Shown piece by piece: positions 1 through 64,000 of a stretch of 64,000 nt of DNA (within the stretch, counting starts at the first letter, position 1; the number at the start of each line of letters is the position of its first letter). A program made the translations under genes and the position numbers. The notes under the pieces were generated by a model. That model had not been told where the DNA came from. It did no database searches and saw only the letters and a list, made by a program, of their open reading frames with translations. The stretch spans positions 124,001 through 188,000 of the forward strand of contig NZ_PVNG01000011.1 of NCBI RefSeq assembly GCF_003001935.1. Direction: 5' to 3'. The DNA comes from Nonomuraea fuscirosea. Its GTDB lineage: Bacteria; Actinomycetota; Actinomycetes; Streptosporangiales; Streptosporangiaceae.

Positions 1-2
1 CC

Positions 3-296
3 ATGCGCCTGCTGCACAACAACCCCGCCCACCCGTGGACCGTGGCCGCGCTGGCCACCGAGGTGGGCGTGTCCAGGGCCTCGCTGGCCAGGCGCTTCAC
101 CGAGCTGGTCGGCGAGCCGCCGATGGCCTTCCTCACCGACTGGCGCCTCGCCCTGGCCGCCGACCTGCTGCGAGAGCCCGACGCCACGATCGGCTCCGTG
201 GCCAGGAAGGTCGGGTACGGCAGCCCGTTCGCGCTCAGCGCGGCCTTCAAACGCGTCCGCGGCATCACCCCGCAGGAACACCGGGCCGTCCGGTGA
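3..296 (+). CDS. AraC-family transcriptional regulator, C-terminal part (5' cut by window)
   Basis: The reading frame is open from the window edge, so only the C-terminal DNA-binding region is present (about 97 residues). It holds two helix-turn-helix segments of the AraC/XylS type: the first around TVAALATEVGVSRASLARRF and the second around IGSVARKVGYGSPFALSAAF, followed by the usual family ending GITPQEHR. The sensor domain lies outside the window, so no inducer can be suggested. Its stop codon overlaps the GTG of the next gene (GTGA at 293-296), which suggests translational coupling. The ATG at position 3 is an internal methionine rather than the true start. Confidence 0.85.
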   Translation: MRLLHNNPAHPWTVAALATEVGVSRASLARRFTELVGEPPMAFLTDWRLALAADLLREPDATIGSVARKVGYGSPFALSAAFKRVRGITPQEHRAVR

Positions 297-799
297 AGCC
301 GCTGCTCCTGCTCGACGTGGACGGCGTGCTCAACCCGATGGGACGGCCGAACCCCGACTTCCGGCGTTACCGGTGCACGGTCGGCGGCGAGGTCTACACC
401 GTGCACCTCAACCCCCGCCACGGCCGCCGCCTGCTCGACCTGGCCCTGACCACCGGCTCCGAGCTGGTCTGGGCCACCACCTGGGAGCACCACGCCAACG
501 ACTGGATCGCTCCCCGGATCGGCCTGCCCTCCCTGCCGGTCATCTCCTTGAGCCCCGACGTGCCCTGTGAGCAGGGGGAGATGTTCAAGACGCCGCACGT
601 GGCGGCGTACGCGGGGCGGCGGCCGTTCGTCTGGTTCGACGACCAGGTGTGGGCGGAGGACGAGGAGTATCTCAGGGTGCGTCAGGGTCTGACCGACTTC
701 CTGCTCGTTCACGTGGATCCGGAACGGGGACTGACCAGCCGACATCTGGGCATGGCACATGATTGGCTGACCCTTACAGGGTTTTCTCAGGGTTCCTGA
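293..799 (+). CDS. HAD-like hydrolase, small hypothetical
   Basis: Protein of about 168 residues starting at the GTG that overlaps the upstream stop codon. The N-terminus LLLLDVDGVLNP carries the HAD motif I pattern DxDGxLN. A later WFDDQ around residue 115 may be the acidic motif IV, and WATTWEHHAN is typical of this actinobacterial 'secreted/HAD' hypothetical group. The likely role is a cytoplasmic phosphohydrolase, with unknown substrate. A longer in-frame extension back to position 35 exists but overlaps the AraC gene out of frame and is rejected as the start. Confidence 0.7.
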   Translation: MKPLLLLDVDGVLNPMGRPNPDFRRYRCTVGGEVYTVHLNPRHGRRLLDLALTTGSELVWATTWEHHANDWIAPRIGLPSLPVISLSPDVPCEQGEMFKTPHVAAYAGRRPFVWFDDQVWAEDEEYLRVRQGLTDFLLVHVDPERGLTSRHLGMAHDWLTLTGFSQGS

Positions 800-862
800 C
801 GGGAGTCTGACGGCCCGCTCGTCCGTTCTCCCAGTAGGTTCGACACCACACGGAGGAACAGC

Positions 863-1054
863 ATGTACCGCTCACGAGAGCACAGGATCCTGGCCGGCGT
901 CTGCGGCGGTCTGGCCGACAAGATGGGCCTGCCCCCTACCCTCGTCCGGATCCTCTGGCTGCTGCTGTCGCTCATCCCGGGACCGCTGTGGGTGGTCTAC
1001 GTCGCCATGTGGATCCTGGTCCCGGAAGAGCCGAAGGGCTACCGGGCCGCCTGA
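863..1054 (+). CDS. PspC-domain small membrane protein
   Basis: A 63-residue protein that is essentially one PspC domain. The N-terminal MYRSREHRILAGVCGGLAD is the hallmark of the family, followed by a single hydrophobic helix (residues ~27-52, LVRILWLLLSLIPGPLWVVY) and the ending WILVPEEP. A good ribosome-binding site (GGAGGA) lies 7 bases upstream of the ATG. In phage-shock systems PspC domains act at the membrane as envelope-stress sensors. Stand-alone short versions are common in actinobacteria and their specific roles are mostly unknown. No other psp gene is adjacent. Confidence 0.85.
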   Translation: MYRSREHRILAGVCGGLADKMGLPPTLVRILWLLLSLIPGPLWVVYVAMWILVPEEPKGYRAA

Positions 1055-1133
1055 ACGTGAGGGAGGGCGGGGACGAAGGCGTCCTCGCCCGCCCGCGTGC
1101 GTCTCCATCGAGGGCCCGGCATATCCTCGAACC

Positions 1134-1769
1134 ATGAGGGCAAGGCCGCTGACGCTCATCCAGGATGAGCTGGTCGACTACGACAAGGCGATGGAGCGCA
1201 TGACCGACCTCGTCGGGCAGCGCCAACGGGACGAGCGTCCTGACACGCTCTGGCTGCTCAGCCATCCGTCCGTCTACACGATCGGGCGCCGCACCCCGAC
1301 CGCCCACCTGCCCGACCCCTCCCGCGGCATCCCCGTCATGGAGACCGGGCGCGGCGGCCAGCTCACCTATCACGGTCCCGGCCAGCTCGTCGGCTACCTG
1401 ATCGTCAAGCTGGGCGCGGACGAGGGCATCGTCGACTACGTGCGCGAGGTGGAGCTGCGGCTGGTCGAGGCGCTGGGCAAGCTGGGGCTGCCCGCCGAGC
1501 GCCGGGACACGCCACCGGGATCCGAGCTGCTGACCGGGGTCTGGACGGCCGAGACCGGGCGCAAGATCGTGTCCATCGGGATGCGGCAGAGCCGGGGCGT
1601 CACCAGCCACGGGTTCGCGCTCAACGTCGACGGCGATCTGACGCCGTGGGACTGGGCGGTCGCGTGCGGCATGCCGGACGTGGACATGACCTCGCTCAAG
1701 CGGGAGCTGGGCGACACTGCCATGGACGACGTACGCGCGACCGTGGCGGGGGCCTTCGAGGCGTCCTGA
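1134..1769 (+). CDS. lipB: Octanoyl-[acyl-carrier-protein]:protein N-octanoyltransferase
   Basis: LipB transfers octanoyl groups from octanoyl-ACP to lipoyl domains of 2-oxoacid dehydrogenases and the glycine cleavage H protein, the first step of lipoate synthesis, which LipA completes. The 211 residues match the family length. Visible signatures are RGGQLTYHGPGQ around residue 74, the lysine in GRKIVSIG (~140) and the catalytic cysteine in ACGMPDVDMTSL (~178). LipB usually has RKIAAIG; the V/S variation here is mild. lipA is not adjacent in this window. The start is the first ATG after a weakly conserved leader; no strong RBS is seen. Confidence 0.95.
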   Translation: MRARPLTLIQDELVDYDKAMERMTDLVGQRQRDERPDTLWLLSHPSVYTIGRRTPTAHLPDPSRGIPVMETGRGGQLTYHGPGQLVGYLIVKLGADEGIVDYVREVELRLVEALGKLGLPAERRDTPPGSELLTGVWTAETGRKIVSIGMRQSRGVTSHGFALNVDGDLTPWDWAVACGMPDVDMTSLKRELGDTAMDDVRATVAGAFEAS

Positions 1770-1935
1770 CGGGAGCGCTCCGCGGTCGGTTCTCGGAGGA
1801 TGGCGGCGCCTGACCGGTGTCGTCATCCTTTCGGAGGAAATCTGGTTATTTTCCGCACGGCCACGGCCGTGTATGCGCGATGATCCGCTTCGGTCGCACG
1901 CCCCGACGGGGGGATCGACTGATGATAGGAGCATC

Positions 1936-3486
1936 GTGCGAAGCAGATTTTCCCTGGTCGCCGCCGCCTTCCTGGCGCTGGCGACGGTATTACCCGTCTC
2001 GGCCGCGCACGCGGACACCGGGACGACGCACACCACCACCGCTGACACCATCGCCTGGGCGCCGTGTGAAGAGGTGCCCGAGGCCGAGTGCGGCACGCTG
2101 AGCGTGCCGATCGACTGGTCGAAGCCCGCAGGAGCGAAGGTCGACCTCGCGGTCGCGCGGCGCAAGGCCACCGACCCGGCCGCCAGGATCGGCTCGCTGG
2201 TGATCAACCCGGGCGGGCCGGGCGGCTCCGGTGTGGAGGCCGTCTACGGCGCTCCCGGCTCCTACACCGAGGAGTTGCAGCGCCGCTTCGACATCGTCGG
2301 CTTCGACCCGCGGGGTGTCGGGCGCAGCCATCCGGTGATCTGCTCGGCGTCCGTCTACAACCAGATGCCGCACACCGTCATGAAGAGCCAGGCCGACTTC
2401 GACGCCTGGAACACCTTCACCAAGAAGCTGCACGCCGACTGCCGCGCCCGTACCGGACCGCTGTACGACCACGTCGACTCCACTGACGTCGCCCGCGACC
2501 TGGACGCGCTGCGCGCCGCCCTCGGTGAGGAGAAGCTCACCTACTACGGCATCTCGTACGGCACCCTGATCGGCCAGATGTACGCCGAGCTGTTCCCCGG
2601 CCGCGTCCGGGCACTCGGGCTGGACAGCAATATGGACCACAGCCTCGGCGTCGCGGGCTTCCTGTCCACCGAGGCGCTCGCCGTCGAGGACGCGTTCGAC
2701 CAGTTCGTCGGCTGGTGCGAGCAGGACACCAGTTGTGTGCTGCACGGCCAGGACGTCCGCGCGATCTGGAAGTCGCTGCGGGAGAAGGCGCAGCGCGGCG
2801 AGCTCGTCTACCCGAGCACCGGCACGAAGATGACCGAGCTGCAGCTCATCTACAACGCCGCGCTGGGCAACGAGGGCCCCGACTGGCAGACGCTGAGCCA
2901 GGTGATCAACTGGCTGAACGGCGGCGCCGAGCCGGAGTGGGTGCCCCCGCTGCCCGGCCGCGGGCCCGTGGAGGGGGACGTGGCGGAGCTGCCGACCACG
3001 ATCCTGTGCCAGGACTACAACCTCCGGGTGCGCAACTACACCGAGTACGCCGCGCTCATGCGCGTGTCCAACGCCCTCGCGCCGGACACGCGGTACCACC
3101 CGTACCCGATCGACGACCTGCCGATCTGCATGAACTACCCGACCACCAACCCGCCGCACGCGCTCAAGTACACCGGTGAGGCTCCGCTGCTGCTCGGGAA
3201 CTCGCTGCACGACCCGGCCACCCCGTGGATCTGGTCGGCCAACGCGGCCCGCCAGCTCGGGTCCAAGGCGGTGCTGCTCACGTACGAGGGCTGGGGTCAC
3301 CGCATCTACGGCAAGGACAAGTGCCAGACGGACATCTTCGACGAGTACCTGATCTCGCTGAAGGTGCCGCCGCACGGCACGAGCTGCGCCGTGGGCACGC
3401 CTGAGGAGAGCCTGCTCAAGCAGCGCTCCCAGCGGCCCGCGTGGCCGACGGACCGGCTCTCCTGGGCCGCTCCGGGCACGAAGTAA
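1936..3486 (+). CDS. Secreted alpha/beta hydrolase, tripeptidyl aminopeptidase (S33/TAP-like) family
   Basis: A 516-residue exported hydrolase. GTG at 1936 is preferred because AGGAG lies 6 bases upstream and translation then begins with a signal peptide (RSRF, then a hydrophobic stretch, ending near AHADTG). The nucleophile elbow is GISYGTLIG, the acidic residue probably lies in NSLHDPATP and the histidine in GWGHRIYG. The C-terminal TAP-like domain is rich in cysteines (CQDYN, CMNYP, CQTD, CAVG). Related Streptomyces enzymes (SlpD/SlpE, Tap) release tripeptides from extracellular peptides. The long in-frame extension to 1873 would precede the RBS and is not used. A strong intrinsic terminator follows. 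Confidence 0.88.
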   Translation: MRSRFSLVAAAFLALATVLPVSAAHADTGTTHTTTADTIAWAPCEEVPEAECGTLSVPIDWSKPAGAKVDLAVARRKATDPAARIGSLVINPGGPGGSGVEAVYGAPGSYTEELQRRFDIVGFDPRGVGRSHPVICSASVYNQMPHTVMKSQADFDAWNTFTKKLHADCRARTGPLYDHVDSTDVARDLDALRAALGEEKLTYYGISYGTLIGQMYAELFPGRVRALGLDSNMDHSLGVAGFLSTEALAVEDAFDQFVGWCEQDTSCVLHGQDVRAIWKSLREKAQRGELVYPSTGTKMTELQLIYNAALGNEGPDWQTLSQVINWLNGGAEPEWVPPLPGRGPVEGDVAELPTTILCQDYNLRVRNYTEYAALMRVSNALAPDTRYHPYPIDDLPICMNYPTTNPPHALKYTGEAPLLLGNSLHDPATPWIWSANAARQLGSKAVLLTYEGWGHRIYGKDKCQTDIFDEYLISLKVPPHGTSCAVGTPEESLLKQRSQRPAWPTDRLSWAAPGTK

Positions 3487-3492
3487 ATCCTG

Positions 3493-3536
3493 AGGGGTAC
3501 GGCGCGGCCAGGGGGTCGCGCCGTACCCCTTTTTTC
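3493..3536 (+). terminator. Intrinsic terminator of the secreted peptidase
   Basis: A perfect 14-bp stem (arms 3493-3506 and 3517-3530) with a 10-base loop is followed by a run of T (3530-3535). It lies between two convergent genes, and the T-run overlaps the stop codon of the permease on the opposite strand. The T-tract favours termination of the plus-strand transcript. Confidence 0.9.
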
Positions 3537-5070
3537 AGGAGACGGGCATTTCCTGGTCGTCGACCGTGCGGCGCGGACCCGTGAACCAGTGGCGGGCCGA
3601 CAGCGCCCACCACAGCGCGATCCCGATCAGCACCACTCCCACCGCGATCGGCGCGTAGTTGACCGACGTCCAGGTGAAGTCGGCGCTGCCGGGCACGCCG
3701 GCGGGGGAGAACGGCATCACGAAGTAGATCGACACGATGACGATCTCGACGCAGGCGATCCAGCACAGCGCCTTGTACTTCCGCCCCAGCGTCCACGGCC
3801 CCGGTTTGAACGCCTCTCCCATGCGCAGCCGCAGCCAGATCGGGATGAGGAAGGCCAGGTAGAGGCCGATGACCGCGATCGAGACGACGGCGTAGAACGC
3901 GACCGGCGTGGTCAGCCCGGGAGGGGCGTAGAGCGCGGGCAGCGTGATCAGGGCGGCGGCGAGGCAGCCGGCGATGATCGCGTTGACCGGGGTGCGGTTG
4001 CGGTCCACCCGCGACCACAGCCGCCAGCCGGGCACCGCGCCGTCGCGCGAGAACGCGTACGTCATGCGCGACATCGAGGTCACGCAGCTCATCCCGCAGA
4101 AGAACTGGCCGATCGTGGAGATGGCGAAGATCGCCGTGGCGAGCGGGGACGACAGGGCGCTCTCGAAGATGGACCCGACGAACCCGCCGTCCTTGTTCAG
4201 CTGATCCACGTTCGTGGCGGCGAACAGGAACGACAGCAGCAGGATCCAGCCGCCGATCGCCGAGTAGAAGATCGACTGCCACAGTCCTCGGGCCGCGCTG
4301 GTGGCCGCGCCCTGGGTCTCCTCCGACACGTGGGCGCAGGCGTCGAAGCCGGTGATCGTGTACTGGGTGAGCAGGAAGCCGAGCGGCAGCACGTACAGCC
4401 AGAAGGGCAGCCCGTCCGAGCCGTCGCCGAAGCCCGAGTTGTCGTTGGTGCCGAAGAAGACGAAGGACGCCGACTGGTGGTCGGACGGGGCGAAGATCAG
4501 GATGGCCACCACGATCGCGGCGCCGACCACGTGCCACCAGACCGAGACGTTCTGCAGCAGCGAGATCAGCCGGTGGCTGAAGATGTTGATCAGCGCGTGC
4601 AGCGCCAGGACGATCACGAACAGCAGGAACGCCTGCGGCAGCGTGCCCTCCCAGGCGCCGCCGGTCAGCCGGTTGAGGGTGATGTTGAGGAAGGTCGCGC
4701 AGCCGTAGTCGACCGACGCGGTGACGGCGATGAGGCCGATCAGGTTGAGCCAGCCGGTGAACCAGCCGTGGATCGGCTTGCCCAGCTTGGCGGCCCACCA
4801 GTAGATGCCGCCCGCCGTCGGGTACGCCGACACCAGCTCCGACATGCAGAAACCGATGATCAGGATGAACAGCGAGATGATCGGCCAGCCCCACGAGATG
4901 GCGATGGGGCCGCCGTAGTTCCAGGCTTGGCCGAAGGTCGTGAAGCAGCCGGCGAGGATGGAGATGATCGAGAAGGAGATGGCGAAGTTGGAGAAACCGC
5001 TCCAGGTGCGGGCGAGCTCCTGCTTGTAACCGAGCTCGGCGAGTCGCCTGGAATCCTCTTCCGTGGTCAT
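3535..5070 (-). CDS. APC-superfamily amino-acid permease (ACT-like)
   Basis: A 511-residue integral membrane protein with about 12 hydrophobic helices, importing amino acids or GABA-like amines by cation symport in this family. The N-terminus ELGYKQELARTWSGFSNFAI is characteristic of the amino acid/choline transporter branch (TC 2.A.3.4), followed by the helix-1 motif ISILAGC and the helix-2/3 stretch SAYPTAGGIYWWAAKLG. The substrate cannot be read from sequence. A GGGAG ribosome-binding site precedes the ATG at 5070, and an 18-bp palindrome just upstream suggests control by a GntR-type repressor. It is monocistronic. Confidence 0.9.
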   Translation of the reverse strand: MTTEEDSRRLAELGYKQELARTWSGFSNFAISFSIISILAGCFTTFGQAWNYGGPIAISWGWPIISLFILIIGFCMSELVSAYPTAGGIYWWAAKLGKPIHGWFTGWLNLIGLIAVTASVDYGCATFLNITLNRLTGGAWEGTLPQAFLLFVIVLALHALINIFSHRLISLLQNVSVWWHVVGAAIVVAILIFAPSDHQSASFVFFGTNDNSGFGDGSDGLPFWLYVLPLGFLLTQYTITGFDACAHVSEETQGAATSAARGLWQSIFYSAIGGWILLLSFLFAATNVDQLNKDGGFVGSIFESALSSPLATAIFAISTIGQFFCGMSCVTSMSRMTYAFSRDGAVPGWRLWSRVDRNRTPVNAIIAGCLAAALITLPALYAPPGLTTPVAFYAVVSIAVIGLYLAFLIPIWLRLRMGEAFKPGPWTLGRKYKALCWIACVEIVIVSIYFVMPFSPAGVPGSADFTWTSVNYAPIAVGVVLIGIALWWALSARHWFTGPRRTVDDQEMPVS

Positions 5071-5102
5071 TGAGGTCTCCCTGGGGGGCGGGACGCTCCT
5101 TT

Positions 5103-5120
5103 TGGTCTACCTCTAGACCA
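5103..5120. promoter_or_regulatory. Palindromic operator upstream of the APC permease (GntR-like)
   Basis: TGGTCTA-CCTC-TAGACCA is a perfect inverted repeat with 7-bp arms and a 4-bp spacer, 33 bp upstream of the permease start. TGGTCTA/TAGACCA half-sites are known for GntR-family repressors (the DasR site has the same half-sites without the spacer). Binding by such a protein is an inference; no gntR gene lies next to it. Confidence 0.55.
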
Positions 5121-5213
5121 TTTCTGCCCAGGGAACAAGGCGTTACAGCGGCTTTTCGATCTCGTCAGGCCCGCCCGCAGGCCGGGCGCGGTTGCGGGCC
5201 GGGCTCAGGTCAT

Positions 5214-5241
5214 GGGCCGGGCCGGGCCCGAGGCCCGGCCC
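5214..5241 (-). terminator. GC-rich hairpin downstream of the PfpI-like gene
   Basis: A perfect 10-bp stem of only G and C (5214-5223 with 5232-5241) with an 8-base loop, 11 bases beyond the stop codon of the minus-strand gene. There is no T-run, as is common for actinobacterial terminator-like hairpins. Confidence 0.45.
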
Positions 5242-5252
5242 GCGCGCTCACA

Positions 5253-5798
5253 TCACTGGCCGAAGACGTCGGTGACGGCCTGGCAGAACGCCTTGAGGTC
5301 GTCCGGCTTGCGGCTGCTCACCAGCATGTTCGGCCCGTCCGTGCAGACCACGACCTCCTTGTCCACCCAGGTCGCCCCGGCGTTGCGCAGGTCGGTCCGC
5401 AGACTGGGCCAGGACGTGATCGTCCGGCCGCGTACGACGTCCGCCTCGACCAGCGTCCACGGCGCGTGGCAGATGGCGGCCACAGGCTTGCCCGCGTCGA
5501 AGAAGGCACGGGCGAAGCGCACGGCGTTGTCGTTCATGCGCAGGAAGTCGGGGTTCGCCACGCCTCCCGGCAGGACGAGGCCGTCGAAGGAGGCCGCGTC
5601 CACGTCGTCCACCGTGTCGTCCACGGCGAAGGTGTCGGCCTTGTCCAGGTGGTTGAACCCCTGGATCTGGCCCGGGGCGGTGGAGACGAGCCGGGGTGTG
5701 CCGCCCGCCTGCTTGACCGCCTTCCAGGGTTCGGTGAGCTCGACCTGCTCGACTCCCTCGGGGGCGACCAGGAACGCGATGGTCTTGCCGTCCAGCAT
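5253..5798 (-). CDS. DJ-1/PfpI family type-1 glutamine-amidotransferase-like protein
   Basis: A 181-residue single-domain protein of the DJ-1/PfpI superfamily. The nucleophile elbow is AAICHAPWTL with the conserved cysteine. Other landmarks are GLVLPGG, the acidic residue in VAPEGVEQVEL and the ending KPDDLKAF typical of PfpI/YhbO members. These proteins act as stress chaperones, deglycases or proteases; which applies here is unclear. ATG at 5798 was chosen because GGGAGA lies 8 bases upstream and the domain begins at once; the longer frame to 5942 runs through the divergent copper-site promoter. Confidence 0.88.
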   Translation of the reverse strand: MLDGKTIAFLVAPEGVEQVELTEPWKAVKQAGGTPRLVSTAPGQIQGFNHLDKADTFAVDDTVDDVDAASFDGLVLPGGVANPDFLRMNDNAVRFARAFFDAGKPVAAICHAPWTLVEADVVRGRTITSWPSLRTDLRNAGATWVDKEVVVCTDGPNMLVSSRKPDDLKAFCQAVTDVFGQ

Positions 5799-5882
5799 GT
5801 CTGTTCTCCCGTGAATCGCGTCTTTTCTCCCTTGAACCGGGACTCGCCATCCCCCTAACCGAGGCGGGGGGATGTATGCGTC

Positions 5883-5903
5883 TCTACCCCTGGGGGGTAT
5901 AGT
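5883..5903 (+). promoter_or_regulatory. CsoR-like operator overlapping a -10 element
   Basis: TACCCCTGGGGGGTATAG forms an imperfect G-tract palindrome of the kind bound by copper-sensing CsoR repressors. Its right half runs into TATAGT (5898-5903), a good -10 hexamer placed 7 bases before the chaperone ATG. Repressor binding here would block transcription directly. The copper link is inferred from the site and the gene type. Confidence 0.55.
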
Positions 5904-5910
5904 CGGGCTC

Positions 5911-6174
5911 ATGACTGTCACGACATACCAGGTAGAGGGCATGACCTGTGGTCACTGTGTGAGCGCTGTGACCCAAGAGGTGGGCAAGGTCGCCGGGGTC
6001 AGCGGCGTCGAGGTGGATCTGGGATCAGGGTCCGTCAAGGTGACGAGCGCGGCCCCGGTCGACGCCACGCTCATCGGCGCGGCCGTCGAGGAGGCGGGTT
6101 ACGAGCTGGGCGGCACGGTCGAGTTGCTGCCCCAGGCGGGTGGGTCGTGCTGCGGCTCGGGCGGCTGCCACTAG
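5911..6174 (+). CDS. Heavy-metal-associated (HMA) domain protein, CopZ-like copper chaperone
   Basis: An 87-residue cytoplasmic protein with one HMA domain. The metal-binding motif GMTCGHCVSAV lies at residues 10-20, followed by the ferredoxin-like fold ending VEEAGYEL. Unusually the C-terminal tail is rich in cysteine and ends SCCGSGGCH, offering a possible second metal site. The family binds Cu(I) and passes it to P-type ATPases, but no ATPase gene is adjacent. ATG at 5911 is preferred over the longer frame from 5872, because a -10 element and CsoR-like site occupy that interval. No RBS is seen, so the mRNA may be leaderless. Confidence 0.85.
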   Translation: MTVTTYQVEGMTCGHCVSAVTQEVGKVAGVSGVEVDLGSGSVKVTSAAPVDATLIGAAVEEAGYELGGTVELLPQAGGSCCGSGGCH

Positions 6175-6225
6175 GGGCTCATCGCCTACCGGCCGGTCCG
6201 CGCGGGTGCGGGCCGGCCGTCCGCG

Positions 6226-6933
6226 TCACCACGGGAGAGGGCCGGCCTGGGTGAAGAAGCCGCCGGTCGGGCCGTCGCGGCCCACCTGCGCCATCCTGAC
6301 GATGATCTCCGCCCCCTCCTCCACGGTCTGCGTGCCCGTGCGGCCGTTCAGGTCCGTGGCGGTGTAGCCAGGCTCGACCGCGTTGATCCGCATCTCGGGG
6401 AACGCCTTCGCGTACTGCACGGTCAGCACGTTCACCGCCGCCTTGGAGGCCGGGTAGGCGAGCCCCGGATACGCGTACGCCGGCGTCCCCTCGGCCGTGA
6501 TGCCCGCCAGCGAGGCCAGGCCGCTGCTCACGTTCACCACGACCGGGGCCGCGGAGCGGCGCAGCAGCGGCAGGAAGGCGTGCGTCACGCGGACCACGCC
6601 GAAGGTGTTCGTCTCGAAGATCGTGCGCATGTCGGCGGCGGTCAGGTCCGCCGCGCCGATCACGCTGTTGTCCTCCCGCCGTCCTTCGACGCCGGCGTTG
6701 TTGATCAGCACGTCCAGCCCGCCGTCGGCCTCGACGGCCTTCGCGGCGGCGGCGACGGAGGCGTCGTCGGTCACGTCGATGAGCAGCGGCTTCGCGCCCA
6801 GCCGGGCGGCCGCCTCGCGACCGCGCCCGGCGTCGCGGCTGCCCACGTAGACGGTGTGGCCCGCGGCGATGAGCCGGCGGGCGGTCTCGAAGCCGAGACC
6901 CTTGTTCGCTCCGGTGATGAGTGTCGTCGTCAT
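6226..6933 (-). CDS. SDR family NAD(P)-dependent oxidoreductase
   Basis: A classical short-chain dehydrogenase of 235 residues. The cofactor motif is TGANKGLG (residues 6-13), then NNAG, the catalytic serine in VNVSSGLAS and the YPASK tyrosine/lysine pair, ending with the EPGYTATDLNG segment typical of enzymes related to carbonyl reductases. The substrate is unknown. It is divergent from an XRE-type regulator at 7036, a very common arrangement in which the regulator controls the reductase. The longer upstream frame overlaps that regulator and is not used. Confidence 0.9.
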   Translation of the reverse strand: MTTTLITGANKGLGFETARRLIAAGHTVYVGSRDAGRGREAAARLGAKPLLIDVTDDASVAAAAKAVEADGGLDVLINNAGVEGRREDNSVIGAADLTAADMRTIFETNTFGVVRVTHAFLPLLRRSAAPVVVNVSSGLASLAGITAEGTPAYAYPGLAYPASKAAVNVLTVQYAKAFPEMRINAVEPGYTATDLNGRTGTQTVEEGAEIIVRMAQVGRDGPTGGFFTQAGPLPW

Positions 6934-7035
6934 GCCGTCCACGCTGCCCGCGACGAGGGCGGACAGCCAGGCGTCCCGCTTTCCGGGGACTGCCAGTACC
7001 AGGATGAACGCGCGGGAAGGGTGTTGACTGAGGGC

Positions 7036-7875
7036 ATGGCGGCGAGCGAGTTCGGACAGGCGGTGCGGCGCTGGCGCGACCGCGTCTCGCCCGCGACGGT
7101 GGGGCTGCCCGCCGGCGGCCGGCGGCGCGCGGCCGGGCTGCGCCGCGAGGAGTTGGCGCTGCTGGCCGGCATCTCCGTCGACTACGTCACCCGCCTCGAA
7201 CAGGGCCGGGCGGACAATCCGTCGCCGCAGATCGTGGAGGCGCTGGCGCGGGCGCTGCGGCTGTCGGCGGAGGAGCGGATCTACCTGTTCCGGGTGGCCG
7301 GCCTCGCGGTCCCCGGTCCCGAGACGGTGCCCGCCTACGTCACCCCGAGCGTCCAGCGGCTGGTGGACCGGCTGGACGGCGCCGCGGTCGGAGTCTTCGA
7401 CGCGGCCTGGACGCTGCTCATGGCCAACCCGCTCTACGCGGCACTCATGGGCGATCCGTCCGAATGGCACGGCATCGAACGCAACGGGGTGTGGCGCAAC
7501 CTGGTCGGATCCGGCGGCCGGGTCCGGTACACGCCGGAGGAGCGGAGCGCGTTCGAGGCGGCGCTGGTCGCCGACCTGCGCGCGACCGCCGGCCGCTATC
7601 CGCGTGACCAGCAGCTGCGCCGGCTGATCGCGCGGCTGCGCGCCGACAGTGAGCGCTTCGCCGAGCTCTGGGACGCGGGCGTGGTCGAGTCGCTGCGGGC
7701 CTCCCGCAAGATCGTCGACCATCCGCAGGCCGGGGCCATCACGCTCGACTGCGACGTGCTCAGCGTGGTGGGCGACGACCTGCGCGTCATGGTCTACACG
7801 GCCGAGCCAGGCACGGCCGACGCCGAACGCCTCCGGCTGCTCGCCGTCCTCGGCACGCAGTCCCTCGTCGGATGA
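7036..7875 (+). CDS. XRE-type helix-turn-helix regulator with MmyB-like ligand-binding domain
   Basis: A 279-residue regulator. The N-terminal HTH covers residues ~34-62 (LRREELALLAGISVDYVTRL then EQGR), the hallmark of the MmyB/PyrR-like XRE subgroup, followed by a conserved C-terminal domain (FDAAWTLLMANPLYAALMGD, VRYTPEERSAFEAALVADLR, ending DDLRVMVYTAEPGT) that binds hydrophobic ligands in related proteins. It diverges from the SDR gene and probably regulates it. ATG at 7036 is used; GTG at 7021 is an alternative. No strong RBS is visible. Confidence 0.88.
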   Translation: MAASEFGQAVRRWRDRVSPATVGLPAGGRRRAAGLRREELALLAGISVDYVTRLEQGRADNPSPQIVEALARALRLSAEERIYLFRVAGLAVPGPETVPAYVTPSVQRLVDRLDGAAVGVFDAAWTLLMANPLYAALMGDPSEWHGIERNGVWRNLVGSGGRVRYTPEERSAFEAALVADLRATAGRYPRDQQLRRLIARLRADSERFAELWDAGVVESLRASRKIVDHPQAGAITLDCDVLSVVGDDLRVMVYTAEPGTADAERLRLLAVLGTQSLVG

Positions 7876-7878
7876 ACC

Positions 7879-8241
7879 TCAGTGGGGCGCGCGTCTGAGC
7901 CACAGCGTGTGGGCGATCAGGCAGGCCGCCGCGCCCACGGCGTACCAGAGCAGGTCGGGCGGGTGGAAGGTGCTGCCCAGCAGTGGCCACAGGACCTCGG
8001 GGATGCCTCCGAGCTGGGCGAACTCGATCGCCCAGCTCAGCCCGCCCGACACCGCCGCCGCGGCCCAGGGCCGCGCGGCCGGCCGCACGAGCAGCACCAC
8101 TCCGTAGATCGCCGCCGTGTAGAGCGCGTCGCCGGCGAACTTGGGCGCCGGACCGTCCCAGAGTGCCCGTACGATGAGCCCGCACGCCACGATCGCGGCG
8201 ATGGACAAGGCGGTCAGGAGGCGGGGCAGCGGGCGGGACAC
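7879..8241 (-). CDS. DUF2809-like small membrane protein
   Basis: A 120-residue protein with four hydrophobic helices, starting at GTG 8241. The pattern of a short N-terminal helix, GDALYTAAIYGVVLLV, an acidic residue in the third helix (SWAIEFAQL) and a C-terminal TLWLRR fits the DUF2809 family of unknown function. It converges on the XRE regulator with three bases between stop codons. Confidence 0.65.
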   Translation of the reverse strand: MSRPLPRLLTALSIAAIVACGLIVRALWDGPAPKFAGDALYTAAIYGVVLLVRPAARPWAAAAVSGGLSWAIEFAQLGGIPEVLWPLLGSTFHPPDLLWYAVGAAACLIAHTLWLRRAPH

Positions 8242-8388
8242 CAGCTCAAGCTACTGCCAAGCCGACTGAAAATTTACACCGCCGAAAGAAACGAGACTGA
8301 AACAATTTTCCGCCACTCGTTGACACGCGGTCTCCGTATGGTGTGCCTTTTGCTACACAGGAAACCCCCGCCTGAAGGTGAGGCACTT

Positions 8389-10203
8389 ATGAGGAAATGG
8401 TTCGCACGCCTGGCTGCGCTGGGCGTCGCGCTATTAGTGGCCGGTCAGGGCGCCACGGCGGCCCTAGCCCAGGACCCGGCGGCGGGGAAGAAGATCGTGC
8501 GGGTGGGCGCGACGCAGTCGATGGACTCGATGAACCCGTTCATCGCGGTCCGCCTGGTCTCCACGTCGATCCACCGCTGGATGTACGGCTACCTCACGGT
8601 GCCCGACTCCAAGACGCTTCAGCCCAGCCCCGACCTGGCCGAGTCGTGGACCACGTCGGAGGACGGGCTCACCTGGACGTTCAAGATCCGCGCGGCCAAG
8701 TGGTCCGACGGCAAGCCCGTCACCGCCGACGACGCGGCCTGGACGTTCAACAAGATGATGACCGACGAGGCCGCCAAGACCGCGAACGGCCCCGCGGTGG
8801 AGAACTTCGAGAGCGTCACGGCCAGCGGCCAGGACCTGACGATCAAGCTCAAGTCCCCGCAGGCCAGCATGCTGGAGAACCCGGTCCCGATCATGCCCAA
8901 GCATGTCTGGGAGTCGGTCACCGACATGGCCAACTACGACGCGGAGAAGTACCCGTCGGTCAGCAGCGGCCCGTACATCGCGGTCGAGCACAAGAAGGAC
9001 CAGTACGTCAAACTGCAGGCCAACCCCAACTACTGGCGCGGCAAGCCCAAGATCGACGAACTGCAGGTCGTCTTCTACGACAACCCGCAGGCCGCCATCG
9101 CCGGGCTCAAGACGGGTGACATCGACCTGCTCGGCCGGATGACCCCGCAGGAGTTCGAGGCCATCCAGAACGACCCCAACATCGAGGCCTGGAACACCCA
9201 GGGCCGGCGCGCTTCGTACCTGCAGATCAACCACGGCGCCACCACGACCGACGACAAGTCCGTCGGCGACGGTCACCCCGCGCTGAAGGACCTCAAGGTC
9301 CGTCAGGCCCTGCACTACGCCATCGACAAGCAGAAGCTGGTCGACGAGGTGCAGAACGGCCTGGCCAAGCCCGCCGACGGCTCGATCGTGCCGCCGATCT
9401 ACAAGGAGTTCTTCTGGGAGGCCGGCGGCGAGGAGAAGGTCTCCTACGACCCCGCCAAGGCCAACAAGATCCTCGACGACGCCGGCTACAAGAAGGGCGC
9501 CGACGGCGTCCGCACGATGCCCGACGGTGACCGCAAGCTGGAGTTCCGCTTCACCATCCACACCGAGACGCCGATCGAGGACAAGCTGGCCGAGTACCTG
9601 ACGGCCTTCTTCAAGGAGATCGGCATCACGCTCACCACGGTGAAGCTCGAGTCGAGCAAGTTCACCGAGGAGACCGGCGTCACCGGCAACTTCGACATCG
9701 CGATCAGCGGCTGGTCGGTCAACCCCGACCCCGAAGAGGTCATGGCCACCCACCTGTGCAGCCGCAGGCCGGCCCCCAACGGCGAGGGCGGCGGCACCGA
9801 GTCGTTCTTCTGCGACGACACCTTCGAGCAGCTCTACAAGGACCAGCTCAAGGAGCTCGACCGGACCAAGCGGGTCGACCTGCTCAAGCAGATGCAGGAA
9901 CGCCTCTACACGCAGGCGCCGATCATCGCGATCTACTACACCAACGACCTTGAGGGCTACCGCAAGGACAAGATCACCAGCATCACCCCGATCCCCGAGG
10001 ACAAGGGTCTGCTCTACGGCGGCAGCGGCTACTGGCCGTTCTACACCGTGGACGCCAAGGCGACGGGGGGCAGCGCCACCGGCGCCGAGGGCGGCTCCAA
10101 CACGGGGCTGATCGCCGGCGTCGTCGGCGGCGTGGTGGTCATCGGACTCGCGGCGTTCTTCCTGACCAGGCGGCGCAAGGCCGTCGCCGACGAACGCGAA
10201 TGA
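8389..10203 (+). CDS. ABC transporter substrate-binding protein (family 5) with C-terminal membrane anchor
   Basis: The extracellular binding subunit of a peptide/nickel-type importer, 604 residues. A Sec signal peptide (MRKWFARLAALGVALLVAG, cut near ALAQD) has no lipobox cysteine. The SBP_bac_5 domain fills residues ~35-545 (ADSWT-like LAESWTTSEDGLTWTFKIR, then QALHYAIDKQKLV, then DLLKQMQERLYTQAPIIAIY). The end is atypical: a Gly/Ser/Thr linker, one hydrophobic helix (TGLIAGVVGGVVVIGLAAFF) and an RRRK tail, so the protein is probably held by a C-terminal anchor rather than a lipid. AAGGTGAGG serves as RBS. First gene of a five-gene operon; its stop overlaps the next ATG. Confidence 0.92.
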   Translation: MRKWFARLAALGVALLVAGQGATAALAQDPAAGKKIVRVGATQSMDSMNPFIAVRLVSTSIHRWMYGYLTVPDSKTLQPSPDLAESWTTSEDGLTWTFKIRAAKWSDGKPVTADDAAWTFNKMMTDEAAKTANGPAVENFESVTASGQDLTIKLKSPQASMLENPVPIMPKHVWESVTDMANYDAEKYPSVSSGPYIAVEHKKDQYVKLQANPNYWRGKPKIDELQVVFYDNPQAAIAGLKTGDIDLLGRMTPQEFEAIQNDPNIEAWNTQGRRASYLQINHGATTTDDKSVGDGHPALKDLKVRQALHYAIDKQKLVDEVQNGLAKPADGSIVPPIYKEFFWEAGGEEKVSYDPAKANKILDDAGYKKGADGVRTMPDGDRKLEFRFTIHTETPIEDKLAEYLTAFFKEIGITLTTVKLESSKFTEETGVTGNFDIAISGWSVNPDPEEVMATHLCSRRPAPNGEGGGTESFFCDDTFEQLYKDQLKELDRTKRVDLLKQMQERLYTQAPIIAIYYTNDLEGYRKDKITSITPIPEDKGLLYGGSGYWPFYTVDAKATGGSATGAEGGSNTGLIAGVVGGVVVIGLAAFFLTRRRKAVADERE

Positions 10204-11258
10204 CCACACCGCTCGAAACGACAGAGCCCGCCGCCGCCCAGGCGGCGGCGGGCGCTGGCGATGAGCGCCCCGCCTGGCGCGGTACGCTGCGGTACGCGCT
10301 GGCCAAGGCCGGCGGGGCGCTGTTCAGCATCGCCATGGTGATCGTCGGCACGTTCTTCCTGTTCCGGCTGCTGCCCGGCGATCCCGTGCGCAACATGGCC
10401 CAGGGCCGCAACATGACCCCGGCCCAGCTCGACCTCGAACGCCACCGGCTCGGCCTCGACAAGTCGCTGATCCAGCAGTTCTTCGACTTCGTCGGTGACA
10501 CGCTCAGGCTCGACCTCGGCATGTCGTACGAGTACAAGCGGCCCGTCCTCGACCTGATCGGCGAGCGGCTCGGCCCCACACTGCTGCTGGCCGGCACCGG
10601 CCTGGTGATCGCCGTCAGCCTCGGCATCTGGCAGGGCACCCGCGCCGGCTGGCGGCACGGCAGCCGCTTCGACCGCTTCTCCACCGCCACGTCGCTGCTG
10701 CTCTGGTCGGTGCCCACGTTCTGGCTCGGCCTGCTGCTCATGATGGTCTTCGGCGTCGGCGTCGGGCCCATCCCCGGGATCTTCCCCTTCCGCGGCATCG
10801 AGAGCGTGGACGCGCCCGACGGGTTCGCGTACGTGCTCGACGTGGCCTCCCACATGGTGCTGCCGTGCCTGACGCTGGTCGCCGTGGTCTACGCGCAGTA
10901 CCTGCTCGTCATGCGTTCCTCGCTGGTCGAGGAGATCAGCCAGGACTACGTCACCGTGGCCCGCGCCAAGGGGCTGCGCGACGACGAGGTACGCCGCCGG
11001 CACGCCGTGCCCAACGCCCTGCTGCCCACGGTGACGCTCGTGTTCATGCGCATCGGCTTCGTGGTCGGCGGTGCGGTCACCGTCGAGACGATCTACACCT
11101 GGCCCGGTCTCGGGCAGCTGTTCTACGAGGCGGTCAGTGTGCCCGACTTCACGCTCATGCAAGGGACGTTCATGCTCATCACGGTGGCCGTCATCGTCAT
11201 GAACACGCTGGCCGACGTGGCGTACCACATCCTCGACCCGAGGGTGAGGTCGGCGTGA
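10200..11258 (+). CDS. ABC transporter permease, DppB/OppB-like
   Basis: Inner-membrane permease of 352 residues for the peptide-type importer. After a ~35-residue cytoplasmic N-terminus come six predicted helices. GDPVRNMAQGRNMTPAQLD is the family extracellular loop, and the EAA coupling motif appears as DYVTVARAKGLRDDEVRRRH before the last helices. It overlaps the binding protein by ATGA and the second permease by GTGA, so all are probably translated in a coupled way. Its partner is the following gene; the substrate is likely an oligopeptide, but this is not provable from sequence. Confidence 0.93.
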   Translation: MTTPLETTEPAAAQAAAGAGDERPAWRGTLRYALAKAGGALFSIAMVIVGTFFLFRLLPGDPVRNMAQGRNMTPAQLDLERHRLGLDKSLIQQFFDFVGDTLRLDLGMSYEYKRPVLDLIGERLGPTLLLAGTGLVIAVSLGIWQGTRAGWRHGSRFDRFSTATSLLLWSVPTFWLGLLLMMVFGVGVGPIPGIFPFRGIESVDAPDGFAYVLDVASHMVLPCLTLVAVVYAQYLLVMRSSLVEEISQDYVTVARAKGLRDDEVRRRHAVPNALLPTVTLVFMRIGFVVGGAVTVETIYTWPGLGQLFYEAVSVPDFTLMQGTFMLITVAVIVMNTLADVAYHILDPRVRSA

Positions 11259-12136
11259 CCAGTGTCGCCGCGGCCCGCAGGAAACTGGCGCTCAGCCGGT
11301 TCTGGGGCGAATACCGCCGCCACCGCGCCGGAGTGGCCGGCCTCGTGATCCTCGTCGCTGCCGTGCTGCTCGCGCTGATCGCCCCGCTGTTCATCGGCGA
11401 CGAGGTGACCAGCGTGGTCGAGAGCGTCGGCGAGAAGTTCGCGCCCCCGAGCCTCGGCGAGCCGTTCGGTACCGACGAGTCGGGCCGCTCCATCCTGCTC
11501 ATGGTGTGGTGGGGCTCGCGCACGTCCCTGCTCATCGGCTTCCTGGCCGCGCTGCTCAGCATCGTGATCGGCCTGGTGCTGGGCGTCGCCGCCGGCCACT
11601 TCCGCGGCTGGGCGGGCGCCGCCCTGATGCGGGTGACCGACTGGTTCCTCGTGCTCCCCTCGCTGGTCACGGCTCTCGTGCTGGCGGCCATCCTGGGCGG
11701 CAGCACCTGGACGATCATCATGGCCATCGGCATCACCACCTGGCCGTCCACCGCCCGCCTGATCAGGGCCCAGACGCTCGCCGTGGAGGCCAGGCCGTAC
11801 ATCGAGCGCTCCAAGGCGCTCGGCGGCGGCCACTGGCACATCACCACCCGCCACGTCCTGCCGAACGTGGCGCCGCTGCTGCTGGCCAGCACCACGCTGG
11901 AGGTGGCCAGCGCCATCGTGACCGAGTCCACCCTCGCCTTCCTCGGCGCCAGCTCCAACCGGACCTCCTGGGGCACCATGCTGCGGGCCTCGTACGACTT
12001 CGGCGCGGCCACGCAGGGCGCATGGTGGTACATCCTCATCCCCGGCCTGGCCATCCTCGCCGTCGTCATGGCGTTCACCCTGGTCGGGCGGGCGCTGGAA
12101 GCGGTGCTGAACCCCAGGCTCAGGAGGGCCGCGTGA
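11255..12136 (+). CDS. ABC transporter permease, DppC/OppC-like
   Basis: Second permease, 293 residues, starting at the GTG that overlaps the previous stop codon. It has the family N-terminus (RFWGEYRRHRAGVAGLVIL), the conserved EPFGTDESGRSILLMVWWG segment and the EAA loop PYIERSKALGGGHWHITTRH. Six helices are predicted. The final codons (LRRAA) and the stop lie inside the first copy of a 27-bp tandem duplication that also carries the RBS and GTG of the next gene. Confidence 0.93.
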   Translation: MTSVAAARRKLALSRFWGEYRRHRAGVAGLVILVAAVLLALIAPLFIGDEVTSVVESVGEKFAPPSLGEPFGTDESGRSILLMVWWGSRTSLLIGFLAALLSIVIGLVLGVAAGHFRGWAGAALMRVTDWFLVLPSLVTALVLAAILGGSTWTIIMAIGITTWPSTARLIRAQTLAVEARPYIERSKALGGGHWHITTRHVLPNVAPLLLASTTLEVASAIVTESTLAFLGASSNRTSWGTMLRASYDFGAATQGAWWYILIPGLAILAVVMAFTLVGRALEAVLNPRLRRAA

Positions 12137-12169
12137 CCGAGCAGGCTCAGGAGGGCCGCGTGACCGAGC
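12116..12169 (+). repeat. Exact 27-bp tandem duplication over a stop/start junction
   Basis: Positions 12116-12142 and 12143-12169 are identical. Each copy contains CAGGAGGG (RBS), GTG and an adjoining TGA in another frame. The first GTGA is the real stop of the permease. The second copy keeps frame (27 = 9 codons) and adds residues VTEQAQEGR to the ATPase or offers a second start. Confidence 0.97.
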
Positions 12170-13206
12170 ACGACGAGGCGACGCGGCCGGTGAGCCTGCT
12201 CGAACTCGATGACGTGTCAGTGACCTACCGCATCGCCTCGGGCGAGGTGCCCGCCGTGCGCGGGGTGTCGCTGACCCTCGACTCCGGAGCGGCACTCGGA
12301 GTCGCCGGCGAGTCGGGATCCGGCAAATCGACGCTGGCCATGGCGCTGCTCCGGCTCCTGCCCCGGGACGCGCGGGTCGGTGGCCGGATCCTGCTCGACG
12401 GCGAAGACGTGCTCGCCATGAAGTGGGGCCGCATGCGCGCCGTACGGTGGGCCGAGGCGTCCATCGTCTTCCAGGGCGCCCAGCACGGCCTCAACCCCGT
12501 GCGCAGGATCGGCGACCAGATCGCCGAGCCGCTGCTCGTGCACGGCCTGGCCAAGCCGGACGCCGCCCGCAAGCGCGTGGCCGAACTGCTCGACCAGGTC
12601 GGCCTGCCCGCCTGGCGGGCGCGCAGCTACCCGCACGAGCTGTCCGGCGGGCAGCGGCAGCGCGTCATGATCGCGATGGCCCTGGCCTGCTCGCCGCGCC
12701 TGATCATCGCCGACGAGCCGACCACCGCGCTCGACGTGATGGTCCAGGCCCAGGTGCTGAGCCTGATCAAGGAACTGATCGCCGAGCACGGGATCTCCCT
12801 GATCATGATCTCGCACGACCTGTCCGTGCTGGCGGACGTCTGCGACCGGCTCGCGGTCATGTACGCCGGCCGCGTCGTCGAACACGGCCCGTCCGCCGAG
12901 GTCTTCCACAAGGCCGAACACCCCTACAGCCGGGCCCTGGCCGCGGCCTTCCCGACCGTGGGCGACCCGGTGTCGCGGATGGCCCCCAAGGGCCTCGGGG
13001 GCGACCCGCCCGACCCCATGCAGTTGCCCGGGGGGTGCTCGTTCCATCCGCGCTGCCCGGTGGCGCTGGACGAATGCTCGACCCTGGACGTCCAGCTGTG
13101 GCCGGCGGGGCCGGCTCGCGCGGCCGCCTGCGTACACGTCAGGCCCACGGCGCCTTCAGACCCGGAGCAGGACGTCGAGGCGAAGAAGGAGGAGGAGTCC
13201 TCATGA
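12133..13206 (+). CDS. ABC transporter ATP-binding protein, DppD/OppD-like
   Basis: First of two ATPases, about 357 residues. Walker A is GESGSGKST, the signature is LSGGQRQRV, Walker B is [13 protein letters not shown] and the switch histidine lies in MISHDLSVL. The C-terminal oligopeptide extension has the cysteine motif [15 protein letters not shown], typical of this subfamily and able to bind an Fe-S cluster in homologues. Two GTG starts exist (12133, 12160), each with its own AGGAGG, because of the 27-bp duplication. The upstream one overlaps the permease stop and is annotated. Confidence 0.93.
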
Positions 13207-14207
13207 CCGAGACGCAGACCGCCGCCGACGCGGTCGCGACCACGCGGCCGACCCTGCTGGAGGCCCGCGACCTGCACGTCGAGTTCTCCTCCCGAGGCCG
13301 GCGGGCCCGTGCCGTGGACGGCGTGAACCTCGCCATCGGCGCGGGCGAGATCGTCGCCCTCGTCGGCGAGTCCGGCTGCGGCAAGACCACGCTCGCCCGT
13401 ACGCTGCTCGGCCTCGAACGCCCCACTTCCGGCGAGGTCCGCTACGACGGCGACGTCCTGAACTACAGCTCGAAGGCGCTCAAGGAGTACCGCAGGCAGG
13501 TGCAGCTCGTCCTCCAGGACCCGACCGGCTCGCTCAACCCCCGGCACACGGTGTACGAGGCCGTCGCCGAGGGCGCGCGCATCCACGGCCTGCCGGACGA
13601 GCAGGAGGTCGTGACCAGCGCCCTGTCCAGGGCCGGACTGCGACCGCCCGACCGGTTCTTCCTGCGCTACCCGCACGAGCTGTCCGGCGGCCAGCGTCAG
13701 CGCGTGGTGATCGCCGGCGCGCTGGCACTCGACCCGAAGGTCCTCATCGCCGACGAGCCCGTGGCCAGCCTGGACGCCTCCGTACGCGGCGAGATCCTGG
13801 CCCTGCTGCTCAAACTACGCGCCGACCTGGGCCTCTCAGCGCTGGTCGTCACCCATGACCTGGGCCTGGCCTGGAACATCGCCGACCGCGTGGCCGTGAT
13901 GTACCTGGGCAGAATCGTCGAGTCGGGCCCGGTGGAGCAGGTCCTCACCGCGCCACGTCACCCGTACACACAGGCCCTGATGTCGGTACTGCCAGAATCG
14001 CCGGAACGAGTGGTGTTGACCGGCGAACCACCGGACCCGACCAGAATCCCCGGCGGCTGCCGCTTCCACGCCCGCTGCCAGATCCTCGCCTCGGGCAAGG
14101 CCGCCGAAGCCGGAGTGGCCGACCACTGCCGCACCAACCCCCTCCCCATCCTCCCCTCCACCGCAGACGCCCAAGCAGCCTGCTACTACGCCAACAACAC
14201 CACCTGA
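13203..14207 (+). CDS. ABC transporter ATP-binding protein, DppF/OppF-like
   Basis: Second ATPase of the importer, 334 residues, overlapping the previous gene by ATGA and preceded by GGAGGAGG. Walker A is GESGCGKTT, signature LSGGQRQRV, Walker [15 protein letters not shown]-loop VVTHDLGLA. The C-terminal motif is [11 protein letters not shown], but the last two cysteines of the usual four are spaced differently (ADHC, AACYY). With DppD-like it forms the ATPase heterodimer energising the two permeases. Last gene of the operon. Confidence 0.93.
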
Positions 14208-14211
14208 CCAG

Positions 14212-14317
14212 CCCACCGCCCTGCCGCACCTCGGGCCGACCGGGAAACGACGCCTCTGCCCTGCTCGTATCGACAGGAGGGTGAAAGTTCTGCTCGGCCC
14301 GAGGCGGGTTCGGTGGG
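14212..14317. terminator. Long imperfect inverted repeat between convergent genes
   Basis: CCTCGGGCCGA (14229-14239) pairs exactly with TCGGCCCGAGG (14294-14304), and flanking CCCACCG/CGGTGGG (14212-14218, 14311-14317) extend the pairing. It sits between the ABC operon and the convergent response regulator and may end transcription from both sides. The loop is long, so this is tentative. Confidence 0.35.
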
Positions 14318-14324
14318 GTGGTTG

Positions 14325-14978
14325 TCAGGCGAGGTCGGCGTCGTGGACCAGGATGGCGGCCTGGACGCGGTTGGCCAGGCCCAGCTTGGCCAGCACCCGG
14401 CTGACGTGGGCCTTGACCGTGGCCTCGGTCAGGCGTAGCTCGCGGCCGATCTCGGCGTTGGACAGGCCGCGGGCCAGGGCCCTGATCACGTCCTCCTCGC
14501 GCCCGGTGAGCGCGGCGAGTTGCTTGCGGGCGGCCTGTGCCCGGGAGGGGGCGCGGTCAGCGTAGGAGGAGATCAGGCGCTTGGTGACCGACGGCGAGAG
14601 CATGGCCTGACCCCCGGCCACCGTCCGGACGGCGGAGGCCAGCTCCCGGGGCGGGGTGTCCTTGAGCAGGAACCCGACCGCACCCAGCCGCAGGGCCTCA
14701 TGCACGTATTCGTCCAGGTCGAACGTGGTCAGCATGATCAGCTTGGGCGGCTCGGACTCCGCGAGGAGATGCCGTGCGGCGGTCAGGCCGTCCATGACCG
14801 GCATGCGTACGTCCATCAGCACCACCTCGGGCCGCAGCCGCCGCACAGCCGAGAGGGCCTCGGCACCGTCGCGCGCCTCACCGGCGATGGCGATGTCTCC
14901 CGACGCCTCCAGAATCAGCCGCAACCCGGACCGCACCAACTCCTCGTCGTCCACCAGCAGAACCCTGATCACCCGCAC
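14325..14978 (-). CDS. NarL/LuxR-family response regulator
   Basis: A 217-residue two-component regulator. The receiver domain (1-~120) has the acidic pair DDE at 10-12, the phospho-acceptor Asp56 in VVLMDVRMP and the lysine in FLLKD. A LuxR-type HTH follows (residues ~150-212, LTGREEDVIRALARGLSNAE then LTEATVKAHVSRVLAKLGL). It is transcribed with the sensor kinase at 15169, about 190 bp upstream. GTG at 14978 is used; GTG at 14972 is an equal alternative. Confidence 0.92.
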   Translation of the reverse strand: MRVIRVLLVDDEELVRSGLRLILEASGDIAIAGEARDGAEALSAVRRLRPEVVLMDVRMPVMDGLTAARHLLAESEPPKLIMLTTFDLDEYVHEALRLGAVGFLLKDTPPRELASAVRTVAGGQAMLSPSVTKRLISSYADRAPSRAQAARKQLAALTGREEDVIRALARGLSNAEIGRELRLTEATVKAHVSRVLAKLGLANRVQAAILVHDADLA

Positions 14979-15014
14979 CCCTCACCACGCCCAAGTTTCC
15001 GATCACCGCCGCTC

Positions 15015-15128
15015 CGAGTCTCACTCGGGAGCACACCATCCCGTCCCGTTCGGGCACTCGGTCGGGGTCGTGCCATCCCGCCTCGTTCAGACCCTTCGCC
15101 TGGACCGTCCCGTCCCCGCCGAGTTCGC
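15015..15128 (-). repeat. Degenerate ~37-bp tandem repeats between kinase stop and regulator start
   Basis: Units at about 15015-15054, 15055-15091 and 15092-15128 share a core like CATCCCGYCYCGTTC. They fill the gap between the histidine kinase stop (15169) and the response regulator start (14978), where such pairs normally overlap or nearly so. The copies are diverged, so boundaries are approximate. Confidence 0.5.
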
Positions 15129-15168
15129 TGCTCGCGGTGGGTCGATCGCCGGCGGTGGGTGGGGTGTC

Positions 15169-16305
15169 TCACGGCGGGCTCGTCTCCCTGGACGGGAGTT
15201 TGGCGCTCACCAGGAAGCCGCCGGCGTCGTCCGGGCTGGTGCGCAGGGTGCCGCCGAGCAGTTCGACGCGTTCGCGGAGCCCGACCAGGCCCCAGCCCGC
15301 ACCCGGCACGTCTTCGTGAGGGTCGTGCGGGGCCTGGTTGCGCACTTCGACCTCCAGTTGCCCTGTGCCGTAGCGGATGAGGACGTCGGTGCCGGCGTTT
15401 CCGGCGTGTTTGTGCACGTTGGTGAGGGCTTCCTGGATCACGCGGTACGCGGTCCGCTCCACGGTGGCCTCCACCGGACGCGGCTCGCCCTCGTCGTGCC
15501 TGGTCACCGTGATGCCCAGGGCGCGGGACTGGTCGAGCAGCCGGTCGAGGTCGCCGAGCGTGGGCGGCGGGCGTACGTCGGCGTCGAGCGCCTCCCGCCG
15601 GGGTGAGCGCAGCACGCCGAGCACGTCGCGCAGGTTGGTCAGGGCCTCCCGGCCGATCCCGCCGATCAGGGCGGCGGCCCGCGCGGTCTCCTCGTCGGAC
15701 GTGCGCACCTCCAGCGCCCCGGCGTGCAGCACGATCAGCGACACCCGGTGGGCCACCACGTCGTGCATCTCCCTGGCGATCCTGGCCCGCTCCTGTGTCC
15801 TGGCCTGATCGGCCCGCATGACCTGCTCGCGTTCGAGCCGTTCCGCCCGTTCCTTGGCGGCCTCCAGCACCTCGTGCCTGGCCCTGGCCCACAGGCCGGC
15901 CACCAGCGGCAGGCCCATCACGGCCAGCGCCGTGAGCAGGGCGTTGCCCAGGGACGCGGTCATCATCTCCCGCCGGCCGCCGAACCACCCGCCGGCCAGC
16001 GCCGAGAGGCCGCACACCGCCACACAGCCGCCGCCGTAGGCGAGCAGGCCGCGCCTGCTCAGCGTGCGACCGGCGTGGAACGAGGCCACCAGCAGCGGTG
16101 GCCACATCGCGAGCCAGGCGTACGTGACGGCGCCCACGGCGGCCAGTGGCCACCAGGAGCGCCGGGCGTGCCAGGCGGTCAGGCCCGCGACGGCCGCGAC
16201 CGCGACGAGCACGGGGAGCGGCAGGCTCGACGGCACCCCGCCCTGACCGTGCAGGGTGAGCAGTGAGGCCGCGAAGACTCCGGCGCCGAGCAGAACGAAC
16301 CGCAT
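15169..16305 (-). CDS. NarL-type sensor histidine kinase (HisKA_3)
   Basis: A 378-residue membrane kinase. Four or five hydrophobic helices occupy residues 1-~145, then a coiled linker (RAERLEREQVMRADQARTQE), the dimerisation/phosphoacceptor helix with His181 in REMHDVVAHRVSL, and an HATPase domain with the N box (VIQEALTNVHKHA) and G box (GAGWGLVGLRERV). No extracellular sensor domain is visible. It pairs with the regulator at 14325. ATG 16305 was chosen; GTG 16311 two codons upstream is possible. No RBS is visible before either. Confidence 0.9.
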   Translation of the reverse strand: MRFVLLGAGVFAASLLTLHGQGGVPSSLPLPVLVAVAAVAGLTAWHARRSWWPLAAVGAVTYAWLAMWPPLLVASFHAGRTLSRRGLLAYGGGCVAVCGLSALAGGWFGGRREMMTASLGNALLTALAVMGLPLVAGLWARARHEVLEAAKERAERLEREQVMRADQARTQERARIAREMHDVVAHRVSLIVLHAGALEVRTSDEETARAAALIGGIGREALTNLRDVLGVLRSPRREALDADVRPPPTLGDLDRLLDQSRALGITVTRHDEGEPRPVEATVERTAYRVIQEALTNVHKHAGNAGTDVLIRYGTGQLEVEVRNQAPHDPHEDVPGAGWGLVGLRERVELLGGTLRTSPDDAGGFLVSAKLPSRETSPP

Positions 16306-16414
16306 GGTCACAGGGTAGGGGCAGGGCTGGAGATGGCATGACGACGAAAGTAGTAAGCGGCGGTCGACGATCGGAGCGTCCGCAGGAGCGCCCCTCGCGG
16401 CCAATGTGGAGCCC

Positions 16415-17581
16415 ATGCGTAGAACCCTCACCGTAACGACGGTGGTGTCGCTGAGCGTCCTCGGCCTCACCACCCAAGCCCAAGCCACCGCCCTTTCTCG
16501 CTCGGGGTATCTCGCTGCTTCGGGGCAAGTTGCCCGGACGGCACACTCCTCATTGCCCGCCGACCTCGCCAAGGCAGCGGGTCTGGCTCTGCCTGCCCCG
16601 ACAGGTAAGAGGCCCGTCGGCACGACCGGTCTTCATCTGGTCGACAAGAGCCGCCCCGATCCGTGGAATCCGGAGGCGAAGGAGCGGGAGCTGCTCGTCT
16701 CGCTCTGGTATCCGGCGAAGAAGGCCACCGGCAGGCGGGCCCCGTACATGACCGCGGCGGAGTCGCAGGCCGTGCTCAAGGACTATCCCGTGACGGACAA
16801 GGACGCCCTGGCCGGGGTCAGGACGCATGCCAGGGTCGACGCCCGGCCGGTGGGCGGGCGGCGGCCGCTGGTCGTCATGTCGCCGGGGTTCAGCTTCCCG
16901 CGCGCCACCCTGACCTCGCTGGCAGAAGACTTCGCCAGCAGGGGATACCTGGTCGCGGCCATCGAGCACACGTACGAGTCGGTCGGCACCACCTTCCCCG
17001 ACGGCCGCACCACCTCCTGCCTGGCCTGCGTGAAGGGGCAGGACAACGGGAAGGTGGCGGCGAGCCGGGTGAAGGACGTGCGGTTCGTGCTCGACCGTCT
17101 GATCGACGGCCGCTGGGGCAGGGCCATCGACCGGTCGAAGATCGCCATGGTGGGTCACTCGATCGGCGGGCACGCCACCGCCCAGACCATGCTCACCGAG
17201 CCCAGGATCAAGGCCGGCGTGAACCTGGACGGCTCGTTCGAGCTGACCGAGCCGATCAAGCGGCCGTTCATGCTGGTCGGGACGGCCAGCGGGCACACGC
17301 CGGAGGACGAGAAGTGGCGGCAGGCGTGGGCCCGCTTCACCGGCTGGAAGCGGTGGATCACGGTGCGGGGCACCGACCACTCGGCGTTCGTCGACTACGC
17401 CGTGCTCAGGCCGGCGCTGGGGCTGCCGGCGCAGGAGCTCGACGGCGCACGGGCCCTGGAGATCACCCGCGCCCACCTCGCGGGCTTCCTCGACCTGCAC
17501 CTGAGGGGCAAGCGGACCCCGGTCAAGAAGTATCCCGAGGTCACCGATCACACCCGGAACGCCTCAGCGGCGGCCCACTGA
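16415..17581 (+). CDS. Secreted alpha/beta hydrolase (PAF-acetylhydrolase isoform II/dienelactone hydrolase-like)
   Basis: About 388 residues, exported: the N-terminus (MRRTLTVTTVVSLSVLGLTT) is a signal peptide ending near AQATA. The nucleophile is the serine in MVGHSIGGHAT, the acidic residue probably lies in NLDGSF and the histidine in GTDHSAF. Layout and the SPGFSFPRATLT oxyanion region resemble platelet-activating-factor acetylhydrolase-like lipases and Streptomyces cutinase-like hydrolases. The last codons (ending TRNASAAAH) lie antisense to a duplicated tail of the neighbouring NmrA gene, so its C-terminus may have been acquired by that duplication. GTG 16406 is an alternative start. 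Confidence 0.85.
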   Translation: MRRTLTVTTVVSLSVLGLTTQAQATALSRSGYLAASGQVARTAHSSLPADLAKAAGLALPAPTGKRPVGTTGLHLVDKSRPDPWNPEAKERELLVSLWYPAKKATGRRAPYMTAAESQAVLKDYPVTDKDALAGVRTHARVDARPVGGRRPLVVMSPGFSFPRATLTSLAEDFASRGYLVAAIEHTYESVGTTFPDGRTTSCLACVKGQDNGKVAASRVKDVRFVLDRLIDGRWGRAIDRSKIAMVGHSIGGHATAQTMLTEPRIKAGVNLDGSFELTEPIKRPFMLVGTASGHTPEDEKWRQAWARFTGWKRWITVRGTDHSAFVDYAVLRPALGLPAQELDGARALEITRAHLAGFLDLHLRGKRTPVKKYPEVTDHTRNASAAAH

Positions 17582-17731
17582 CCGAAGCTGCCCGCCTCCC
17601 GGTCACACGCGTGACCCGCCGACACTCTCGGCGGTCCGCTGAGCGAAGTCGCCGGTGTCCCGGTCATCCGCGGAACGCGTCGGCGTGCTCCGTGGCCCAC
17701 TGGGCGAAGTCGCGCGCGTCCCGGCCGGTCA
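17550..17731 (-). repeat. Three degenerate copies of the NmrA gene 3' end
   Basis: Read on the minus strand, 17731-17669 encodes the true tail (DFAQWATEHADAF then RG). 17668-17615 encodes a decayed copy (DRDTGDFAQRTAES) and 17613-17550 a third (DREAGSFGQWAAAEAFRV, stop). Spacing is about 57-66 bp. The third copy overlaps the 3' end of the convergent hydrolase gene. Confidence 0.75.
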
Positions 17732-18488
17732 CTTCGCGTACGGTCGGGACCACGGTGTAGCCGGCCTCGGGCGTGTCGCCGAGGGCGCTCACGAGGAACT
17801 CGATGGTCTGCTCGGCCATGCCGTCCGCGGCCCACTTGGCGCGGGCCTCGTCCACGGTCAGCTCCACGAAGCGCACGTCCCTGCCGATGGCGGCGCCCAG
17901 GATCTCCACCTTCCGCTTCAGCGTGATCGCCTCGGGCCCGGTGATCGTGTACGTCCTGCCGCCGTGTCCCCCCTCGACCAGCACGGTCGCGGCCACGGCG
18001 GCGATGTCGCGTTCGTGCACGAGGGCGCTCAGCCGGTCGCCGAACGGCTCCTTGATGACGCCTTCGGTCCTGATCGCGTGCGCCCACCAGCGCAGTGTGT
18101 TGGACATGAACTCGACCGGGTTGAGCAGCGTCCACTCCAGCTCGTCGGCGGCCAGCGCCTGCTCAAGGGCGCCGTCCGTGCGCCCGCCGAGCACCGTGGC
18201 GCGCCGCACGCCGGCCGCGGCGGCCAGCTCGACCAGCCGGGCGGGGTCGGGAAGGGGTGTGTAGTCGTCGCCGGCGAAGGTGATGAAGTGCACGCCCGTG
18301 ACGCCTTCGAAGGCGGCGGCCACGGACTCGGGCCTGGCCAGGTCGCCGGCGACGACCTCGACGCCCGCGGGCAGCGCGGCCTTGCCGGGGTCCCGGGTGA
18401 GGGCCCGCACCTGAGCCCCCGCGTCGAGGAGCTCCTGGACGACGAGACGGCCGACGGTGCCGGTGGCTCCGGTGACGAGGAAGGTCAT
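17664..18488 (-). CDS. NmrA-like/atypical SDR NAD(P)-binding oxidoreductase
   Basis: A 274-residue NAD(P)-binding protein of the NmrA/HSCARG group: the glycine motif TGATGTVG at residues 7-14, followed by the family segments RALTRDPGKA, AGDLARPESVAAAF and YTITGPEAIT. There is no canonical YxxxK catalytic pair, so it may be a redox sensor or an NADPH-dependent reductase. An operator-like inverted repeat overlaps its promoter, implying regulation, perhaps by the TetR protein at 19786 or an unlinked one. Two decayed copies of its 3' end follow the stop codon. Confidence 0.85.
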   Translation of the reverse strand: MTFLVTGATGTVGRLVVQELLDAGAQVRALTRDPGKAALPAGVEVVAGDLARPESVAAAFEGVTGVHFITFAGDDYTPLPDPARLVELAAAAGVRRATVLGGRTDGALEQALAADELEWTLLNPVEFMSNTLRWWAHAIRTEGVIKEPFGDRLSALVHERDIAAVAATVLVEGGHGGRTYTITGPEAITLKRKVEILGAAIGRDVRFVELTVDEARAKWAADGMAEQTIEFLVSALGDTPEAGYTVVPTVREVTGRDARDFAQWATEHADAFRG

Positions 18489-18512
18489 GGCGAACCTCTT
18501 TCAGGAAGGAAC

Positions 18513-18542
18513 GGAACGTTCTGATCCCAGAATACCAGAACG
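18513..18542 (-). promoter_or_regulatory. Inverted-repeat operator over the NmrA-gene promoter
   Basis: CGTTCTG (18517-18523) and CAGAACG (18536-18542) form a perfect 7-bp inverted repeat with a 12-base spacer. GGAACGTTC adds an overlapping palindrome. TATTCT on the minus strand (18534-18529) lies inside the spacer and could be the -10, 41 bases before the start codon. Confidence 0.5.
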
Positions 18543-18549
18543 GAACGAT

Positions 18550-19725
18550 TCATTCCACATACGACTTCAGCGTGATGGCGTTCGCGGCGCGGGCGATCGG
18601 GCCGGTGATGCGTTCGATCATCCGGTCCCTGCCGGGCAGGCGCGGCAGCAGCCGCATCATCCTCAGCTGGAACCACAGGGCCGCCCGCGACCCGCTGACC
18701 ATGCCCTTGATGTTCGTGGGCCCCAGCGCCTGGTTCGCCTCGACGAACGGCCGCAGCTCGCGCTCGTACCCCTCCAGCCCGTCGCCCCCGCTCAGCTCGC
18801 CGGCCAGCACGTACGCCCCCACGAGCGCCAGGCTCGTCCCCTGCCCCGAGGCCGGCGAGGCGCAGTAGCCCGCGTCGCCGACCAGCACGACCCGCCCCCG
18901 CGACCAGCGGTCCATGTGGATCTGGCTGACCGAGTCGAAGTAGAAGTCGTCGGCCTCGCGTACGTCCTCCAGCAGTGCGGGGACCCGCCAGCCGACCCCG
19001 TCCATGGCCCGCTCCAGCAGCTTCTTCTGCCCGGCGACGTCCCTGTGGTCGTGACCCAGCGGCTCGGACGACCACATGAACAGCGCCTTGGCGTCGCGGT
19101 CGCGTCGCGTGCTGTAGACGTTCGCGGTCCTGCCGACGGTCGCGTGCACGGCCTCCTCGCGGTCCAGGCCCAGGGAGTTGGGCACGGTGCAGATGGAGAT
19201 GTAGTGGCCGAGGTCGCGGGTGAAGCCCGGCTCCTCGCCGAACGCGATCCGCCTGGTCGTGGAGTGCATGCCGTCGGCCCCGACGACCAGGTCGAACCGG
19301 CGCGAGGGCGATCGCTCGAAGGTCACCGTGCCGTCCTCGGCGATGCCGGTGATCGAGTCGCCGAAGACGTATTCGACGTCGTCGCGGGTCAGGTCGTACA
19401 GGAGCTCGTTGAGGTCGCCGCGCATGATCTCGAGGTCCTCGCCCGTGCGCCCGCCGAACAGGGCGGCGTCCAGCGTGCAGACGACGCGGCCCTTGGCGTC
19501 GTAGGTGGTGGCGACGCGCATGTCGGTGCTTCTGTCGCGGACCGCGTCCAGCAGGCCCATGCGCTCGACGACCGTGAGCGCGGCGCCCCGGATGTCCACC
19601 TTGTAGCCGCCTGTGCGGATCGCGGAGGCGCGCTCGACCACCGTGACGGTGTGGCCGTGCCGCCGCAGCCAGTACGCCGACGCCGTGCCCGCGATGCCGG
19701 CGCCCGAGATGAGGATGTTCGTCAT
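18550..19725 (-). CDS. FAD-dependent monooxygenase (group A, TetX/PHBH-like)
   Basis: A 391-residue flavoprotein hydroxylase. The FAD dinucleotide motif is ISGAGIAGTASAYWL at residues 5-19, the DG motif is DLVVGADGMHSTTR (~155) and the GD motif is GRVVLVGDAGYCASPASGQG (~280). It would use NAD(P)H and O2 to hydroxylate an aromatic or polycyclic compound, and related enzymes detoxify tetracyclines or rifamycins; the substrate is not determinable. It diverges from a TetR gene with 60 bp between starts and a palindromic operator in the gap, so TetR control is likely. Confidence 0.9.
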   Translation of the reverse strand: MTNILISGAGIAGTASAYWLRRHGHTVTVVERASAIRTGGYKVDIRGAALTVVERMGLLDAVRDRSTDMRVATTYDAKGRVVCTLDAALFGGRTGEDLEIMRGDLNELLYDLTRDDVEYVFGDSITGIAEDGTVTFERSPSRRFDLVVGADGMHSTTRRIAFGEEPGFTRDLGHYISICTVPNSLGLDREEAVHATVGRTANVYSTRRDRDAKALFMWSSEPLGHDHRDVAGQKKLLERAMDGVGWRVPALLEDVREADDFYFDSVSQIHMDRWSRGRVVLVGDAGYCASPASGQGTSLALVGAYVLAGELSGGDGLEGYERELRPFVEANQALGPTNIKGMVSGSRAALWFQLRMMRLLPRLPGRDRMIERITGPIARAANAITLKSYVE

Positions 19726-19732
19726 GCCGAGG

Positions 19733-19779
19733 ACAATACATCTGTCTAAGACAACTGTCTAGGACGGTTGTGCTAAACT
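19733..19779. promoter_or_regulatory. Bidirectional leaderless promoter with TetR-like operator
   Basis: TGTCTAAGACA (19743-19753) is a perfect palindrome around a central base, and TGTCTAGGACG (19756-19766) is an imperfect second copy 13 bp away. On the plus side TGCTAAACT (extended -10, hexamer 19774-19779) lies 6 bases before the tetR ATG. On the minus side TATTGT (19738-19733) lies 7 bases before the monooxygenase ATG. Neither gene has an RBS, so both transcripts may be leaderless. Confidence 0.6.
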
Positions 19780-19785
19780 GAGCGC

Positions 19786-20352
19786 ATGGGAAACAGGGAA
19801 GATCTGCTGGCCGGGGCGAAGCGCTGTCTGATCGATAAGGGCTATTCGCGCACGACGGCGCGCGACATCGCCACCGCCTCGGGCGTGAGCCTGGCGGCCA
19901 TCGGCTACCACTTCAGGTCGAAGGAGGCGCTGATGAACGAGGCGCTGTTCCAGGCGATGCAGGAGTGGGGCGACGAGCTGGCGGCCACCCTGTCCGCCGA
20001 CGTCAAGGCGGACGCCACGCCGCTGGAGCGGTTCGAGGCGGCGTGGGACCGCGTGGTCGAGTCGTTCACCAGGCTGCGGCCGTTGTGGGTGACGCAGTTC
20101 GAGCTGCTGGGGCAGATCGACCACGTGCCAGAGGTGCGCGAGCAGCTCGTGCGCGGCATCAAGGAGGCGCGGCTCGGGCTCGCGGAGCTGTTCGAGGGCA
20201 TTCCGCAGGGCACCGACCCCGAGCGCGAGCGCCTCACCGGCACGCTCTACCAGGCCATGCTGGCGGGCTTCCTGTCGCAGTGGCTGCTCGACCCGGACAG
20301 CGCGCTGTCCGGGCGCGAGGTGACCGCCGCCCTGCGCCTGGTCGCGGGCTGA
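19786..20352 (+). CDS. TetR/AcrR-family transcriptional regulator
   Basis: A 188-residue repressor. The N-terminal HTH spans residues ~22-50 (TTARDIATASGVSLAAIGYH then FRSKEALM), and the ligand-binding C-terminal half ends with a helix around LYQAMLAGFLSQWLLDP. It is divergent from the flavin monooxygenase, and the intervening palindromes are its most likely operator, giving autoregulation plus repression of the monooxygenase. ATG 19786 lacks an RBS but is correctly spaced from a -10 element for a leaderless transcript. Confidence 0.9.
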   Translation: MGNREDLLAGAKRCLIDKGYSRTTARDIATASGVSLAAIGYHFRSKEALMNEALFQAMQEWGDELAATLSADVKADATPLERFEAAWDRVVESFTRLRPLWVTQFELLGQIDHVPEVREQLVRGIKEARLGLAELFEGIPQGTDPERERLTGTLYQAMLAGFLSQWLLDPDSALSGREVTAALRLVAG

Positions 20353-20365
20353 GCCCTGCGGAAAA

Positions 20366-20440
20366 GGGTCAGCAGGCGCTGATCAGCGCCGGAGCGCGGC
20401 CACATCGGGTCAGAAGGCGCTGATGGTGGCCGGGGCGCGT
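20366..20440 (-). repeat. Duplicated 3' end of the MDMPI-like gene
   Basis: 20407-20440 (native) and 20366-20399 are homologous over 34 bp at a 41-bp offset. On the minus strand the native end reads RAPATISAF-stop and the downstream copy reads RAPALISAC-stop. The copy is not part of any gene. Confidence 0.75.
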
Positions 20441-21048
20441 TCGGCGCGGCTCAGCGTACGAATGACCGCCGTGGCCCCATGACGGTGTACGGCCAGGCGG
20501 GCCAGCAGCTCGACCACCGGATCGATCACCGACGTGGGCAGCTCGGGGGTCTCCAGGCCGACGCTGGCCGCCAGGTCGTCGGAGTGCACGACCAGCTCGA
20601 CCAGCCGGGTCAGCAGCAGGTCGTCCAGCCGCAGCGACCAGCCCGCCCAGGGCAGGTGGACGACGCGGTCGTCGGGCTCGGCGGCCAGCGCCGCGCCGAG
20701 CATCTCCAGCAGCGCCTGCGCCCGCTCGACCAGCACCGCGGGCCCGGCCGCCGCCGAGGCTTCACCGCCGCGCCGAATGCTCAGGTTGCTCTCGTGGTCG
20801 AGCCCCGCCTGCACCCACGGCGAGCGGGTGAAGTGCTCGATGAGCGGGATCGGCTCCTGGACCTGGTCGTTCGGCGGCAACACGTCCGCGACCCTGACCA
20901 GCTGGTGCGCCAGATGCCCGGCCAGCCCGGCGACGCTGAACTCCACGAGCGCGCTCGGCTTGTCCCATGACGCCGCCACGGCCGGATCGCGCAGGAGCGA
21001 CACCGCCGACGCCGCGGCCACCAGATAGGACTGCCTGCTTTCCCCCAT
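20410..21048 (-). CDS. Mycothiol-dependent maleylpyruvate isomerase N-terminal-like (DinB-fold) protein
   Basis: A 212-residue protein with a four-helix DinB/MDMPI_N fold. The first metal-binding region is LAGHLAHQLVRVADVL (~residues 40-55), and the conserved ELVVHSDDLAASVGL near 165 supplies the second histidine. Members are often thiol-dependent metalloenzymes in mycothiol-producing actinobacteria, in keeping with the mshD gene elsewhere in the window. The enzymatic role is unassigned. ATG 21048 was chosen for the GGGAGAGGG RBS; the longer frame from 21099 precedes it. Confidence 0.8.
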   Translation of the reverse strand: MGESRQSYLVAAASAVSLLRDPAVAASWDKPSALVEFSVAGLAGHLAHQLVRVADVLPPNDQVQEPIPLIEHFTRSPWVQAGLDHESNLSIRRGGEASAAAGPAVLVERAQALLEMLGAALAAEPDDRVVHLPWAGWSLRLDDLLLTRLVELVVHSDDLAASVGLETPELPTSVIDPVVELLARLAVHRHGATAVIRTLSRAERAPATISAF

Positions 21049-21148
21049 GTGTCGCCCTCTCCCGGGTTTCAGGTGGTGATGTGCGATGACACTATGCACC
21101 TAACAAACCGCCCGCGCATTGCCATCCTGCCTGATGAGACAGCTGATC

Positions 21149-21877
21149 TCAGGCGAGGGCCCGCCTGATCGCGGACCTGACGAACGCCCGCGCCAGCCGC
21201 GCCCGCCTGAACCGGCTGAGCACCGGAGGCCGCGTGCCGTAGCGGCGGGCGCGGATGTCGGCCACCACCGTCTCGGGCGCCCCCAGCTCGGCCAGGACGT
21301 CGAACGCCTCCCGCTTGCTGATCAGCCGCCCCTCCCGCAGCGTGACCGTGGCCCTGGCGACCGTCAGCATGCCCAGGTCCACCCAGATGTCCTTCAGCCA
21401 GCGCCGCCGCTGCTGCGCCTTGACCAGCCAGAAGTCCCGCAGGTCCGTACGGACGAACCGGGTCAGCTCCTCGTCCGACACCGGCGGCAGCAGTCCGTCC
21501 GGCGGCGGCCCGAACAGCACCATGGCCCCTTCGTGCAGCTCGCGCCGCGTGACCGCGGTGACCGGACGGCGGAAGATCTCCCCGAACGCCCACGTGATGT
21601 GCTCGGCGGAGAGGTCGTCCAGCTCCTGCCTGGCCAGATAGGAACAGTGCAGCTGCTCGGCCAGCGGCAGGCGGAGCCGGCGGTGCACGGCCTTGATCCG
21701 GCGCCAGTGGTCCATCGTCGCGGGAGTGTCCATGACCGCGATCAGGTCGAGGTCGCTGCGCCCCGGCTGGTAGTCACCGCCCGCGAGCGAGCCGTGGGCC
21801 CAGAGCGCGACCAGGGGAACGGCCGATTCGACACCCTCCTGAAAATCCTTGAGCAGTCTTTCGGTGGCTGCGTGCAT
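21149..21877 (-). CDS. Nucleotidyltransferase-domain protein
   Basis: A 242-residue protein with the Pol-beta-type nucleotidyltransferase motif ALWAHGSLAGGDYQPGRSDL then DLIAVMD at residues ~24-50 (GS, then the D-x-D metal ligands). The C-terminal helical part resembles aminoglycoside adenylyltransferase-like proteins, but a resistance function cannot be claimed. Its start is only 10 bp from the divergent SDR start at 21888, so the two promoters must overlap each other's coding starts. Confidence 0.8.
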   Translation of the reverse strand: MHAATERLLKDFQEGVESAVPLVALWAHGSLAGGDYQPGRSDLDLIAVMDTPATMDHWRRIKAVHRRLRLPLAEQLHCSYLARQELDDLSAEHITWAFGEIFRRPVTAVTRRELHEGAMVLFGPPPDGLLPPVSDEELTRFVRTDLRDFWLVKAQQRRRWLKDIWVDLGMLTVARATVTLREGRLISKREAFDVLAELGAPETVVADIRARRYGTRPPVLSRFRRARLARAFVRSAIRRALA

Positions 21878-21887
21878 GATGGCAACT

Positions 21888-22703
21888 ATGATCGATTCGA
21901 GGCTCGGAGGAAAGGTCGCGCTGATCACCGGCGCCAATCACGGCATCGGCGCCGCGACCGCGGTGGCGCTGGCCGCGGAGGGTGTCGCCGTCTTCCTCAC
22001 CTACAAGCGGCTGACCCCGTCCAACGAGCCGGCCTATCCGGCGGCCTACGACGAGATGCGGGCCGCGAGCGCCGACGAGGTGGTGCGGCGGATCAGGGCG
22101 GCGGGCGGTTCGGCGGAGGCGGCCGAGGCCGACCTGGCCGACCCGGGCACCCCGCAGGTGCTGTTCGACCTGGCCGAGAAGGCGTTCGGGCCGGTGGAGA
22201 TCCTGGTCAACAACGCCAGCGGCTGGCTCAGCGACACGTTCACGCCGGCCGGGCGCGACGGCTTCGGCCGTCCCCTGCGCCTGGTGGACGCGGAGACGTA
22301 CGACCGGCAGTTCGCGGTGGACGCGCGGGCCCCCGCGCTGCTGATCGCCGAGTTCACCCGCCGGCACCTGACCCGCGGCGCGAGCTGGGGCCGCGTCATC
22401 GGGCTGACCTCGGGCGGCCCCGACGGCTTCCCGGCCGAGGTCTCCTACGGCGCGGCCAAGGCCGCCCAGGAGAACTACACCATGTCGGCCGCGCACGAGC
22501 TCGGCCGGTACGGCATCACGGCCAACATGGTCTATCCGCCCGTCACCGACACCGGCTGGATCAACGAGGAGGTGGAGAACGCGGTCGCCGCCTCCAGCGT
22601 GCTGCGCGACATCGCCCAGCCGGAGGACGTGGCCGAGGTGATCACGTTCCTGGCCTCCCACCAGGGGCGCCGGGTGACGGGGCAGCGGCTCAGGATGTAC
22701 TGA
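21888..22703 (+). CDS. SDR family oxidoreductase
   Basis: A 271-residue classical short-chain dehydrogenase. Cofactor motif TGANHGIG at ~13-20, NNASGWLSD, and the catalytic region SYGAAKAAQENY (Y-x-x-x-K), with an unusual insertion between strands 2 and 3 (TYKRLTPSNEPAYPAAYDEM) that lengthens the usual ~250 residues. The ending HQGRRVTGQRLRMY is typical of 3-oxoacyl-ACP reductase-like members. Its 3' end overlaps the convergent PRPP synthase gene by 14 bp. Earlier ATGs at 21879 and 21849 are possible but would run into the divergent gene. Confidence 0.85.
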   Translation: MIDSRLGGKVALITGANHGIGAATAVALAAEGVAVFLTYKRLTPSNEPAYPAAYDEMRAASADEVVRRIRAAGGSAEAAEADLADPGTPQVLFDLAEKAFGPVEILVNNASGWLSDTFTPAGRDGFGRPLRLVDAETYDRQFAVDARAPALLIAEFTRRHLTRGASWGRVIGLTSGGPDGFPAEVSYGAAKAAQENYTMSAAHELGRYGITANMVYPPVTDTGWINEEVENAVAASSVLRDIAQPEDVAEVITFLASHQGRRVTGQRLRMY

Positions 22704-23631
22704 ACAGGGCGCTCACCGACTCGCCGTCGTGGATCCGGCGCATGGCCTCGGCCAGGGCGGGCGCGATCGACAGGACGGTGAGCTTGTCGCCGGCCTTGGG
22801 TGGCGGCGGCACGGTGTTGGTGCAGACGATCTCCTCGACCTCGGGCAGCTCGCTCAGCCGCTCGATCGCCCCGCCGGAGAACAGGCCGTGGGTGCAGGCG
22901 ATGCGTACGGACCTGACCCGCTGCTCGCGCAGGCGGTCGAGCAGCTCGATGACCGTGCTGCCCTTGGCGATCTCGTCGTCGAGGATGATCACGTCCTTGC
23001 CCGTCACGTCGCCGATCACGGAGCTGATCACCACGCGGTCGTCGCTGAAGCGCTGCTTGGCGCCCATCGCGACGCCGGTGCCGAGCAGGCGGGCGAAGTG
23101 GGCGGCCTCCTTGGCGTTGCCGAGGTCGGGGGAGACCACGACCGTGTCGGACAGGTCGTAACGGCGGAAGTGCCTGGCCAGCTCGCGCAGCGCGTGCAGG
23201 TGGTCCACGGGGACGCTGAAGAAGCCGTGCACCTGCGGCGAGTGCAGCGTCATGGCCAGCACCCGGTTGGCGCCCGCGGCCACCATCAGGTCGGCCACCA
23301 GCCGCGCCCCGATCGAGATGCGCGGAGCGTCCTTCTTGTCACTGCGGGCGTAGGCGTAATGGGGCATCACCACGGTGGTCCTGGCCGCGGAGGCGCCACG
23401 GGCGGCGTCGAGCATGAGCAGCAGCTCGACCAGGTGCTCCTGGACGGGCGGCACGAGCGGCTGGATGAGGAACACGTCGCGTTCGCGGCAGTTGGCCTGC
23501 AGCTGCACTTCGAGCACGTCGTTGGCGAATCGGTTGAGCTGGACGGGGTGCAGCGGGGTGCCCAGGTGGGCGCAGATCTCTTCGGCCAGTTCGGGGTGGG
23601 CGCTGCCACTGAAAACCGTGATGTCTCGCAC
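22690..23631 (-). CDS. prs: Ribose-phosphate pyrophosphokinase, divergent
   Basis: A 313-residue PRPP synthase making 5-phosphoribosyl-1-diphosphate from ribose 5-phosphate and ATP for nucleotide, His and Trp synthesis. Family landmarks: FSGSAHPELAEEI, NCRERDVFLIQ, LHSPQVHGFFSVPVDHL with the metal-binding histidine, VVSPDLGNAKEA, and the PRPP loop IILDDEIAKGST. Two positions differ from the usual enzyme: the loop is YARSDKKDAPRISIGA rather than YARQDRK..REPI, and the PRPP loop lacks the usual D-T-G-G. This suggests a secondary paralogue. Start is GTG 23631. Confidence 0.85.
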   Translation of the reverse strand: MRDITVFSGSAHPELAEEICAHLGTPLHPVQLNRFANDVLEVQLQANCRERDVFLIQPLVPPVQEHLVELLLMLDAARGASAARTTVVMPHYAYARSDKKDAPRISIGARLVADLMVAAGANRVLAMTLHSPQVHGFFSVPVDHLHALRELARHFRRYDLSDTVVVSPDLGNAKEAAHFARLLGTGVAMGAKQRFSDDRVVISSVIGDVTGKDVIILDDEIAKGSTVIELLDRLREQRVRSVRIACTHGLFSGGAIERLSELPEVEEIVCTNTVPPPPKAGDKLTVLSIAPALAEAMRRIHDGESVSALFSTS

Positions 23632-23664
23632 GATTCCGTAATCGTAGCCACAGGGGGTGACGTT

Positions 23665-24330
23665 CTACGAGAGCGACCCGGGCTGAGGCCGTGACGACAG
23701 GGATTCCGGGGTGAGCGCGTCGAGGCCGGGCAGCACCCGCCAGGCCAGCGCGAGCGCGTCCGGCGCGGGCGGGTAGCGGGGGTGCGGCACGGCGATCACC
23801 CGCATGCCGGCGGCGTACGCCGAGCGCAGCCCGTTGCTGGAGTCCTCGACCGCCACGCAGCCGCCGGGATCGGCCCCGATCCGGCGGGCCGCCTCCAGGT
23901 ACCCGTCGGGCGCGGGCTTGCCGCGCGGCACCTCCTCGGTGGAGACGGTGGCGGCGAACGACTCCGTCAGCCCGGCCGCGTCGAGCACCACGTCGATCAG
24001 CCGCCGCGGTGACGAGCTGGCCAGGCCCAGCGTGGTCCGCTCCGACAGCCGCCGCACCGCCTCGACGGCGCCGGGCATCAGCGGCACCTCGTCGCGGTAA
24101 CGCGCGGCCATCTGGTCGACCACCCCGCGGGCGATCTCCTCGGGCGGCAGGTCCACGCCCAGTTCGTGCAGGTACGCGGCCCACTCGGGGGTGCTCATCC
24201 CCATCAGCCTGGACTGCGTGTCGGGCTGCCAGGCGCCGCCGTGATCGGCGACGAAGGCCCGCCGCACCTCCTCCCACACCGGCTCGGAATCGACCAGCAC
24301 GCCATCGAGGTCGAACACGCACGCTTCCAT
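23665..24330 (-). CDS. HAD-superfamily phosphatase (beta-phosphoglucomutase-like)
   Basis: A 221-residue HAD enzyme of subclass IA. Motif I is FDLDGVLVDSEP, motif II LASSSPRR, motif III lysine in PRGKPAPDGYL and motif IV AVEDSSNGLRSA. The cap (WQPDTQSRLMGMSTPEWAAY) resembles beta-phosphoglucomutase and 2-deoxyglucose-6-phosphatase members. Substrate is a small phosphorylated metabolite. ATG 24330 is chosen because the domain begins right away; GTG 24348 is possible. Confidence 0.87.
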   Translation of the reverse strand: MEACVFDLDGVLVDSEPVWEEVRRAFVADHGGAWQPDTQSRLMGMSTPEWAAYLHELGVDLPPEEIARGVVDQMAARYRDEVPLMPGAVEAVRRLSERTTLGLASSSPRRLIDVVLDAAGLTESFAATVSTEEVPRGKPAPDGYLEAARRIGADPGGCVAVEDSSNGLRSAYAAGMRVIAVPHPRYPPAPDALALAWRVLPGLDALTPESLSSRPQPGSLS

Positions 24331-24423
24331 GAAGAACAAGCCAATCACATGGCCGGCGATGGGAGATGTCCTTATTGCCCTAGATTAGGGGTTTTGTTGA
24401 GCTATGCCGACGGATTCCAGGGC

Positions 24424-26235
24424 ATGCGGCAGGGCATGGCAGACCTTCCCTTCCACGACAGAGGCGACTTCGAGGACGCCGACCGCGGCTTCCTCGCCAA
24501 GCTCAGCCCCGCGGTGATCAAAACGGTGGACGGCCGGGTCGTCTGGGACAACGACTCCTACGACTTCCTCCAGGAGGACTGCCCAGGCACGGCGCATCCC
24601 AGCCTCTGGCGGCACGGCCGGCTCTGCGCGAAACAGGGCCTGTACGAGGTCACCGAGGGCGTCTACCAGGTACGCGGCCTGGATCTGTCCAACATGACGC
24701 TGGCCGAGGGCGACCACGGCGTCGTCGTCATCGACCCGCTCATCTCCACCGAGTGCGCCGCCGCCGCGCTCAAGCTCTACCGCGCCCACCGCGGCGACCG
24801 CCCCGTCACCGGCGTCGTCTACACCCACGCCCACGCCGACCACTACGGCGGCGTGCGCGGCGTCACCTCCGGCGGCGTGCCGATCCTGGCCCCCGCCGGC
24901 TTCATGCGGCACGCGGTGACCGAGAACGTCTACGCCGGCCCCGCCATGACCCGCCGCGCCGCGTACATGTACGGCCCCGCCCTGCCCCGCTCCCCTGATG
25001 GCCAGATCGGCGCGGGCCAGGGCCTGACCGCCTCGACCGGCACCATGTCGCTCATCCCGCCCACGGTCGAGATCGCGCGTACCGGACAGGAGGAGACGAT
25101 CGACGGCGTCAGGATGATCTTCCAGCTCACGCCGGGCGCCGAGGCGCCGGCGGAGATGAACTTCCTGCTCCCCGGCCGCCGCGCCCTCTGCCTGGCCGAG
25201 AACGCCACCCACAACCAGCACAACGTCCTGCCCCTGCGCGGCGCCGCCACCCGCGACGCGCGGGCCTGGGCGCGCTACCTGGGCGAGGCCCTGTCCATGT
25301 TCGCCGGTCTGGCCGACGTGGCCTTCGCCTCCCACCACTGGCCCACCTGGGGCGCCGAGCGCATCGAACGCTTCCTGTCCCAGCAGCGCGACATGTACGC
25401 CTACCTGCACGACCAGACCCTGCGCCTGCTCAACAAGGGCCTGACGGCGGCCGAGATCGCCGAGACCGTACGGATGCCGCCCGAACTGGAGCAGGTCTGG
25501 CACACCCACGGCTACTCCGGCTCGGTCAGCCACAACGTCAAGGCCATCTACCAGCGCTACCTGGGCTGGTTCGACGGCAATCCCGCGCATCTGTGGGAGC
25601 ACCCGCCGCGGGAGAGCGCGATCCGCTACGTCGAGTGCATGGGAGGCGGCGCGGCCGTGGTCGCCTACGCCAGGCGCTACATCGACGAGAACGACCTGCG
25701 CTTCGCCGCCCAGCTGCTCAACCACGCGGTCTTCGCCGACGAGGGCAACAAGGAGGCCAGGGACCTGCTGGCCGAGGTCTACACCCGGCTCGGCCACGGC
25801 GCCGAGAACGCGACCTGGCGCAACTTCTACCTCATGGGCGCCCTGGAGCTGTCCGACGGCATCGCGCCCGCCCTCATGGAGACTGCCTCGGCCGACTTCT
25901 TCCACGCCCTGACCGTGGAGCAGATCTTCGACTCGATCGCCATCCGGGTGGACGGCCCGAGGGCCTGGCACGAGCGGCTGAACATCGACTGGCACCTGAT
26001 CGACCTGGGGGAGCGGCATCGTACGACGCTGTCCAACGGCGTGCTCATCCAGCAGTTCGACCCGCCGGGCGAGAGCGCGGAGCTGACCCTGCGGCTGACC
26101 AAGGCCCAGCTCGTCGGCCTGCTGTCGGGCAAGGGGGTGGAGGGCATCGAACGCGAGGGGGACACGACGGTGCTGCAGCGGCTGGTGGCCGTACTGGACC
26201 GGCCGGTGCCCGACTTCGCCATCGTGACGGCCTGA
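24424..26235 (+). CDS. SdsA-type alkyl/aryl sulfatase (metallo-beta-lactamase fold)
   Basis: About 603 residues, a class III zinc alkylsulfatase that releases sulfate from alkyl sulfates such as SDS. The metallo-beta-lactamase motif THAHADHYGGVRG (~residue 140) binds two zinc ions. NATHNQHNVLPLRGAATRDA and FASHHWPTWG supply further ligands. A central alpha-helical dimerisation region (AIYQRYLGWFDGNPAHLWEH) and a C-terminal SCP2-like domain (ISNGVLIQ-type TLSNGVLIQQFDP) complete the architecture. There is no signal peptide, unlike Pseudomonas SdsA1. The start is uncertain: ATG 24424 or 24436, or TTG 24394 just after a possible -10 (TAGATT, 24381). Confidence 0.9.
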   Translation: MRQGMADLPFHDRGDFEDADRGFLAKLSPAVIKTVDGRVVWDNDSYDFLQEDCPGTAHPSLWRHGRLCAKQGLYEVTEGVYQVRGLDLSNMTLAEGDHGVVVIDPLISTECAAAALKLYRAHRGDRPVTGVVYTHAHADHYGGVRGVTSGGVPILAPAGFMRHAVTENVYAGPAMTRRAAYMYGPALPRSPDGQIGAGQGLTASTGTMSLIPPTVEIARTGQEETIDGVRMIFQLTPGAEAPAEMNFLLPGRRALCLAENATHNQHNVLPLRGAATRDARAWARYLGEALSMFAGLADVAFASHHWPTWGAERIERFLSQQRDMYAYLHDQTLRLLNKGLTAAEIAETVRMPPELEQVWHTHGYSGSVSHNVKAIYQRYLGWFDGNPAHLWEHPPRESAIRYVECMGGGAAVVAYARRYIDENDLRFAAQLLNHAVFADEGNKEARDLLAEVYTRLGHGAENATWRNFYLMGALELSDGIAPALMETASADFFHALTVEQIFDSIAIRVDGPRAWHERLNIDWHLIDLGERHRTTLSNGVLIQQFDPPGESAELTLRLTKAQLVGLLSGKGVEGIEREGDTTVLQRLVAVLDRPVPDFAIVTA

Positions 26236-26243
26236 CCAACCCG

Positions 26244-27191
26244 TCAGGCGGCCTCGGACGCGCGCAGCGTGCGGCGGACGGCGTCGCGCAGCCAGCGGTG
26301 CGCGCCGTCCGCCGCCTGGCGGGGGTGCCAGGCCATGCCGATGGTCAGCGGCGGCAGCGGCAGCGGGATGTCGAGGAGCCGCAGCCCGGCGGCGGTGGCG
26401 TCGTGGGTGAGAGGCGATTCCGGCTCGCCGGGGAGCGCGGCGGGGACGAGGACGACGACGTCACTGCGGGCCGCCAGCGCCATCGCCGCCAGGTGACTGG
26501 GGAGGACGGCGGTGACCCGCCGGTAGAGGTTCCGCTCGGCCAGGGCGGTGTCGAGCGGGCCGGTGAACCGGCCGCGCCGGCTGACCACGACGTGTTCGGC
26601 GGCGGCGAGCCGCGCCGCGTCCAGCGGCTCACCGGCGAGGGGGTGCCCCGGGCGGACGGCGGCCGCCATCCGGAGCGTGACCAGCTCCTCGACCTGGGTC
26701 TCCGGGTCCACGTGGTCGATGGACCCGACCTCCAGGTCGATCCGGCCGTCGCGGAGGGCCGGACCGGCCTCCAGCTCCTCCGCCAGGAACCGGAACGACA
26801 GGCCCGGCGCCTCCTGCCCGGCCAAGTTCAGCAGCCCGGGGGCGAGTGCCGCACCGACCAGGTCGGCCGCCTGGAGGGTGAAGGTGGTGCGCAGGGTACT
26901 GAGGTCGGTGGCGCCGGCGGGGCTGAGCAGGGCGCCGAGGCGGCGTACCACCGCGGCGGCCTCGTCGCGCACGGCCAGGGCTCGGGGCGTGGGGACCATG
27001 GTCTGCCCGGCCCGCACCAGGAGCGGGTCCTGGAGGGTACGGCGCAGGCGGGCGAGCGTGCGGCTCATGGCGGCGGGGGAGGTGCGCAGGCGGGCCGCGG
27101 CCCGGGTGACGCTCTGCTCGGTCAGCAGGGCGTCCAGCGCGACGGCGAGATTGGCGTCGAGGGCCGACCGTGAGCTGTCCACCAGCATCAT
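26244..27191 (-). CDS. LysR-family transcriptional regulator
   Basis: A 315-residue LysR regulator. The winged HTH occupies residues ~10-70 (LAVALDALLTEQSVTRAAAR then TSPAAMSRTLARLRRTLQDP) and a periplasmic-binding-like effector domain follows. It is divergent from the NmrA-like reductase at 27299, the classical LysR target position. ATG 27191 is annotated. A longer start at 27236 has a better RBS (GGAAGG) and cannot be excluded. Confidence 0.88.
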   Translation of the reverse strand: MMLVDSSRSALDANLAVALDALLTEQSVTRAAARLRTSPAAMSRTLARLRRTLQDPLLVRAGQTMVPTPRALAVRDEAAAVVRRLGALLSPAGATDLSTLRTTFTLQAADLVGAALAPGLLNLAGQEAPGLSFRFLAEELEAGPALRDGRIDLEVGSIDHVDPETQVEELVTLRMAAAVRPGHPLAGEPLDAARLAAAEHVVVSRRGRFTGPLDTALAERNLYRRVTAVLPSHLAAMALAARSDVVVLVPAALPGEPESPLTHDATAAGLRLLDIPLPLPPLTIGMAWHPRQAADGAHRWLRDAVRRTLRASEAA

Positions 27192-27298
27192 TCCATTTCG
27201 AGCAACAATCCCTTGCTGAGCTTCCCATTGTGGCATCACCGGGACCTTCCTCAGGATGGAGGGCGTATCCGTTCCGAATTCCGACCTTCGAGGTTTTC

Positions 27299-28186
27299 AT
27301 GATCGTCATCACCGCCCCCACCGGGAACATCGGCCGTCACCTGCTCACCCGGCTCCAGGAGTCCGCCGCCGGGGAGAAGCTGCGCGTGATCGTGCGCGAC
27401 CCCGCACGGCTGCCGGACGCGGCCCGCGAACGCGTCGAGGTGGTCACCGGCTCGCACGGCGACGCCGCGGTGGTCGACCGGGCCTTCGAAGGCGCCGACG
27501 CCGTCTTCTGGCTCGTCCCGCCGGACGCCTCCCTGACCCCGGAGGACGCCTGGACCGGCTTCACCCGCCCCGCCGCGAAGGCGCTCGCCGTTCACGGGGT
27601 CGGGCACGTCGTCGGCGTCTCCGCCCTCGGCCGCGGCACCCCGATGGCCGGCCGCGCCGGACTGGTCACCGCCTCGCTGGCGATGGACGACCTCCTGGCC
27701 GGCGCCGGTGTCGCCTACCGGGCTCTGGCCTGCCCGTCCTTCTTCGAGAACCTCCTGGAGGAGGCCGCCTCGATCCGCGACGAGGGCGTCTTCACCGACG
27801 TCGTGGCCGCCGGCCGCAGGGCGCCCATGGTCGCCGTCGCCGACATCGCGGCGGTCGCGGCCGGCCTGTTGCTGGACCGCTCGTGGGCCGGCGCCGGCAC
27901 CGTCCCGGTGCTCGGGCCCCGGGATCTGTCTCCGGACGACCTGGCCCGCGTCATGACCGAGCAGCTCGGCCGTCCCGTCCGCTACGAACGCCAGTCGCTC
28001 GACGCGCTGCGCGCCGGTCTCGTCGGCCACGGCCTCGACGAGGCGTTCGTCGAGGGCATCGTCGCCATGAAACGGGCCAAGGACGAGGGCCTCGACGCCG
28101 GTGTCACCCGCACCCCGGACATCACCGGCCCGACCACCTTCGAGCAGTGGTGCGCCCAGGTGCTCAAGCCCGCCGTCCTCGGCTGA
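27299..28186 (+). CDS. NmrA-like NAD(P)-binding protein
   Basis: A 295-residue Rossmann protein with the glycine motif ITAPTGNIGRHLL (residues 3-15), RVIVRDPARLP, a GADAVFWLVPPDA segment and the C-terminal part GRPVRYERQSLDALRAGL seen in NmrA/HSCARG proteins. No YxxxK catalytic pair is clear. It is probably controlled by the divergent LysR gene. The in-frame extension to 27170 overlaps that regulator's 5' end and is rejected. Confidence 0.85.
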   Translation: MIVITAPTGNIGRHLLTRLQESAAGEKLRVIVRDPARLPDAARERVEVVTGSHGDAAVVDRAFEGADAVFWLVPPDASLTPEDAWTGFTRPAAKALAVHGVGHVVGVSALGRGTPMAGRAGLVTASLAMDDLLAGAGVAYRALACPSFFENLLEEAASIRDEGVFTDVVAAGRRAPMVAVADIAAVAAGLLLDRSWAGAGTVPVLGPRDLSPDDLARVMTEQLGRPVRYERQSLDALRAGLVGHGLDEAFVEGIVAMKRAKDEGLDAGVTRTPDITGPTTFEQWCAQVLKPAVLG

Positions 28187-28227
28187 GGTCTGTCGCCGCC
28201 GGCTCGCGCCTGCCGGGTATGTGGCGC

Positions 28228-28749
28228 TCAGGACTCTTGGGGGCGCTCAGGAGGGGTGCTCATCGCCTCGCAGGCGAGCGCGAGCAGCGTCACCACGAGC
28301 GCCGCGACGCCGGGACCGACCAGGAGCGGCACGGTCAGCTCGCCCGCGTGCCAGGCCGCCGCCAGGATCGCGGACGAGGTCAGCACGGTCACGCCGAACA
28401 TGGCGGCCCACAGCGGCAGCACCCGCAGGTAGGCGAACAGCAGCGGGAACGCCAGCCACACGAACGGCGCCGCCGCCACGGCCAGCACGGCCCACCCGGC
28501 GGTCACCAGCCCCAGCCACACATGCGCGAGCCGCACCTGCCCGGTGCCCTCACCGCGCCGGAAGGCGGGCACGGCGACCGTCTGGCGCCGGAACGCGGGC
28601 GCGGCGGCGTACACGAGGGCGAGCAGTGCGCCTCCGGCCGCCACCTCCGCGCGATCCTCGCGCAGCATGGTGATCACGGCCATCGCCAGCAGCCCGCAGG
28701 CGGTGACGTGCACCGCCCACCTCAGCAGTCGCAACGGAACGTCCATCAT
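28228..28749 (-). CDS. Multi-helix membrane protein resembling a sensor-kinase membrane module
   Basis: A 173-residue protein with five hydrophobic helices and little else. The layout (WAVHVTACGLLAMAVITML, AYAAAPAFRR-type loop, VWLGLVTAGWAVLAVAAAPF, paired helices) resembles the N-terminal membrane module of some NarL-type actinobacterial histidine kinases, yet it stops after the last helix (ACEAMSTPPERPQES) with no kinase domain. Either a stand-alone membrane protein or the remnant of a truncated kinase. ATG 28746 is an equal start. Confidence 0.6.
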   Translation of the reverse strand: MMDVPLRLLRWAVHVTACGLLAMAVITMLREDRAEVAAGGALLALVYAAAPAFRRQTVAVPAFRRGEGTGQVRLAHVWLGLVTAGWAVLAVAAAPFVWLAFPLLFAYLRVLPLWAAMFGVTVLTSSAILAAAWHAGELTVPLLVGPGVAALVVTLLALACEAMSTPPERPQES

Positions 28750-28772
28750 CGATCACCAAGCGTAGTGGACGT

Positions 28773-30191
28773 TCAGGCGCGCGCGTCCTCCCGGCGGCGG
28801 CCGCCGACGGCGGTGATCGCGAAGTAGAGCAGCCCGGCCAGCACGAGCGCGATCACCACGCCGATGTTCGCGCTGCCGAACGTGCCGCCCTTCAACTCCT
28901 CGCTCATCAGGAAGCCGACCACCCTGGCGATGTACGGGTCGGCCGAGACGATGAGCCCCAGCCCCACGATCGACGCCACCACCAGCGACACCAGCCCCGC
29001 GCCGTTGAGCGCCGGCGCGCCCTGCCGCAGCAGCCGCTCGTCGTACGACGCGCCGCCCGCCCGCAGCCGCCACATGTCCACCAGGAAGATCGCTACCCAG
29101 GCCGCCATCACCACGCCCGCGATGGCGAGGAACGCCTGGAAGGTGGCCAGGAAGCTGGTGGAGACGAACAGCAGGTAGTAGCCGCCCAGCACCATCAGCA
29201 CCCCGTCGATCAGCACCGCGTAGTGCCGCCTGACGGGCACGCCCAGGGCCAGCATCGACAGCCCGGACGAGTAGATGTCCATGATCGCCCCGGCCAGGAA
29301 CCCGCCGATGGCGGTCAGCAGGTACGGGAGCAGGAACCAGGTGGGCAACGCCTCGGCCAGCGCCGCCACCGGGTTGGCGCCCGCCGCCTCGGCCAGCTTC
29401 GGATCGCCCCCGGCCAGCAGCACGCCGAACACGAGCAGCACCATCGGCGGCAGCGCGCCCCCGAGCATCGTCCACAGGGCCACCGAGCGCGGCCTGGAGT
29501 TCGCGGGCAGGTAACGCGAGTAGTCGGCGCCGCAGTTGACCCAGCCCAGGCCGAGCAGGGTCATGGCGAAGATCACCCCGCCCACCCAGCCGCCGGGCCC
29601 GGCCGTGGTCTCCAGCGAGCCGCCCAGCCTGGGCGCCATCAGGGCCATGTAGACGACCGTGAGCACGACGAACACGTACGTCAGACAACGCTGGACCACC
29701 ATGATCATCGCGTGGCCGTACACGCCGACGGCGATCACGACCAGGGCCGCGACCGCGAAGCACACGGCGGTGGTCGTGGTGGCCGGGATGCCGGGCGCGA
29801 GCCGCCGCAGGATCTCCGCGCCGCTCTGCGCCGCGAGGGTGACCAGCACGATCTCCCAGCCGACGTTGGAGATGTAGGAGAACAAGGTGGGCAGCTTGTT
29901 GCCGTGGTAGCCGAACGGCGCCCGTCCCAGCGTCATCGTCGGCACGCCCGAGCGGGCGCCGCCGATGGCCACCAGGCCGACCAGCAGGAACGACAGCGCG
30001 TACCCGATCGCGCCGGTGACGATCGCGGGCACCACGCCGAGTTGCAGGCCGACGATGTAGACGCCGAAGGCCACGCCGAACAGCGACAGGTTGGAGCCCG
30101 CCCAGGGCCAGAACAGGTCTCTCGGCCGGCCTCGCCGCTCCCCCTCGGGGACCGCGTTGATGCCGTTCTGCTCGACCGCCATCGTTCCCAT
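28773..30191 (-). CDS. NCS1-family purine/cytosine permease
   Basis: A 472-residue transporter with about 12 helices belonging to the purine-cytosine permease-like branch of nucleobase:cation symporter 1. Signatures are LFWPWAGSNLSLFGVAFG at helix 1, GVPTMTLGRAPFGYHGNKLP between helices 2 and 3, LGWVNCGADYSRYLPANSRP in the helix 5-6 region and FLAGAIMDIYSSGLSML. Substrate is a nucleobase, hydantoin or related compound. Two close ATGs (MGTMAVEQ) are available. It stands alone between a membrane protein and a repeat-filled intergenic region. Confidence 0.9.
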   Translation of the reverse strand: MGTMAVEQNGINAVPEGERRGRPRDLFWPWAGSNLSLFGVAFGVYIVGLQLGVVPAIVTGAIGYALSFLLVGLVAIGGARSGVPTMTLGRAPFGYHGNKLPTLFSYISNVGWEIVLVTLAAQSGAEILRRLAPGIPATTTTAVCFAVAALVVIAVGVYGHAMIMVVQRCLTYVFVVLTVVYMALMAPRLGGSLETTAGPGGWVGGVIFAMTLLGLGWVNCGADYSRYLPANSRPRSVALWTMLGGALPPMVLLVFGVLLAGGDPKLAEAAGANPVAALAEALPTWFLLPYLLTAIGGFLAGAIMDIYSSGLSMLALGVPVRRHYAVLIDGVLMVLGGYYLLFVSTSFLATFQAFLAIAGVVMAAWVAIFLVDMWRLRAGGASYDERLLRQGAPALNGAGLVSLVVASIVGLGLIVSADPYIARVVGFLMSEELKGGTFGSANIGVVIALVLAGLLYFAITAVGGRRREDARA

Positions 30192-30520
30192 GATCGGACG
30201 TTACCCGCGGGCGGGGGCTGCGGGCAAAGAAATCATCGCTCAAAGATATTTCCGGATTTGTCGGGAATTATGAGCACGAAGGCAAGCACAGGGGCAGGCG
30301 CAAAGGGCAGACGCAGCGGGCAAGCACAGGGGGCGAGCACAGAGGGCAGGCGCAAGCGCGAGGGGCGCCGGAGAGGCACCCGAGGGGCTTGCCCGCGGGT
30401 GGCCGCCGGGGACGGGCACCTGACGGGGTGCCTGCGGGAGCCGCCGGAGACGGGCGTCTGGGAGGCACCCTTGAGAGGGCGCCTGAGGGGTGCCTTGAGG
30501 GGCGCCTAAGGGGGTGATTC
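30192..30520. repeat. Intergenic degenerate GC-rich repeats upstream of the DHA2 exporter
   Basis: From about 30270 the 329-bp gap is filled with short diverged repeats. 30275-30365 repeats units like GGCAAGCACAGGGG and GGCAGGCGCAAG, and 30445-30515 repeats GGGGTGCCT/GGCGCCTGAG units up to the exporter start. An 80-codon frame (30270-30509, Arg/Gly/Ser-rich) runs through it but looks like repeat translation, not a gene. 30192-30269 is AT-richer and probably carries the permease promoter. Confidence 0.6.
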
Positions 30521-31936
30521 GTGGCGGCGCCGGATCCGCGACGGCGCGCGTTGGCCGTCTGCCTCGTGGCCGCGTTCATGACGGGGCTCGACGTGAGCAT
30601 CGTCAACGTCGCGCTGCCGTCGATCCGCGACGGGCTGCACGCCTCGGACGACGGACTGCAGTGGACGGTGTCCGGGTACGCGCTCACGTTCGGCCTCCTG
30701 CTGGTCCCGGCCGGACGGCTGGGCGACGCCAGGAGCCGCCGGACGATCTTCATGTGGGGCGTGGTGCTCTTCACCCTCTCCAGCGCCGCCTGCGGCCTGG
30801 CCGGCAGCATGAACGTGCTGATCGTCTCGCGGCTGATCCAGGGCCTGGCGGCCGGGATGATGAACCCGCAGGTCTCCGGCATGATCCAGCAGATGTTCCA
30901 GGGGTACGAGCGGGGCCGCGCCTTCGGCGCCCTCGGCGCCACCATCGGCGTGGCCACCGCCGCCGGACCGCTGATCGGCGGCGCGCTGGTGACCGCCTTC
31001 GGCGCCGCTCACGGATGGCGGTGGGTGTTCCTGGTGAACCTGCCGATCGGGCTCATGCTGCTGCCGCTGGCCTGGAAGCTGCTCCCGAGGCAGCGGCAGG
31101 TGCACCGGCGGCCGGAGAGCATGGACCCGGTGGGCGTGCTGCTGCTCGGGATCGGCGTGGCGGGGCTGCTGCTGCCGTTCATCCAGCGGCACCAGTGGGA
31201 GGGCGAGGCCAAGTGGCTGCTCGTGCCGGCCGCGCTGGTGGTGCTGGCCGGATTCGTGACCTGGGAACGGTTCTACCGGCGCGAGCCACTGATCACCCTG
31301 GCGCTCTTCCGCAAGCGCTCCTACAGCCTGGGCTCGGCCATCGCGCTGTTCTACTTCGCCGGCTTCACCGGCATCTTCTTCATCTTCACGCTGTACCTGC
31401 AGAGCGGGCACGGCTACAGCCCGCTGCTGGCCGGGCTGGCGATCACTCCGTTCGCGCTCGGCTCGGCCTCGGCGGCCGTGGTCGGCGGCCATCTGGTGGG
31501 GCGGCTGGGGCGGCGGCTGGTGGCCATCGGGCTGTCCATGGTGATCGCCGGGCTGCTCGCCACGATGGCGGCCACCGCGCTGGTGCCAGGACAGGCGACG
31601 GGGCTGGCGACCGCGCTGCCCCTGCTGCTCGCGGGCACGGGCAGCGGCCTGGTCATCTCGCCCAACCAGGCCATCACGCTGTCGGAGGTGCCGCCGGAGG
31701 GCGGCGGCAGCGCGGCGGGGGTGCTGCAGACCGGGCAGCGCCTCGGGTCGGCGATCGGGATCGCGGCGGCGGGCACGACGTTCTTCGGCTCGCTGGGGCA
31801 GGGCTGGGCGACGGCGTTCAGGCACGGGCTCCTCGTGGTGGTGCTCGCGGTCGCCATCGCCCTGTCCGCCGCCCTCTACGACCTCCTCCACACCTCCCGC
31901 TCACCCCGTAAGACCACCCACCCCTCACCCTCGTGA
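30521..31936 (+). CDS. DHA2-family (EmrB/QacA-like, 14-TMS) MFS drug exporter
   Basis: A 471-residue proton-driven efflux pump with 14 hydrophobic helices. Motif D1 is FMTGLDVSIVNVALPSIRDG, motif A LGDARSRRTIF, and motif C in helix 5 is GATIGVATAAGPLIGG, all typical of DHA2 members such as QacA and EmrB. Substrates are usually toxic lipophilic cations or antibiotics. GTG at 30521 follows an AGGGGGTG RBS. The stop codon (31936) lies in the first of several degenerate direct repeats, each of which contains another TGA. Confidence 0.9.
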   Translation: MAAPDPRRRALAVCLVAAFMTGLDVSIVNVALPSIRDGLHASDDGLQWTVSGYALTFGLLLVPAGRLGDARSRRTIFMWGVVLFTLSSAACGLAGSMNVLIVSRLIQGLAAGMMNPQVSGMIQQMFQGYERGRAFGALGATIGVATAAGPLIGGALVTAFGAAHGWRWVFLVNLPIGLMLLPLAWKLLPRQRQVHRRPESMDPVGVLLLGIGVAGLLLPFIQRHQWEGEAKWLLVPAALVVLAGFVTWERFYRREPLITLALFRKRSYSLGSAIALFYFAGFTGIFFIFTLYLQSGHGYSPLLAGLAITPFALGSASAAVVGGHLVGRLGRRLVAIGLSMVIAGLLATMAATALVPGQATGLATALPLLLAGTGSGLVISPNQAITLSEVPPEGGGSAAGVLQTGQRLGSAIGIAAAGTTFFGSLGQGWATAFRHGLLVVVLAVAIALSAALYDLLHTSRSPRKTTHPSPS

Positions 31937-31995
31937 AGTCAGCCTCCGCTCACCCTCGTGAAGCCTCCTCACCTGCGTGACGCCATCTCCGGCCC
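31922..31995 (+). repeat. Short direct repeats over the exporter stop codon
   Basis: CTCACCCTCGTGAAG occurs at 31924-31938 and again at 31950-31964, followed by the diverged CTCACCTGCGTGACG (31968-31982). Each copy carries TGA in the same context as the native stop. Confidence 0.75.
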
Positions 31996-32018
31996 AGCCT
32001 CTTGAAGCCGTTGCCCGT

Positions 32019-32999
32019 TCACTCGCCGAGCAGCTTGGCCTCCACTGCCGGGTCGAGGCCCACGGCTGGGCGGTCGGGACGCATGGGGGCCCTGCCGCCG
32101 ATGCTCCGCAGCCAGGCCCAGGTGTCGGCGACGGTCTCCTCGACCGGCCGGATCTCCAGCCCGGCCGCGACCGCCTTGCCGACGTCGCCGCCGTACATGA
32201 AGGCGGAGTCCTCGCCCGTCAGCCAGATCGGCAGCTCGGTCCACGGCCGCACCCCGGCCGCCAGCAGCCGCTCGCCCTCGACCCAGCGCAGCTCGGCTCC
32301 CGCCCCGGTCACCCGCGCGCAGATCTCCAGCAGCTCCCGCATCGTGGTGAACCCCGGCTGGCTCACCACGTTGAACGCCCCGCCGACGCCCCGTTCGGCC
32401 GCCCGCAGGCACCAGGCGGCCAGGTCACGGGCGTCGATGTACTGCAGCCCCGCCTCCGCAGGGCCGGGCGCGAGCACCGGCCCGCCCCTGGCCATCCGGC
32501 TCAGCCACCACGGCAGCCGCCCGACGTTCTCATAGGGCCCGAGGATCAGCCCCGCCCTGGCCAGCAGCGCCCGATCGCCGAAGGCGGCCACGGCCCCCAG
32601 CTCGGCGCCCGCCTTGTTGCGCGCGTAGTCGCCGTCACCGTCGCCGGCCGAGGCGGCCACCACGGGCGCGCTCTCGTCCGCCCCGAACGGCACCGGATCG
32701 GCGTAGACCGACCGGCTGGAGACGTAGACGTATCGGCCGGCCCGCTCGGCCAGCAGCGCGGCCGCGTCCCTGACCGCGACGGGCGCCCACGACCAGGTGT
32801 CGACCACGACGTCCCACTCGCCGCGCTCCAGCGCCGCCAGACCGCCGGGAGCCGACCGGTCGCCGCGCAGCGCCCTCACTCCCGCGGGCGGGGTTTGGCT
32901 GCCCCGATTGAAGACCGTCACCTCCCATCCCATGGCCAGCGCCTCGTCCACGACCGCCCGGCCGACGAACTCCGTACCACCCAGCACCAGAACCCTCAT
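32019..32999 (-). CDS. NAD-dependent epimerase/dehydratase-family reductase
   Basis: A 326-residue extended-SDR protein. The cofactor motif is LVLGGTEFVGRAV (residues 3-15), VFNRG follows strand 2, and a DYARNKAGAE tyrosine/lysine pair sits near 155. The middle part (AGLILGPYENVGRLPWWLSR) and Trp-rich end are like actinobacterial 'SDR family/reductase' proteins related to CSP41-type epimerases. Substrate unknown. ATG 32999 has GGTGGAGG upstream. Confidence 0.85.
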   Translation of the reverse strand: MRVLVLGGTEFVGRAVVDEALAMGWEVTVFNRGSQTPPAGVRALRGDRSAPGGLAALERGEWDVVVDTWSWAPVAVRDAAALLAERAGRYVYVSSRSVYADPVPFGADESAPVVAASAGDGDGDYARNKAGAELGAVAAFGDRALLARAGLILGPYENVGRLPWWLSRMARGGPVLAPGPAEAGLQYIDARDLAAWCLRAAERGVGGAFNVVSQPGFTTMRELLEICARVTGAGAELRWVEGERLLAAGVRPWTELPIWLTGEDSAFMYGGDVGKAVAAGLEIRPVEETVADTWAWLRSIGGRAPMRPDRPAVGLDPAVEAKLLGE

Positions 33000-33184
33000 G
33001 GCCTCCACCCTGCCCGCCGCGACCCGAGGGCGGAACCCGTGCACGCCGTCAGCGGAATCGCCCGGAGCGGAATGTACGGAGAGTAGCCGCCATTCGCTCA
33101 GCCTCCGGCGAAAGTCCATGTTGTGAAGCCCTGCGGCGGGTAAATGTGACACACAGTGATGCTGCACGGAGGGTGGGATGGGGT

Positions 33185-34546
33185 GTGCGGCTGTTTCCCC
33201 GCTCGATCCGGGCGCGCCTGACCACGTTGGCGGTCCTGGTGGCGGGCGTCGTCCTCATCGGCTCGGCCTTCCTCACGCTCGGCATCGTGCCGGACAGCCT
33301 GCATGGCGTCGTCCACGGCCGGGTCGAGCTGGCCGTACGACGGGTCGCCATCGAAGCCCGTAACGGCAACCTGCCCGCGCAACTGGAGCCGCCGGCCCGC
33401 GTGCCACTGCTCCGCGTGGTGGCGGACGACGGCACGGTGGTCGCGAGCAGCCCCTCCTTCCCCGAGGCGGCGCGCGTCACGGCGGCGCTACGGCCGGGCA
33501 CGTTCGACCGGGTCGAGACCACCAGGATCGAGCTGACCAGGCACGAGGAGGACGCCGAGACCAACCACCTGGTCAAGGCCATCCGGGTGCGGACGCCCGA
33601 CGGCCCCGTCACCGTGTACGGGGCCTCCTCCCTCGCCGACGTGGAGCGCGGCCTCATGGTGATCCACCTCATGGTGTTCCTCGGCATCCCGCTCATCCTG
33701 GGGCTGATCGGCAGCATCACCTGGGCCGTGGTCAGGGGCGCTCTGCGGCCGGTCGAGCGGATCAGGGCCGAGCTGGCCGAGATCACCGGGCGTGACCTGA
33801 GCCGGCGCGTCCCCGTACCCGGGACCGGCGACGAGATCGCGGGGCTGGCCGCCGCCACCAACCACACCCTCGACCGTCTCGAACGCTCGGCCGAGACCCA
33901 GCGCCGCTTCGTCGCCGACGCCTCGCACGAGCTGCGCAGCCCGGTCTCGGCCCTGCGCGCCCAGCTGGAGGTGGCCGGCGCCTACCCCGGTGAGACCGAC
34001 TGGCCGGTCGCCGGGGCGCGTGCCCTGGCCGCCGCCGACCGCCTCACCGGCATCATCGACGAGCTGCTCATGCTGGCCAAGCTCGACGCGGGCGCGATCA
34101 CCCAGCGCGGGGTGGTGGACCTGTGCGGCCTGGTCGCCGACCAGGTACGCCGCCGCGAAGGCGGCAAGATCCCCATTCATCCGGACCTGTGCGACCAGGC
34201 CCCGGTCCACGGCTCGTCGCTGCAGCTCGACCGGCTGCTGACCAACCTGCTCGACAACGCCGCCCGGCACGCCGCGTCCCGCATCGACGTCGAGGTGACG
34301 GTACGGGGGGACCGGGTGGTGCTGACGGTGACCGACGACGGCGACGGGATCGCGCCGCAGGACAGGGAGCGGGTGTTCGAGCGGTTCACCCGGCTGGAGG
34401 CGGCCAGGGCCAAGGACAAGGGCGGCAGCGGCCTCGGCCTGCCCTTGTCGAGGGAGATCGCCACGGTGCACAAGGGCACCCTCACCCTCGCCGACCACGA
34501 GCCCGGCGCCCGATTCGTGGCCGTCCTGCCCCTGCACCGATCCTGA
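33185..34546 (+). CDS. Sensor histidine kinase (HAMP, HisKA), apparently orphan
   Basis: About 453 residues. Helix 1 (RARLTTLAVLVAGVVLIGSA) and a second helix (~residues 158-182, LMVFLGIPLILGLIGSITWA) enclose a ~130-residue extracellular domain. A HAMP domain (LRPVERIRAELAEITGRDLS) leads into the phosphoacceptor FVADASHELRSPVSALRAQL and an HATPase domain with LLTNLLDNAARHA, DDGDGIAPQDRERVFERF and GSGLGLPLSREIA. Such kinases are normally preceded by an OmpR-type regulator, but none is adjacent. GTG 33146 gives a longer alternative N-terminus. A 33-bp duplication follows at the stop. Confidence 0.88.
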   Translation: MRLFPRSIRARLTTLAVLVAGVVLIGSAFLTLGIVPDSLHGVVHGRVELAVRRVAIEARNGNLPAQLEPPARVPLLRVVADDGTVVASSPSFPEAARVTAALRPGTFDRVETTRIELTRHEEDAETNHLVKAIRVRTPDGPVTVYGASSLADVERGLMVIHLMVFLGIPLILGLIGSITWAVVRGALRPVERIRAELAEITGRDLSRRVPVPGTGDEIAGLAAATNHTLDRLERSAETQRRFVADASHELRSPVSALRAQLEVAGAYPGETDWPVAGARALAAADRLTGIIDELLMLAKLDAGAITQRGVVDLCGLVADQVRRREGGKIPIHPDLCDQAPVHGSSLQLDRLLTNLLDNAARHAASRIDVEVTVRGDRVVLTVTDDGDGIAPQDRERVFERFTRLEAARAKDKGGSGLGLPLSREIATVHKGTLTLADHEPGARFVAVLPLHRS

Positions 34547-34600
34547 GCCCCAGCCGTCTTGCCCCTGCACCGATCCTGAGCCCCGGCCGTTCTGCTCCTA
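34520..34600 (+). repeat. 33-bp tandem duplication of the kinase C-terminus and stop
   Basis: 34520-34552 and 34553-34585 differ at only two positions, and a diverged third start follows from 34586. The first copy encodes AVLPLHRS-stop, the second encodes the same residues again in frame after the stop, followed by a second TGA. Confidence 0.95.
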
Positions 34601-34654
34601 CAGCCGGGCCCGGTCCGGCGGACCGGCCGCCGCGGCGGCCCTAGACTCGGCGGA

Positions 34655-34960
34655 ATGGATCTGCGTGAGCTCTCCGACGAGATCGAGCCGATCTCGGCCC
34701 GCTACGCGAACGCCATCGGGGTCGAACGCGACGACACCTGGTTCCTGCTCAAGCTGCAGGAGGAGGTGGGCGAGCTGACGCAGGCGTTCCTCATGCTCAC
34801 CGGCCGGGCCAGGACCAAGGGCCGCACCGAGGAGGAACGTGACGCCGACTTCCGCGCCGAGCTGGCCGACGTGCTGTGTCATGTGGTCCTCATGGCCCGC
34901 AACCACGGCGTGGACCTGGAGGCGGAGATCGAGCGCAAGTGGCTGGCCTGGAAACGCTGA
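34655..34960 (+). CDS. MazG-like nucleoside triphosphate pyrophosphohydrolase
   Basis: A 101-residue all-alpha protein of the MazG/phosphoribosyl-ATP pyrophosphatase-like group. The metal-binding helix pair is visible as KLQEEVGELTQAFLML (E-x-x-E) and ELADVLCHVVLMARNHGVDL (E-x-x-D). Such enzymes hydrolyse (d)NTPs to monophosphates and clean the nucleotide pool. It is a single gene between the orphan kinase and the secreted nucleotidase. Confidence 0.85.
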   Translation: MDLRELSDEIEPISARYANAIGVERDDTWFLLKLQEEVGELTQAFLMLTGRARTKGRTEEERDADFRAELADVLCHVVLMARNHGVDLEAEIERKWLAWKR

Positions 34961-35001
34961 GGGCCCGCCTCCAGCACGGAGACGGACCCTCGTGACAGTG
35001 C

Positions 35002-36789
35002 TCAGTCCACAGCGGTGATGCGGTTCGTCGCCGGCGGGGCGATCGGGTTGTCGCGGCCGAGCTGGTCGACGAAGGCGTCGATGTCCAGCGGCCCGCTCCA
35101 CAGCTCCGTGCCCTCGGTGAAGGCGAGGAAGGCGTCACCACCGCCCACCAGGAAGTTGTTGGCGGCGACCCGGATCGTCTGGGTGTCCGTCACCGGCACC
35201 CCGTCGATCTTCATGTCGGAGACCTTGGAGCCCCAGGCGGCGCTCCGGCTGTAGGTGTAGGTGAAGTTCGCCGACGGCTGCAGGATCTTGGTGAAGGCCT
35301 GGTTGTTCGGCCCGCCGGTGAACTGCTGCTCAAGCACCGTCTTGAGCTGGGCGCCGGTCAGCGTGACGACCTGCATCAGGTTGTTGAACGGCTGCACGGT
35401 GAACGCCTCGCCGTAGGTGACGACGCCGTCCCCCTCGTTCACGGGAGAGCTCGCGTACGCCAGCGACGCCCGTACGCCACCCGGGTTCATCAGCGCGATC
35501 TGCGCGTTGCCGCCCGTCCGCGTGGCGGCGAGCTGACCGTCGGCGATGAGGTTGCCGAGCGGGGACTCCCCGGACGGCGCGGCCGTGTTCGTGATGTCGG
35601 CGCTGATCGTCCCGACCGGGCGGTTCGCGACAGGGGCGACGCGGTCCTTCCAGGTCTGCACGAACGCCGAGATCTCGGGGTCGGCGGGGACCGTACGGGT
35701 CACGACGTGGTTGTCCGCGACGACGGAGGCGCGTTCGACGTCCCGCGTCTTGGTGTTCACCCTCAGGTCGACCTGCGTGATCACGCGCCCGAACGAGCCG
35801 CCCTGGGAGAACAGGCGGTCCTTGCCGGCCGGGTCCTTCACCTTGCACAGGTACGCCTGGTGGGAGTGGCCGCTCAGGATGAGGTCGACCTCGGGGTCCA
35901 CCTGCGTGGCGATGCGGTTGCCCGCGCCCGGGACGGCGCTGCAGGCGTCCGGCGACTGGCCGGCCGTGACCTGGTCGCCTTCGTGCACCAGGACGACCTG
36001 GGCCTTCACGCCGACCAGCTTGAGCAGCTTGGAGGCCACGTTCGCCGCCTTGACCTCGTCCACGAACTTGAGGTCCTTGATCCCCTCGCTCGTGACGATG
36101 CTCGGCGTCGTCTGCGTGACCAGCCCGATGAAGCCGATCGGCACGCCGTTCATCATCTTGATGCTGACGGGCGGCAGCGCGGGCACGCCCCAGTCGGCCA
36201 GGGCCTGCTTGACCTTGGCCGAGTTCGACCCGCCGAGGGCGGCCAGCGCGTCGGTGCGCTCACGGGGGTTCTTGAACAGGACGTTCGCGCCCACGTAGTC
36301 GAACGTGGCGCCCTTCCACTTGCCGGCCGGCGAGCAGCCGTCGACCGGGTGGCAGCCGCCGTTCATGATCCGGCGCAGCTCGGTGTAGCCCTCGTCGAAC
36401 TCGTGGTTGCCGACCGCGGCCACCTTGAGCCCCAGCTTGCCCATGAACTCGACCGACGGCTCGTCGTGGTAGGCCGCCGAGACCAGCGGCGTCGCCCCGA
36501 TGAGGTCGCCCTGGGCGACGGCGATGGTGTTCCTGTCGGTCAGGCCCTTCATGTGCGTGGCCACGTAGGCCGCGCCGCCGGCGTCGACCGTGTTGCCGTT
36601 CTCGTCCACCATGCGGCCGGAGGACCCGGTCGGCGGTTCGAGGTTGCCGTGGAAGTCGTTGAGCGCGAGCAGCCGGACGGGAACCGTCTTGGGGGCTTTG
36701 CCCGCGTCCGCCGGAAGGGTGGTGAACAGGACCCCACCCGTGGCGACGGCTCCGGCCAGCGCCAGCCGGAGGAAGGAACGAGACGTCAT
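35002..36789 (-). CDS. Secreted 5'-nucleotidase/bifunctional metallophosphatase
   Basis: A 595-residue exported enzyme. Signal peptide at 1-~34 (MTSRSFLRLALAGAVATGG, ending near ADAGKA). The metallophosphatase domain carries LALNDFHGNLEP (metal ligands), GNHEFDEG, LVHEGDQ and LSGHSHQAYL, and the C-terminal 5'-nucleotidase domain begins near SPLGNLIADGQL with the substrate-binding NPGGVRASLAY. It releases phosphate and nucleosides from extracellular nucleotides. Placed a few kilobases from the Pit transporter and PHO-box-like array, it may belong to phosphate scavenging, although no PHO box is seen at its own promoter. Confidence 0.92.
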   Translation of the reverse strand: MTSRSFLRLALAGAVATGGVLFTTLPADAGKAPKTVPVRLLALNDFHGNLEPPTGSSGRMVDENGNTVDAGGAAYVATHMKGLTDRNTIAVAQGDLIGATPLVSAAYHDEPSVEFMGKLGLKVAAVGNHEFDEGYTELRRIMNGGCHPVDGCSPAGKWKGATFDYVGANVLFKNPRERTDALAALGGSNSAKVKQALADWGVPALPPVSIKMMNGVPIGFIGLVTQTTPSIVTSEGIKDLKFVDEVKAANVASKLLKLVGVKAQVVLVHEGDQVTAGQSPDACSAVPGAGNRIATQVDPEVDLILSGHSHQAYLCKVKDPAGKDRLFSQGGSFGRVITQVDLRVNTKTRDVERASVVADNHVVTRTVPADPEISAFVQTWKDRVAPVANRPVGTISADITNTAAPSGESPLGNLIADGQLAATRTGGNAQIALMNPGGVRASLAYASSPVNEGDGVVTYGEAFTVQPFNNLMQVVTLTGAQLKTVLEQQFTGGPNNQAFTKILQPSANFTYTYSRSAAWGSKVSDMKIDGVPVTDTQTIRVAANNFLVGGGDAFLAFTEGTELWSGPLDIDAFVDQLGRDNPIAPPATNRITAVD

Positions 36790-36884
36790 GGCCCAAGACG
36801 TTACGGCGGGAAGCCATGCAGCCAATGTCGCAAAGGTAACGATTTGCCGGGCAGCCGCATGGCGTTATTTGCCAGTCGGCCGCC

Positions 36885-36900
36885 TAGAGTTCGTTCTGTG
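36885..36900 (+). promoter_or_regulatory. Leaderless promoter element of mshD
   Basis: TAGAGT (36885-36890) is a plausible -10 hexamer 7 bases before GTG 36898, and there is no RBS between them. This fits a leaderless transcript. No convincing -35 is seen. Confidence 0.4.
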
Positions 36901-37806
36901 ACTGCGCGCGTGGAGATCAGGGAACGGCTGGACGACCAGGAGATCGACGGGGTGCTCGGCCTGGTGGCGGCGGCGACGGAGACCGACGGCGTCCGCCCGC
37001 TCAACGAGCACGTGATGCTCCATCTACGCTACGGCGGCGACGCGCAGGCGCGTTCGCTGCTGGCGTACGCGGATGACGCTCTGGTGGGTTACGCCCACGT
37101 CGACCCGACCGACGAGGTCGAGGGGCCGAGCGTGGAACTGGTCATCCACCCCGCTCATCGCCGCCACGGGCACGGCACGCGCGTGCTGCGCACGGTCATG
37201 GAGCTGACCGGCGGCAGGCCGCGGCTGTGGGCCCACGGGGACCACGCCGGCGCCGGCGCCCTGGCCGCCGCGTTCGGCTTCGACCGGGTGCGTTCGCTGT
37301 GGCAGATGCGGCGTTCCCTGTACGCGCCGCTGGCCCCGTACACGCTGCCCGAGGGCGTGAGCGTGCGCACCTTCGTCGCCGGACGCGACGAGGAGGCCTG
37401 GCTCAAGGTCAACGCGGCCGCCTTCGCCCACCACCCCGAGCAGGGCGCCTGGACGATGGACGACCTGCTGCGGCGCGAGCAGGAGCCGTGGTTCGACCCC
37501 GAGGGCTTCTTCCTGGCCTTCAGAGGTGATCGGCTCGTCGGCTTCCACTGGACGAAGATCCACGGCTCGTCCGACCACGGCCACGAGCCGCTGGGCGAGG
37601 TGTACGTGGTCGGCGTCGACCCCTCCCAGCAGGGCACCGGCCTGGGCAAGATCCTCACCCTGGCCGGGCTGAGCCACCTGCGCTCGCGCGGTCTCGCCCA
37701 GGCGATGCTGTACGTGGACGAGACCAACACGGCGGCGATCCGGCTGTACGAGTCCCTCGGCTTCAACCGGTGGGACGTGGACGTGATGTACGCGCCGGCG
37801 GAGTGA
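36898..37806 (+). CDS. mshD: Mycothiol synthase (double GNAT acetyltransferase)
   Basis: A 302-residue protein with two GNAT domains. The C-terminal, catalytic one is clear: EVYVVGVDPSQQGTGLGKIL binds acetyl-CoA, and MLYVDETNTAAIRLYESLGF is diagnostic for MshD. The N-terminal GNAT is degenerate but keeps VIHPAHRRHGHGTRVL. MshD acetylates Cys-GlcN-Ins, the last step of mycothiol synthesis in actinobacteria. Length fits the family. Start is GTG 36898; the frame continues far upstream, but that part is antisense to the nucleotidase gene. Confidence 0.93.
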   Translation: MTARVEIRERLDDQEIDGVLGLVAAATETDGVRPLNEHVMLHLRYGGDAQARSLLAYADDALVGYAHVDPTDEVEGPSVELVIHPAHRRHGHGTRVLRTVMELTGGRPRLWAHGDHAGAGALAAAFGFDRVRSLWQMRRSLYAPLAPYTLPEGVSVRTFVAGRDEEAWLKVNAAAFAHHPEQGAWTMDDLLRREQEPWFDPEGFFLAFRGDRLVGFHWTKIHGSSDHGHEPLGEVYVVGVDPSQQGTGLGKILTLAGLSHLRSRGLAQAMLYVDETNTAAIRLYESLGFNRWDVDVMYAPAE

Positions 37807-37824
37807 TCCGGCGGACTGGCTTCG

Positions 37825-38832
37825 TTACCCTTCCACGACGGCGTGCAGGACGAAGTAGGACAGAGCGGCCACCAGCGCGGCCGCGGGGATGGTCAGGATC
37901 CATCCGGTCACGATGTTCCCCGCGACCCCCCACCGCACGGCACTGAGCCGCTTGGTGGCCCCCACGCCCATGATCGCCGAGGTGATCGTGTGCGTGGTGG
38001 AGATGGGCGCCCCGAACCCGATGGCGGCCCCGTACAGGACGGTCGCCGCCGCCGCCTCCGCGGCGAACCCCTGGGGCGGGTCCAGCGCGATGATCCGCCG
38101 GCCCAGGGTGCGCATGATGCGCCAGCCGCCCGCGTACGTACCCGCGGAGATCGCTCCCGCGGCGGCGAGGATGACCCACTGCGGGATGCCGTCCGACGGC
38201 TGCGCGAAGCCGCCGACGGTGAGGGCCAGGAAGATGACGCCCATCGTCTTCTGCGCGTCCTGCAGCCCGTGCCCGAGCGCCATGGCGGCGGCCGAGACGG
38301 TCTGCGCGTAGCGGAAGCCGCGGTTCGTCTTGCCCGGCTGGCTGTTGCGGAAGATCCAGTAGATCGCGATCATGATCACCGCGGCGAGGGTGAACCCGAT
38401 CAGCGGCGAGAGCACCATCGGGATGACGACCTTCGCCACCACGCCGTCCCAGTGCACCACGCTGGCCGAGGCCAGCGCGGAGCCCACCAGGCCGCCGATG
38501 AGCGCGTGACTGGAGGAGGAGGGCAGGCCGAAGTACCAGGTGATCAGGTTCCAGGTGATCGCGCCGATGAGTCCCGCGGCCACGATGACCAGGCCGTGCG
38601 AGCCGTCGGGAGCGTCGATGATGCCCTTGCCGACCGTCTGCGCGACCTGGGTGCCCAGGTGGGCGCCGATGAAGTTCATGGCCGCCGCCATGAACAGCGC
38701 GGCCCTGGGGGTCAGGGCGCGGGTCGAGACGGAGGTGGCGATGGCGTTCGCCGCGTCGTGGAACCCGTTGGTGTAGTCGAAGATCAGGGCTATGACGACC
38801 ACGCCGATGACGAGGCCGAGCGTGAGGTCCAC
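37825..38832 (-). CDS. pit: Low-affinity inorganic phosphate transporter (Pit family)
   Basis: A 335-residue PiT-family transporter with about 10 helices, importing metal-phosphate with a proton. The duplicated family signature appears as FDYTNGFHDAANAIATSVST near the N-terminus and GFGAPISTTHTITSAIMGVG near the C-terminus. It lies 8 bp downstream of a DUF47/PhoU-like gene, the usual partner that modulates Pit activity. A PHO-box-like array lies upstream of the pair. GTG 38832 is the start. Confidence 0.93.
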   Translation of the reverse strand: MDLTLGLVIGVVVIALIFDYTNGFHDAANAIATSVSTRALTPRAALFMAAAMNFIGAHLGTQVAQTVGKGIIDAPDGSHGLVIVAAGLIGAITWNLITWYFGLPSSSSHALIGGLVGSALASASVVHWDGVVAKVVIPMVLSPLIGFTLAAVIMIAIYWIFRNSQPGKTNRGFRYAQTVSAAAMALGHGLQDAQKTMGVIFLALTVGGFAQPSDGIPQWVILAAAGAISAGTYAGGWRIMRTLGRRIIALDPPQGFAAEAAAATVLYGAAIGFGAPISTTHTITSAIMGVGATKRLSAVRWGVAGNIVTGWILTIPAAALVAALSYFVLHAVVEG

Positions 38833-38840
38833 CGCTGGTC

Positions 38841-39458
38841 CTAGCTTTCCTTGACCGCGATCGACTCGACCGTGTTGGCCACGTGCTCGAAGGCGTCGGC
38901 CGCCTCCTCGAGCGCGTCGACGACCTCCTTCATCTTCATCACCGTGAGGGCGTCGTACTCACCGCTGAACAGCTTGGCCAGCAGCCGCCGGTAGACCTGG
39001 TCGCCCTGGTTCTCGAGCCGGTTGACCTCGATCCAGTACTCGTTGAGGTTCTTCATCGAACGCAGCCGCGGCATCGCCTCGGCGGTCAGCTCCGCTGCCC
39101 GCTCCAGCACCTCGACCTGCCGTACGACGTCCTTGGGCAGGTGATCGATCTGGTAGAGCACGATGAGGTCGGAGGCGGCCTCCATCGCGTCCATGACGTC
39201 GTCGAGGTTCGAGGCGAGCCGGTAGATGTCCTCGCGGTCGAACGGGGTGATGAAGCTCTCGTTGAGCCGGTTCATGATCGCGTGGGTGCGTTCATCACCG
39301 GCGTGCTCGCAGGCGCGCATCTTCTCGGCCAGGGCTTCCCTGTCCGAGCCGTCACTGATGATCTCGACCAACAGACGGGATGCCGTGACCAGGTTGTTCG
39401 CGGAGTCGGCGAACAGGTCGTAGTAGCTGTCCTCACGTGGCGTGAGACGCAGGCGCAC
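38841..39458 (-). CDS. DUF47 (PhoU-like) phosphate transport regulator
   Basis: A 205-residue all-helical protein of the DUF47 family: an N-terminal YYDLFADSANNLV segment, the paired acidic E-x-x-D motifs (ACEHAGDERTHAIMNRLNES and FDREDIYRLASNLDDVMDAM) that bind metal ions in PhoU-like proteins, and a C-terminal helix with KMKEVVDALEEAADAFEHVA. First gene of the pit operon. GTG 39458 has GGAGAACGAC upstream. Confidence 0.92.
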   Translation of the reverse strand: MRLRLTPREDSYYDLFADSANNLVTASRLLVEIISDGSDREALAEKMRACEHAGDERTHAIMNRLNESFITPFDREDIYRLASNLDDVMDAMEAASDLIVLYQIDHLPKDVVRQVEVLERAAELTAEAMPRLRSMKNLNEYWIEVNRLENQGDQVYRRLLAKLFSGEYDALTVMKMKEVVDALEEAADAFEHVANTVESIAVKES

Positions 39459-39666
39459 GTCGTTCTCCAGATGTGCGGGGATGGTCCGTGGATGAGGTTA
39501 TGGCTAACCAGGCGAAATGCGAACTTCATGTCCCCTTCGCCTACTGGCTACCCGGCGGAGGTTCTGCGACACCGCGATTCCACGTAGTTTTCGGCGTTTC
39601 TCTGCACCTCGAACCTCTTCGAGAGCCGGTCAAAACACCTCGTGCGCGGGCGATGTCCCGATCTTG

Positions 39667-39710
39667 GTCACCTACTTGTTCCGCTGATGTTCACCTGTTG
39701 TTCATCTAGT
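39667..39710. promoter_or_regulatory. PHO-box-like 11-bp direct repeat array
   Basis: Four consecutive 11-nt units begin with GT(T)C: GTCACCTACTT, GTTCCGCTGAT, GTTCACCTGTT and GTTCATCTAGT. The last two match the Streptomyces PhoP direct-repeat consensus (GTTCACC) best. The array lies about 210 bp upstream of the DUF47-pit operon and just after the dcd stop codon. The rest of 39459-39724 holds no gene. PhoP binding is inferred. Confidence 0.6.
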
Positions 39711-39724
39711 GCGGCTCTTCTCAT

Positions 39725-40300
39725 TCAGATCTTCGTCCGATGAAAGTTCCGGTACGACCGCGACGGGGTCGGACCCCGCTGGCCCTGATAGCGCGAACCG
39801 TACTTGGCGGACCCGTACGGGTGCTCCGACGGGGAGCTGAGCCGGAACACGCACAGCTGCCCGATCTTCATCCCCGGCCACAACTTGATCGGCAACGTCG
39901 CCACGTTCGACAGCTCCAACGTCACGTGCCCGTTGAACCCCGGATCGATGAACCCGGCCGTCGAATGCGTCAGCAACCCCAGCCTCCCCAGCGAACTCTT
40001 CCCCTCCAGCCGCGAGGCCAGATCGTCGGGCAGGCTGACGACCTCGTAGGTGGAGGCCAGCACGAACTCACCCGGATGCAGGATGAACGGCTCGTCCCCG
40101 CTCGGCTCCACCATCCGCGTCAGATCCGGCTGCTCGACCGAAGGGTCGATGTGCGGATATTTATGGTTTTCGAAGACCCGGAAGAACCGATCGAGCCGCA
40201 CGTCGATGCTGGAGGGCTGGATCATCTCCGGGTCGAACGGATCCAGAGCCAGACGGCCGGAGTCGATCTCGGCAAGGATGTCACGGTCAGATAGCAACAC
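39725..40300 (-). CDS. dcd: dCTP deaminase
   Basis: A 191-residue enzyme converting dCTP to dUTP (or to dUMP in the bifunctional actinobacterial form) for dTMP synthesis. Family blocks: [16 protein letters not shown] at the N-terminus, [29 protein letters not shown], and the catalytic/trimer region [19 protein letters not shown], ending [19 protein letters not shown] 40300 is the start. The frame continues upstream through the tRNA-Gly gene as an artefact. Confidence 0.95.
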
Positions 40301-40411
40301 GGGGAGCAACTTACCGGTCGGGTGGGGATGGGGTGCGAAGTTGGGTGGGGCTGAGATTGCTGAAGTGCGCCAAGTTTCCGCTAGAGTGGGGGACGCGCCT
40401 TCGGGCCGCAC

Positions 40412-40485
40412 GCGGGTGTAGTTCAATGGTAGAACATCAGCTTCCCAAGCTGACAGCGCGGGTTCGATTCCCGTCACCCGCTCCA
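40412..40485 (+). tRNA. tRNA-Gly (anticodon CCC)
   Basis: A full cloverleaf: acceptor GCGGGTG pairs with CACCCGC (40475-40481), anticodon stem TCAGC/GCTGA encloses loop TTCCCAA with anticodon CCC, and the T-arm is GCGGG-TTCGATT-CCCGT. The discriminator T and CCA (40483-40485) are encoded. Its 3' part is the attachment core for the islands that follow. Confidence 0.97.
40442..40483 (+). repeat. att core copy 1 (within tRNA-Gly)
   Basis: A 42-bp segment from the anticodon loop to the encoded CC, identical to 43571-43612 and 45170-45211. It is the presumed attachment core used by tRNA-targeting recombinases. Confidence 0.88.
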
Positions 40486-41027
40486 AGCCTTTTCCTGGGC
40501 CTCACTGCATGGCCTTCCACTTGGGGCGCTTCGCGCACGGGTGCTCCAGTCTGTGTCGCCCAGGGGGCTCCGCCCCCTTCGACCCCCTGAAAACCCCGCT
40601 CGCTTCGCTCGCCCCCGCCCGTTGCCTGGTTACACGGTGGGCTGGCTGATGCCCGCCCCGAGCGGGCCTCGCTAGCGCTCCTCTCGGGCCCTTTCCACCG
40701 GGTCGGTGCGAGCTTGCCGCCCACGATCACTTAGCGGATTCGCTGAACAGAGCGGCAGAGGCGAGACTGACGCCGGCATCATGTCGAGGCAGCTCATGGG
40801 ACACCGCCGCAGTCGTCGTCATCGCCCACCATGCCGGAGTCGTTTACCTCTGTGGCGAGTCGTCCCGTGCGGCCCACCCATTGGCTGGCCGGGCGGTCCT
40901 GCTGACTGCTTTCTACGAGACGCGAGACAGGCGCCACGGGATGGGGAGCGCGCCTGCAAGGCGATGGCTGAATGAATGGTCGGCGGCTGGAGCACGGTGC
41001 CGCGCATGGACTTTATGAGGGGAGGGG
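40486..41027. other. Non-coding region downstream of the tRNA
   Basis: 542 bp with no supportable gene. It contains GC-rich hairpins (GGGGGCTCCGCCCCC near 40562-40577, GCTCGCTTCGCTCGC near 40600). The integrase expected beside an attachment site is absent. A 90-codon plus-strand frame (40706-40975) is Arg-rich and unconvincing. Confidence 0.6.
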
Positions 41028-41324
41028 ATGGCCGGGCACTGCAAGTGGAAGACGATCAAGGCCAAGCGGCTTTCTGGTGAGGCGGTGAGTCCCGAGTATG
41101 CCGCGATGGTGGAGGAGGCACGCTTAGGGCAGGAGCTTGGTGCGGCCGTCTATCGCCGCAGGGTCGAGCTGGGTTTGTCGCAGGCGGAGTTGGCTGAGCG
41201 GTCCGGTATGACGCAGCCGCAGGTCTCCCGCTTGGAGGGTGGGGCGCACATGCCGACGATTCCGCTGATGGTGCGGTTGGCGGCGGCGTTGGAGATCGAT
41301 GTGGTGACGTCTCCGCGCCAGTAG
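41028..41324 (+). CDS. XRE/HigA-like helix-turn-helix protein
   Basis: A 98-residue protein with an XRE HTH at residues ~40-95 (YRRRVELGLSQAELAERSGM, TQPQVSRLEGG). The pre-domain (SPEYAAMVEEARLGQELG) matches actinobacterial HigA-type antitoxins, which usually follow a RelE/HigB toxin gene; no such toxin is visible upstream, so it is probably an orphan regulator or antitoxin. GGAGGGG precedes the ATG closely. Island cargo. Confidence 0.8.
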   Translation: MAGHCKWKTIKAKRLSGEAVSPEYAAMVEEARLGQELGAAVYRRRVELGLSQAELAERSGMTQPQVSRLEGGAHMPTIPLMVRLAAALEIDVVTSPRQ

Positions 41325-41396
41325 AATTTCGGGCCATCACGGCCGCGTGAGAAAGGAAGTATCGCGACATCAAGCTGAAAGGTGTGTCTGCTTTCT

Positions 41397-41431
41397 CTTC
41401 GCGCGGGTCGGCGGCGGACGGGGTGATCAGA
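41397..41431 (+). repeat. Right-end fragment of the foldback element
   Basis: CGGGTCGGCGGCGGACGGGG plus TGATCAG matches the right end of the element at 43260-43414, and the following GTGCGCGTTGCGCGAG matches its right flank. A solo end remnant. Confidence 0.6.
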
Positions 41432-41441
41432 CTGGCGGTAT

Positions 41442-41683
41442 GTGCGCGTTGCGCGAGTGTCGGACGAGACGATCCGCTTCAACGTGATCATCGTGGACCG
41501 GGCGTTGTGCGTGGTCCAGTCCCACCTACCGCAGGCACACGGAGCCGATACACCTACCTTTGTGATCAGGGACAACTCTGCCGCAGAGGGCTGTTCCCCA
41601 TCTTCGACCAGGTGTTCAGGGATATGTGGAGCGGAGCACACCCGTATGACCGTCGACGCAAGATCGCTGCTCCCCATCGCTGA
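41442..41683 (+). pseudogene. Frameshifted C-terminal fragment of a transcriptional-regulator-type protein
   Basis: One frame gives DETIRFNVIIVDRALCVVQ and then LPQAHGADTPTFVIRD. Another frame from ~41580 continues with GLFPIFDQVFRDMWSGAHPY. Together they resemble the C-terminal effector part found in actinobacterial LuxR/TrmB-like HTH regulators (DEIRF..VIVDR..., ending GLFPTFE..FEALWE). The 5' part is missing and a foldback-element end abuts it, so this is a relic. It runs into the next gene's start. Confidence 0.55.
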
Positions 41684-42470
41684 ACAGGCTGTGTCGATCG
41701 CCAGCAAGATCATCCGCACCAAGGCACCCGGCGTCGTCACAGCCAAGGGCGACCGTGACATGGCGACGGAAGTGGATTACGGCGTAGAGCACGCCGTACG
41801 GGAGTTCCTGTCCCGCGAGACATCCGAGATCGGCTTTCTCGGCGAAGAGGAAGGCATCAGTCGCCTGGGCAACGGCCTGATATGGGCTCTGGACCCTGTA
41901 GACGGGACGGCCAACTTCCTGCACGACATCCCGCTCTGCGGCGTCTCCTTGGGCCTGGTCGACCAGGACACGCCCACGCTTGGAGTGATTGACCTGCCAT
42001 TCCTCAACCTCCGCTATGCGGCGGCCGAAGAGGCCGGCGCTTTCGCCAACGGGACTGCGATCCGGGTGAGCGATGCCCAAGAGATGCAGAGTGCGATTGT
42101 GGCGATAGGTGATTACGCCGTGGGGGAGAACGCGGAGGAGCGCAACCGGCCGCGGCTCGCCCTGACCCAAGAACTTGCCGCGCGCGTTCAGCGCATTCGA
42201 ATGTTCGGTTCAGCCGCGATCGATCTCGCGTGGGTGGCACACGGCAGGATCGACGCCGCCATCATGCTCAGCAACAACCCACGGGACACCGCAGCGGGCG
42301 TCATCATCGCCCGAGAAGCCGGGGCGACAATGGTCGATCTCGACGGCAGCCCGCACAGCATGACCGCCCACGCGACGATCGCAGCAAGCCCCAAGCTCGT
42401 AGCCGACCTCGTGGAACTCATCGTCGAGACCCGCAAGGCCGTGGTGTTCGACCGGAACATTGCCGAATAG
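41646..42470 (+). CDS. Inositol monophosphatase-family phosphatase
   Basis: A 274-residue Li+-sensitive-type phosphatase. The metal site is built from GEEEGI (residues ~68-73) and WALDPVDGTANFLHDIPLCG (D-P-V-D-G-T), with MFGSAAIDLAWVAHGRIDA and RDTAAGVIIAREAGA at the C-terminus; the usual W of the WD motif is R here. Substrate could be inositol phosphate, histidinol phosphate or a nucleotide. ATG 41646 starts the domain; the frame upstream belongs to a relic. Lower GC than flanking core genes is consistent with island origin. A fragment of a paralogue lies at 44908. Confidence 0.85.
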   Translation: MTVDARSLLPIAEQAVSIASKIIRTKAPGVVTAKGDRDMATEVDYGVEHAVREFLSRETSEIGFLGEEEGISRLGNGLIWALDPVDGTANFLHDIPLCGVSLGLVDQDTPTLGVIDLPFLNLRYAAAEEAGAFANGTAIRVSDAQEMQSAIVAIGDYAVGENAEERNRPRLALTQELAARVQRIRMFGSAAIDLAWVAHGRIDAAIMLSNNPRDTAAGVIIAREAGATMVDLDGSPHSMTAHATIAASPKLVADLVELIVETRKAVVFDRNIAE

Positions 42471-42630
42471 CTCTTGTAGATATCAAGGGCGGCGCTGCGC
42501 GCCGCCTCGCGGCCCTCCGCCGCTCGGCGGCCGGGCATGCGGCCTGGGGGCCGGTCCCGGCAGTCGGCGGCCCGGGCCGCCTTCGATTGAGATACCTTGT
42601 TGCAACCCCTCGCCAGTAGCTGGAGTCCTC

Positions 42631-43218
42631 GTGTGGAACGCTGATCTCGTTCATCGCCGTCTTGCCGAGATCAAGCGCCAGGACCCCAAGCACAGACGTT
42701 TTGGGGCGTCCCGGCATCACTACCGGCTGGGACGAAAACTCTCCGAACGGAAAGCCGCAAGGCTTGAGAATCAAGCAGGGATCAAATTCCCCGATACCTT
42801 CCGGGCGTTCTTGACGAAGGTTGGAAATGGTGGAGCAGGTCCCTCGTACGGGCTGTTCACCATCGAGGAAGCGCTGCGGCTGGATGCGAAAGAACACGCC
42901 TACCCCGACTTCTACGCAACGCCGTTCCCACACACCGAGGACTGGGCACCTCCGCTCGATGAGCAGCCCGAGGACTATGGGGAGCCGCGCTGGATCACCG
43001 GATCGTTAGTCGTGGCCGAATTCGGATGCGGAGCTTTCCACCGCCTGGTGGTGAACGGCCCTGTCGCTGGAGAGGTTTGGTTCGACGATCAAGGCTCTGA
43101 CGGCGGCGTCGTCCGAGAACGAGACTTCTACGAGTGGTACATGGCCTGGTTGGACAACCCTGACAAGGGCTTCTTCTCAAGCCAAGCCTCCGGCGGGGGC
43201 GCTCCGGCTCTGGGATGA
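42631..43218 (+). CDS. SMI1/KNR4-family protein
   Basis: A 195-residue protein with the SMI1/KNR4 core: KFPDTFRAFLTKVGNGGAGP then SYGLFTIEEAL, followed by WITGSLVVAEFGCGAFHRLV and GEVWFDDQ. Proteins of this superfamily often act as immunity proteins to secreted toxins. No toxin gene is visible here, so the role is unassigned. Start GTG 42631 has GGAG 7 bases upstream. The preceding 160 bp (42471-42630) is GC-rich and hairpin-forming. The foldback element starts 41 bp after the stop. Confidence 0.8.
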   Translation: MWNADLVHRRLAEIKRQDPKHRRFGASRHHYRLGRKLSERKAARLENQAGIKFPDTFRAFLTKVGNGGAGPSYGLFTIEEALRLDAKEHAYPDFYATPFPHTEDWAPPLDEQPEDYGEPRWITGSLVVAEFGCGAFHRLVVNGPVAGEVWFDDQGSDGGVVRERDFYEWYMAWLDNPDKGFFSSQASGGGAPALG

Positions 43219-43259
43219 TCGCCGCACGGCGCGGAGAGCCGTAGTGGGCTGAGGTGGAA

Positions 43260-43414
43260 GCCTGATCATCCCGCCCGCCATCGACCCGGGACAAGCCGAG
43301 CGGGCCAGGGCCACGGATACCAGATCGTTCGTCCGGTGGGGCGCTCCATCTGGTATCCGTGGCCCTGGCCCGCTTCCCCTTCGGGCGGGTCGACGGCAGA
43401 CGGGATGATCAGGC
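43260..43414. mobile_element. Foldback (MITE-like) element, ~155 bp
   Basis: The ends are GCCTGATCATCCCG (43260-43273) and its exact complement (43401-43414). Inner arms 43299-43325 and 43348-43374 are a perfect 27-bp inverted repeat around a 22-base loop, and the stretch between is imperfectly paired. It has no coding capacity. Degenerate relatives lie at 48535-48667 and end fragments at 41397, 44998 and 49316. No clear target-site duplication was found. Confidence 0.75.
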
Positions 43415-43612
43415 GGGCAGGGTGCGCGCGTTGCGCGGGAAACACCAGGTCGCGGGCTGATCGTCGTGCCATTAGCGTGCCATTAAGGGCGGTAACGAGG
43501 GGTCAACCACGGTCACTCACGACCGGTCTTAGACCCAGGTCAACGCCCCTACGAGCCAAGATCCCTGCAATTCCCAAGCTGACAGCGCGGGTTCGATTCC
43601 CGTCACCCGCTC
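43402..43612 (+). repeat. ~210-bp att-proximal direct repeat, copy A
   Basis: Homologous along its length to 44998-45211. It includes GATGATCA, GGGTGCG, the twin TGCCATTAGCGTGCCATTAA, GAGGGGTCAACCACGGTCAC, a diverged middle and the att core. Such CCATTA-rich sequence lies between the 3' end of tyrosine-integrase genes and attP in many actinobacterial elements, so this may be what remains of an int-attP junction. Confidence 0.7.
43571..43612 (+). repeat. att core copy 2
   Basis: Identical over 42 bp to the 3' part of tRNA-Gly, but without the tRNA 5' half, so it is not a functional tRNA. It lies 3129 bp from copy 1 and 1599 bp before copy 3. Confidence 0.9.
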
Positions 43613-43620
43613 TCATAGGG

Positions 43621-43659
43621 AAAGCCCAGGTGGACCGATGGATTCGATGCCTGGGCTTT
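43621..43659 (+). terminator. Hairpin after att copy 2
   Basis: AAAGCCCAGG (43621-43630) pairs perfectly with CCTGGGCTTT (43650-43659). The A/T-flanked stem resembles a terminator of the original tRNA transcript carried with the att copy. Confidence 0.6.
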
Positions 43660-43807
43660 GATCTTGTCGGGGCCTGGTTCCGCTGTCGTGCCAGATTCGT
43701 CCGAGACAGTTGATCTTGCCGTGATCACCCGACTGGTTCGAGTGTTCGGCCGCCGTCGTCAGTCCCTGCGTCGTCGCTGGGCTCGAGCCCTTGCTTGACG
43801 AGTTCGC

Positions 43808-44359
43808 TCAGCTGCGCAGGGCCGCAACCGCTTCGACGAGGCCGGCGCGCTCCAGAGCGTCGAGAACGTCGTAGATAGTCTGTGGCGGCTGAGTGCGTGA
43901 GTCCGCGATCTGTTGCACGCAAGCCCAGACGACGCGGTCATCGAAGTCAATCTGATCAAGGACGAAGTCGTCCGGGCTTTTGGCTTCTACGCCCCATGTG
44001 GCCAGCGTTTCGACTGGGAAGTCCCGCAGGTTCGACGTCACGATCACCTGGGCGTTCGCCTTGATGGCCGCAGCCAGCACGTGCCTGTCGTCAGGGTCTG
44101 GCAGCTTAAGACCCTCGATGATCGGTTCGTACCCTTCGACAATGCAGTCGGGGACGGCGTCAATCACCAGTTCGCGCAGCCGCTCCAGCTTGGCTGGAGC
44201 GATATCTGGCAGCTTCGCGGCGAGGTTCCGCTGTACCTCATCCAGGATCGCGTGTGTCCACTTGGCCTGAACCAGGCCAGATTGCGCTAGCCGGATCAGC
44301 AGGTCCCTTTGCGTGTTGCCGAATAGGGCGTTGGCATCGTAGATCACGACAAAAGGCAT
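43808..44359 (-). CDS. PIN-domain toxin (VapC-like ribonuclease)
   Basis: A 183-residue PIN protein. Acidic active-site residues appear in VIYDANALFG (D8), LDEVQRNLA (E41), LPDPDDRHVLAAAIKA (~D90-91) and TSNLRDFP (~D112). The C-terminal extension (ADSRTQPPQTIYDVLDAL) is longer than in classical VapC and matches the PIN_3-type group. It is preceded by 2 bp and the HTH antitoxin gene, forming a bicistronic toxin-antitoxin operon inside the second att-bounded unit. Confidence 0.87.
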   Translation of the reverse strand: MPFVVIYDANALFGNTQRDLLIRLAQSGLVQAKWTHAILDEVQRNLAAKLPDIAPAKLERLRELVIDAVPDCIVEGYEPIIEGLKLPDPDDRHVLAAAIKANAQVIVTSNLRDFPVETLATWGVEAKSPDDFVLDQIDFDDRVVWACVQQIADSRTQPPQTIYDVLDALERAGLVEAVAALRS

Positions 44360-44361
44360 GA

Positions 44362-44820
44362 CTACAGCCCCAGCTCCTGGCCTAGTTCGCTCAGCTCGTC
44401 GGCCGCCCCTCTGCGCTTAACCGAGTCCCGACGCTTGTACTCCATGAGGTCGTCATGCCGGATTCGTCGATGCCTGCCGACCAGCCGGTACGGGATGGCG
44501 CCGGCCTCCAATAGGCCGATGAGATACGGACGCGAGACATTTAGCATGGCCGCTGCCTGCTGTGTCGTCAGCTCCGCGTGCGACGGCATCACCTGCACGC
44601 CTCGCCCCTCGGCGACCTGAGCAAGGATGAAAGCCAGCATCGACACGGCTTCGCGCGGGAGGACCAAGGCGTCGTCGCCAACCACCTCTGCCGCAACCTC
44701 GATGGTCTTTTCCTCCGGATGTCGCATCAGGTACTCCTTGATGCGACGTAGGGCTCGCTCTGACTGCTCCGGGTCAAGGCTGCCAGGTTTGATCGAGCTT
44801 GCGAGTTGCGTTCCTGTCAT
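44362..44820 (-). CDS. Excisionase-type HTH antitoxin partner of the PIN toxin
   Basis: A 152-residue protein whose C-terminal half has a MerR/excisionase-like HTH (ELTTQQAAAMLNVSRPYLIG, then LLEAGAIPYRLVGRHRRIRH). The N-terminal half is helical (ALRRIKEYLMRHPEEKTIEV) and may neutralise the toxin. Antitoxins of this layout commonly precede PIN_3 toxins and autorepress the operon. It should not be mistaken for an element excisionase, although that reading cannot be fully excluded because it lies between att copies. Confidence 0.82.
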   Translation of the reverse strand: MTGTQLASSIKPGSLDPEQSERALRRIKEYLMRHPEEKTIEVAAEVVGDDALVLPREAVSMLAFILAQVAEGRGVQVMPSHAELTTQQAAAMLNVSRPYLIGLLEAGAIPYRLVGRHRRIRHDDLMEYKRRDSVKRRGAADELSELGQELGL

Positions 44821-44907
44821 GTGTCTATCCTTCCCCGCTGTAAGCGAATTATCCGCAACAAGCGCAGCAAACGCAAGCGGCTGGCTGCCGATCTCGGCCT
44901 ACCTGAG

Positions 44908-44991
44908 CTGGCGCTGTCGCCAACGGATCTGACATCCGGGTGGGCGATGCCCGTGAGCTGCAGACCGCAATCGTGGCCATTGGCGACCCAT
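44908..44991 (+). pseudogene. Fragment of a second inositol-monophosphatase-like gene
   Basis: Twenty-seven codons read GAVANGSDIRVGDARELQTA then IVAIGDP-stop, matching residues ~135-162 of the intact paralogue at 41646 (GAFANGTAIRVSDAQEMQSA). Everything before and after is gone. It shows that the second att-bounded unit once carried the same enzyme as the first. Confidence 0.7.
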
Positions 44992-44997
44992 AGTGGG

Positions 44998-45211
44998 GAC
45001 GGGATGATCAAGCGGACAGGGTGCGGGCGTCGCGCAAGAGATCCTGGATCGCGGGCTGATCGCCCGGCCATTAGCGGGCCATTAAGAGGGGTGACGAGGG
45101 GTCAACCACGGTCACTCAGGACCGGTCTCCCGCCCAGCTCAGCACCTCAGTGGGCCGTGATCGATGCAGTTCCCAAGCTGACAGCGCGGGTTCGATTCCC
45201 GTCACCCGCTC
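44998..45211 (+). repeat. ~210-bp att-proximal direct repeat, copy B
   Basis: Counterpart of 43402-43612, starting with the foldback-end motif GGGATGATCA and containing GGCCATTAGCGGGCCATTAA, GAGGGGTCAACCACGGTCAC and the att core at its end. No other gene is visible between 44821 and 45513 apart from the phosphatase fragment. Confidence 0.7.
45170..45211 (+). repeat. att core copy 3
   Basis: Exact third copy of the 42-bp tRNA-Gly 3' segment. It shares the downstream TCTC(A/G)TAG..GAAAGCCCAGG context with copy 2 rather than with the tRNA gene. Confidence 0.9.
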
Positions 45212-45219
45212 TCGTAGCG

Positions 45220-45258
45220 AAAGCCCAGGTAGACCGGTGAACTCGGGGCCTGGACTTT
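45220..45258 (+). terminator. Hairpin after att copy 3
   Basis: AAAGCCCAGG (45220-45229) pairs with CCTGGACTTT (45249-45258) with one mismatch, then TGTCTTTC. It is the diverged counterpart of the hairpin after att copy 2. Confidence 0.5.
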
Positions 45259-45513
45259 GTCTTTCCTCGGAGCCTGCGATCTCTGCATGTCATGCGTGCC
45301 GTCGGGTCTGTCTGGCAAAACGATCACTATGCGGTTCGCCTGGTAGAGGACCCCTCGGGATCACTCGACGGGAACATGTTTGGTGGGTCGTCCTCGTCAT
45401 CATCACTTACCCGCTTCGACTTGCACCCTCGGCCCCGATTAGCACCGTGACAGCTCCGGCTTCCACTTCCTCCGTCTCCGAGGCCGAGAAGCCGGGCATT
45501 GCAAGCAAGGTAC

Positions 45514-45858
45514 TCAACTGCCCCACAGGGCGAGGTTCGCGTCCAGGCCGAGATAGCGGACCAGCGCATACTCGACCTGTCCCATGGCGACGGAGTCCAG
45601 GTGGTCGTACAGCCCGCCGAGGACATATTGGGTGTCGATAGTGCGGATTTGGTCGATCAGCGCGCACGTCTCGCGCCCCTGAATGGTCAGCCTGGGCCGA
45701 AATCCAGCCGGTCGGGCACTAGTCGACGTAGGCACGATCGTCACCGTGGACCAGTGGTCCTGCGAGATGCTGGCGACGATGCCGAGGCGTCTGCCGCGCT
45801 GCTCGTGACCGCGCTTGGCATCACCGAGATCAACTGGATAAACGCCGCCGCGGATCAC
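45514..45858 (-). CDS. MazF/PemK-type endoribonuclease toxin
   Basis: A 114-residue toxin of the MazF/PemK fold, an mRNA interferase. The family N-terminus is IRGGVYPVDLGDAKRGHEQR then GRRLGIVAS; VTIVPTSTSARP, CALIDQIRTID and LGGLYDHLD follow the typical strands. It overlaps the upstream antitoxin gene by 4 bp (ATGA at 45855-45858). Just outside the last att copy, it may still belong to the accretion zone. Confidence 0.87.
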   Translation of the reverse strand: MIRGGVYPVDLGDAKRGHEQRGRRLGIVASISQDHWSTVTIVPTSTSARPAGFRPRLTIQGRETCALIDQIRTIDTQYVLGGLYDHLDSVAMGQVEYALVRYLGLDANLALWGS

Positions 45859-46142
45859 CGTCCGGCCTCACGGTGAGCCGGAACCACGATGCCGGTGTCG
45901 ATGATCCGGATGTCGCCGTCCTCTGTGTATTCCCACTCGTCGGGAAGCTGCGACAGGTCCTCGCCCTCATTAGCCAGGCGCGCCATGTCGGCACGGGCCT
46001 GCTGCTCCCACTCCACGCGCTCCAGTGCGCGCAATCCCCGGCGCAGCACGTCGGAGTTGGACTCACCTTCGCGGCGAAGCGAGTCGATAATCCGACTGTC
46101 GTCATCGGTGGGTCGGAAGCCCACAGTGCTTGGAGTGCTCAT
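45855..46142 (-). CDS. Antitoxin of the MazF pair
   Basis: A 95-residue protein. The N-terminal part (FRPTDDDSRIIDSLRREGES then NSDVLRRGLRAL) looks like a ribbon-helix-helix DNA-binding segment, and the acidic C-terminal tail (NEGEDLSQLPDEWEYTEDGD) would bind the toxin. ATG 46142 is chosen; a start six codons upstream exists. Direct repeats just upstream are likely its operator. Confidence 0.8.
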   Translation of the reverse strand: MSTPSTVGFRPTDDDSRIIDSLRREGESNSDVLRRGLRALERVEWEQQARADMARLANEGEDLSQLPDEWEYTEDGDIRIIDTGIVVPAHREAGR

Positions 46143-46485
46143 GACACCATCGTACAACAAATGTTCAACAAGCTGTGAAGAGGGGTGACTCCCCCTCCAG
46201 CAATCTCTGTACGCCGATCAACCGGATCGGCTATCAACACCACCCGATCAGCCTCTACATCGAACCCAGATCCCGATGATCAAAGAATCCACCAGGAGTC
46301 GTCAGTGCGGACCCCCGAGAACGTGCCCGCTGCGGCGGCCGGGCCGTTGCCGTCATCCGTGTCGCGAGGAACGGGAGAGATGAGAGGAGGAGTTCAAGCC
46401 TCGGCCGCGAATACCGGCGACAGACCACCATCAGTGCTGAGGCCGTCAAGAACGTCGGCAGCAGCCGGCAGGGCCGGGACATGAC
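46143..46485. other. Non-coding region with putative TA operator
   Basis: GTACAACAA (46152-46160) and GTTCAACAA (46163-46171) are direct repeats 11 bp apart just upstream of the antitoxin start, a candidate autoregulatory site. The remaining ~310 bp up to the PIN relic shows no gene. Confidence 0.5.
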
Positions 46486-46900
46486 TCAAACTCTGATGAC
46501 AGTGACGCGTACACCGCACAGCACGGGCGAGGTCCTGGGGGTCGGAGGTGAGGACCGTGACGGGGCCTGGGGCTGCGAGGGCGGTGGCAGTGAGGAAGGA
46601 GTCGATGGCTCACTTGTGCCCGTGCAGGCCGGCGTTCGACAGGAGTGTGGCGGCGTGGCGGGCGATCGGTTCGGTGACCGGCTCGATGACGAGGCGGGAC
46701 AGCGTCCATTCCAGCGCCGACCGGTCGACGCGGGGGTGGACCACCTCGACGAGGGTGGCGGTAGAGGTGATGACGCGGAGGTCGTCAGCACGAGCGAGAG
46801 CGAGCCATGCGGTGACCGTACGGTCGCGCAGGACAGCTTTGGTCAGTCCTTCGCTGTCGAGGACGAGGGTGCCGCCGGGAGTACAGCTTCACCCGGTTGA
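46486..46900 (-). pseudogene. PIN-domain toxin relic (nonsense plus frameshift)
   Basis: The minus strand from ~46900 reads GGTLVLDSEGLTKAVLRDRT and on through WLALARADDLRVITSTATLV, then ATLLSNAGLHGHK-stop-AIDSFLTATALA and TSDPQDLAR. The D-x-E start, internal E, D-x-x-L and TSD motifs are those of a VapC-type PIN toxin. An in-frame TGA lies at 46610-46612, and one extra base near 46525 throws the last residues (VRVTVIRV) into another frame. The antitoxin is not recognisable. Confidence 0.7.
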
Positions 46901-47084
46901 ACCGGATCTTGGTCGCCTCATGGGCAGCTCCGGCACCGGGCCGACTCATGTTTCGGACTTCCTGTCGGCCCAAGTCCTACGCTCGCTCACTCCGCTCACT
47001 CCTCCATCAGTGGTGTGCGCCTCATGGATTGTCGCCGGTGTGACGGTGGTTGCGCAGGATCGCGAGACCGCTTGGCCGAACCGC

Positions 47085-47927
47085 TCAAAGAAGAAAGGCC
47101 GCGGCCCGCTCGGCCACAACCGGGGCCGTTTTTCCTTCCAGCCCGAAATGGTTGAGGCCGTTCAAGGTCTCGAGTGTGGCGTTGGCAAGAGTGTCGCGAA
47201 CGGCCGCGAACTCGGCTCTGCCGGCGCGCGCGGTGCGGCTTCCGCAAAGAAGCAGCACCGAAGCGGTGACGGCCGCGAACTCGGCGAGCCTGCCCTGCTG
47301 GGCTGCAATCTGCTCGTGCTCGGCCAAACTGGCCGGCAAAAGGGGCCGCATCCGCTGCCAGCTCGGCCCGCGGAAGCCGATGCGCAACGCAAAACGCAGA
47401 TACCAGTACGGCAGCTTGGCCAGGAAGGCCGGCGCACCACCCGACCCCCGGATGAAGTGAACGAACGCGCCATAAGAATCGTCCGCGGCCAGCCGTTCCC
47501 GGTACGGGGACATCCAGCCGGTGGGGACGGGAGCGACGGGCACGCCGGGCTCGTAGACCACAATGCGGTCGAACACCTGGAACGACCGTGCGGTCTCAAG
47601 GATGACGAGGCCACCGTAACTGTGACCGAACGCCAACCGCGCACCGGTTTTCGCCTGAACGGCAAGAAGATCTTCTACTTCCTTCGCTAAGGCGTACTGG
47701 GACCCCTGAGGGCCGCTGGCGCCGCGCCCTCGCCGCTCGACGAGATGCACCGTGAAGGAGCGGGCCAGGATGGAGGCTAGCGGCAGGTAGTCCTCCGAGG
47801 TGCGCAGGGCGCCGCCGAGCACAATGAGGTCCGGCCCGGTGCCCATCGTCTGATAACTGATCGGTGTGCCGTCAGCTGAGGAGACGATGTTCTGGTGGGC
47901 CGGCGGGGTGTGAATACTTTGGCTCAT
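47085..47927 (-). CDS. Alpha/beta hydrolase
   Basis: A 280-residue cytoplasmic hydrolase. Core features: GTPISYQTMG near the N-terminus, LGGALRTSEDY (oxyanion region), the nucleophile in LAFGHSYGGLVIL and, in the C-terminal part, LNGLNHFGLEGK supplying the histidine. It overlaps the MarR gene upstream by ATGA, so the two form an operon in which the regulator probably controls the hydrolase. The 46901-47084 gap between it and the PIN relic holds nothing recognisable. Confidence 0.85.
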   Translation of the reverse strand: MSQSIHTPPAHQNIVSSADGTPISYQTMGTGPDLIVLGGALRTSEDYLPLASILARSFTVHLVERRGRGASGPQGSQYALAKEVEDLLAVQAKTGARLAFGHSYGGLVILETARSFQVFDRIVVYEPGVPVAPVPTGWMSPYRERLAADDSYGAFVHFIRGSGGAPAFLAKLPYWYLRFALRIGFRGPSWQRMRPLLPASLAEHEQIAAQQGRLAEFAAVTASVLLLCGSRTARAGRAEFAAVRDTLANATLETLNGLNHFGLEGKTAPVVAERAAAFLL

Positions 47928-48361
47928 TCGGTTCTCTCCCGTTCTGCGCGGTCGAATGTGGACAGCAGCCGCGCGGTGTGCTCGGCGTATTCGGCGTACG
48001 GCACTCCGCTGTGTGCGACGAGTGCGGCCATCCGTTCTTCGAGGCCCTGCTGGACCGACGCCACCAGCTGCTTTCCTTTGTCCGTGAGGCTCAACTGCCG
48101 GCGATGCCCTCCGGCCGGGTCGGGCTGAACGTCGAGAAATCCCTCAGTGGCGAGGATGGCGGTCATGCGGCTCACCGACGGCTCGGTCACACCGAGGGAT
48201 TCGGCGAGGGCCCGTTGCGTTGAGGCGCCCAGTTCCCCTACGAGGGTCAGCGCCAGAAAGCGGCTGTAGGAGATGTTGTGCTCCGCTCGCAGGATCCGGT
48301 CGGCCGCTCGGTCCAGACGGGCGGTGAGTACGTGCAGATTGAAACTCAGATTCCGGTCCAC
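47924..48361 (-). CDS. MarR-family transcriptional regulator
   Basis: A 145-residue winged-helix regulator: LGELGAS-type core with STQRALAESLGVTEPSVSRM and wing LDVQPDPAGGHRRQLSLTDK. MarR proteins respond to small phenolic ligands or oxidation; the ligand here is unknown. GTG 48361 lies 6 bases after a -10-like TAAGTT that is itself part of a CTAAGTTAG palindrome, suggesting a leaderless, autorepressed transcript. Confidence 0.88.
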   Translation of the reverse strand: MDRNLSFNLHVLTARLDRAADRILRAEHNISYSRFLALTLVGELGASTQRALAESLGVTEPSVSRMTAILATEGFLDVQPDPAGGHRRQLSLTDKGKQLVASVQQGLEERMAALVAHSGVPYAEYAEHTARLLSTFDRAERERTE

Positions 48362-48365
48362 TCAC

Positions 48366-48387
48366 CTAACTTAGCACTCTAACTTAG
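48366..48387 (-). promoter_or_regulatory. Twin CTAACTTAG operator of the MarR gene
   Basis: Two identical 9-bp palindromes, CTAACTTAG, at 48366-48374 and 48379-48387, 13 bp apart. The start-proximal one contains TAAGTT on the minus strand at -10 distance from GTG 48361. Confidence 0.65.
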
Positions 48388-48752
48388 ACATGCAAGATGC
48401 TGCCCGGGCCAGTGGCGCGCACGGCCGCGCGTAAGGGGTGAGGAGTCATCCATGGTCGCTCGCCACCAAGTTTCCGCCCAGCTCAAAGGCCCGCCCTCAC
48501 ATCTGGTTTCCGGGCGTAGATGCTCAAGGAGCAGGCCTGACCATCTCGCCCGCCATCGTCCGGGACAAGCCGGGCAGGCAAGGGTCGCGGCCTCGCTGTG
48601 GCGCTCCACCTGCTACCCGTGGCCCTGGCTCTCTTCGGTCGGGCCAACGGCAGAGGGGCTGATCAGTCGGACGGGGAAGTGGACGAAGCTTCCGTTCCCA
48701 GACCGTGCCATGAGAAGCTGCGCTGATGATCCGGACCGGGACGTAGGAGTCG
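48388..48752. mobile_element. Degenerate second copy of the foldback element and flanks
   Basis: 48535-48667 starts GCCTGACCATCTCGCCCGCC, continues with GGGACAAGCC and GCGCTCCACCTGC, and ends CAGAGGGGCTGATCAG, matching 43260-43414 in order with substitutions and deletions. Its arms no longer pair well. No gene is visible elsewhere in this interval. Confidence 0.6.
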
Positions 48753-49232
48753 ATGATGGGCAGGAAAGCGGAGCAGGAACCGCCACCCAGCGACGCTGAG
48801 ACTGCCGAACACATGCGAACCCTGGCCGAACTCTTCGTGGAGCACACACGCGAAGACGGATACGCCTTCGACTGGGACCCCGCGTTCATTCACCACCTCG
48901 ACAACTACTGCGCCGAGTTCGTCGCGTCGAAGCCGCCTCCTGAGGTCATTCACAGCGTGATCATGGGTGCGGGGGCGTATCTGGGCGAGATGATCGTCCG
49001 GAACGGTGACTGGAAATGGGTGTACTGCACGGACGAGAAGGCCGCTGCGGTGGAGAGCCCTGAAGAACTCCGCGGATATCCGCATAACAAAGTCGCCAAG
49101 CGGATCCATGAGGGGAACGAGCACAATCTTGAGGCGTTCTTCAAGTACGCCATGACCGGCGAGGCACCGCACGGGACGATCGCCCGTGTCAGCAAGCCTT
49201 CATGGTGGCAACGGCTGAGGTCGAGAGCCTGA
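48753..49232 (+). CDS. Hypothetical protein, possibly DUF3806-like
   Basis: A 159-residue soluble protein with no confident family. The order GAYLGEMIVRNGDWKWVY, YPHNKVAKRIHEGNEHNLEA and a C-terminal basic tail resembles DUF3806-type proteins, which have an alpha/beta core with a G-x-x-L/F-G-E helix start. TAGGAG lies upstream; ATG 48756 gives better RBS spacing than 48753. Foldback-element and att-flank relics lie on both sides, so it is probably island cargo. Confidence 0.65.
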   Translation: MMGRKAEQEPPPSDAETAEHMRTLAELFVEHTREDGYAFDWDPAFIHHLDNYCAEFVASKPPPEVIHSVIMGAGAYLGEMIVRNGDWKWVYCTDEKAAAVESPEELRGYPHNKVAKRIHEGNEHNLEAFFKYAMTGEAPHGTIARVSKPSWWQRLRSRA

Positions 49233-49596
49233 TCGTCGTGCCATCGAGGGCGGTGGCGAGGGGGCGCCCAGGGTGGCTTGCGCCTGACTGGTTCGTTTGT
49301 CTCAGGCCCCAGGCTTTGATCATCCCGCCGGGACCACCGCCACCGCGATTCTGGGGTTGAGGAAGATTGCGATCACATCCGGTACGACAACACGCGGGAT
49401 GCGGCTCACTTCTTGAATCTATGTCTTCGGTAAGGGACTCTGGCGGCTTCAGCACCGGGAGGGTCGCGGCATCGTGGTAAGTGGCTGGCCCTTATCGGCC
49501 AAGCGTTCTCGGCAAGTGCTGCCGGATGAAGGACCTGTACCAGGATCGAGAGAAACCCGATAGCGGTCGGCTTGCGTGCACCGCGATGATGTCCCG
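49233..49596. other. Non-coding region with att-flank and foldback-end relics
   Basis: CTGATCGTCGTGCCAT followed by AGGGCGGTGGCGAGGGG (49229-49265) matches the att-proximal repeat at 43456-43500 with a short deletion, and TGATCATCCCGCC (49318-49330) matches the left foldback end. No att core is present. No gene is seen. Confidence 0.5.
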
Positions 49597-50292
49597 ATGC
49601 AGAAAGCGACCGCTTACCATGACGGGCTCGGTGACTTCTTCGCCGAACGTGCTGATACGAGCCCCCACAACGCCTACACGGACAGACCCGCGATGCTGCG
49701 GCTCGCCGGCGACGTTTCCGGTGCTCGGATTCTGGACGTGGGATGCGGGGCGGGTCACTACGCGTCCGAACTGTCGGCTCGCGGTGCCCAAGTCGTCGGG
49801 ATCGAGGGCAGTGCCACGCTGCTGCGCCATGCGCGAGTGCGCCTGAACGGGCATGCGGAACTGGTCCTGCACGATCTGGAAGAGCCGCTCGCCTTCGCTG
49901 CTGACGCGTCATTCGACGGTGCGGTCTGTGCCCTCGTGTTTCACCACATCAGGAATCGGGAGCAGTTGCTGAGCGAGCTATGCCGTGTGCTGCGACCAGG
50001 TGGATGGCTGCTGATGTCCACCAGTCATCCCACAGCCGACTGGGATCACTTCGGAGGTTCGTACTTCAGTCACGAATGGAGTGACCTGGTTCTCGCCGGT
50101 GGTGAGCATTCGATCCACTACCAGCGCATGCCGTTGGAGACCTTTCTGGGCGAGCTCCTGGCCGCCGGGTTCGTGCTGGAGCAATTGGTCGAGCCCCGGC
50201 CCACGGCCGCCTTGCGGGAATTCGATGAAGCTGCGTACGACAAGCTCCGCCAAGCGCCGTCCTTTCTCGCCGTGAGACTGCGGCGTCCCTGA
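49597..50292 (+). CDS. Class I SAM-dependent methyltransferase
   Basis: A 231-residue methyltransferase. Motif I ARILDVGCGAGHYASEL (~residues 45-61) binds SAM, the acidic residue after strand 2 is GIEGSATLL, motif post-I/II is SFDGAVCALVFHHI, and motif III LRPGGWLLMSTSHP. The C-terminal part (AGGEHSIHYQRMPLETFLGE) caps the active site as in UbiE/Methyltransf_11 members. Substrate unknown. GTG 49576 is a possible earlier start; 31 bp separate it from the next gene. Confidence 0.87.
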   Translation: MQKATAYHDGLGDFFAERADTSPHNAYTDRPAMLRLAGDVSGARILDVGCGAGHYASELSARGAQVVGIEGSATLLRHARVRLNGHAELVLHDLEEPLAFAADASFDGAVCALVFHHIRNREQLLSELCRVLRPGGWLLMSTSHPTADWDHFGGSYFSHEWSDLVLAGGEHSIHYQRMPLETFLGELLAAGFVLEQLVEPRPTAALREFDEAAYDKLRQAPSFLAVRLRRP

Positions 50293-50323
50293 GCGCCCGA
50301 CCATCGCTGGCAGGGGCGATAAC

Positions 50324-50821
50324 ATGACGATCGTGGCGGATTGGGTGCTTCGACCGGCTTCGGTGGCAGATGTCGAGGCGGTGGCTGAGTTGCGGGCTGT
50401 GGTGTTGAGGCGAGATCTCCAGCGGCTCGGGCGATATGACGAACAGCGGGTGCGGCAGCGGTTGCGGGACGGATTCGTGCCTGCGCATACCTGGATGATC
50501 GAGGCGAATGGTGCTCTGGCCGGCTGTGTGGCACTGCGGTCGGCGGAGGACGCCTACTGGCTGGAGCACTTCTATCTGGATCCGGAGGTGCAGGGCCAGG
50601 GCATCGGTACTGCCGTTCTGAGCAGGCTGTTGGAACGGTGTGATGGCGAGGGCGCCGTGGTTCGGCTGAATGTGCTGCAGGGGAGTCCGGCCCGTCGGCT
50701 GTACGCGCGGCATGGATTCACGGTCGAGACGGAGGACGAGGTGGACGTGTTCATGGTGCGTCACGCTCCTTCGCCTGGCGATCAACTGGCCGAAACGGCC
50801 GCCGGCAGCCGTCGTCCATAG
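50324..50821 (+). CDS. GNAT-family N-acetyltransferase
   Basis: A 165-residue acetyltransferase. The acetyl-CoA site is in LEHFYLDPEVQGQGIGTAVL, followed by VVRLNVLQGSPARRLYARHG (strand 5/helix 4) and FTVETEDEVDVFM. It probably acetylates a small amine. It lies 31 bp after the methyltransferase and may be co-transcribed. Confidence 0.85.
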   Translation: MTIVADWVLRPASVADVEAVAELRAVVLRRDLQRLGRYDEQRVRQRLRDGFVPAHTWMIEANGALAGCVALRSAEDAYWLEHFYLDPEVQGQGIGTAVLSRLLERCDGEGAVVRLNVLQGSPARRLYARHGFTVETEDEVDVFMVRHAPSPGDQLAETAAGSRRP

Positions 50822-50973
50822 CGGGAAGCGCTCGAAGGGATCGGGGGAGGGCCGTTCCCCAGCCCTCGGAACGGCGGGCGTACCGGCGTTCGCGTGCGAC
50901 CTGACTTTCGACAGGGTCGAGGGTTGACGATCGACAGATGATTCGCTCCGCTCATTCTTGACACGCTCGCCCC

Positions 50974-51684
50974 ATGAATTCGTACTTTCCCGGGCGGTGG
51001 ATCAGCGGTGCGACACTCACCCTGGGGCCGGTGATCATGTGTGCCGGATATCTGCTGCGTTACCTGAGCACAGTCACCGCTCTCACCCCTCAGCAGCAAG
51101 CGTGGGCCGAGGCGCAGCCCTTCGCCGCCTATGGCCAACTCCTCGCGTACACCTCGGCACCCGCCCTGCTCACCCTCGCCTATGCGGTTTTCGCGCTGGG
51201 GGTGATGTTGCTCTTCCCCGCTTTCGTCGCCCTGGCTCAGCGAATCGGTGGCAGCCTGGCTTTCTGGGGCGCCACCCTTTTGGTCGCCGGGCTTTTCTCC
51301 CGCCTTTACTTCGCCGGCGCCGACCAGACTGCCTTTCAGCTCACCGAAAGCCTTGGGCTGGACCAGGCGACGCAGGCGATCATGAAGGAATACGTCGACA
51401 TTTCTTACGGACCGTGGCGGATACCGGTCTGGGCCTCGGTCGGTCAGTACGCGGGCTCGCTCCTCCTGGCCGTCGCCGCCTGGCGATCAGGGCTCTTCGG
51501 CACCGCCCGCGCCTTGATGCTGCTGCTGGCAGGAGGCACCTGGATGGGCGTACTGAAGAGCGCCTCCATCCCTGACGTACTGGTCACCGGCCTGCTCTGT
51601 GTGGCCCTGGTTCCGCTGGGTGTGCGGGTGCTGCGGGATCGGCTGCCTGCCCCAGGCGGCCGTTCGAAGATATTCACCTGGTGA
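50974..51684 (+). CDS. Six-helix membrane protein of unknown function
   Basis: A 236-residue integral membrane protein with about six hydrophobic helices (for example TLTLGPVIMCAGYLLRYL, LLTLAYAVFALGVMLLF, FWGATLLVAGLFSRLYFAGA). A conserved-looking acidic loop (AIMKEYVDISYGPWR) links helices 4 and 5. No family is recognised with confidence; DUF4386-like proteins have a similar layout. No RBS is obvious before ATG 50974. Confidence 0.65.
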   Translation: MNSYFPGRWISGATLTLGPVIMCAGYLLRYLSTVTALTPQQQAWAEAQPFAAYGQLLAYTSAPALLTLAYAVFALGVMLLFPAFVALAQRIGGSLAFWGATLLVAGLFSRLYFAGADQTAFQLTESLGLDQATQAIMKEYVDISYGPWRIPVWASVGQYAGSLLLAVAAWRSGLFGTARALMLLLAGGTWMGVLKSASIPDVLVTGLLCVALVPLGVRVLRDRLPAPGGRSKIFTW

Positions 51685-51738
51685 GAAAGGATCCGCCGCG
51701 GAGGTTACGGGACTTACGCGCTTTCCATTCCTTGTGGT

Positions 51739-52302
51739 TCACGACCGGTTGGCCTTCCATTCGTGGGAGAGGGTCGCGTAGACGCATTCGGTGCCCCAGC
51801 GGTCGCCGTCGAGATGGCTTTCGATGAGGCGTGCTTCTTGGCGCATGCCGAGGCGTTCGCACACGTTCGCGGAACCGGTGTTGAGTGCGTCGAGGCGGGC
51901 GAAGAGCCGGTGGGTGCCCAGCTCGGCGAAGGCCAGTTCGGCGACGGCGAGGGCTGCTTCCGTCGCGTAGCCCCGGCCGCCGTACGCGGGGTTGAAGATC
52001 CAGCCGATCTCGGTCTGGCGCGCCCGCGTGCTCGCCAGCTTCAGCACCACTTCGCCGAGCACCGTCGCCTCGCCGGTGCGGCAGACCGCGATCACCAGGT
52101 CATCGCCGTCCTCGGCCCACGCCGGGTCGGCTGCGCGCCGGGTCAGGCTCTCCGCGCACTGCTCGCGGGTGAGGGGCGGACGGTAGAGGTAGCGGGCCAC
52201 CTCGGGGAGGCTCTGGTAGGCGTACAGGTCATCGAGGTCGCCGGGCGTGAACTGACGGAGGGTGAGCCGTTCGGTGGTGGTGGGCAGCGGGAGCTTGGTC
52301 AT
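51739..52302 (-). CDS. RimJ/RimL-type GNAT acetyltransferase
   Basis: A 187-residue GNAT protein of the RimJ/RimL subgroup: TTERLTLRQFTPGDLDDLY at the N-terminus, IGWIFNPAYGGRGYATEAAL as the acetyl-CoA site, and RLFARLDALNTGSANVCERL then GMRQEARLIES. Members acetylate ribosomal proteins, amino acids or antibiotics. GGGAAG precedes ATG 52302; the long upstream frame to 52515 crosses the ArsR promoter and is rejected. Confidence 0.87.
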   Translation of the reverse strand: MTKLPLPTTTERLTLRQFTPGDLDDLYAYQSLPEVARYLYRPPLTREQCAESLTRRAADPAWAEDGDDLVIAVCRTGEATVLGEVVLKLASTRARQTEIGWIFNPAYGGRGYATEAALAVAELAFAELGTHRLFARLDALNTGSANVCERLGMRQEARLIESHLDGDRWGTECVYATLSHEWKANRS

Positions 52303-52472
52303 CGGGTCGGTGTCTTCCCTTCGTCTGCTGTCGCGCCGGTTTGATCGGTTATGCGACGTTCGAGGTCGGAGCGTACTCGATGGCTCTCTGGGTGCGACCG
52401 TTGGCGGGCTGTGGGGGTCGAGCGGGGCCGGTTGAAGGTTGGGACGCGTCGCCGTTCGGCGAAGTGCGTACC

Positions 52473-52524
52473 TTGACAGGCAGCCATTTGGCTGCCTAAA
52501 TGGAAAGGCAGCCAAATGGCTGCA
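52473..52524 (+). promoter_or_regulatory. Promoter with twin GGCAGCCA operators
   Basis: TTGACA (52473-52478) is a consensus -35. Immediately after it comes GGCAGCCATTTGGCTGCC (52479-52496), an 8-bp-arm palindrome, then CTAAAT (52496-52501) at -10 position, and a second palindrome GGCAGCCAAATGGCTGCA (52507-52524), 28 bp centre to centre. An ArsR dimer on each would occlude the promoter. Confidence 0.7.
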
Positions 52525-52559
52525 TATCGATCGGCGGCAACACGGGTACGAGGGCGGGC

Positions 52560-53351
52560 ATGGACGAGGTGTTCAAGGCGCTGGCTGATCCGAGCAGGCG
52601 CGCGCTGCTCGACTCGCTCAACGTCCGCAACGGGCAGACGCTGCGCGAGCTGTGCGCCGGACTCGACATGGCCAGGCAGTCCGTCAGCAAGCACCTCGCG
52701 GTGCTGGAGGAGGCCGGGCTCGTCACCACCGTACGGCGGGGACGGGAGAAGCTGCACTACCTCAACGCCGCGCCCGTGCACGAGATCGCCCACCGGTGGA
52801 TCAGCCGCTACGACCAGGCCAGGGTCGAAGCCCTGGCGGACCTGAAACTCGCTCTGGAGGACGCCCCGATGGACGCGCCGACCTTCGTCTACACCACCTA
52901 CATCCGCACCACTCCGCAGAAGCTCTGGCAGGCGCTGACCGAGCCCGCCTTCACCCGTCGCTACTGGGCCACGGAGTTCACCACCGACTGGGCCGCCGGC
53001 TCGCCGATGACCTGGGACAACCACGGCGTGCTGATCAGTGACCCGGAGCAGGTCGTTCTTGAGGCCGAACCGTACAGCCGGCTGTCCTACACCTGGCACG
53101 CCATCACGCCCGAGCTCGCCAAGCGCTTCGGGTGGGACGACGAGATGCTCGACCGGCTGGCCGGCGAGCCCCGCTCGAAGGTCACCTTCACGATCGAGGA
53201 GTCCGGGCAGGTGGTGAAGCTCACCGTCGTGCACGACGGCTTCAAGCCCGGATCGGTCCTGGCCGAGATGGTCAGCCATGGCTGGCCGAACGTGGTGGCG
53301 AGCTTGAAGTCGCTGCTGGAGACGGGTGAGCCGCTTCCGGACGATTCGTGA
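52560..53351 (+). CDS. ArsR-type HTH regulator fused to an SRPBCC (AHSA1) domain
   Basis: A 263-residue fusion. Residues 1-~90 are an ArsR winged helix (VFKALADPSRRALLDSLNVR, MARQSVSKHLAVLEEAGLVT). Residues ~105-255 are an AHSA1/START-like ligand-binding domain (TTYIRTTPQKLWQALTEPAF, ending SHGWPNVVASLKSLLETG). Such fusions probably sense a lipophilic ligand instead of a metal; no metal-binding cysteines are present. ATG 52560 follows GAGGG. The earlier in-frame ATG 52500 lies within the promoter and would precede the transcript start. Confidence 0.9.
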   Translation: MDEVFKALADPSRRALLDSLNVRNGQTLRELCAGLDMARQSVSKHLAVLEEAGLVTTVRRGREKLHYLNAAPVHEIAHRWISRYDQARVEALADLKLALEDAPMDAPTFVYTTYIRTTPQKLWQALTEPAFTRRYWATEFTTDWAAGSPMTWDNHGVLISDPEQVVLEAEPYSRLSYTWHAITPELAKRFGWDDEMLDRLAGEPRSKVTFTIEESGQVVKLTVVHDGFKPGSVLAEMVSHGWPNVVASLKSLLETGEPLPDDS

Positions 53352-53391
53352 CCTCGTTCATCCGGCCTAGCACGCTGTGGATTGATGCGAA

Positions 53392-53429
53392 CCTCGGCGG
53401 AGCCCTTCCAGGGAAGGGCTCCGCCGAGG
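53392..53429. terminator. Perfect 18-bp hairpin between convergent genes
   Basis: Arms 53392-53409 and 53412-53429 are exactly complementary with only two bases between them, giving an unusually stable cruciform-type hairpin. There is no T-run. It lies 40 bp after the ArsR-fusion stop and may terminate both strands. Confidence 0.6.
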
Positions 53430-53526
53430 TCGCGGACTCTAACCGCGAAGTGGAGGGGAATGGCCGGTCAGGGGGTGGTGACCAGGCACCATTGGGGGTG
53501 CCGTTCTGGGCGCAGAGGTACGTCAC

Positions 53527-53688
53527 CTACAGGCCGGCCTGTTGTCCTTGGTCGCCGGACACCCAGCAGACCTCGTAGCCGGCGTAAGGCCCGTAGACGG
53601 ACTCGGCCGTCGCGGGAGTGACTCCGGCGCCCAGCGCCAGGAAGGTGGCGGCGACGAGGCCGGCGAGCAGACGGGCTCGGTGACTCAT
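53527..53688 (-). CDS. Small secreted protein, probably cut short by a stop codon
   Basis: A 53-residue frame with AAAGGAACG ribosome-binding site, a signal peptide (MSHRARLLAGLVAATFLALG, ending near PATAES) and a short mature part YGPYAGYEVCWVSGDQGQQA then GL-stop. After the TAG the same frame continues with VTYLCAQNGTPNGAWS, giving a second cysteine. The original protein was therefore likely about 75-80 residues with a C-C pair, and the TAG is a nonsense change or a readthrough point. Function unknown. Confidence 0.6.
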   Translation of the reverse strand: MSHRARLLAGLVAATFLALGAGVTPATAESVYGPYAGYEVCWVSGDQGQQAGL

Positions 53689-53774
53689 GATCGTTCCTTT
53701 CGGTGTGACGTCGTTCGCCGGACGTGGGCGGGGAGGGGTCGGGCCGCTGCACGATCGGGTGCTCGGGGTGGGGG

Positions 53775-54131
53775 TCAGCGGGAGATGCGGACGGAGAACG
53801 GGCGGTCGTCGTCGACGGTCCTCGGGTGCGGGCCGGAAGGGGCGGCCGTGCGGACGAAGAGCGTTCGCGGGCTGACGGCGCCGACCAGGATCGATGCGCT
53901 ACCCGGCCCAGGGTCGTCGCCGCCATCGATGTTGATCATGCCGGTGAGGGCGCAGCGGGTGACGTCGGTGTTCGTCGTCAGGCTGTAGCGTCCCTGGCCG
54001 AACTTGTTGACGTCGCCGATGCCCGAGGCGGCGAGCAGGGCTCCGTTCGCGGCCACTGCGGCGTAGAACGTCGTTCCCGCGGCGGCTCGCTGGCCGCCGG
54101 AGTTCCTGGATCCAAATGTGCAGCGTGGCTG
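53775..54131 (-). pseudogene. N-terminally truncated secreted-protein fragment
   Basis: An open frame without signal peptide or clear start, containing AGTTFYAAVAANGALLAASG, KFGQGRYSLTTNTDVTRCAL and TLFVRTAAPSG, ending DDDRPFSVRISR. It follows the pattern of actinobacterial surface/secreted proteins with 'YAVVNADGTLARG..V..GTYEVxFxRDVxxCAYTA' modules. The 5' part is gone. The 54135-54388 stretch upstream holds no recognisable gene. Confidence 0.5.
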
Positions 54132-54388
54132 TTAGTGAGGAAATCCCGAGGTCTGGGGGTTGCGGTCGACTGGGATCCGCTGAGGGGGCGCCATCTGAGG
54201 GAGCCGTTCGTTCCGTGGATGTGTTGCCGCTGTCAGCGCTGCGGGTGGTGTTCTCGCCGTGGTGGGGTCGGAGAGCGGTGGGACGGATGTGGGTTTCGGT
54301 CGAAATGTTCGAAATTGTAGGTGACGCTTTTCTCGAACGGTAATAGCGGTGATGCGACGCCTGGACTGCGGCGTGCAGATCGGCAGGG

Positions 54389-55330
54389 TCAGGCCGGTGT
54401 GGGGTGAGGGGTGCCGGTCGTTCTGCGGATCCAGGTCTTGTAGGCCGCGGCGTCGGTCCACACGCCGGGGCCGACGCAGTTGGGGTCGGTCATCTCGTCG
54501 CCGTCTCGGCTGGTGATGCCGACCAGCTCCCAGCGGGTGCCGAACTTACGCACCATGGGGCCGCCCGAGTCGAGGATGCAGCTCTGCGCCTTCTTGGTGG
54601 GGTGTCGGGAGCAGATGTCGCTCGCGGCGTCGATGCCCGCGCACCGGCTGTCGGGGACGATGTCGCTGTCGAGCTCCTGGAGGGTGGTCGGCGGCTCAGG
54701 GCACTCGTTTCCGTCTTCGCAGGTCATGCCCCAGCCCAGGAGGCGTATCTGGGTCTTCGGGGCGCCCGGCCTGGCGGCGATCCTGATCGGGGTCTCGCGG
54801 ACCGGGCGGTCCAGCTTGAAGAGGGCGATGTCGTGGCGCAGGTCGTTGGGGTCGGCGGTGTAGTCGGGGTGTCGGACGATCTTCGTCACGCGGCGTACGC
54901 TGCCGCCCTTCTCCACGTTCGTGCCGCCGACCTTGGCGCTGACCTGGCCGATCGGGACGTGCGAGCAGTGGCCGGCCGTCACCACCCACTGCGGGGCGAC
55001 GAGGGTGGCGCCGCAGTAGTGCACGCCCTTGCCGTCGCGCAGGGTCACGGTGAAGGAGTAGTTTTCGGTGGCGTCGCGTCCGCCGATGATCGCGTTCGCG
55101 GGTGGTGCGGTCGCCGCCGTGAAGATCGCCGCGCTGCCGATCGCCGCCGCGAGGGTCAGGCTGCGCGCCCGGCCACGTCCGGACCGGTCGGTGGCGGCGG
55201 GAGTCGGGTTGCGCGCCTGGCCGTGCTCGGCTCCGTCGCCGGCCGCGAGGGTAAGATTGCGTGCCTGGCCGCGCTCGGCCCGGTCGCCGCGCTTGGTGAA
55301 GATGCTGGTGAGTGCGTGTCGGTTCGTCAT
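54389..55330 (-). CDS. Trypsin-like (S1) secreted serine protease
   Basis: A 313-residue protease. Catalytic triad: His in VVTAGHCSH, Asp in NDLRHDIALFKL, Ser in CILDSGGPMV; the usual GDSGGP is LDSGGP here. Mature N-terminus would be IIGGRDATENYSF, typical of activated trypsins. Six or more cysteines suggest disulfides. The N-terminus is odd: residues 16-63 are three 16-residue repeats ([G]QARNLTLAA-like) placed before the hydrophobic core AAAIGSAAIFTAATAPPANA, giving an extended, Arg-rich signal region. ATG 55330 is the best start; 55366 is possible. Confidence 0.87.
   Translation of the reverse strand: MTNRHALTSIFTKRGDRAERGQARNLTLAAGDGAEHGQARNPTPAATDRSGRGRARSLTLAAAIGSAAIFTAATAPPANAIIGGRDATENYSFTVTLRDGKGVHYCGATLVAPQWVVTAGHCSHVPIGQVSAKVGGTNVEKGGSVRRVTKIVRHPDYTADPNDLRHDIALFKLDRPVRETPIRIAARPGAPKTQIRLLGWGMTCEDGNECPEPPTTLQELDSDIVPDSRCAGIDAASDICSRHPTKKAQSCILDSGGPMVRKFGTRWELVGITSRDGDEMTDPNCVGPGVWTDAAAYKTWIRRTTGTPHPTPA
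55142..55285 (-). repeat. Three 48-bp repeats in the protease signal region
   Basis: The three units (55285-55238, 55237-55190, 55189-55142) encode DRAERGQARNLTLAAG, DGAEHGQARNPTPAAT and DRSGRGRARSLTLAAA. Frame is kept. They look like duplications of the n-region/start of the hydrophobic core of a normal signal peptide. Confidence 0.85.
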
Positions 55331-55441
55331 GGCGACAACGTTCGCGGAATCGGCGGCCGGGGACATCGGAGCACGGTCTGGTCCTGAGATTCATACCGTG
55401 GTCTGAGTCGGAGGCGGGTCGGCGCGGGCTAACGTTCCGGC

Positions 55442-56623
55442 ATGACCGATGGCCTCCGGCCGCCGCTGCTGTTGAGGCTGCGGCCCGCGTTCCTGCTCCT
55501 CGGCGACGTCGCGCTCGCCGTGTTCCTGACGTCCTTCGCCGTGCTGGCCGTCATCGAACAATTCCCGCTGAACGGGAGCATCGAGCCGCTGCCCGTCCTC
55601 GCCGGCGTGCTCATGGGGGTGCCGTTGGCGGTTCGCCGCCGGTGGCCTGTTCCGGTGCTGGCGGTCGTGAGCATGGCGAGCATACTGGCGGTGGCGCTGC
55701 GGTGGATGCCGCCCCACGCGGCCGTCGTGCCCGACCTGCTTCTCGTCTTCGCGATCTATCCGGTGGCCGTGACGGAGGCGACGCGTCGTGCCGTGGCCGC
55801 GCTCGTGCTGTCCGTGGGCGGGTTCGCCGGGGCGGTCCTGTTCGCGGTGGCGCAGGAGCCGCGACCGGATTGGGGCAGGTCGTTACCCGTACTCGTCACG
55901 CAGATCATCGTTCCGGTCGCGGTGTGGGTGGTCGGACGGGCGGTCCGTGCGCGCCGGGAGCACGAGACGCGAGCCGTCCGGCAGGTGCTGACCGACGAAC
56001 GGTTGCGCATCGCGCGCGACCTGCACGACGGCGTCGCGCACAGCCTGAGCCTGATCACCGTGCAGGCGTCCGTGGCCCTCCATGTCGGCGACGAGCGGCC
56101 CGACGAAGCCCGCTCCGCCCTGACCGTCATCGAGGACACCAGCCGCGAGGCAGCCAGGGAGCTGCGGCGCATGCTCGGTCTGCTGCGCGCCGTCGACGAG
56201 GATCCGCAGGACGCCGCGCAGTTGGAGCCGGCGCCGACCGCCGATCGGCTGGCCGAGCTGGCCGACCACGCGACCGCCGCCGGGGCCCAGGTCGCCCTGC
56301 GAATCGGTGACGGGATCGACACCGTCCCGGCTACCATCGGGCTCGCGGCGTACCGCATCGTGCAGGAGTCCCTGACCAACGTGATCAAGCATGCGGCGCC
56401 GGCGCGTTGCGTGGTTCGGGTCGACAGGACGGACAACGCCATGGAGATCGAAGTGACCGACGACGGCCGCCGGGCTCTGATCGGCCATCCTGCGGGCGGG
56501 CATGGGTTGATCGGCATGCGTGAACGTGTCGCCGTCTATGGCGGTGACTTCGAGGCCGGGCCGGTGGCGGGGCGGGGGTTCCGGGTGCACGCGAGGCTTC
56601 CATTGGAAGGGGTGCCCGCGTGA
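55442..56623 (+). CDS. NarL-type sensor histidine kinase (HisKA_3)
   Basis: A 393-residue kinase with about five helices in residues 15-~172 (FLLLGDVALAVFLTSFAVLA onward), the phosphoacceptor His195 in ARDLHDGVAHSLSLI, N box RIVQESLTNVIKHA and G box GGHGLIGMRERV. No extracellular sensor domain. It was once directly coupled to the response regulator: its stop is a GTGA, as is the true regulator start 125 bp on, with degenerate copies of the junction between. Confidence 0.9.
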   Translation: MTDGLRPPLLLRLRPAFLLLGDVALAVFLTSFAVLAVIEQFPLNGSIEPLPVLAGVLMGVPLAVRRRWPVPVLAVVSMASILAVALRWMPPHAAVVPDLLLVFAIYPVAVTEATRRAVAALVLSVGGFAGAVLFAVAQEPRPDWGRSLPVLVTQIIVPVAVWVVGRAVRARREHETRAVRQVLTDERLRIARDLHDGVAHSLSLITVQASVALHVGDERPDEARSALTVIEDTSREAARELRRMLGLLRAVDEDPQDAAQLEPAPTADRLAELADHATAAGAQVALRIGDGIDTVPATIGLAAYRIVQESLTNVIKHAAPARCVVRVDRTDNAMEIEVTDDGRRALIGHPAGGHGLIGMRERVAVYGGDFEAGPVAGRGFRVHARLPLEGVPA

Positions 56624-56771
56624 GTGGGTCTGGGCGCATGGGAGCGCTCCGGTGGGAGGGGCATTCGCGTGAACGGGGTCTTGGAGGGAGTGCTCGTGTG
56701 AGTGGGGCCCGGGTGTACGAGAGTCCTCCGGTGGGAGGGGTGGCCGCGTGAGCGGGGTTCGGGTGCTGATT
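56601..56771 (+). repeat. Four degenerate copies of the kinase-regulator junction
   Basis: Units at ~56601-56649, 56650-56690, 56683-56729 and 56730-56771 each contain a GGGAGGGG-like RBS and GTGA followed by (G)TGGGG/CGGGGT. Unit 1 holds the kinase stop, unit 4 the regulator start. Each would begin a peptide like VSG/VNG. Confidence 0.85.
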
Positions 56772-57413
56772 GCTGATGATCAGCGGTTGCTCAGGGCCAG
56801 CTTCGGGGTGTTGATCGGTGCCACCCCTGGGCTGGAGGTCGTCGGTGAGGCGGAGAACGGGTTGCGGGCGGTTGAACGGGCCGCTGAGCTGCGGCCGGAC
56901 GTTGTGTTGATGGACATCCGGATGCCCGAGCTCGACGGGATCGAGGCGACTCGGCGGATCTGCGGGGATCCGGCGACCGCTGGGGTGAAGGTTCTGATTC
57001 TGACCACCTTTGACCTGGACGCTTATGTTTTCTCGGCGTTGCGGTCGGGTGCCAGCGGGTTTCTGCTCAAGGACACCCCTCCTGGCGATCTGCTCTCCGC
57101 GATCCGGGTCGTGGCCGGGGGCGAGGCGCTGCTCGCGCCCTCCGTGACGCGGCGGCTGATCGGGGAGTTCGCCAAACAGCCGCAACCTCGGCAACGGGCG
57201 TCCCGCTCCCTGGACGGCGTCACAGTGCGCGAACGCGAGGTGCTCAAGCTGGTCGGGCAGGGGCTGTCCAACACCGAGATCGCCGAACAACTCATCGTCA
57301 GCATGGCCACCGTGAAGACGCACATGGGCCAGTTGCTGGCCAAGTTACACGCCCGCGACCGCGCCCAGCTGGTGATCGCCGCCTATGAGAGCGGCCTGGT
57401 CGGCGTCGGCTGA
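56748..57413 (+). CDS. NarL/LuxR-family response regulator
   Basis: A 221-residue regulator. Receiver: ADDQ at 9-12, phospho-acceptor Asp56 in VVLMDIRMP, Lys in FLLKDTPP. C-terminal LuxR HTH: VREREVLKLVGQGLSNTEIA then IVSMATVKTHMGQLLAKLHA. GTG 56748 with GGGAGGGG upstream is the last of four similar RBS-GTG units. Partner of the kinase at 55442. A membrane/efflux target is not apparent next to it. Confidence 0.93.
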   Translation: MSGVRVLIADDQRLLRASFGVLIGATPGLEVVGEAENGLRAVERAAELRPDVVLMDIRMPELDGIEATRRICGDPATAGVKVLILTTFDLDAYVFSALRSGASGFLLKDTPPGDLLSAIRVVAGGEALLAPSVTRRLIGEFAKQPQPRQRASRSLDGVTVREREVLKLVGQGLSNTEIAEQLIVSMATVKTHMGQLLAKLHARDRAQLVIAAYESGLVGVG

Positions 57414-57604
57414 TCAGCCGTATCGACCCTGGAGCATTGTCAATGCGGGTGATGGGTGGGTGGCCGCCGAGTGCGGTGTGGCACTGGTGATGGTCGGTGT
57501 GCCGAGTCGTGTGTCATCGGACGCGGCAATGGCGGTTGTGGACGCGGCGATGACGGCTGTTGGTCGTGTCGCATTGGTGGTGGGCGGTGCAGCGAGTTGT
57601 TGCG

Positions 57605-58594
57605 TCATCCGGCCAGCTCTTCGATCAGGGCTGTGGCCAGGGTGTTCGTACGGTCCTGGTTGTCGTCCAAGGCGATGATGACGAAGCTGGACCGTTGGCC
57701 GGACAGGCGGACGAGTCGTGTGGTCAGACCGGCCCAGCTACCGCCGTGCTGATAGAGGCGGCGGCCCGCGTGTTCGCGGATGCCGAGGGCCCAGGCGTAG
57801 TCGAGTTCCGTGCCGTCGTCCAGGTGACCGGGGGTCTGCAGGAGTGTGGAGACGCCCAGTTCGTCGCGTTCTAGTGCCTGGTTCCAGCGGATGAGGTCGG
57901 GGGCGGTTGACCAGACGCCGCCGTCGCCGAGTGACAGCGGTGCAGGGTAGTGCGGGTCGAGGGGCGCGGCTCCAGGCGGATGTGGGGACGGGCCGGGCCA
58001 GAAGCGGGTGGCGGTCATCCCGAGCGGGGTGAACAGGTGGTCACGGGCGAAATCGGGCAAGGGGTGGCTTGTCGCGCGTTCGATGATGACGGCCAGGCAG
58101 ACGTAGCCGGCGTTGCAGTAGCGGAACTCCGTCCCTGGCGTGCCCACGAGGTGGTCGAGGTGGGTGAGCGCGTGGATGACGCCGGGCGTGGTGTGGTCTT
58201 GCTTCGTGCGGTGGAGGTCGTCGAACTCGATGCCCTCGGGCAGGCCGCTCGTGTGGGAGAGGAGATGGCGCACTCGTACGGTGTCGGCCCAGGCGGGGAG
58301 TTCGGGCATCCAGTGCGCCAGGGTCGAGTCGGTGTCCAGCCGGTCCTGGCGTACGAGGAGAGCTGCGCAGGCGGCCGTCAGCTGTTTGGACAGAGAGGCG
58401 GTGTAGACGATCGTGTTGGGGGTGAGCGGTTTTCCGGCCAGGGTTCGGCCGCTGGTCAGGAAGATGGGTGGGGTGTTGTGGTGCTGTACGCCGACGATGA
58501 GGGGGTCGTGGGCGCGGTAACCGGCTGTTCTGGTCAGCGCGGTGATTCGGTCATGAAGGTGTGATTCGGGGGTTGACTCGGAGTGCGGTGGCAT
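57605..58594 (-). CDS. Beta-lactamase-family serine hydrolase
   Basis: About 329 residues of the class C beta-lactamase/DD-peptidase fold. The SxxK motif is TASLSKQLTA, the YxN motif RYCNAGYVCL, and the third motif YQHGGSWAG. Such proteins are esterases, peptidases or PBP-like enzymes. No signal peptide is seen. The start is uncertain: ATG 58594 is annotated, and an in-frame ATG at 58684 adds 30 residues (ERSSGPPAQEPAETSPPHNR) that look like intergenic sequence. The gap 57414-57604 contains diverged 24-bp repeats (GACGCGG-ATGRCGG) and no gene. Confidence 0.82.
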   Translation of the reverse strand: MPPHSESTPESHLHDRITALTRTAGYRAHDPLIVGVQHHNTPPIFLTSGRTLAGKPLTPNTIVYTASLSKQLTAACAALLVRQDRLDTDSTLAHWMPELPAWADTVRVRHLLSHTSGLPEGIEFDDLHRTKQDHTTPGVIHALTHLDHLVGTPGTEFRYCNAGYVCLAVIIERATSHPLPDFARDHLFTPLGMTATRFWPGPSPHPPGAAPLDPHYPAPLSLGDGGVWSTAPDLIRWNQALERDELGVSTLLQTPGHLDDGTELDYAWALGIREHAGRRLYQHGGSWAGLTTRLVRLSGQRSSFVIIALDDNQDRTNTLATALIEELAG

Positions 58595-58689
58595 CGAGGC
58601 AAACCGGTTGTGCGGTGGTGAGGTTTCGGCCGGTTCCTGGGCCGGCGGCCCGCTGGACCTTTCGATCACCGGTTCATTATTCAAGCGGG

Positions 58690-59760
58690 CCCCACCAGAT
58701 GTACATCGGTTGACTCTGTCGGGTACTTCGGCAGGGACGCGGGACGCTCCTGCGGTGATGCGGGGATGCAGACGCTCCTGCGGCGGTGGGGCGGTGCGGG
58801 AACACTCCTTCGATGGTGCGGTGCGGTGCGGCGGTGATGGGGAAAGCTCCGGTGGCGGTGCTGGCGGTGCCGGCGGTACTCACGGTGTAGCAGTGTGGGG
58901 CGCGGGTGCTGCGGCGATGCGGGGGATGTGGTGGTGCGGGGGATGTGGTGGTGCGGGGGGGCGTGGCGTCCAGGGGAGTGGTGTACGAGTTCGACCTGGT
59001 CACGGTGTAGCGGTGCGGTGGCGCTGGGTGGTGCGCTCGCGTGGCGTGGCGTGGCGTGGCGGTGCGGGGGATGCGGTGACGCGGCAGTGCGGGTGGTGCG
59101 GGACGCGGCGGCGCAGGCCGGTGCGGGCATGCGATCGTGCGGGGTGATGCGGGGATGCGGCGTGCGGGTGGTGCGGGACGCGGCGGCGCGGGGTGGGGCG
59201 CGGCGGTGCGGATGCTGTGGCAGTGCGGGGAGATGCGGTGGTGCGGGTGGGGTTGCGTCCTTGGGAGTGGTGTACGAGTTCGGCCTGGTCACGGTGTAGC
59301 GGTGCGGGGCGCGGTGGCGCTGGGTGGTGCGCTGGAGTGGCGGGGCGGTGCGGGCATGCGGTGGGCACTGGGGTGGTGCAGTGGCGTGGTGGTGTGAGGA
59401 TGCGGCGGCGCAGGCCGGTGTGGGCATGCGGTCGTGCGGGGTGATGCGGGGATGCGGCACTGCGGTGGTGCGGGGGGCGTGGTGGTGCGGGGAAATGCGG
59501 CGGTGCGGGTGGTATGGGGATTGTCGCTTCGTGGGATTGCTTTGGCGATTGGCACGGTGCGGGAGGGAGGGTCCTGCCGTCGTCGGGAAGGTAGCTTCCG
59601 TCGTCGTCGGGAGGGAGCGTTCGTTAGCGAGGGGGTGGGGGCCGTCATGGGGGGTGCCGTCATGAGGGGGAGGGTGCTGCCATCGGGGGTGGGGCGTTGG
59701 CATGGGGAGTGGGGTGCCGTCATGAGGGAGAGGGTGCTGCCATGGGAGGTGGGGTGTCGT
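58690..59760. repeat. About 1 kb of G-rich degenerate repeats
   Basis: The plus strand is dominated by GCGGTGCGGG/GTGGTGCGGG units with GATGCGGGG variants. On top of this a ~190-bp block recurs: GTGGTGTACGAGTTCG and the following GGTCACGGTGTAGCGG near 58976 and again near 59266, and CGGCGCAGGCCGGTG with GTGATGCGGGGATGCGG near 59108 and 59407. Strand purine bias is extreme. Long open frames in it are Pro/His/Thr-rich on the minus strand and Gly/Trp-rich on the plus strand and look like by-products. Confidence 0.8.
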
Positions 59761-59779
59761 CAGGGGGAAGGGAGTGCCG

Positions 59780-60385
59780 TTATTGGGAGGGGGATGGGGG
59801 TTGGGTTAGGCGGGTTTTGATGAGGTGGTGGTGGTGTGGGGGGAGGGTGTGGGCGGTTAGGGCTTTGTGGAGGAGGGCGGCGTCGTAGCCGTGTGTGGAC
59901 AGGTGGTTGAGGAGGGGTTCGTAGCGGTCGGGGCGGTTTCGTAGGAGTTCTGTGGCCAGGCGGAGTTCTGGGCGAACCACGGGGACTTGGTGTGGGCCGC
60001 AGGCGACCAGGACGTGGTGGAGCCATGGGCCTGAGCCGATGCACTCCATTGCGTCGGAGTCGGTTTCCTGCTCGACCGTGCTGATCTCCACCTGGACGCC
60101 GTGCACTTCGTACCTGGTGAAGTACTGGGAGCTTGCTGGGATCCAGGCGGGTGGATGGAGGCAGGGGTGGGAGGAGAGGGCCTTGGCGAAGGTGTCCACG
60201 TCGGCGCGCCGTGACACCAGGAGGTCGATGTCGCCGACGGGGAGGTGGACGCCTTGGAGCAGGGCGGCGCTGGTGCCGCCTACGCGGTAGGGAGGGGCGC
60301 CGCCCGCAGCTGCCAGGGCTGTGAGGGTTGTTGACAGGGCCGAGGTTACGTCCGCCGGCCGCAGGGATGCTGCACCGAGTGCCAT
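59780..60385 (-). CDS. Nucleotidyltransferase-like protein (AbiEii-type)
   Basis: A 201-residue protein whose N-terminal half has the nucleotidyltransferase motif VGGTSAALLQGVHLPVGDID then LLV (G-G-x-A and D-x-D). Length and the C-terminal helical part fit small DUF1814/AbiEii-like or tRNA-nucleotidyltransferase-like proteins. The last ~25 residues (LTAHTLPPHHHHLIKTRL) are His/Pro/Thr-rich and border on the repeat region, so the C-terminus may have been altered by it. No antitoxin partner is adjacent. Confidence 0.75.
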   Translation of the reverse strand: MALGAASLRPADVTSALSTTLTALAAAGGAPPYRVGGTSAALLQGVHLPVGDIDLLVSRRADVDTFAKALSSHPCLHPPAWIPASSQYFTRYEVHGVQVEISTVEQETDSDAMECIGSGPWLHHVLVACGPHQVPVVRPELRLATELLRNRPDRYEPLLNHLSTHGYDAALLHKALTAHTLPPHHHHLIKTRLTQPPSPSQ

Positions 60386-60857
60386 GACGATCAGCGTATT
60401 GATCGTGTGAGGGTTTGGTCAGGGGTGCGGCCGGACGGTGGGACGTGATGCTTGGCGGGTGTCCTTTTTGGAGGTGCTCTCGGCCGTGTGCTTCAGGAGG
60501 TGCTCTCGGCTGGGTGTGTTCTAGGGAGTGCTCTCGCTGGGTGCCTCAACAGGGTGGTCTCTGTCGGGTGGTCTCTGTCGGGTGGTCTCGGTCGGGTGGT
60601 CTCGGTCGGGTGGTCTCGGTCGGGTGGTCCCGGTCGGGTGCTCCCGGCCGGGTGCTTCAGCAGGGTGTTCCCGGCAGGTGCTCTTTGCCGAGGGCTCTCA
60701 GCAGGGTGCTCTCTGCCGGGTGCTCCCCGCTGGGCTCTCACCAGGATGCTTTGGGAGGGCGAGGGGATCTGGGTCCCCGTCGCCGTCCATATCCCTGCTG
60801 GTGGGTGGGTGGTTCGGCGGGGTGGGGTGATCTTTGGTGGTTGAGGGGGTGTGGTGC
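60386..60857. repeat. 14-bp minisatellite in a gene-free gap
   Basis: Seven near-identical units of GGGTGGTCTCGGTC run from 60552 to 60649, with diverged copies (GGGTGCTCCCGGCC, GGGTGCTCTCTGCC) extending over about 60470-60760. Fourteen is not a multiple of three and no gene is seen. The rest of the gap shows nothing. Confidence 0.9.
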
Positions 60858-62951
60858 TCAGCGGTGGTGGGCTGGGGAGGGTTCGGGTGCTGGTTTCGGG
60901 TGGTCGTGGCCGAGGCGGCTGGGCCACCAGGCGCGTCCGCCCAGGTCTCGTACCAGGGCCGGGACCAGCAGTGAGCGCACCACGAGGGTATCCAGCAGGA
61001 CGCCGACGGCGACGATGAAGGCGATCTGGACGAGGAAGGCCAGCGGGATCACCACCAACGCGGCGAAGGTGGCGGCGAGCACGACGCCGGCTGAGGTGAT
61101 CACCCCGCCTGTGGTGACCAGGCCGCGTAGTACGCCCTCGCGGGCCCCATGACGGGCGGTTTCCTCACGTACGCGTGACATCAGGAAGATGTTGTAGTCC
61201 ACGCCCAGCGCGACCAGGAAGACGAAGCCGTACAGAGGCACGGACGCGTCGCTGCCGGTGAAGCCGAGCAGCGGGAAGACGAGGGTGGAGATGCCGAGGA
61301 CGGCCAGGAAGTTGAGTGCCACGGTGGCCACCAGCAGCACGGGCATCGCCAGCGAGCGGAGCAGGACGATCAGGATGAGCAGGATGATCGCCAGGACGAC
61401 GGGGACGATGAGCAGGGTGTCCTGCTCCGCGGTTTCTGTCGTGTCGAAGCGCTGGGCGCTGTAGCCGCCGACCAGTACGCGGTCCTCGTCGTGCAGCGTG
61501 GCGCGCAGGCGCTGGACGGTTTCCTGGGCGGCGTCGCTGTCCGGCGCGTCGCGCAGGGTGGCCTCCACCAGGACGCGTCCGTCGACCACCTTGGGCTCGT
61601 CTCCCGGCCGGCCGCCGGCGCTCACGGCGGTGGCCTCGGAGACGCCCTTGACGGCCTCGGCCTTGTCGACGATCGCCGTGGCCCGCTCGGCGGGGGCGAC
61701 GATCACGGCCGGCTGTCCGGAGCCGCCGGGAAAGTGCTCGCTGAGCGCCGCCTGCGCGGACACGGACGGCGCGTCGTTCACGAACGTCTCGTCCAGCGGT
61801 ACGCCCCTGGCGTTGAGCTGCGGCGCGAGCAGGGCGAGGGCGACGAGGGGCAGGACGGAGGCCACCCAGACGAGGCGGGGGCGGCGGTCGACCAGCGCGC
61901 CGACCCGGCTCCACAGCCCCTGCGCGCCCGCGTCGGCCGGGCGGGGGCGGGCCGGCCACAGGGCGGCGCGGCCCAGCAGCACGAGGGCCGCGGGCAGGAA
62001 CGTGAGCGCGCTGAGCGCCGCGCAGGCGATGCCGATGGCGCCCACGGGGCCGAGCGCGCGGTTGTTGGTCAGGTTGCTGAGCAGCAGGGCGAGCAGGCCG
62101 AGCGCCACCGTGGCGGCGCTGGCCACGATCGGCTCGACCGAGCGCCGCAGGGCGATGCGGCCGGCCCGGTACCGGTCGGCGCCGCCGGCCAGTTCCTCGC
62201 GGAAGCGGGCGGTCAGCAGCAGCGCGTAGTCGGTGGCCGCGCCGATGACCAGGATGAACAGGATGCCCTGCACCTGGCCGTCGACCCGGACGATGTCGCG
62301 GTCGGCCAGGAAGTACACCACGGCGCACGCCAGCCCGAGCGCGAAGACCGCGCCGGTGATGATGATCAGCGGGAGGAGCACGCTGCGGTACACGGCCAGC
62401 AGGATGATCAGTACGGTGATCAGCGCGACGCCGAGCAGCACGCCGTCGATGCCGGCGAAGGCGTCGGACAGGTCGGCCCGGGTCGCCGCGGGGCCGCCGA
62501 GCTGCGTTTTCATGCCGTCGACCGGCAGCTTGGCGCCGATCTGCCCCAGGGCGTCGCCGAGTTCGCCGCCGCTGAGGTCGGGACTGAGCTGGACGACGCC
62601 TCGCAGCGCCCGCTTGTCGTCGGAGCCGAAGGCGGGCGTGGGCGTGCCGACGACGCCGGGCGCGCCGGGCAGGGCGGCCAGCGCGCGGGTGGCCGCGGCC
62701 TGCTGCTCGGGGGTGACGTCGCCGCCGCCGGAGGTCCACACGACGATGAGCGGCTGCGTGTCACCCTGGCGGAACTCCTCCTGCGCCTCCAGTACGCGTG
62801 TGGACTCCGCGCTCTGGGGCAGGAAGGCCGCCTGGTCGTTCGTGGAGACCTCGGTGAGCTTGCCGGCGAACGGTCCCAGTCCGCCGCCCACGGCCAGCCA
62901 GGCCACGACCAGCAGCGCCGGGACGAGCCAGCGGATCGAGCGCCGCGCCAT
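60858..62951 (-). CDS. MMPL-family RND transporter
   Basis: A 697-residue membrane exporter of the MMPL/RND type with two homologous halves: helix 1 (WLVPALLVVAWLAVGGGLGP), a periplasmic domain, then helix bundles around ITVLIILLAVYRSVLLPLII and, in the second half, VVLAIILLILIVLLRSLAMP. The proton-relay acidic residues are in GAATDYALLLTARFREEL and GVDYNIFLMSRVREE. Actinobacterial members export lipids or drugs. Divergent MarR gene and an operator palindrome suggest ligand-induced expression. ATG 62951 has AAGGGC upstream. Confidence 0.92.
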   Translation of the reverse strand: MARRSIRWLVPALLVVAWLAVGGGLGPFAGKLTEVSTNDQAAFLPQSAESTRVLEAQEEFRQGDTQPLIVVWTSGGGDVTPEQQAAATRALAALPGAPGVVGTPTPAFGSDDKRALRGVVQLSPDLSGGELGDALGQIGAKLPVDGMKTQLGGPAATRADLSDAFAGIDGVLLGVALITVLIILLAVYRSVLLPLIIITGAVFALGLACAVVYFLADRDIVRVDGQVQGILFILVIGAATDYALLLTARFREELAGGADRYRAGRIALRRSVEPIVASAATVALGLLALLLSNLTNNRALGPVGAIGIACAALSALTFLPAALVLLGRAALWPARPRPADAGAQGLWSRVGALVDRRPRLVWVASVLPLVALALLAPQLNARGVPLDETFVNDAPSVSAQAALSEHFPGGSGQPAVIVAPAERATAIVDKAEAVKGVSEATAVSAGGRPGDEPKVVDGRVLVEATLRDAPDSDAAQETVQRLRATLHDEDRVLVGGYSAQRFDTTETAEQDTLLIVPVVLAIILLILIVLLRSLAMPVLLVATVALNFLAVLGISTLVFPLLGFTGSDASVPLYGFVFLVALGVDYNIFLMSRVREETARHGAREGVLRGLVTTGGVITSAGVVLAATFAALVVIPLAFLVQIAFIVAVGVLLDTLVVRSLLVPALVRDLGGRAWWPSRLGHDHPKPAPEPSPAHHR

Positions 62952-62977
62952 GAGTCGCCCTTCCCTAAAGTTCAATG

Positions 62978-63006
62978 ATTGAGATTCTCAATTATTGAGT
63001 TAATGT
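62978..63006. promoter_or_regulatory. MarR-like operator between MMPL and marR
   Basis: ATTGAGATTCTCAAT (62978-62992) is a perfect palindrome around a central T, in an AT-rich gap between divergent genes. A further half-site ATTGAG follows at 62994-62999, and TAATGT (63001-63006) is a good -10 for the MarR gene 11 bases downstream. Confidence 0.65.
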
Positions 63007-63017
63007 AGCATGGCCCC

Positions 63018-63488
63018 ATGGACGGTGGCGGGGAGGGGGACATCGACCTGAGGTCGTTCGCGACCCGGTTGCGCAGGATGACCGCCGAGTTCAACCGCAT
63101 CGCCCACGAGTTCGCCAACGAGCAGAGCCTGCACACCACCGACGTCCAGGCCCTGATCAAGATCTTCGACGCCCCGACGCCGATCACTCCCGGCAGGCTG
63201 CGCGAGGAGCTCAACCTCACCTCCGGCGCGGTGACCGCGTGCCTCGACCGGCTGGAGCGGGCCGGGCACATCCGCCGGGTCCGCGACGCGCACGATCGGC
63301 GCGTCGTTCACCTGCACTATCGCGACGCGGCCAAAGAGCTGGCCGCCGCCTTCTTCCGGCCGCTGGCCGGCAGCACCGACAACGTGCTGCGCCGCTTCAG
63401 CCCCGATGAGCTGCGCACCGTGGCCGCCTTTCTCGACGCGATGAACGAGGAGCTGGGGACACTGCGGTCCGCCCCGGGGCCGGGCTGA
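63018..63488 (+). CDS. MarR-family transcriptional regulator
   Basis: A 156-residue winged-helix regulator. Helix-turn-helix: TPGRLREELNLTSGAVTACL, DRLERAGHIRRVRDAHDRRV as recognition helix and wing. Its position divergent from an MMPL exporter with a palindrome between suggests that it represses both. ATG 63018 is used; the ATG at 63010 is in another frame. Confidence 0.9.
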   Translation: MDGGGEGDIDLRSFATRLRRMTAEFNRIAHEFANEQSLHTTDVQALIKIFDAPTPITPGRLREELNLTSGAVTACLDRLERAGHIRRVRDAHDRRVVHLHYRDAAKELAAAFFRPLAGSTDNVLRRFSPDELRTVAAFLDAMNEELGTLRSAPGPG

Positions 63489-63524
63489 CACGTTTTGGTC
63501 CGGGCTGGTGCTTGGACGTTTCCG

Positions 63525-64000
63525 TTACGGCTGGTCTGGGGTTCTGCCGGTTTCGAGCTGATGGACGAAGCGGTTGAGTGCGTACGGGCTCCGGAAGATG
63601 TGCAAGTGTGCGTCGTTGGCGTGTGTGTCGATCGCGGACAGGAGCAGCGGCCGGCTGTGGCGGCGGTAGCCCCAGACCCACAGCCAGAAGTCGACGCGTT
63701 CCCGGGAGCGCCGGATCGCTCGCCACGCGCAGCGCCAGAACGAGAAGTCCAGCAGGATGACGGTGTCCGCGGCGCGGAGCCGGACGTCGAGGACGTCGTA
63801 CGGTCCCAGGTCGCCGTCCATGATCCAGCCCTCGGTCCGGACGAGTTCGCCCTGGACGGCGGCCCACTGATCTGGTGGCGTCGCCTCCGGACCCGGACGC
63901 CAGAAGTGCTGGTCGAGCTCGATGACGGGGAGTCCGGTGATGGTCCCGAGGCGGGCGGCCAGGGTGGACTTCCCCGAGCCGCCGCGTCCCAGGATCACGA
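63525..64000 (-). CDS. P-loop kinase (FlaR/adenylate-kinase-like topology-modulation family), 5' partial
   Basis: Only the part from Walker A onward is in the window: [20 protein letters not shown], then LPVIELDQHFWRPGPEATPP, MDGDLGPYDVLDVRL, and VILLDFSFWRCAWRAIRR. This is the pattern of the FlaR-like 'DNA topology modulation protein' family of small NTP-binding kinases; cellular role poorly defined. The first residues lie beyond position 64000. Confidence 0.8.
   Translation of the reverse strand, partial: VILGRGGSGKSTLAARLGTITGLPVIELDQHFWRPGPEATPPDQWAAVQGELVRTEGWIMDGDLGPYDVLDVRLRAADTVILLDFSFWRCAWRAIRRSRERVDFWLWVWGYRRHSRPLLLSAIDTHANDAHLHIFRSPYALNRFVHQLETGRTPDQP

Follow-up and report, generated by a model that had tools for sequence, protein, structure and literature searches.

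Short tandem duplications at gene boundaries of Nonomuraea fuscirosea probably arise by slippage throughout the genome and are then sorted by selection; at same-strand junctions coupled through NTGA, the survivors would pass a further frame filter, which leaves relay ORFs between the coupled genes. The term relay ORF is used here for an open mini-ORF running from the NTG of the upstream stop to a TGA that overlaps the next start, and the remainder is the stop-to-start distance modulo 3. The window is the whole stretch of DNA analysed, 64,000 nt of assembly GCF_003001935.1 (contig NZ_PVNG01000011.1, positions 124,001-188,000, forward strand). The genome scan covered 2007 genes in 2.448 Mb, with gene map and gene starts taken from our own caller, and the array survey covered 597 arrays in 1.648 Mb of the same genome.

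Duplications at seven loci

For each locus, the best duplication was compared with those in 60 dinucleotide shuffles of a hand-chosen stretch around it. A duplication stronger than any shuffle was present at all seven loci, including 15015, which the earlier note had listed as probable. The periods were 27 at 12116 (29/29 identical), 33 at 34520 (44/50), 79 at 56601 (41/54) and 44 at 31922 (32/43), where TRF also reports a 25-bp unit. The weakest was found at 15015, with a score of 14.1 vs a shuffle maximum of 12.9 (reached by 0/60 shuffles). As had been claimed, the duplications lie on both strands and in unrelated genes, and their copies range from identical (12116) to strongly diverged. A named repeat element was rejected; an Rfam search over the window gave only a tRNA. 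The coordinates are collected in Table 1.

The assembly is a draft of 93 contigs, which is the point in favour of an assembly artefact. The units are short (12-92 bp), however, the copies are mostly diverged, and the assemblies of other species have their own versions, so this explanation is hardly credible.

Table 1. Duplications and neighbouring genes in the window.
Feature	Position	Strand	Remark
Perfect 27-bp tandem duplication	12115..12170	+	over permease stop / ABC ATPase start
ABC transporter permease (BPD_transp_1)	11255..12136	+	stop within first GTGA
ABC transporter ATPase, oligopeptide type	12133..13206	+	
Response regulator (receiver + GerE/LuxR)	14325..14972	-	downstream of relay ORF
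Putative relay ORF, 67 codons	14969..15172	-	GTG on kinase stop, TGA on regulator start
37-bp period duplication	15036..15116	-	within 15015 relay ORF; 31/44
Histidine kinase (HisKA_3)	15169..16416	-	upstream of relay ORF
Alpha/beta hydrolase-like gene (PAF-AH_p_II)	16415..17581	+	left convergent member
61-bp period duplication (66/92)	17568..17720	.	duplicates 3' tails common to the convergent pair
NmrA / NAD(P)-binding gene	17664..18488	-	right convergent member
41-bp period duplication (27/33)	20366..20439	.	end of minus-strand gene 20410-21048, convergent gap
25/44-bp duplications	31897..32009	.	end of MFS gene 30521-31936, convergent gap
33-bp unit, 2.4 copies	34520..34602	+	histidine kinase 33185-34546, final codons plus stop repeated
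Histidine kinase (HisKA_3)	55442..56623	+	stop in GTGA at 56620
GTGA at 56620, 56669, 56698, 56748	56620..56751	+	
Response regulator (receiver + GerE/LuxR)	56748..57413	+	start in GTGA at 56748

Distribution in the genome and traces of slippage

Inside genes, 1-3% of points in the 2.45 Mb scanned had a nearby copy. The share was 1-2% at starts, rose to 8-10% at convergent stops and reached 14-20% at 40-100 bp beyond such stops; same-strand 3' flanks were raised as well (9-13% at +20 to +100). Copy frequency therefore rises through the stop and reaches its maximum beyond it, and the description of the duplications as centred on the stop codon had to be given up. A stop-centred hotspot was likewise rejected, since stop overlap is also close to uniform placement: 48/76 arrays in convergent gaps touch a stop, vs 41.8 expected among harmless positions.

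The survey of 597 arrays gave a similar picture. Arrays overlapping stops were 2.5 times commoner than under random placement (57 vs 23.0), those lying wholly between genes 2.6 times (171 vs 65.3), and those overlapping starts were rarer (9 vs 24.8). Array coverage of gaps <300 bp was 0.18-0.25 between convergent and 0.01-0.02 between divergent genes; in gaps >300 bp the contrast was smaller (0.093 convergent, 0.081 same-strand, 0.045 divergent). A strong array was present in 57/189 convergent gaps of the 1.648 Mb. An 80-kb Streptomyces stretch, too small to judge a genus-specific load, contained 350 arrays per Mb vs 362 here and a strong array in 1/12 convergent gaps. The earlier note had placed the process at gene ends, and had named an even presence of the repeats inside genes and in mid-intergenic positions as evidence against it. 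For mid-intergenic positions this largely holds, for gene interiors it does not, and the excess spans the whole 3' flank, especially short convergent gaps, with none at starts. Such a pattern would be expected if harmful duplications are removed, and it gives no support to a process specific to gene ends.

The high coverage of short convergent gaps would also be expected from a mutational hotspot at gene ends, caused for example by colliding convergent transcription or by terminator hairpins. Such a hotspot is a possible contributor and an improbable main cause, because the maximum does not fall on the stop, same-strand 3' flanks are raised too, the contrast shrinks in longer gaps, and promoter selection explains the divergent deficit without any hotspot.

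Slippage itself, one of the two causes proposed in the earlier note, is supported. Perfect duplications are mostly two-copy (122/158), and 71 of these 122 end in an extra match of at least 4 bp, vs 2.9% by chance, although this count may include partial third copies left by a previous round, which would give the same picture. All 69 perfect duplications inside genes have lengths divisible by three. Those classed as intergenic show remainders 0/1/2 of 44/13/14, which suggests that some of them sit in genes missed by the caller. By eye, a 92-bp duplication (C11:193524) is absent in the 9 relatives that have both halves among the matches listed; the offset between their two alignments is 92 in 8 relatives and 95 in 1. 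The comparison at C4:60621 had a mixed outcome.

Frame bias at NTGA-coupled junctions

Same-strand pairs with NTGA at both stop and start, 12-99 nt apart, numbered 17/15/34 for remainders 0/1/2 in the 2.448 Mb, and the three control classes 57/65/54, 36/35/29 and 35/25/21. The preference for remainder 2 over 1 (34 vs 15, controls 104 vs 125) is significant (Fisher p = 0.003), and 30/34 remainder-2 pairs carry an open bridging ORF.

Copies of the stop context were counted at >=26/40 within 150 bp. They follow 11/566 same-strand NTGA stops (0.6 expected), with remainders 0/1/2 of 2/1/8; the other three stop classes gave 8/4/7 of 709, 4/5/2 of 167 and 10/11/14 of 559 stops, with no such bias. Only this cut-off was used, since a looser one (>=22/40) returned 91 same-strand NTGA stops vs 64.4 chance matches and was mostly noise. 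When the two junctions of a pair were compared, similarity of >=22/40 was found in 10/77 NTGA pairs (0.19 expected; 8/10 with remainder 2) and in 0/337 pairs with non-NTGA starts. Pairs of little similarity (<16/40) showed a weak bias, 14/12/21. A consensus DNA pattern (SD plus NTGA, twice) matched 7 times in 2.45 Mb with remainders 1/2/0 of 3/2/2 and no frame bias, and was dropped for counting because it is too rare.

The frame bias in this genome is thus clear, not absolute: remainder 1 is found in 15/66 NTGA/NTGA pairs spaced 12-99 nt apart and in the strongest copy overall (35/40, C4:61423). The earlier note had seen the consequence of the duplications in spare stop codons and extra starts; that account overlooked the main one, namely the frame rule and the bridging ORFs at coupled junctions.

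Coupled junctions in relatives

Comparison of orthologous junctions revealed lineage-specific spacer gain at 12136, 17581, 34546 and 56623, while spacers at 15015, 20366 and 31936 vary in both directions among relatives. The differing expansions of one junction across species and the unequal decay of copies support the earlier view of a continuing process.

The kinase/regulator junction at 15015 was found in 18/20 relatives, giving 19 species with the window; the other 2 relatives lack it. Stop and start coincide (distance 0) in 10 species, 1 has an in-frame extension and 8 have a relay ORF. These ORFs span 35-386 nt (12-129 codons), all with remainder 2 and all open, and remainder 1 occurs in 0/19 species. 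In the window, the GTGAs at 15172 and 14972 are 200 nt apart, that is 2 mod 3. By chance alone a single relay ORF stays open fairly often; in mononucleotide shuffles the frequency was 0.11-0.92 each. Little sequence is shared among the ORFs (2/28 pairs below E = 0.05); being weakly similar in places, they may stem from a few insertions and not from 8 independent events. At least two (G027 and G036) look by eye as if made of internal repeats.

A real small protein gene could mimic a relay ORF, and the ORFs are indeed open, reach 129 codons and have coupled junctions at both ends. That the two partners are separated by true small protein genes is nevertheless very doubtful, given the range in length of 12-129 codons, the scarcity of common sequence, the apparent internal repeats of at least two of them and the 10/19 species that do without any such ORF.

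At the other two kinase junctions, the spacer after 34546 is 155 nt vs 57-80 in 11/11 relatives, and that after 56623 is 204 nt vs 76 in 3/3 orthologues, a comparison that leaves out a fourth match (L095), whose kinase/regulator pair is less closely related. Within 56620..56751, two putative relay ORFs, 43 and 17 codons long, run up to and end at the regulator start, and a 10-codon ORF joins the GTGA at 56669 to that at 56698.

At the permease/ATPase junction, the GTGAs at 12133, 12160 and 12190 are all in one frame, and therefore the ATPase can gain as many as 19 codons at its start compared with relatives. Of the 20 relatives, 16 have just one NTGA and a spacer of 6-10 nt; the spacer after 12136 is 64 nt here and 31-96 nt in the remaining 4/20. 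Inserts of 38, 65 and 71 nt at 12133 look related by eye. In a coarse count, the motif distance exceeded 40 nt in 5/39 Nonomuraea and 3/41 others, with 13 Streptomyces at 21-40 nt and one Kribbella without the motif. Expansion of this junction is not confined to Nonomuraea.

Three ABC junctions were compared in 80 named loci. Every positive spacer there that follows an NTGA stop and is out of frame is a relay ORF (9/9). The start lies on the stop NTGA in 55, 57 and 41 of the 80 loci, extended ones uncounted; counts of start extensions (23, 3 and 25 loci) were not used, as they rely on extrapolated starts and include negative values. Remainder 1 occurs in three long ATPase/ATPase overlaps (distance -44). 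A resemblance to duplications of the junction persists in only some relay ORFs.

Tolerance alone, that is, harmless slippage duplications piling up and short spacers staying open by chance at 70% GC, would account for the 3'-flank profile, the convergent excess, the few copies at starts and the in-frame lengths inside genes; stop overlap near uniform placement and the weak bias among dissimilar junctions agree with it. We nevertheless regard it as unlikely to be the full explanation, since remainder 2 exceeds 1 only where both ends are NTGA, and the 17 relay ORFs (8 at 15015, 9 at ABC junctions) are accompanied by no positive remainder-1 spacer after an NTGA stop at the junctions compared in relatives.

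Separation of convergent genes

The gene pair at 17581 overlaps in 10/10 relatives and lies apart here. In the spacer comparison, 169 nt were measured vs 53 in all 10 relatives with both flanks found. The duplication here has separated convergent genes that overlap in the relatives. Overlapping genes of phage phiX174 were reportedly separated synthetically by duplicating the shared stretch; the decompression at 17581 differs in being natural. Similar decompression may have occurred at other convergent pairs. Spacers range from 23 to 375 nt in 16 relatives at 20366, and from 77 to 476 nt in 12 relatives at 31936.

Proposed mechanism

According to the preferred reading, slippage between short direct repeats would produce short tandem duplications (about 12-150 bp) genome-wide, and selection would decide which survive. 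Within genes, multiples of three would persist, and starts would be no richer in copies than gene interiors. Beyond the gene end most duplications would be harmless, because a duplication across the boundary gives the left gene the first copy and the right gene the last one; where genes overlap, it would part both without breaking either.

At NTGA-coupled same-strand genes a second filter would act, as the ribosome ending the first gene must reach the second. An insert of 3n would give a longer downstream protein in frame; one of 3n+2, a relay ORF from the first gene's stop to the second gene's start, overlapping each of the two genes by 4 nt; one of 3n+1 would break the link and hence be rarer. 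Relay ORFs would later grow or shrink in threes, losing their sequence and keeping their frame. The duplications with their distribution and microhomology, the frame bias, the open relay ORFs and the single junctions of relatives were observed directly; translation of relay ORFs and selection for keeping the genes coupled are our inferences.

Excerpts of PMC10666635 report that coupling is nearly abolished at about 20 nt in E. coli and Haloferax, and also cite reporter studies with coupling across 73-850 nt, which would weaken the proposed selective force.

Relation to known systems

In relatives these junctions commonly show the single NTGA overlap (-4 nt) of termination-reinitiation coupling. 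Whereas such coupling is almost lost near 20 nt (PMC10666635, in part), the spacers of 14-386 nt found here carry an ORF, which could restore the -4 overlap at both ends.

The closest likeness is to the MIRUs of mycobacteria (senX3-regX3), tandem units at a kinase/regulator junction. The unit lengths of 77 and 53 bp given in excerpts of PMC4213456 are both 3n+2, as in the relay ORFs, and the ORF described in excerpts of PMC12548453, within the unit and coupled to the next gene at -4 nt spacing, has predicted counterparts at 56620-56751 and 15172-14969. This architecture would suit a mobile MIRU-like family inserting at stop/start junctions. MIRUs, however, are described as dispersed and apparently mobile; at the three of seven loci searched in the whole genome (12116, 34520 and 56601) no dispersed homologous units were found. 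The 34520 and 56601 units had only chance-level matches elsewhere (best E 0.08 and 0.27), and the 12116 stretch had one weak match (49/64, E 9e-4), inside an opposite-strand gene without NTGA junctions. The copies match their own junction, and their origin, where visible, is local duplication of that junction. On the search of these three loci, a mobile family is most improbable. Among the open-licence papers listed, none beyond the MIRU line dealt with tandem duplication of NTGA junctions.

In bicistronic designs and other short ribosome-delivering ORFs, as excerpts of PMC12548453 describe them, a short ORF likewise brings ribosomes to the next gene; relay ORFs differ in being intergenic, beginning on the upstream stop, being free in sequence and being able to arise by tandem duplication. 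Prokaryotic satellites share the short arrays and the coding lengths in multiples of three (PMC6749651, in part); here the perfect ones are mostly two-copy, the excess lies in 3' flanks and no common unit was found. The comparison with VNTRs used one genome per species, and lengths vary between species.

Significance

The chances appear even that these observations join into one account: a general actinobacterial class of relay ORFs, their origin by slippage, the descent of MIRUs from it, and natural gene decompression. If so, relay ORFs would keep only a start on the upstream stop, an open frame and an end on the downstream start, with neither sequence nor length conserved. Slippage duplication of NTGA junctions would let coupled genes drift apart with a ribosome chain still linking them, and the copied stretch, which tends to stay readable, may serve two coupled neighbours as a very small gene that bridges them. 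MIRUs would be the one relay case that later turned mobile, and the same boundary duplication would decompress overlapping convergent genes in nature.

Puzzling repeats would thereby become a measurable filter on mutation, and the remainder at coupled junctions would tell for each operon, ahead of any experiment, whether coupling is important. Natural spacers of 14-386 nt kept open make the disputed reach of coupling testable. For annotation, the start codon assigned downstream of such a junction may be the wrong one. The process may be a source of some short ORFs between bacterial genes and of the MIRU architecture, and a possible route by which overlapping genes separate.

Duplications at the seven loci and their origin

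The tandem duplications that the earlier note had claimed at six loci of the window, and as probable at a seventh (15015), proved to be real, each of them outscoring every one of 60 dinucleotide shuffles. Their settings were unlike one another.

Duplicated loci and further features of the window (positions in the window; gene settings from the families assigned to the flanking genes; relatives are not independent of one another)
Position	Feature or setting	Junction compared	Relatives
12116	Over the stop/start overlap, ABC permease to ABC ATPase	12136	16/20 shorter (6-10 nt), 4/20 likewise expanded (31-96 nt)
15015	Between histidine kinase and LuxR-type response regulator		Spacers both longer and shorter
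17550	Between convergent genes	17581	Shorter in 10/10
20366	Between convergent genes		Spacers both longer and shorter
31922	Between convergent genes		Spacers both longer and shorter
34520	Last codons and stop of a further histidine kinase repeated	34546	Shorter in 11/11
56601	Between histidine kinase and LuxR-type response regulator	56623	Shorter in 3/3
30281-30513	Three different short arrays (13/26/39, 38, 12/23 bp) clustered in one divergent gap, a class otherwise poor in arrays
40000-52000	GC down to 0.64, few genes called, adjoins tRNA-Gly (40412); includes an inositol monophosphatase-like and a SUKH-1 (SMI1/KNR4) protein; possibly integrated or recently acquired
58800-60730	Nested, degenerate tandem repeats over some 2 kb (units 5, 14, 17, 20, 25, 60, 297 bp among others); strongly G-skewed (0.29 over 56-60 kb), no gene called
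58681-59703	Minus-strand ORF, no Pfam match

From the genome of the strain (12.18 Mb, 93 contigs), 2.448 Mb including the window (C11:124001-188000) was analysed. Genes, and the gene starts used in all counts, came from a purpose-made caller (2007 genes, 1338 of them in the first 1.648 Mb). Frame and placement statistics refer to this single genome. For comparison, 53 further genomes of the genus were searchable, and other genera entered through a single region plus 80 kb of Streptomyces sequence. The permease of the window had its best named relatives in Nonomuraea species.

Among 158 perfect tandem duplications (period 12-399), 122 had two copies, and 71 of these showed 4 bp or more of additional match at their ends (chance 2.9%). 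This is the trace expected from slippage between short direct repeats, and a partial third copy would leave the same signature; the earlier note had proposed slippage or repair. Period remainders modulo 3 (0/1/2) were 69/0/0 in genes, 44/13/14 between genes, 3/3/8 at stops, 3/0/0 at starts and 1/0/0 over stop and start.

Placement relative to gene ends

In 1.648 Mb, 597 tandem arrays were detected (period of 12 or more, TRF score of 50 or more). An excess at stop codons was indeed found (57 arrays vs 23.0 by random placement), but arrays between genes were equally in excess (171 vs 65.3). Fewer than by random placement lay within genes (355 vs 473.0), at starts (9 vs 24.8) and over stop and start together (5 vs 11.0). 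In gaps below 300 bp, coverage by arrays scoring at least 60 was 0.18-0.25 when convergent, 0.03-0.05 when same-strand and 0.01-0.02 when divergent; above 300 bp the values were 0.093, 0.081 and 0.045, respectively.

The proportion of anchors that have a copy no more than 150 bp away was then profiled. For 152 convergent stops (gaps of at least 130 bp) it was 0.7-3.3% in the gene, reached 7.9% at the stop codon itself and stood at 13.8-19.7% between +40 and +100, so that the duplications are not centred on the stop codon, which is a shoulder of a 3'-flank plateau rather than its centre. With gaps of at least 40 bp (348 stops), the proportion rose from 10.1% at the stop codon to 17.5% at +40. 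Starts did not rise above the gene interior (1.1% of 362 divergent, 1.6% of 248 same-strand), and no copy appeared in 724 swapped-context controls. Of the 76 arrays in convergent gaps 20-400 bp long, 48 touched a stop, 41.8 being predicted by uniform placement over harmless positions.

At 17581, the hydrolase-like and NmrA-like genes overlap tail to tail in all 10 relatives with both flanks found (by 40 bp in nine and by 10 bp in G006). In the window, copying of the shared tail has left each gene with an intact tail of its own and the two genes apart; duplication across a gene boundary is lossless. Across all the sequence analysed, a copy of at least 26/40 matching bases accompanied 46 convergent stop contexts. 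Fourteen of the copies, belonging to 10 gene pairs, extend into the adjacent gene by 10 bp or more. Their copy distance exceeds the gap, and therefore these genes may once have overlapped, a reading partly built into the selection; an overlap persists in one of the 10 pairs and at 64 of 726 convergent ends overall.

Reading frame at coupled junctions

When an NTGA overlap (coupled stop and start, spacing -4 nt) is duplicated, a unit length of remainder 0 would lengthen the downstream protein, remainder 2 would open a relay ORF that begins at the first NTG and closes with the TGA overlapping the second start, and remainder 1 would give neither. In same-strand pairs carrying NTGA at each end (length 12-99), remainders 0/1/2 were 17/15/34, vs 57/65/54, 36/35/29 and 35/25/21 in three control classes (Fisher, remainder 2 vs 1, p = 0.003), and the bridging ORF was open in 30 of the 34 pairs of remainder 2. 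Among 77 such pairs of length 15-150, 10 had two junction contexts that were alike (at least 22 of 40), where shuffled partners expect 0.19; among 337 pairs with a non-NTGA start, none did. Remainder 2 accounted for 8 of the 10 alike pairs; dissimilar junctions showed a weak bias (14/12/21). Strong copies were found for 11 of 566 same-strand NTGA stops (2/1/8), and no such bias among strong copies was seen in three other stop classes. The frame rule is thus a tendency without being absolute: 15 of 66 pairs have remainder 1.

Junctions in related genomes

The 15015 junction was readable in 18 of 20 fetched relatives, which are not independent of one another. Including the window, the distance was 0 in 10 of 19, and G053 carried an in-frame extension of 63 nt. 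The other eight measured 35, 86, 128, 128, 182, 200 (window), 230 and 386 nt, all of remainder 2; each of them forms an open ORF (12-129 codons) whose end falls on the start of the regulator gene. When shuffled, these ORFs remain open with probabilities of 0.11-0.92 each. The peptides have little sequence in common (E under 0.05 in 2 of 28 pairs, lowest value 0.001). The 129-codon ORF, locus L089 of G027, consists mostly of in-frame repeats (KTHKT..PPANVTAAA) and looks as if it had grown by multiples of three.

Three ABC junctions were compared in 80 named loci (239/240 readable). Positive out-of-frame spacers above 3 nt after an NTGA stop were relay ORFs in 9/9 cases (14, 38, 65, 71, 71, 80, 83, 89 and 128 nt). 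Kribbella supplied two of these and Planomonospora one; the remaining six came from five Nonomuraea genomes. Four rows without a relay had negative distances, namely overlaps. The 89-nt permease/ATPase insert of L140 ([Actinomadura] parvosata subsp. kistnae, counted with Nonomuraea) is plainly three junction copies, 39 and 50 nt apart. The window took another route at this junction, 27 + 30 nt wholly in frame. The Planomonospora locus L172 is expanded at two junctions of one operon, permease/ATPase and permease/permease: one is a 60-nt in-frame N-terminal extension, by eye like a 33-bp in-frame repeat, and the second a 71-nt relay ORF.

Elsewhere in the genome, the 92-bp duplication at C11:193524 was absent from nine relatives with both halves among the matches listed, whose alignments to the two copies were offset, by eye, by 92 (eight) or 95 (one). 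Spans were recomputed for three further junctions. At C1:776736 the first 20 spanning relatives listed were all shorter by 14-62 nt (remainder 2 in 18/20), a count that omits lower-identity rows, one of which (G025, 67%) is longer. At C5:207825, 5/5 relatives were shorter. C4:60621 was mixed, with 11 of 16 spanning stretches shorter and 5 longer; the difference had remainder 2 in 14/16, as if the relatives had retained an in-frame junction.

Proposed mechanism and comparison with MIRU

According to excerpts of PMC10666635, coupling drops to almost nothing at a stop-to-start distance of about 20 nt, and reporter studies cited there saw a longer reach; short ORFs are capable of bringing ribosomes to a coupled gene (PMC12548453, in excerpt). 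A relay ORF would restore the -4 overlap at each end and would therefore keep the ribosome on the message. Inserts of remainder 1 would be purged by selection against broken coupling, and relay ORFs would later grow by multiples of three.

The MIRU elements share this architecture, including a kinase/regulator junction, and their unit lengths of 77 and 53 bp are 3n+2, like the relay ORFs here (PMC4213456, in excerpt). In contrast, MIRUs are described as mobile and dispersed, whereas no dispersed copies of the 12116, 34520 and 56601 units, the three searched out of the seven loci, were found in the own genome. One weak match, C5:45871-45933 to window 12130-12192 (49/64, E = 9e-4), is probably due to chance, because the site falls within a gene called on the opposite strand and has no NTGA junctions. 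Since the architecture is common but the tested units are not dispersed, the junctions appear to work like the MIRU junction while standing outside the MIRU family, their translation being predicted from sequence.

Duplicated coupled junctions may also lead to misannotated starts. An example is the response regulator at 56748-57413, whose start was called at 56922, while the receiver domain and a GTGA junction point to 56748.
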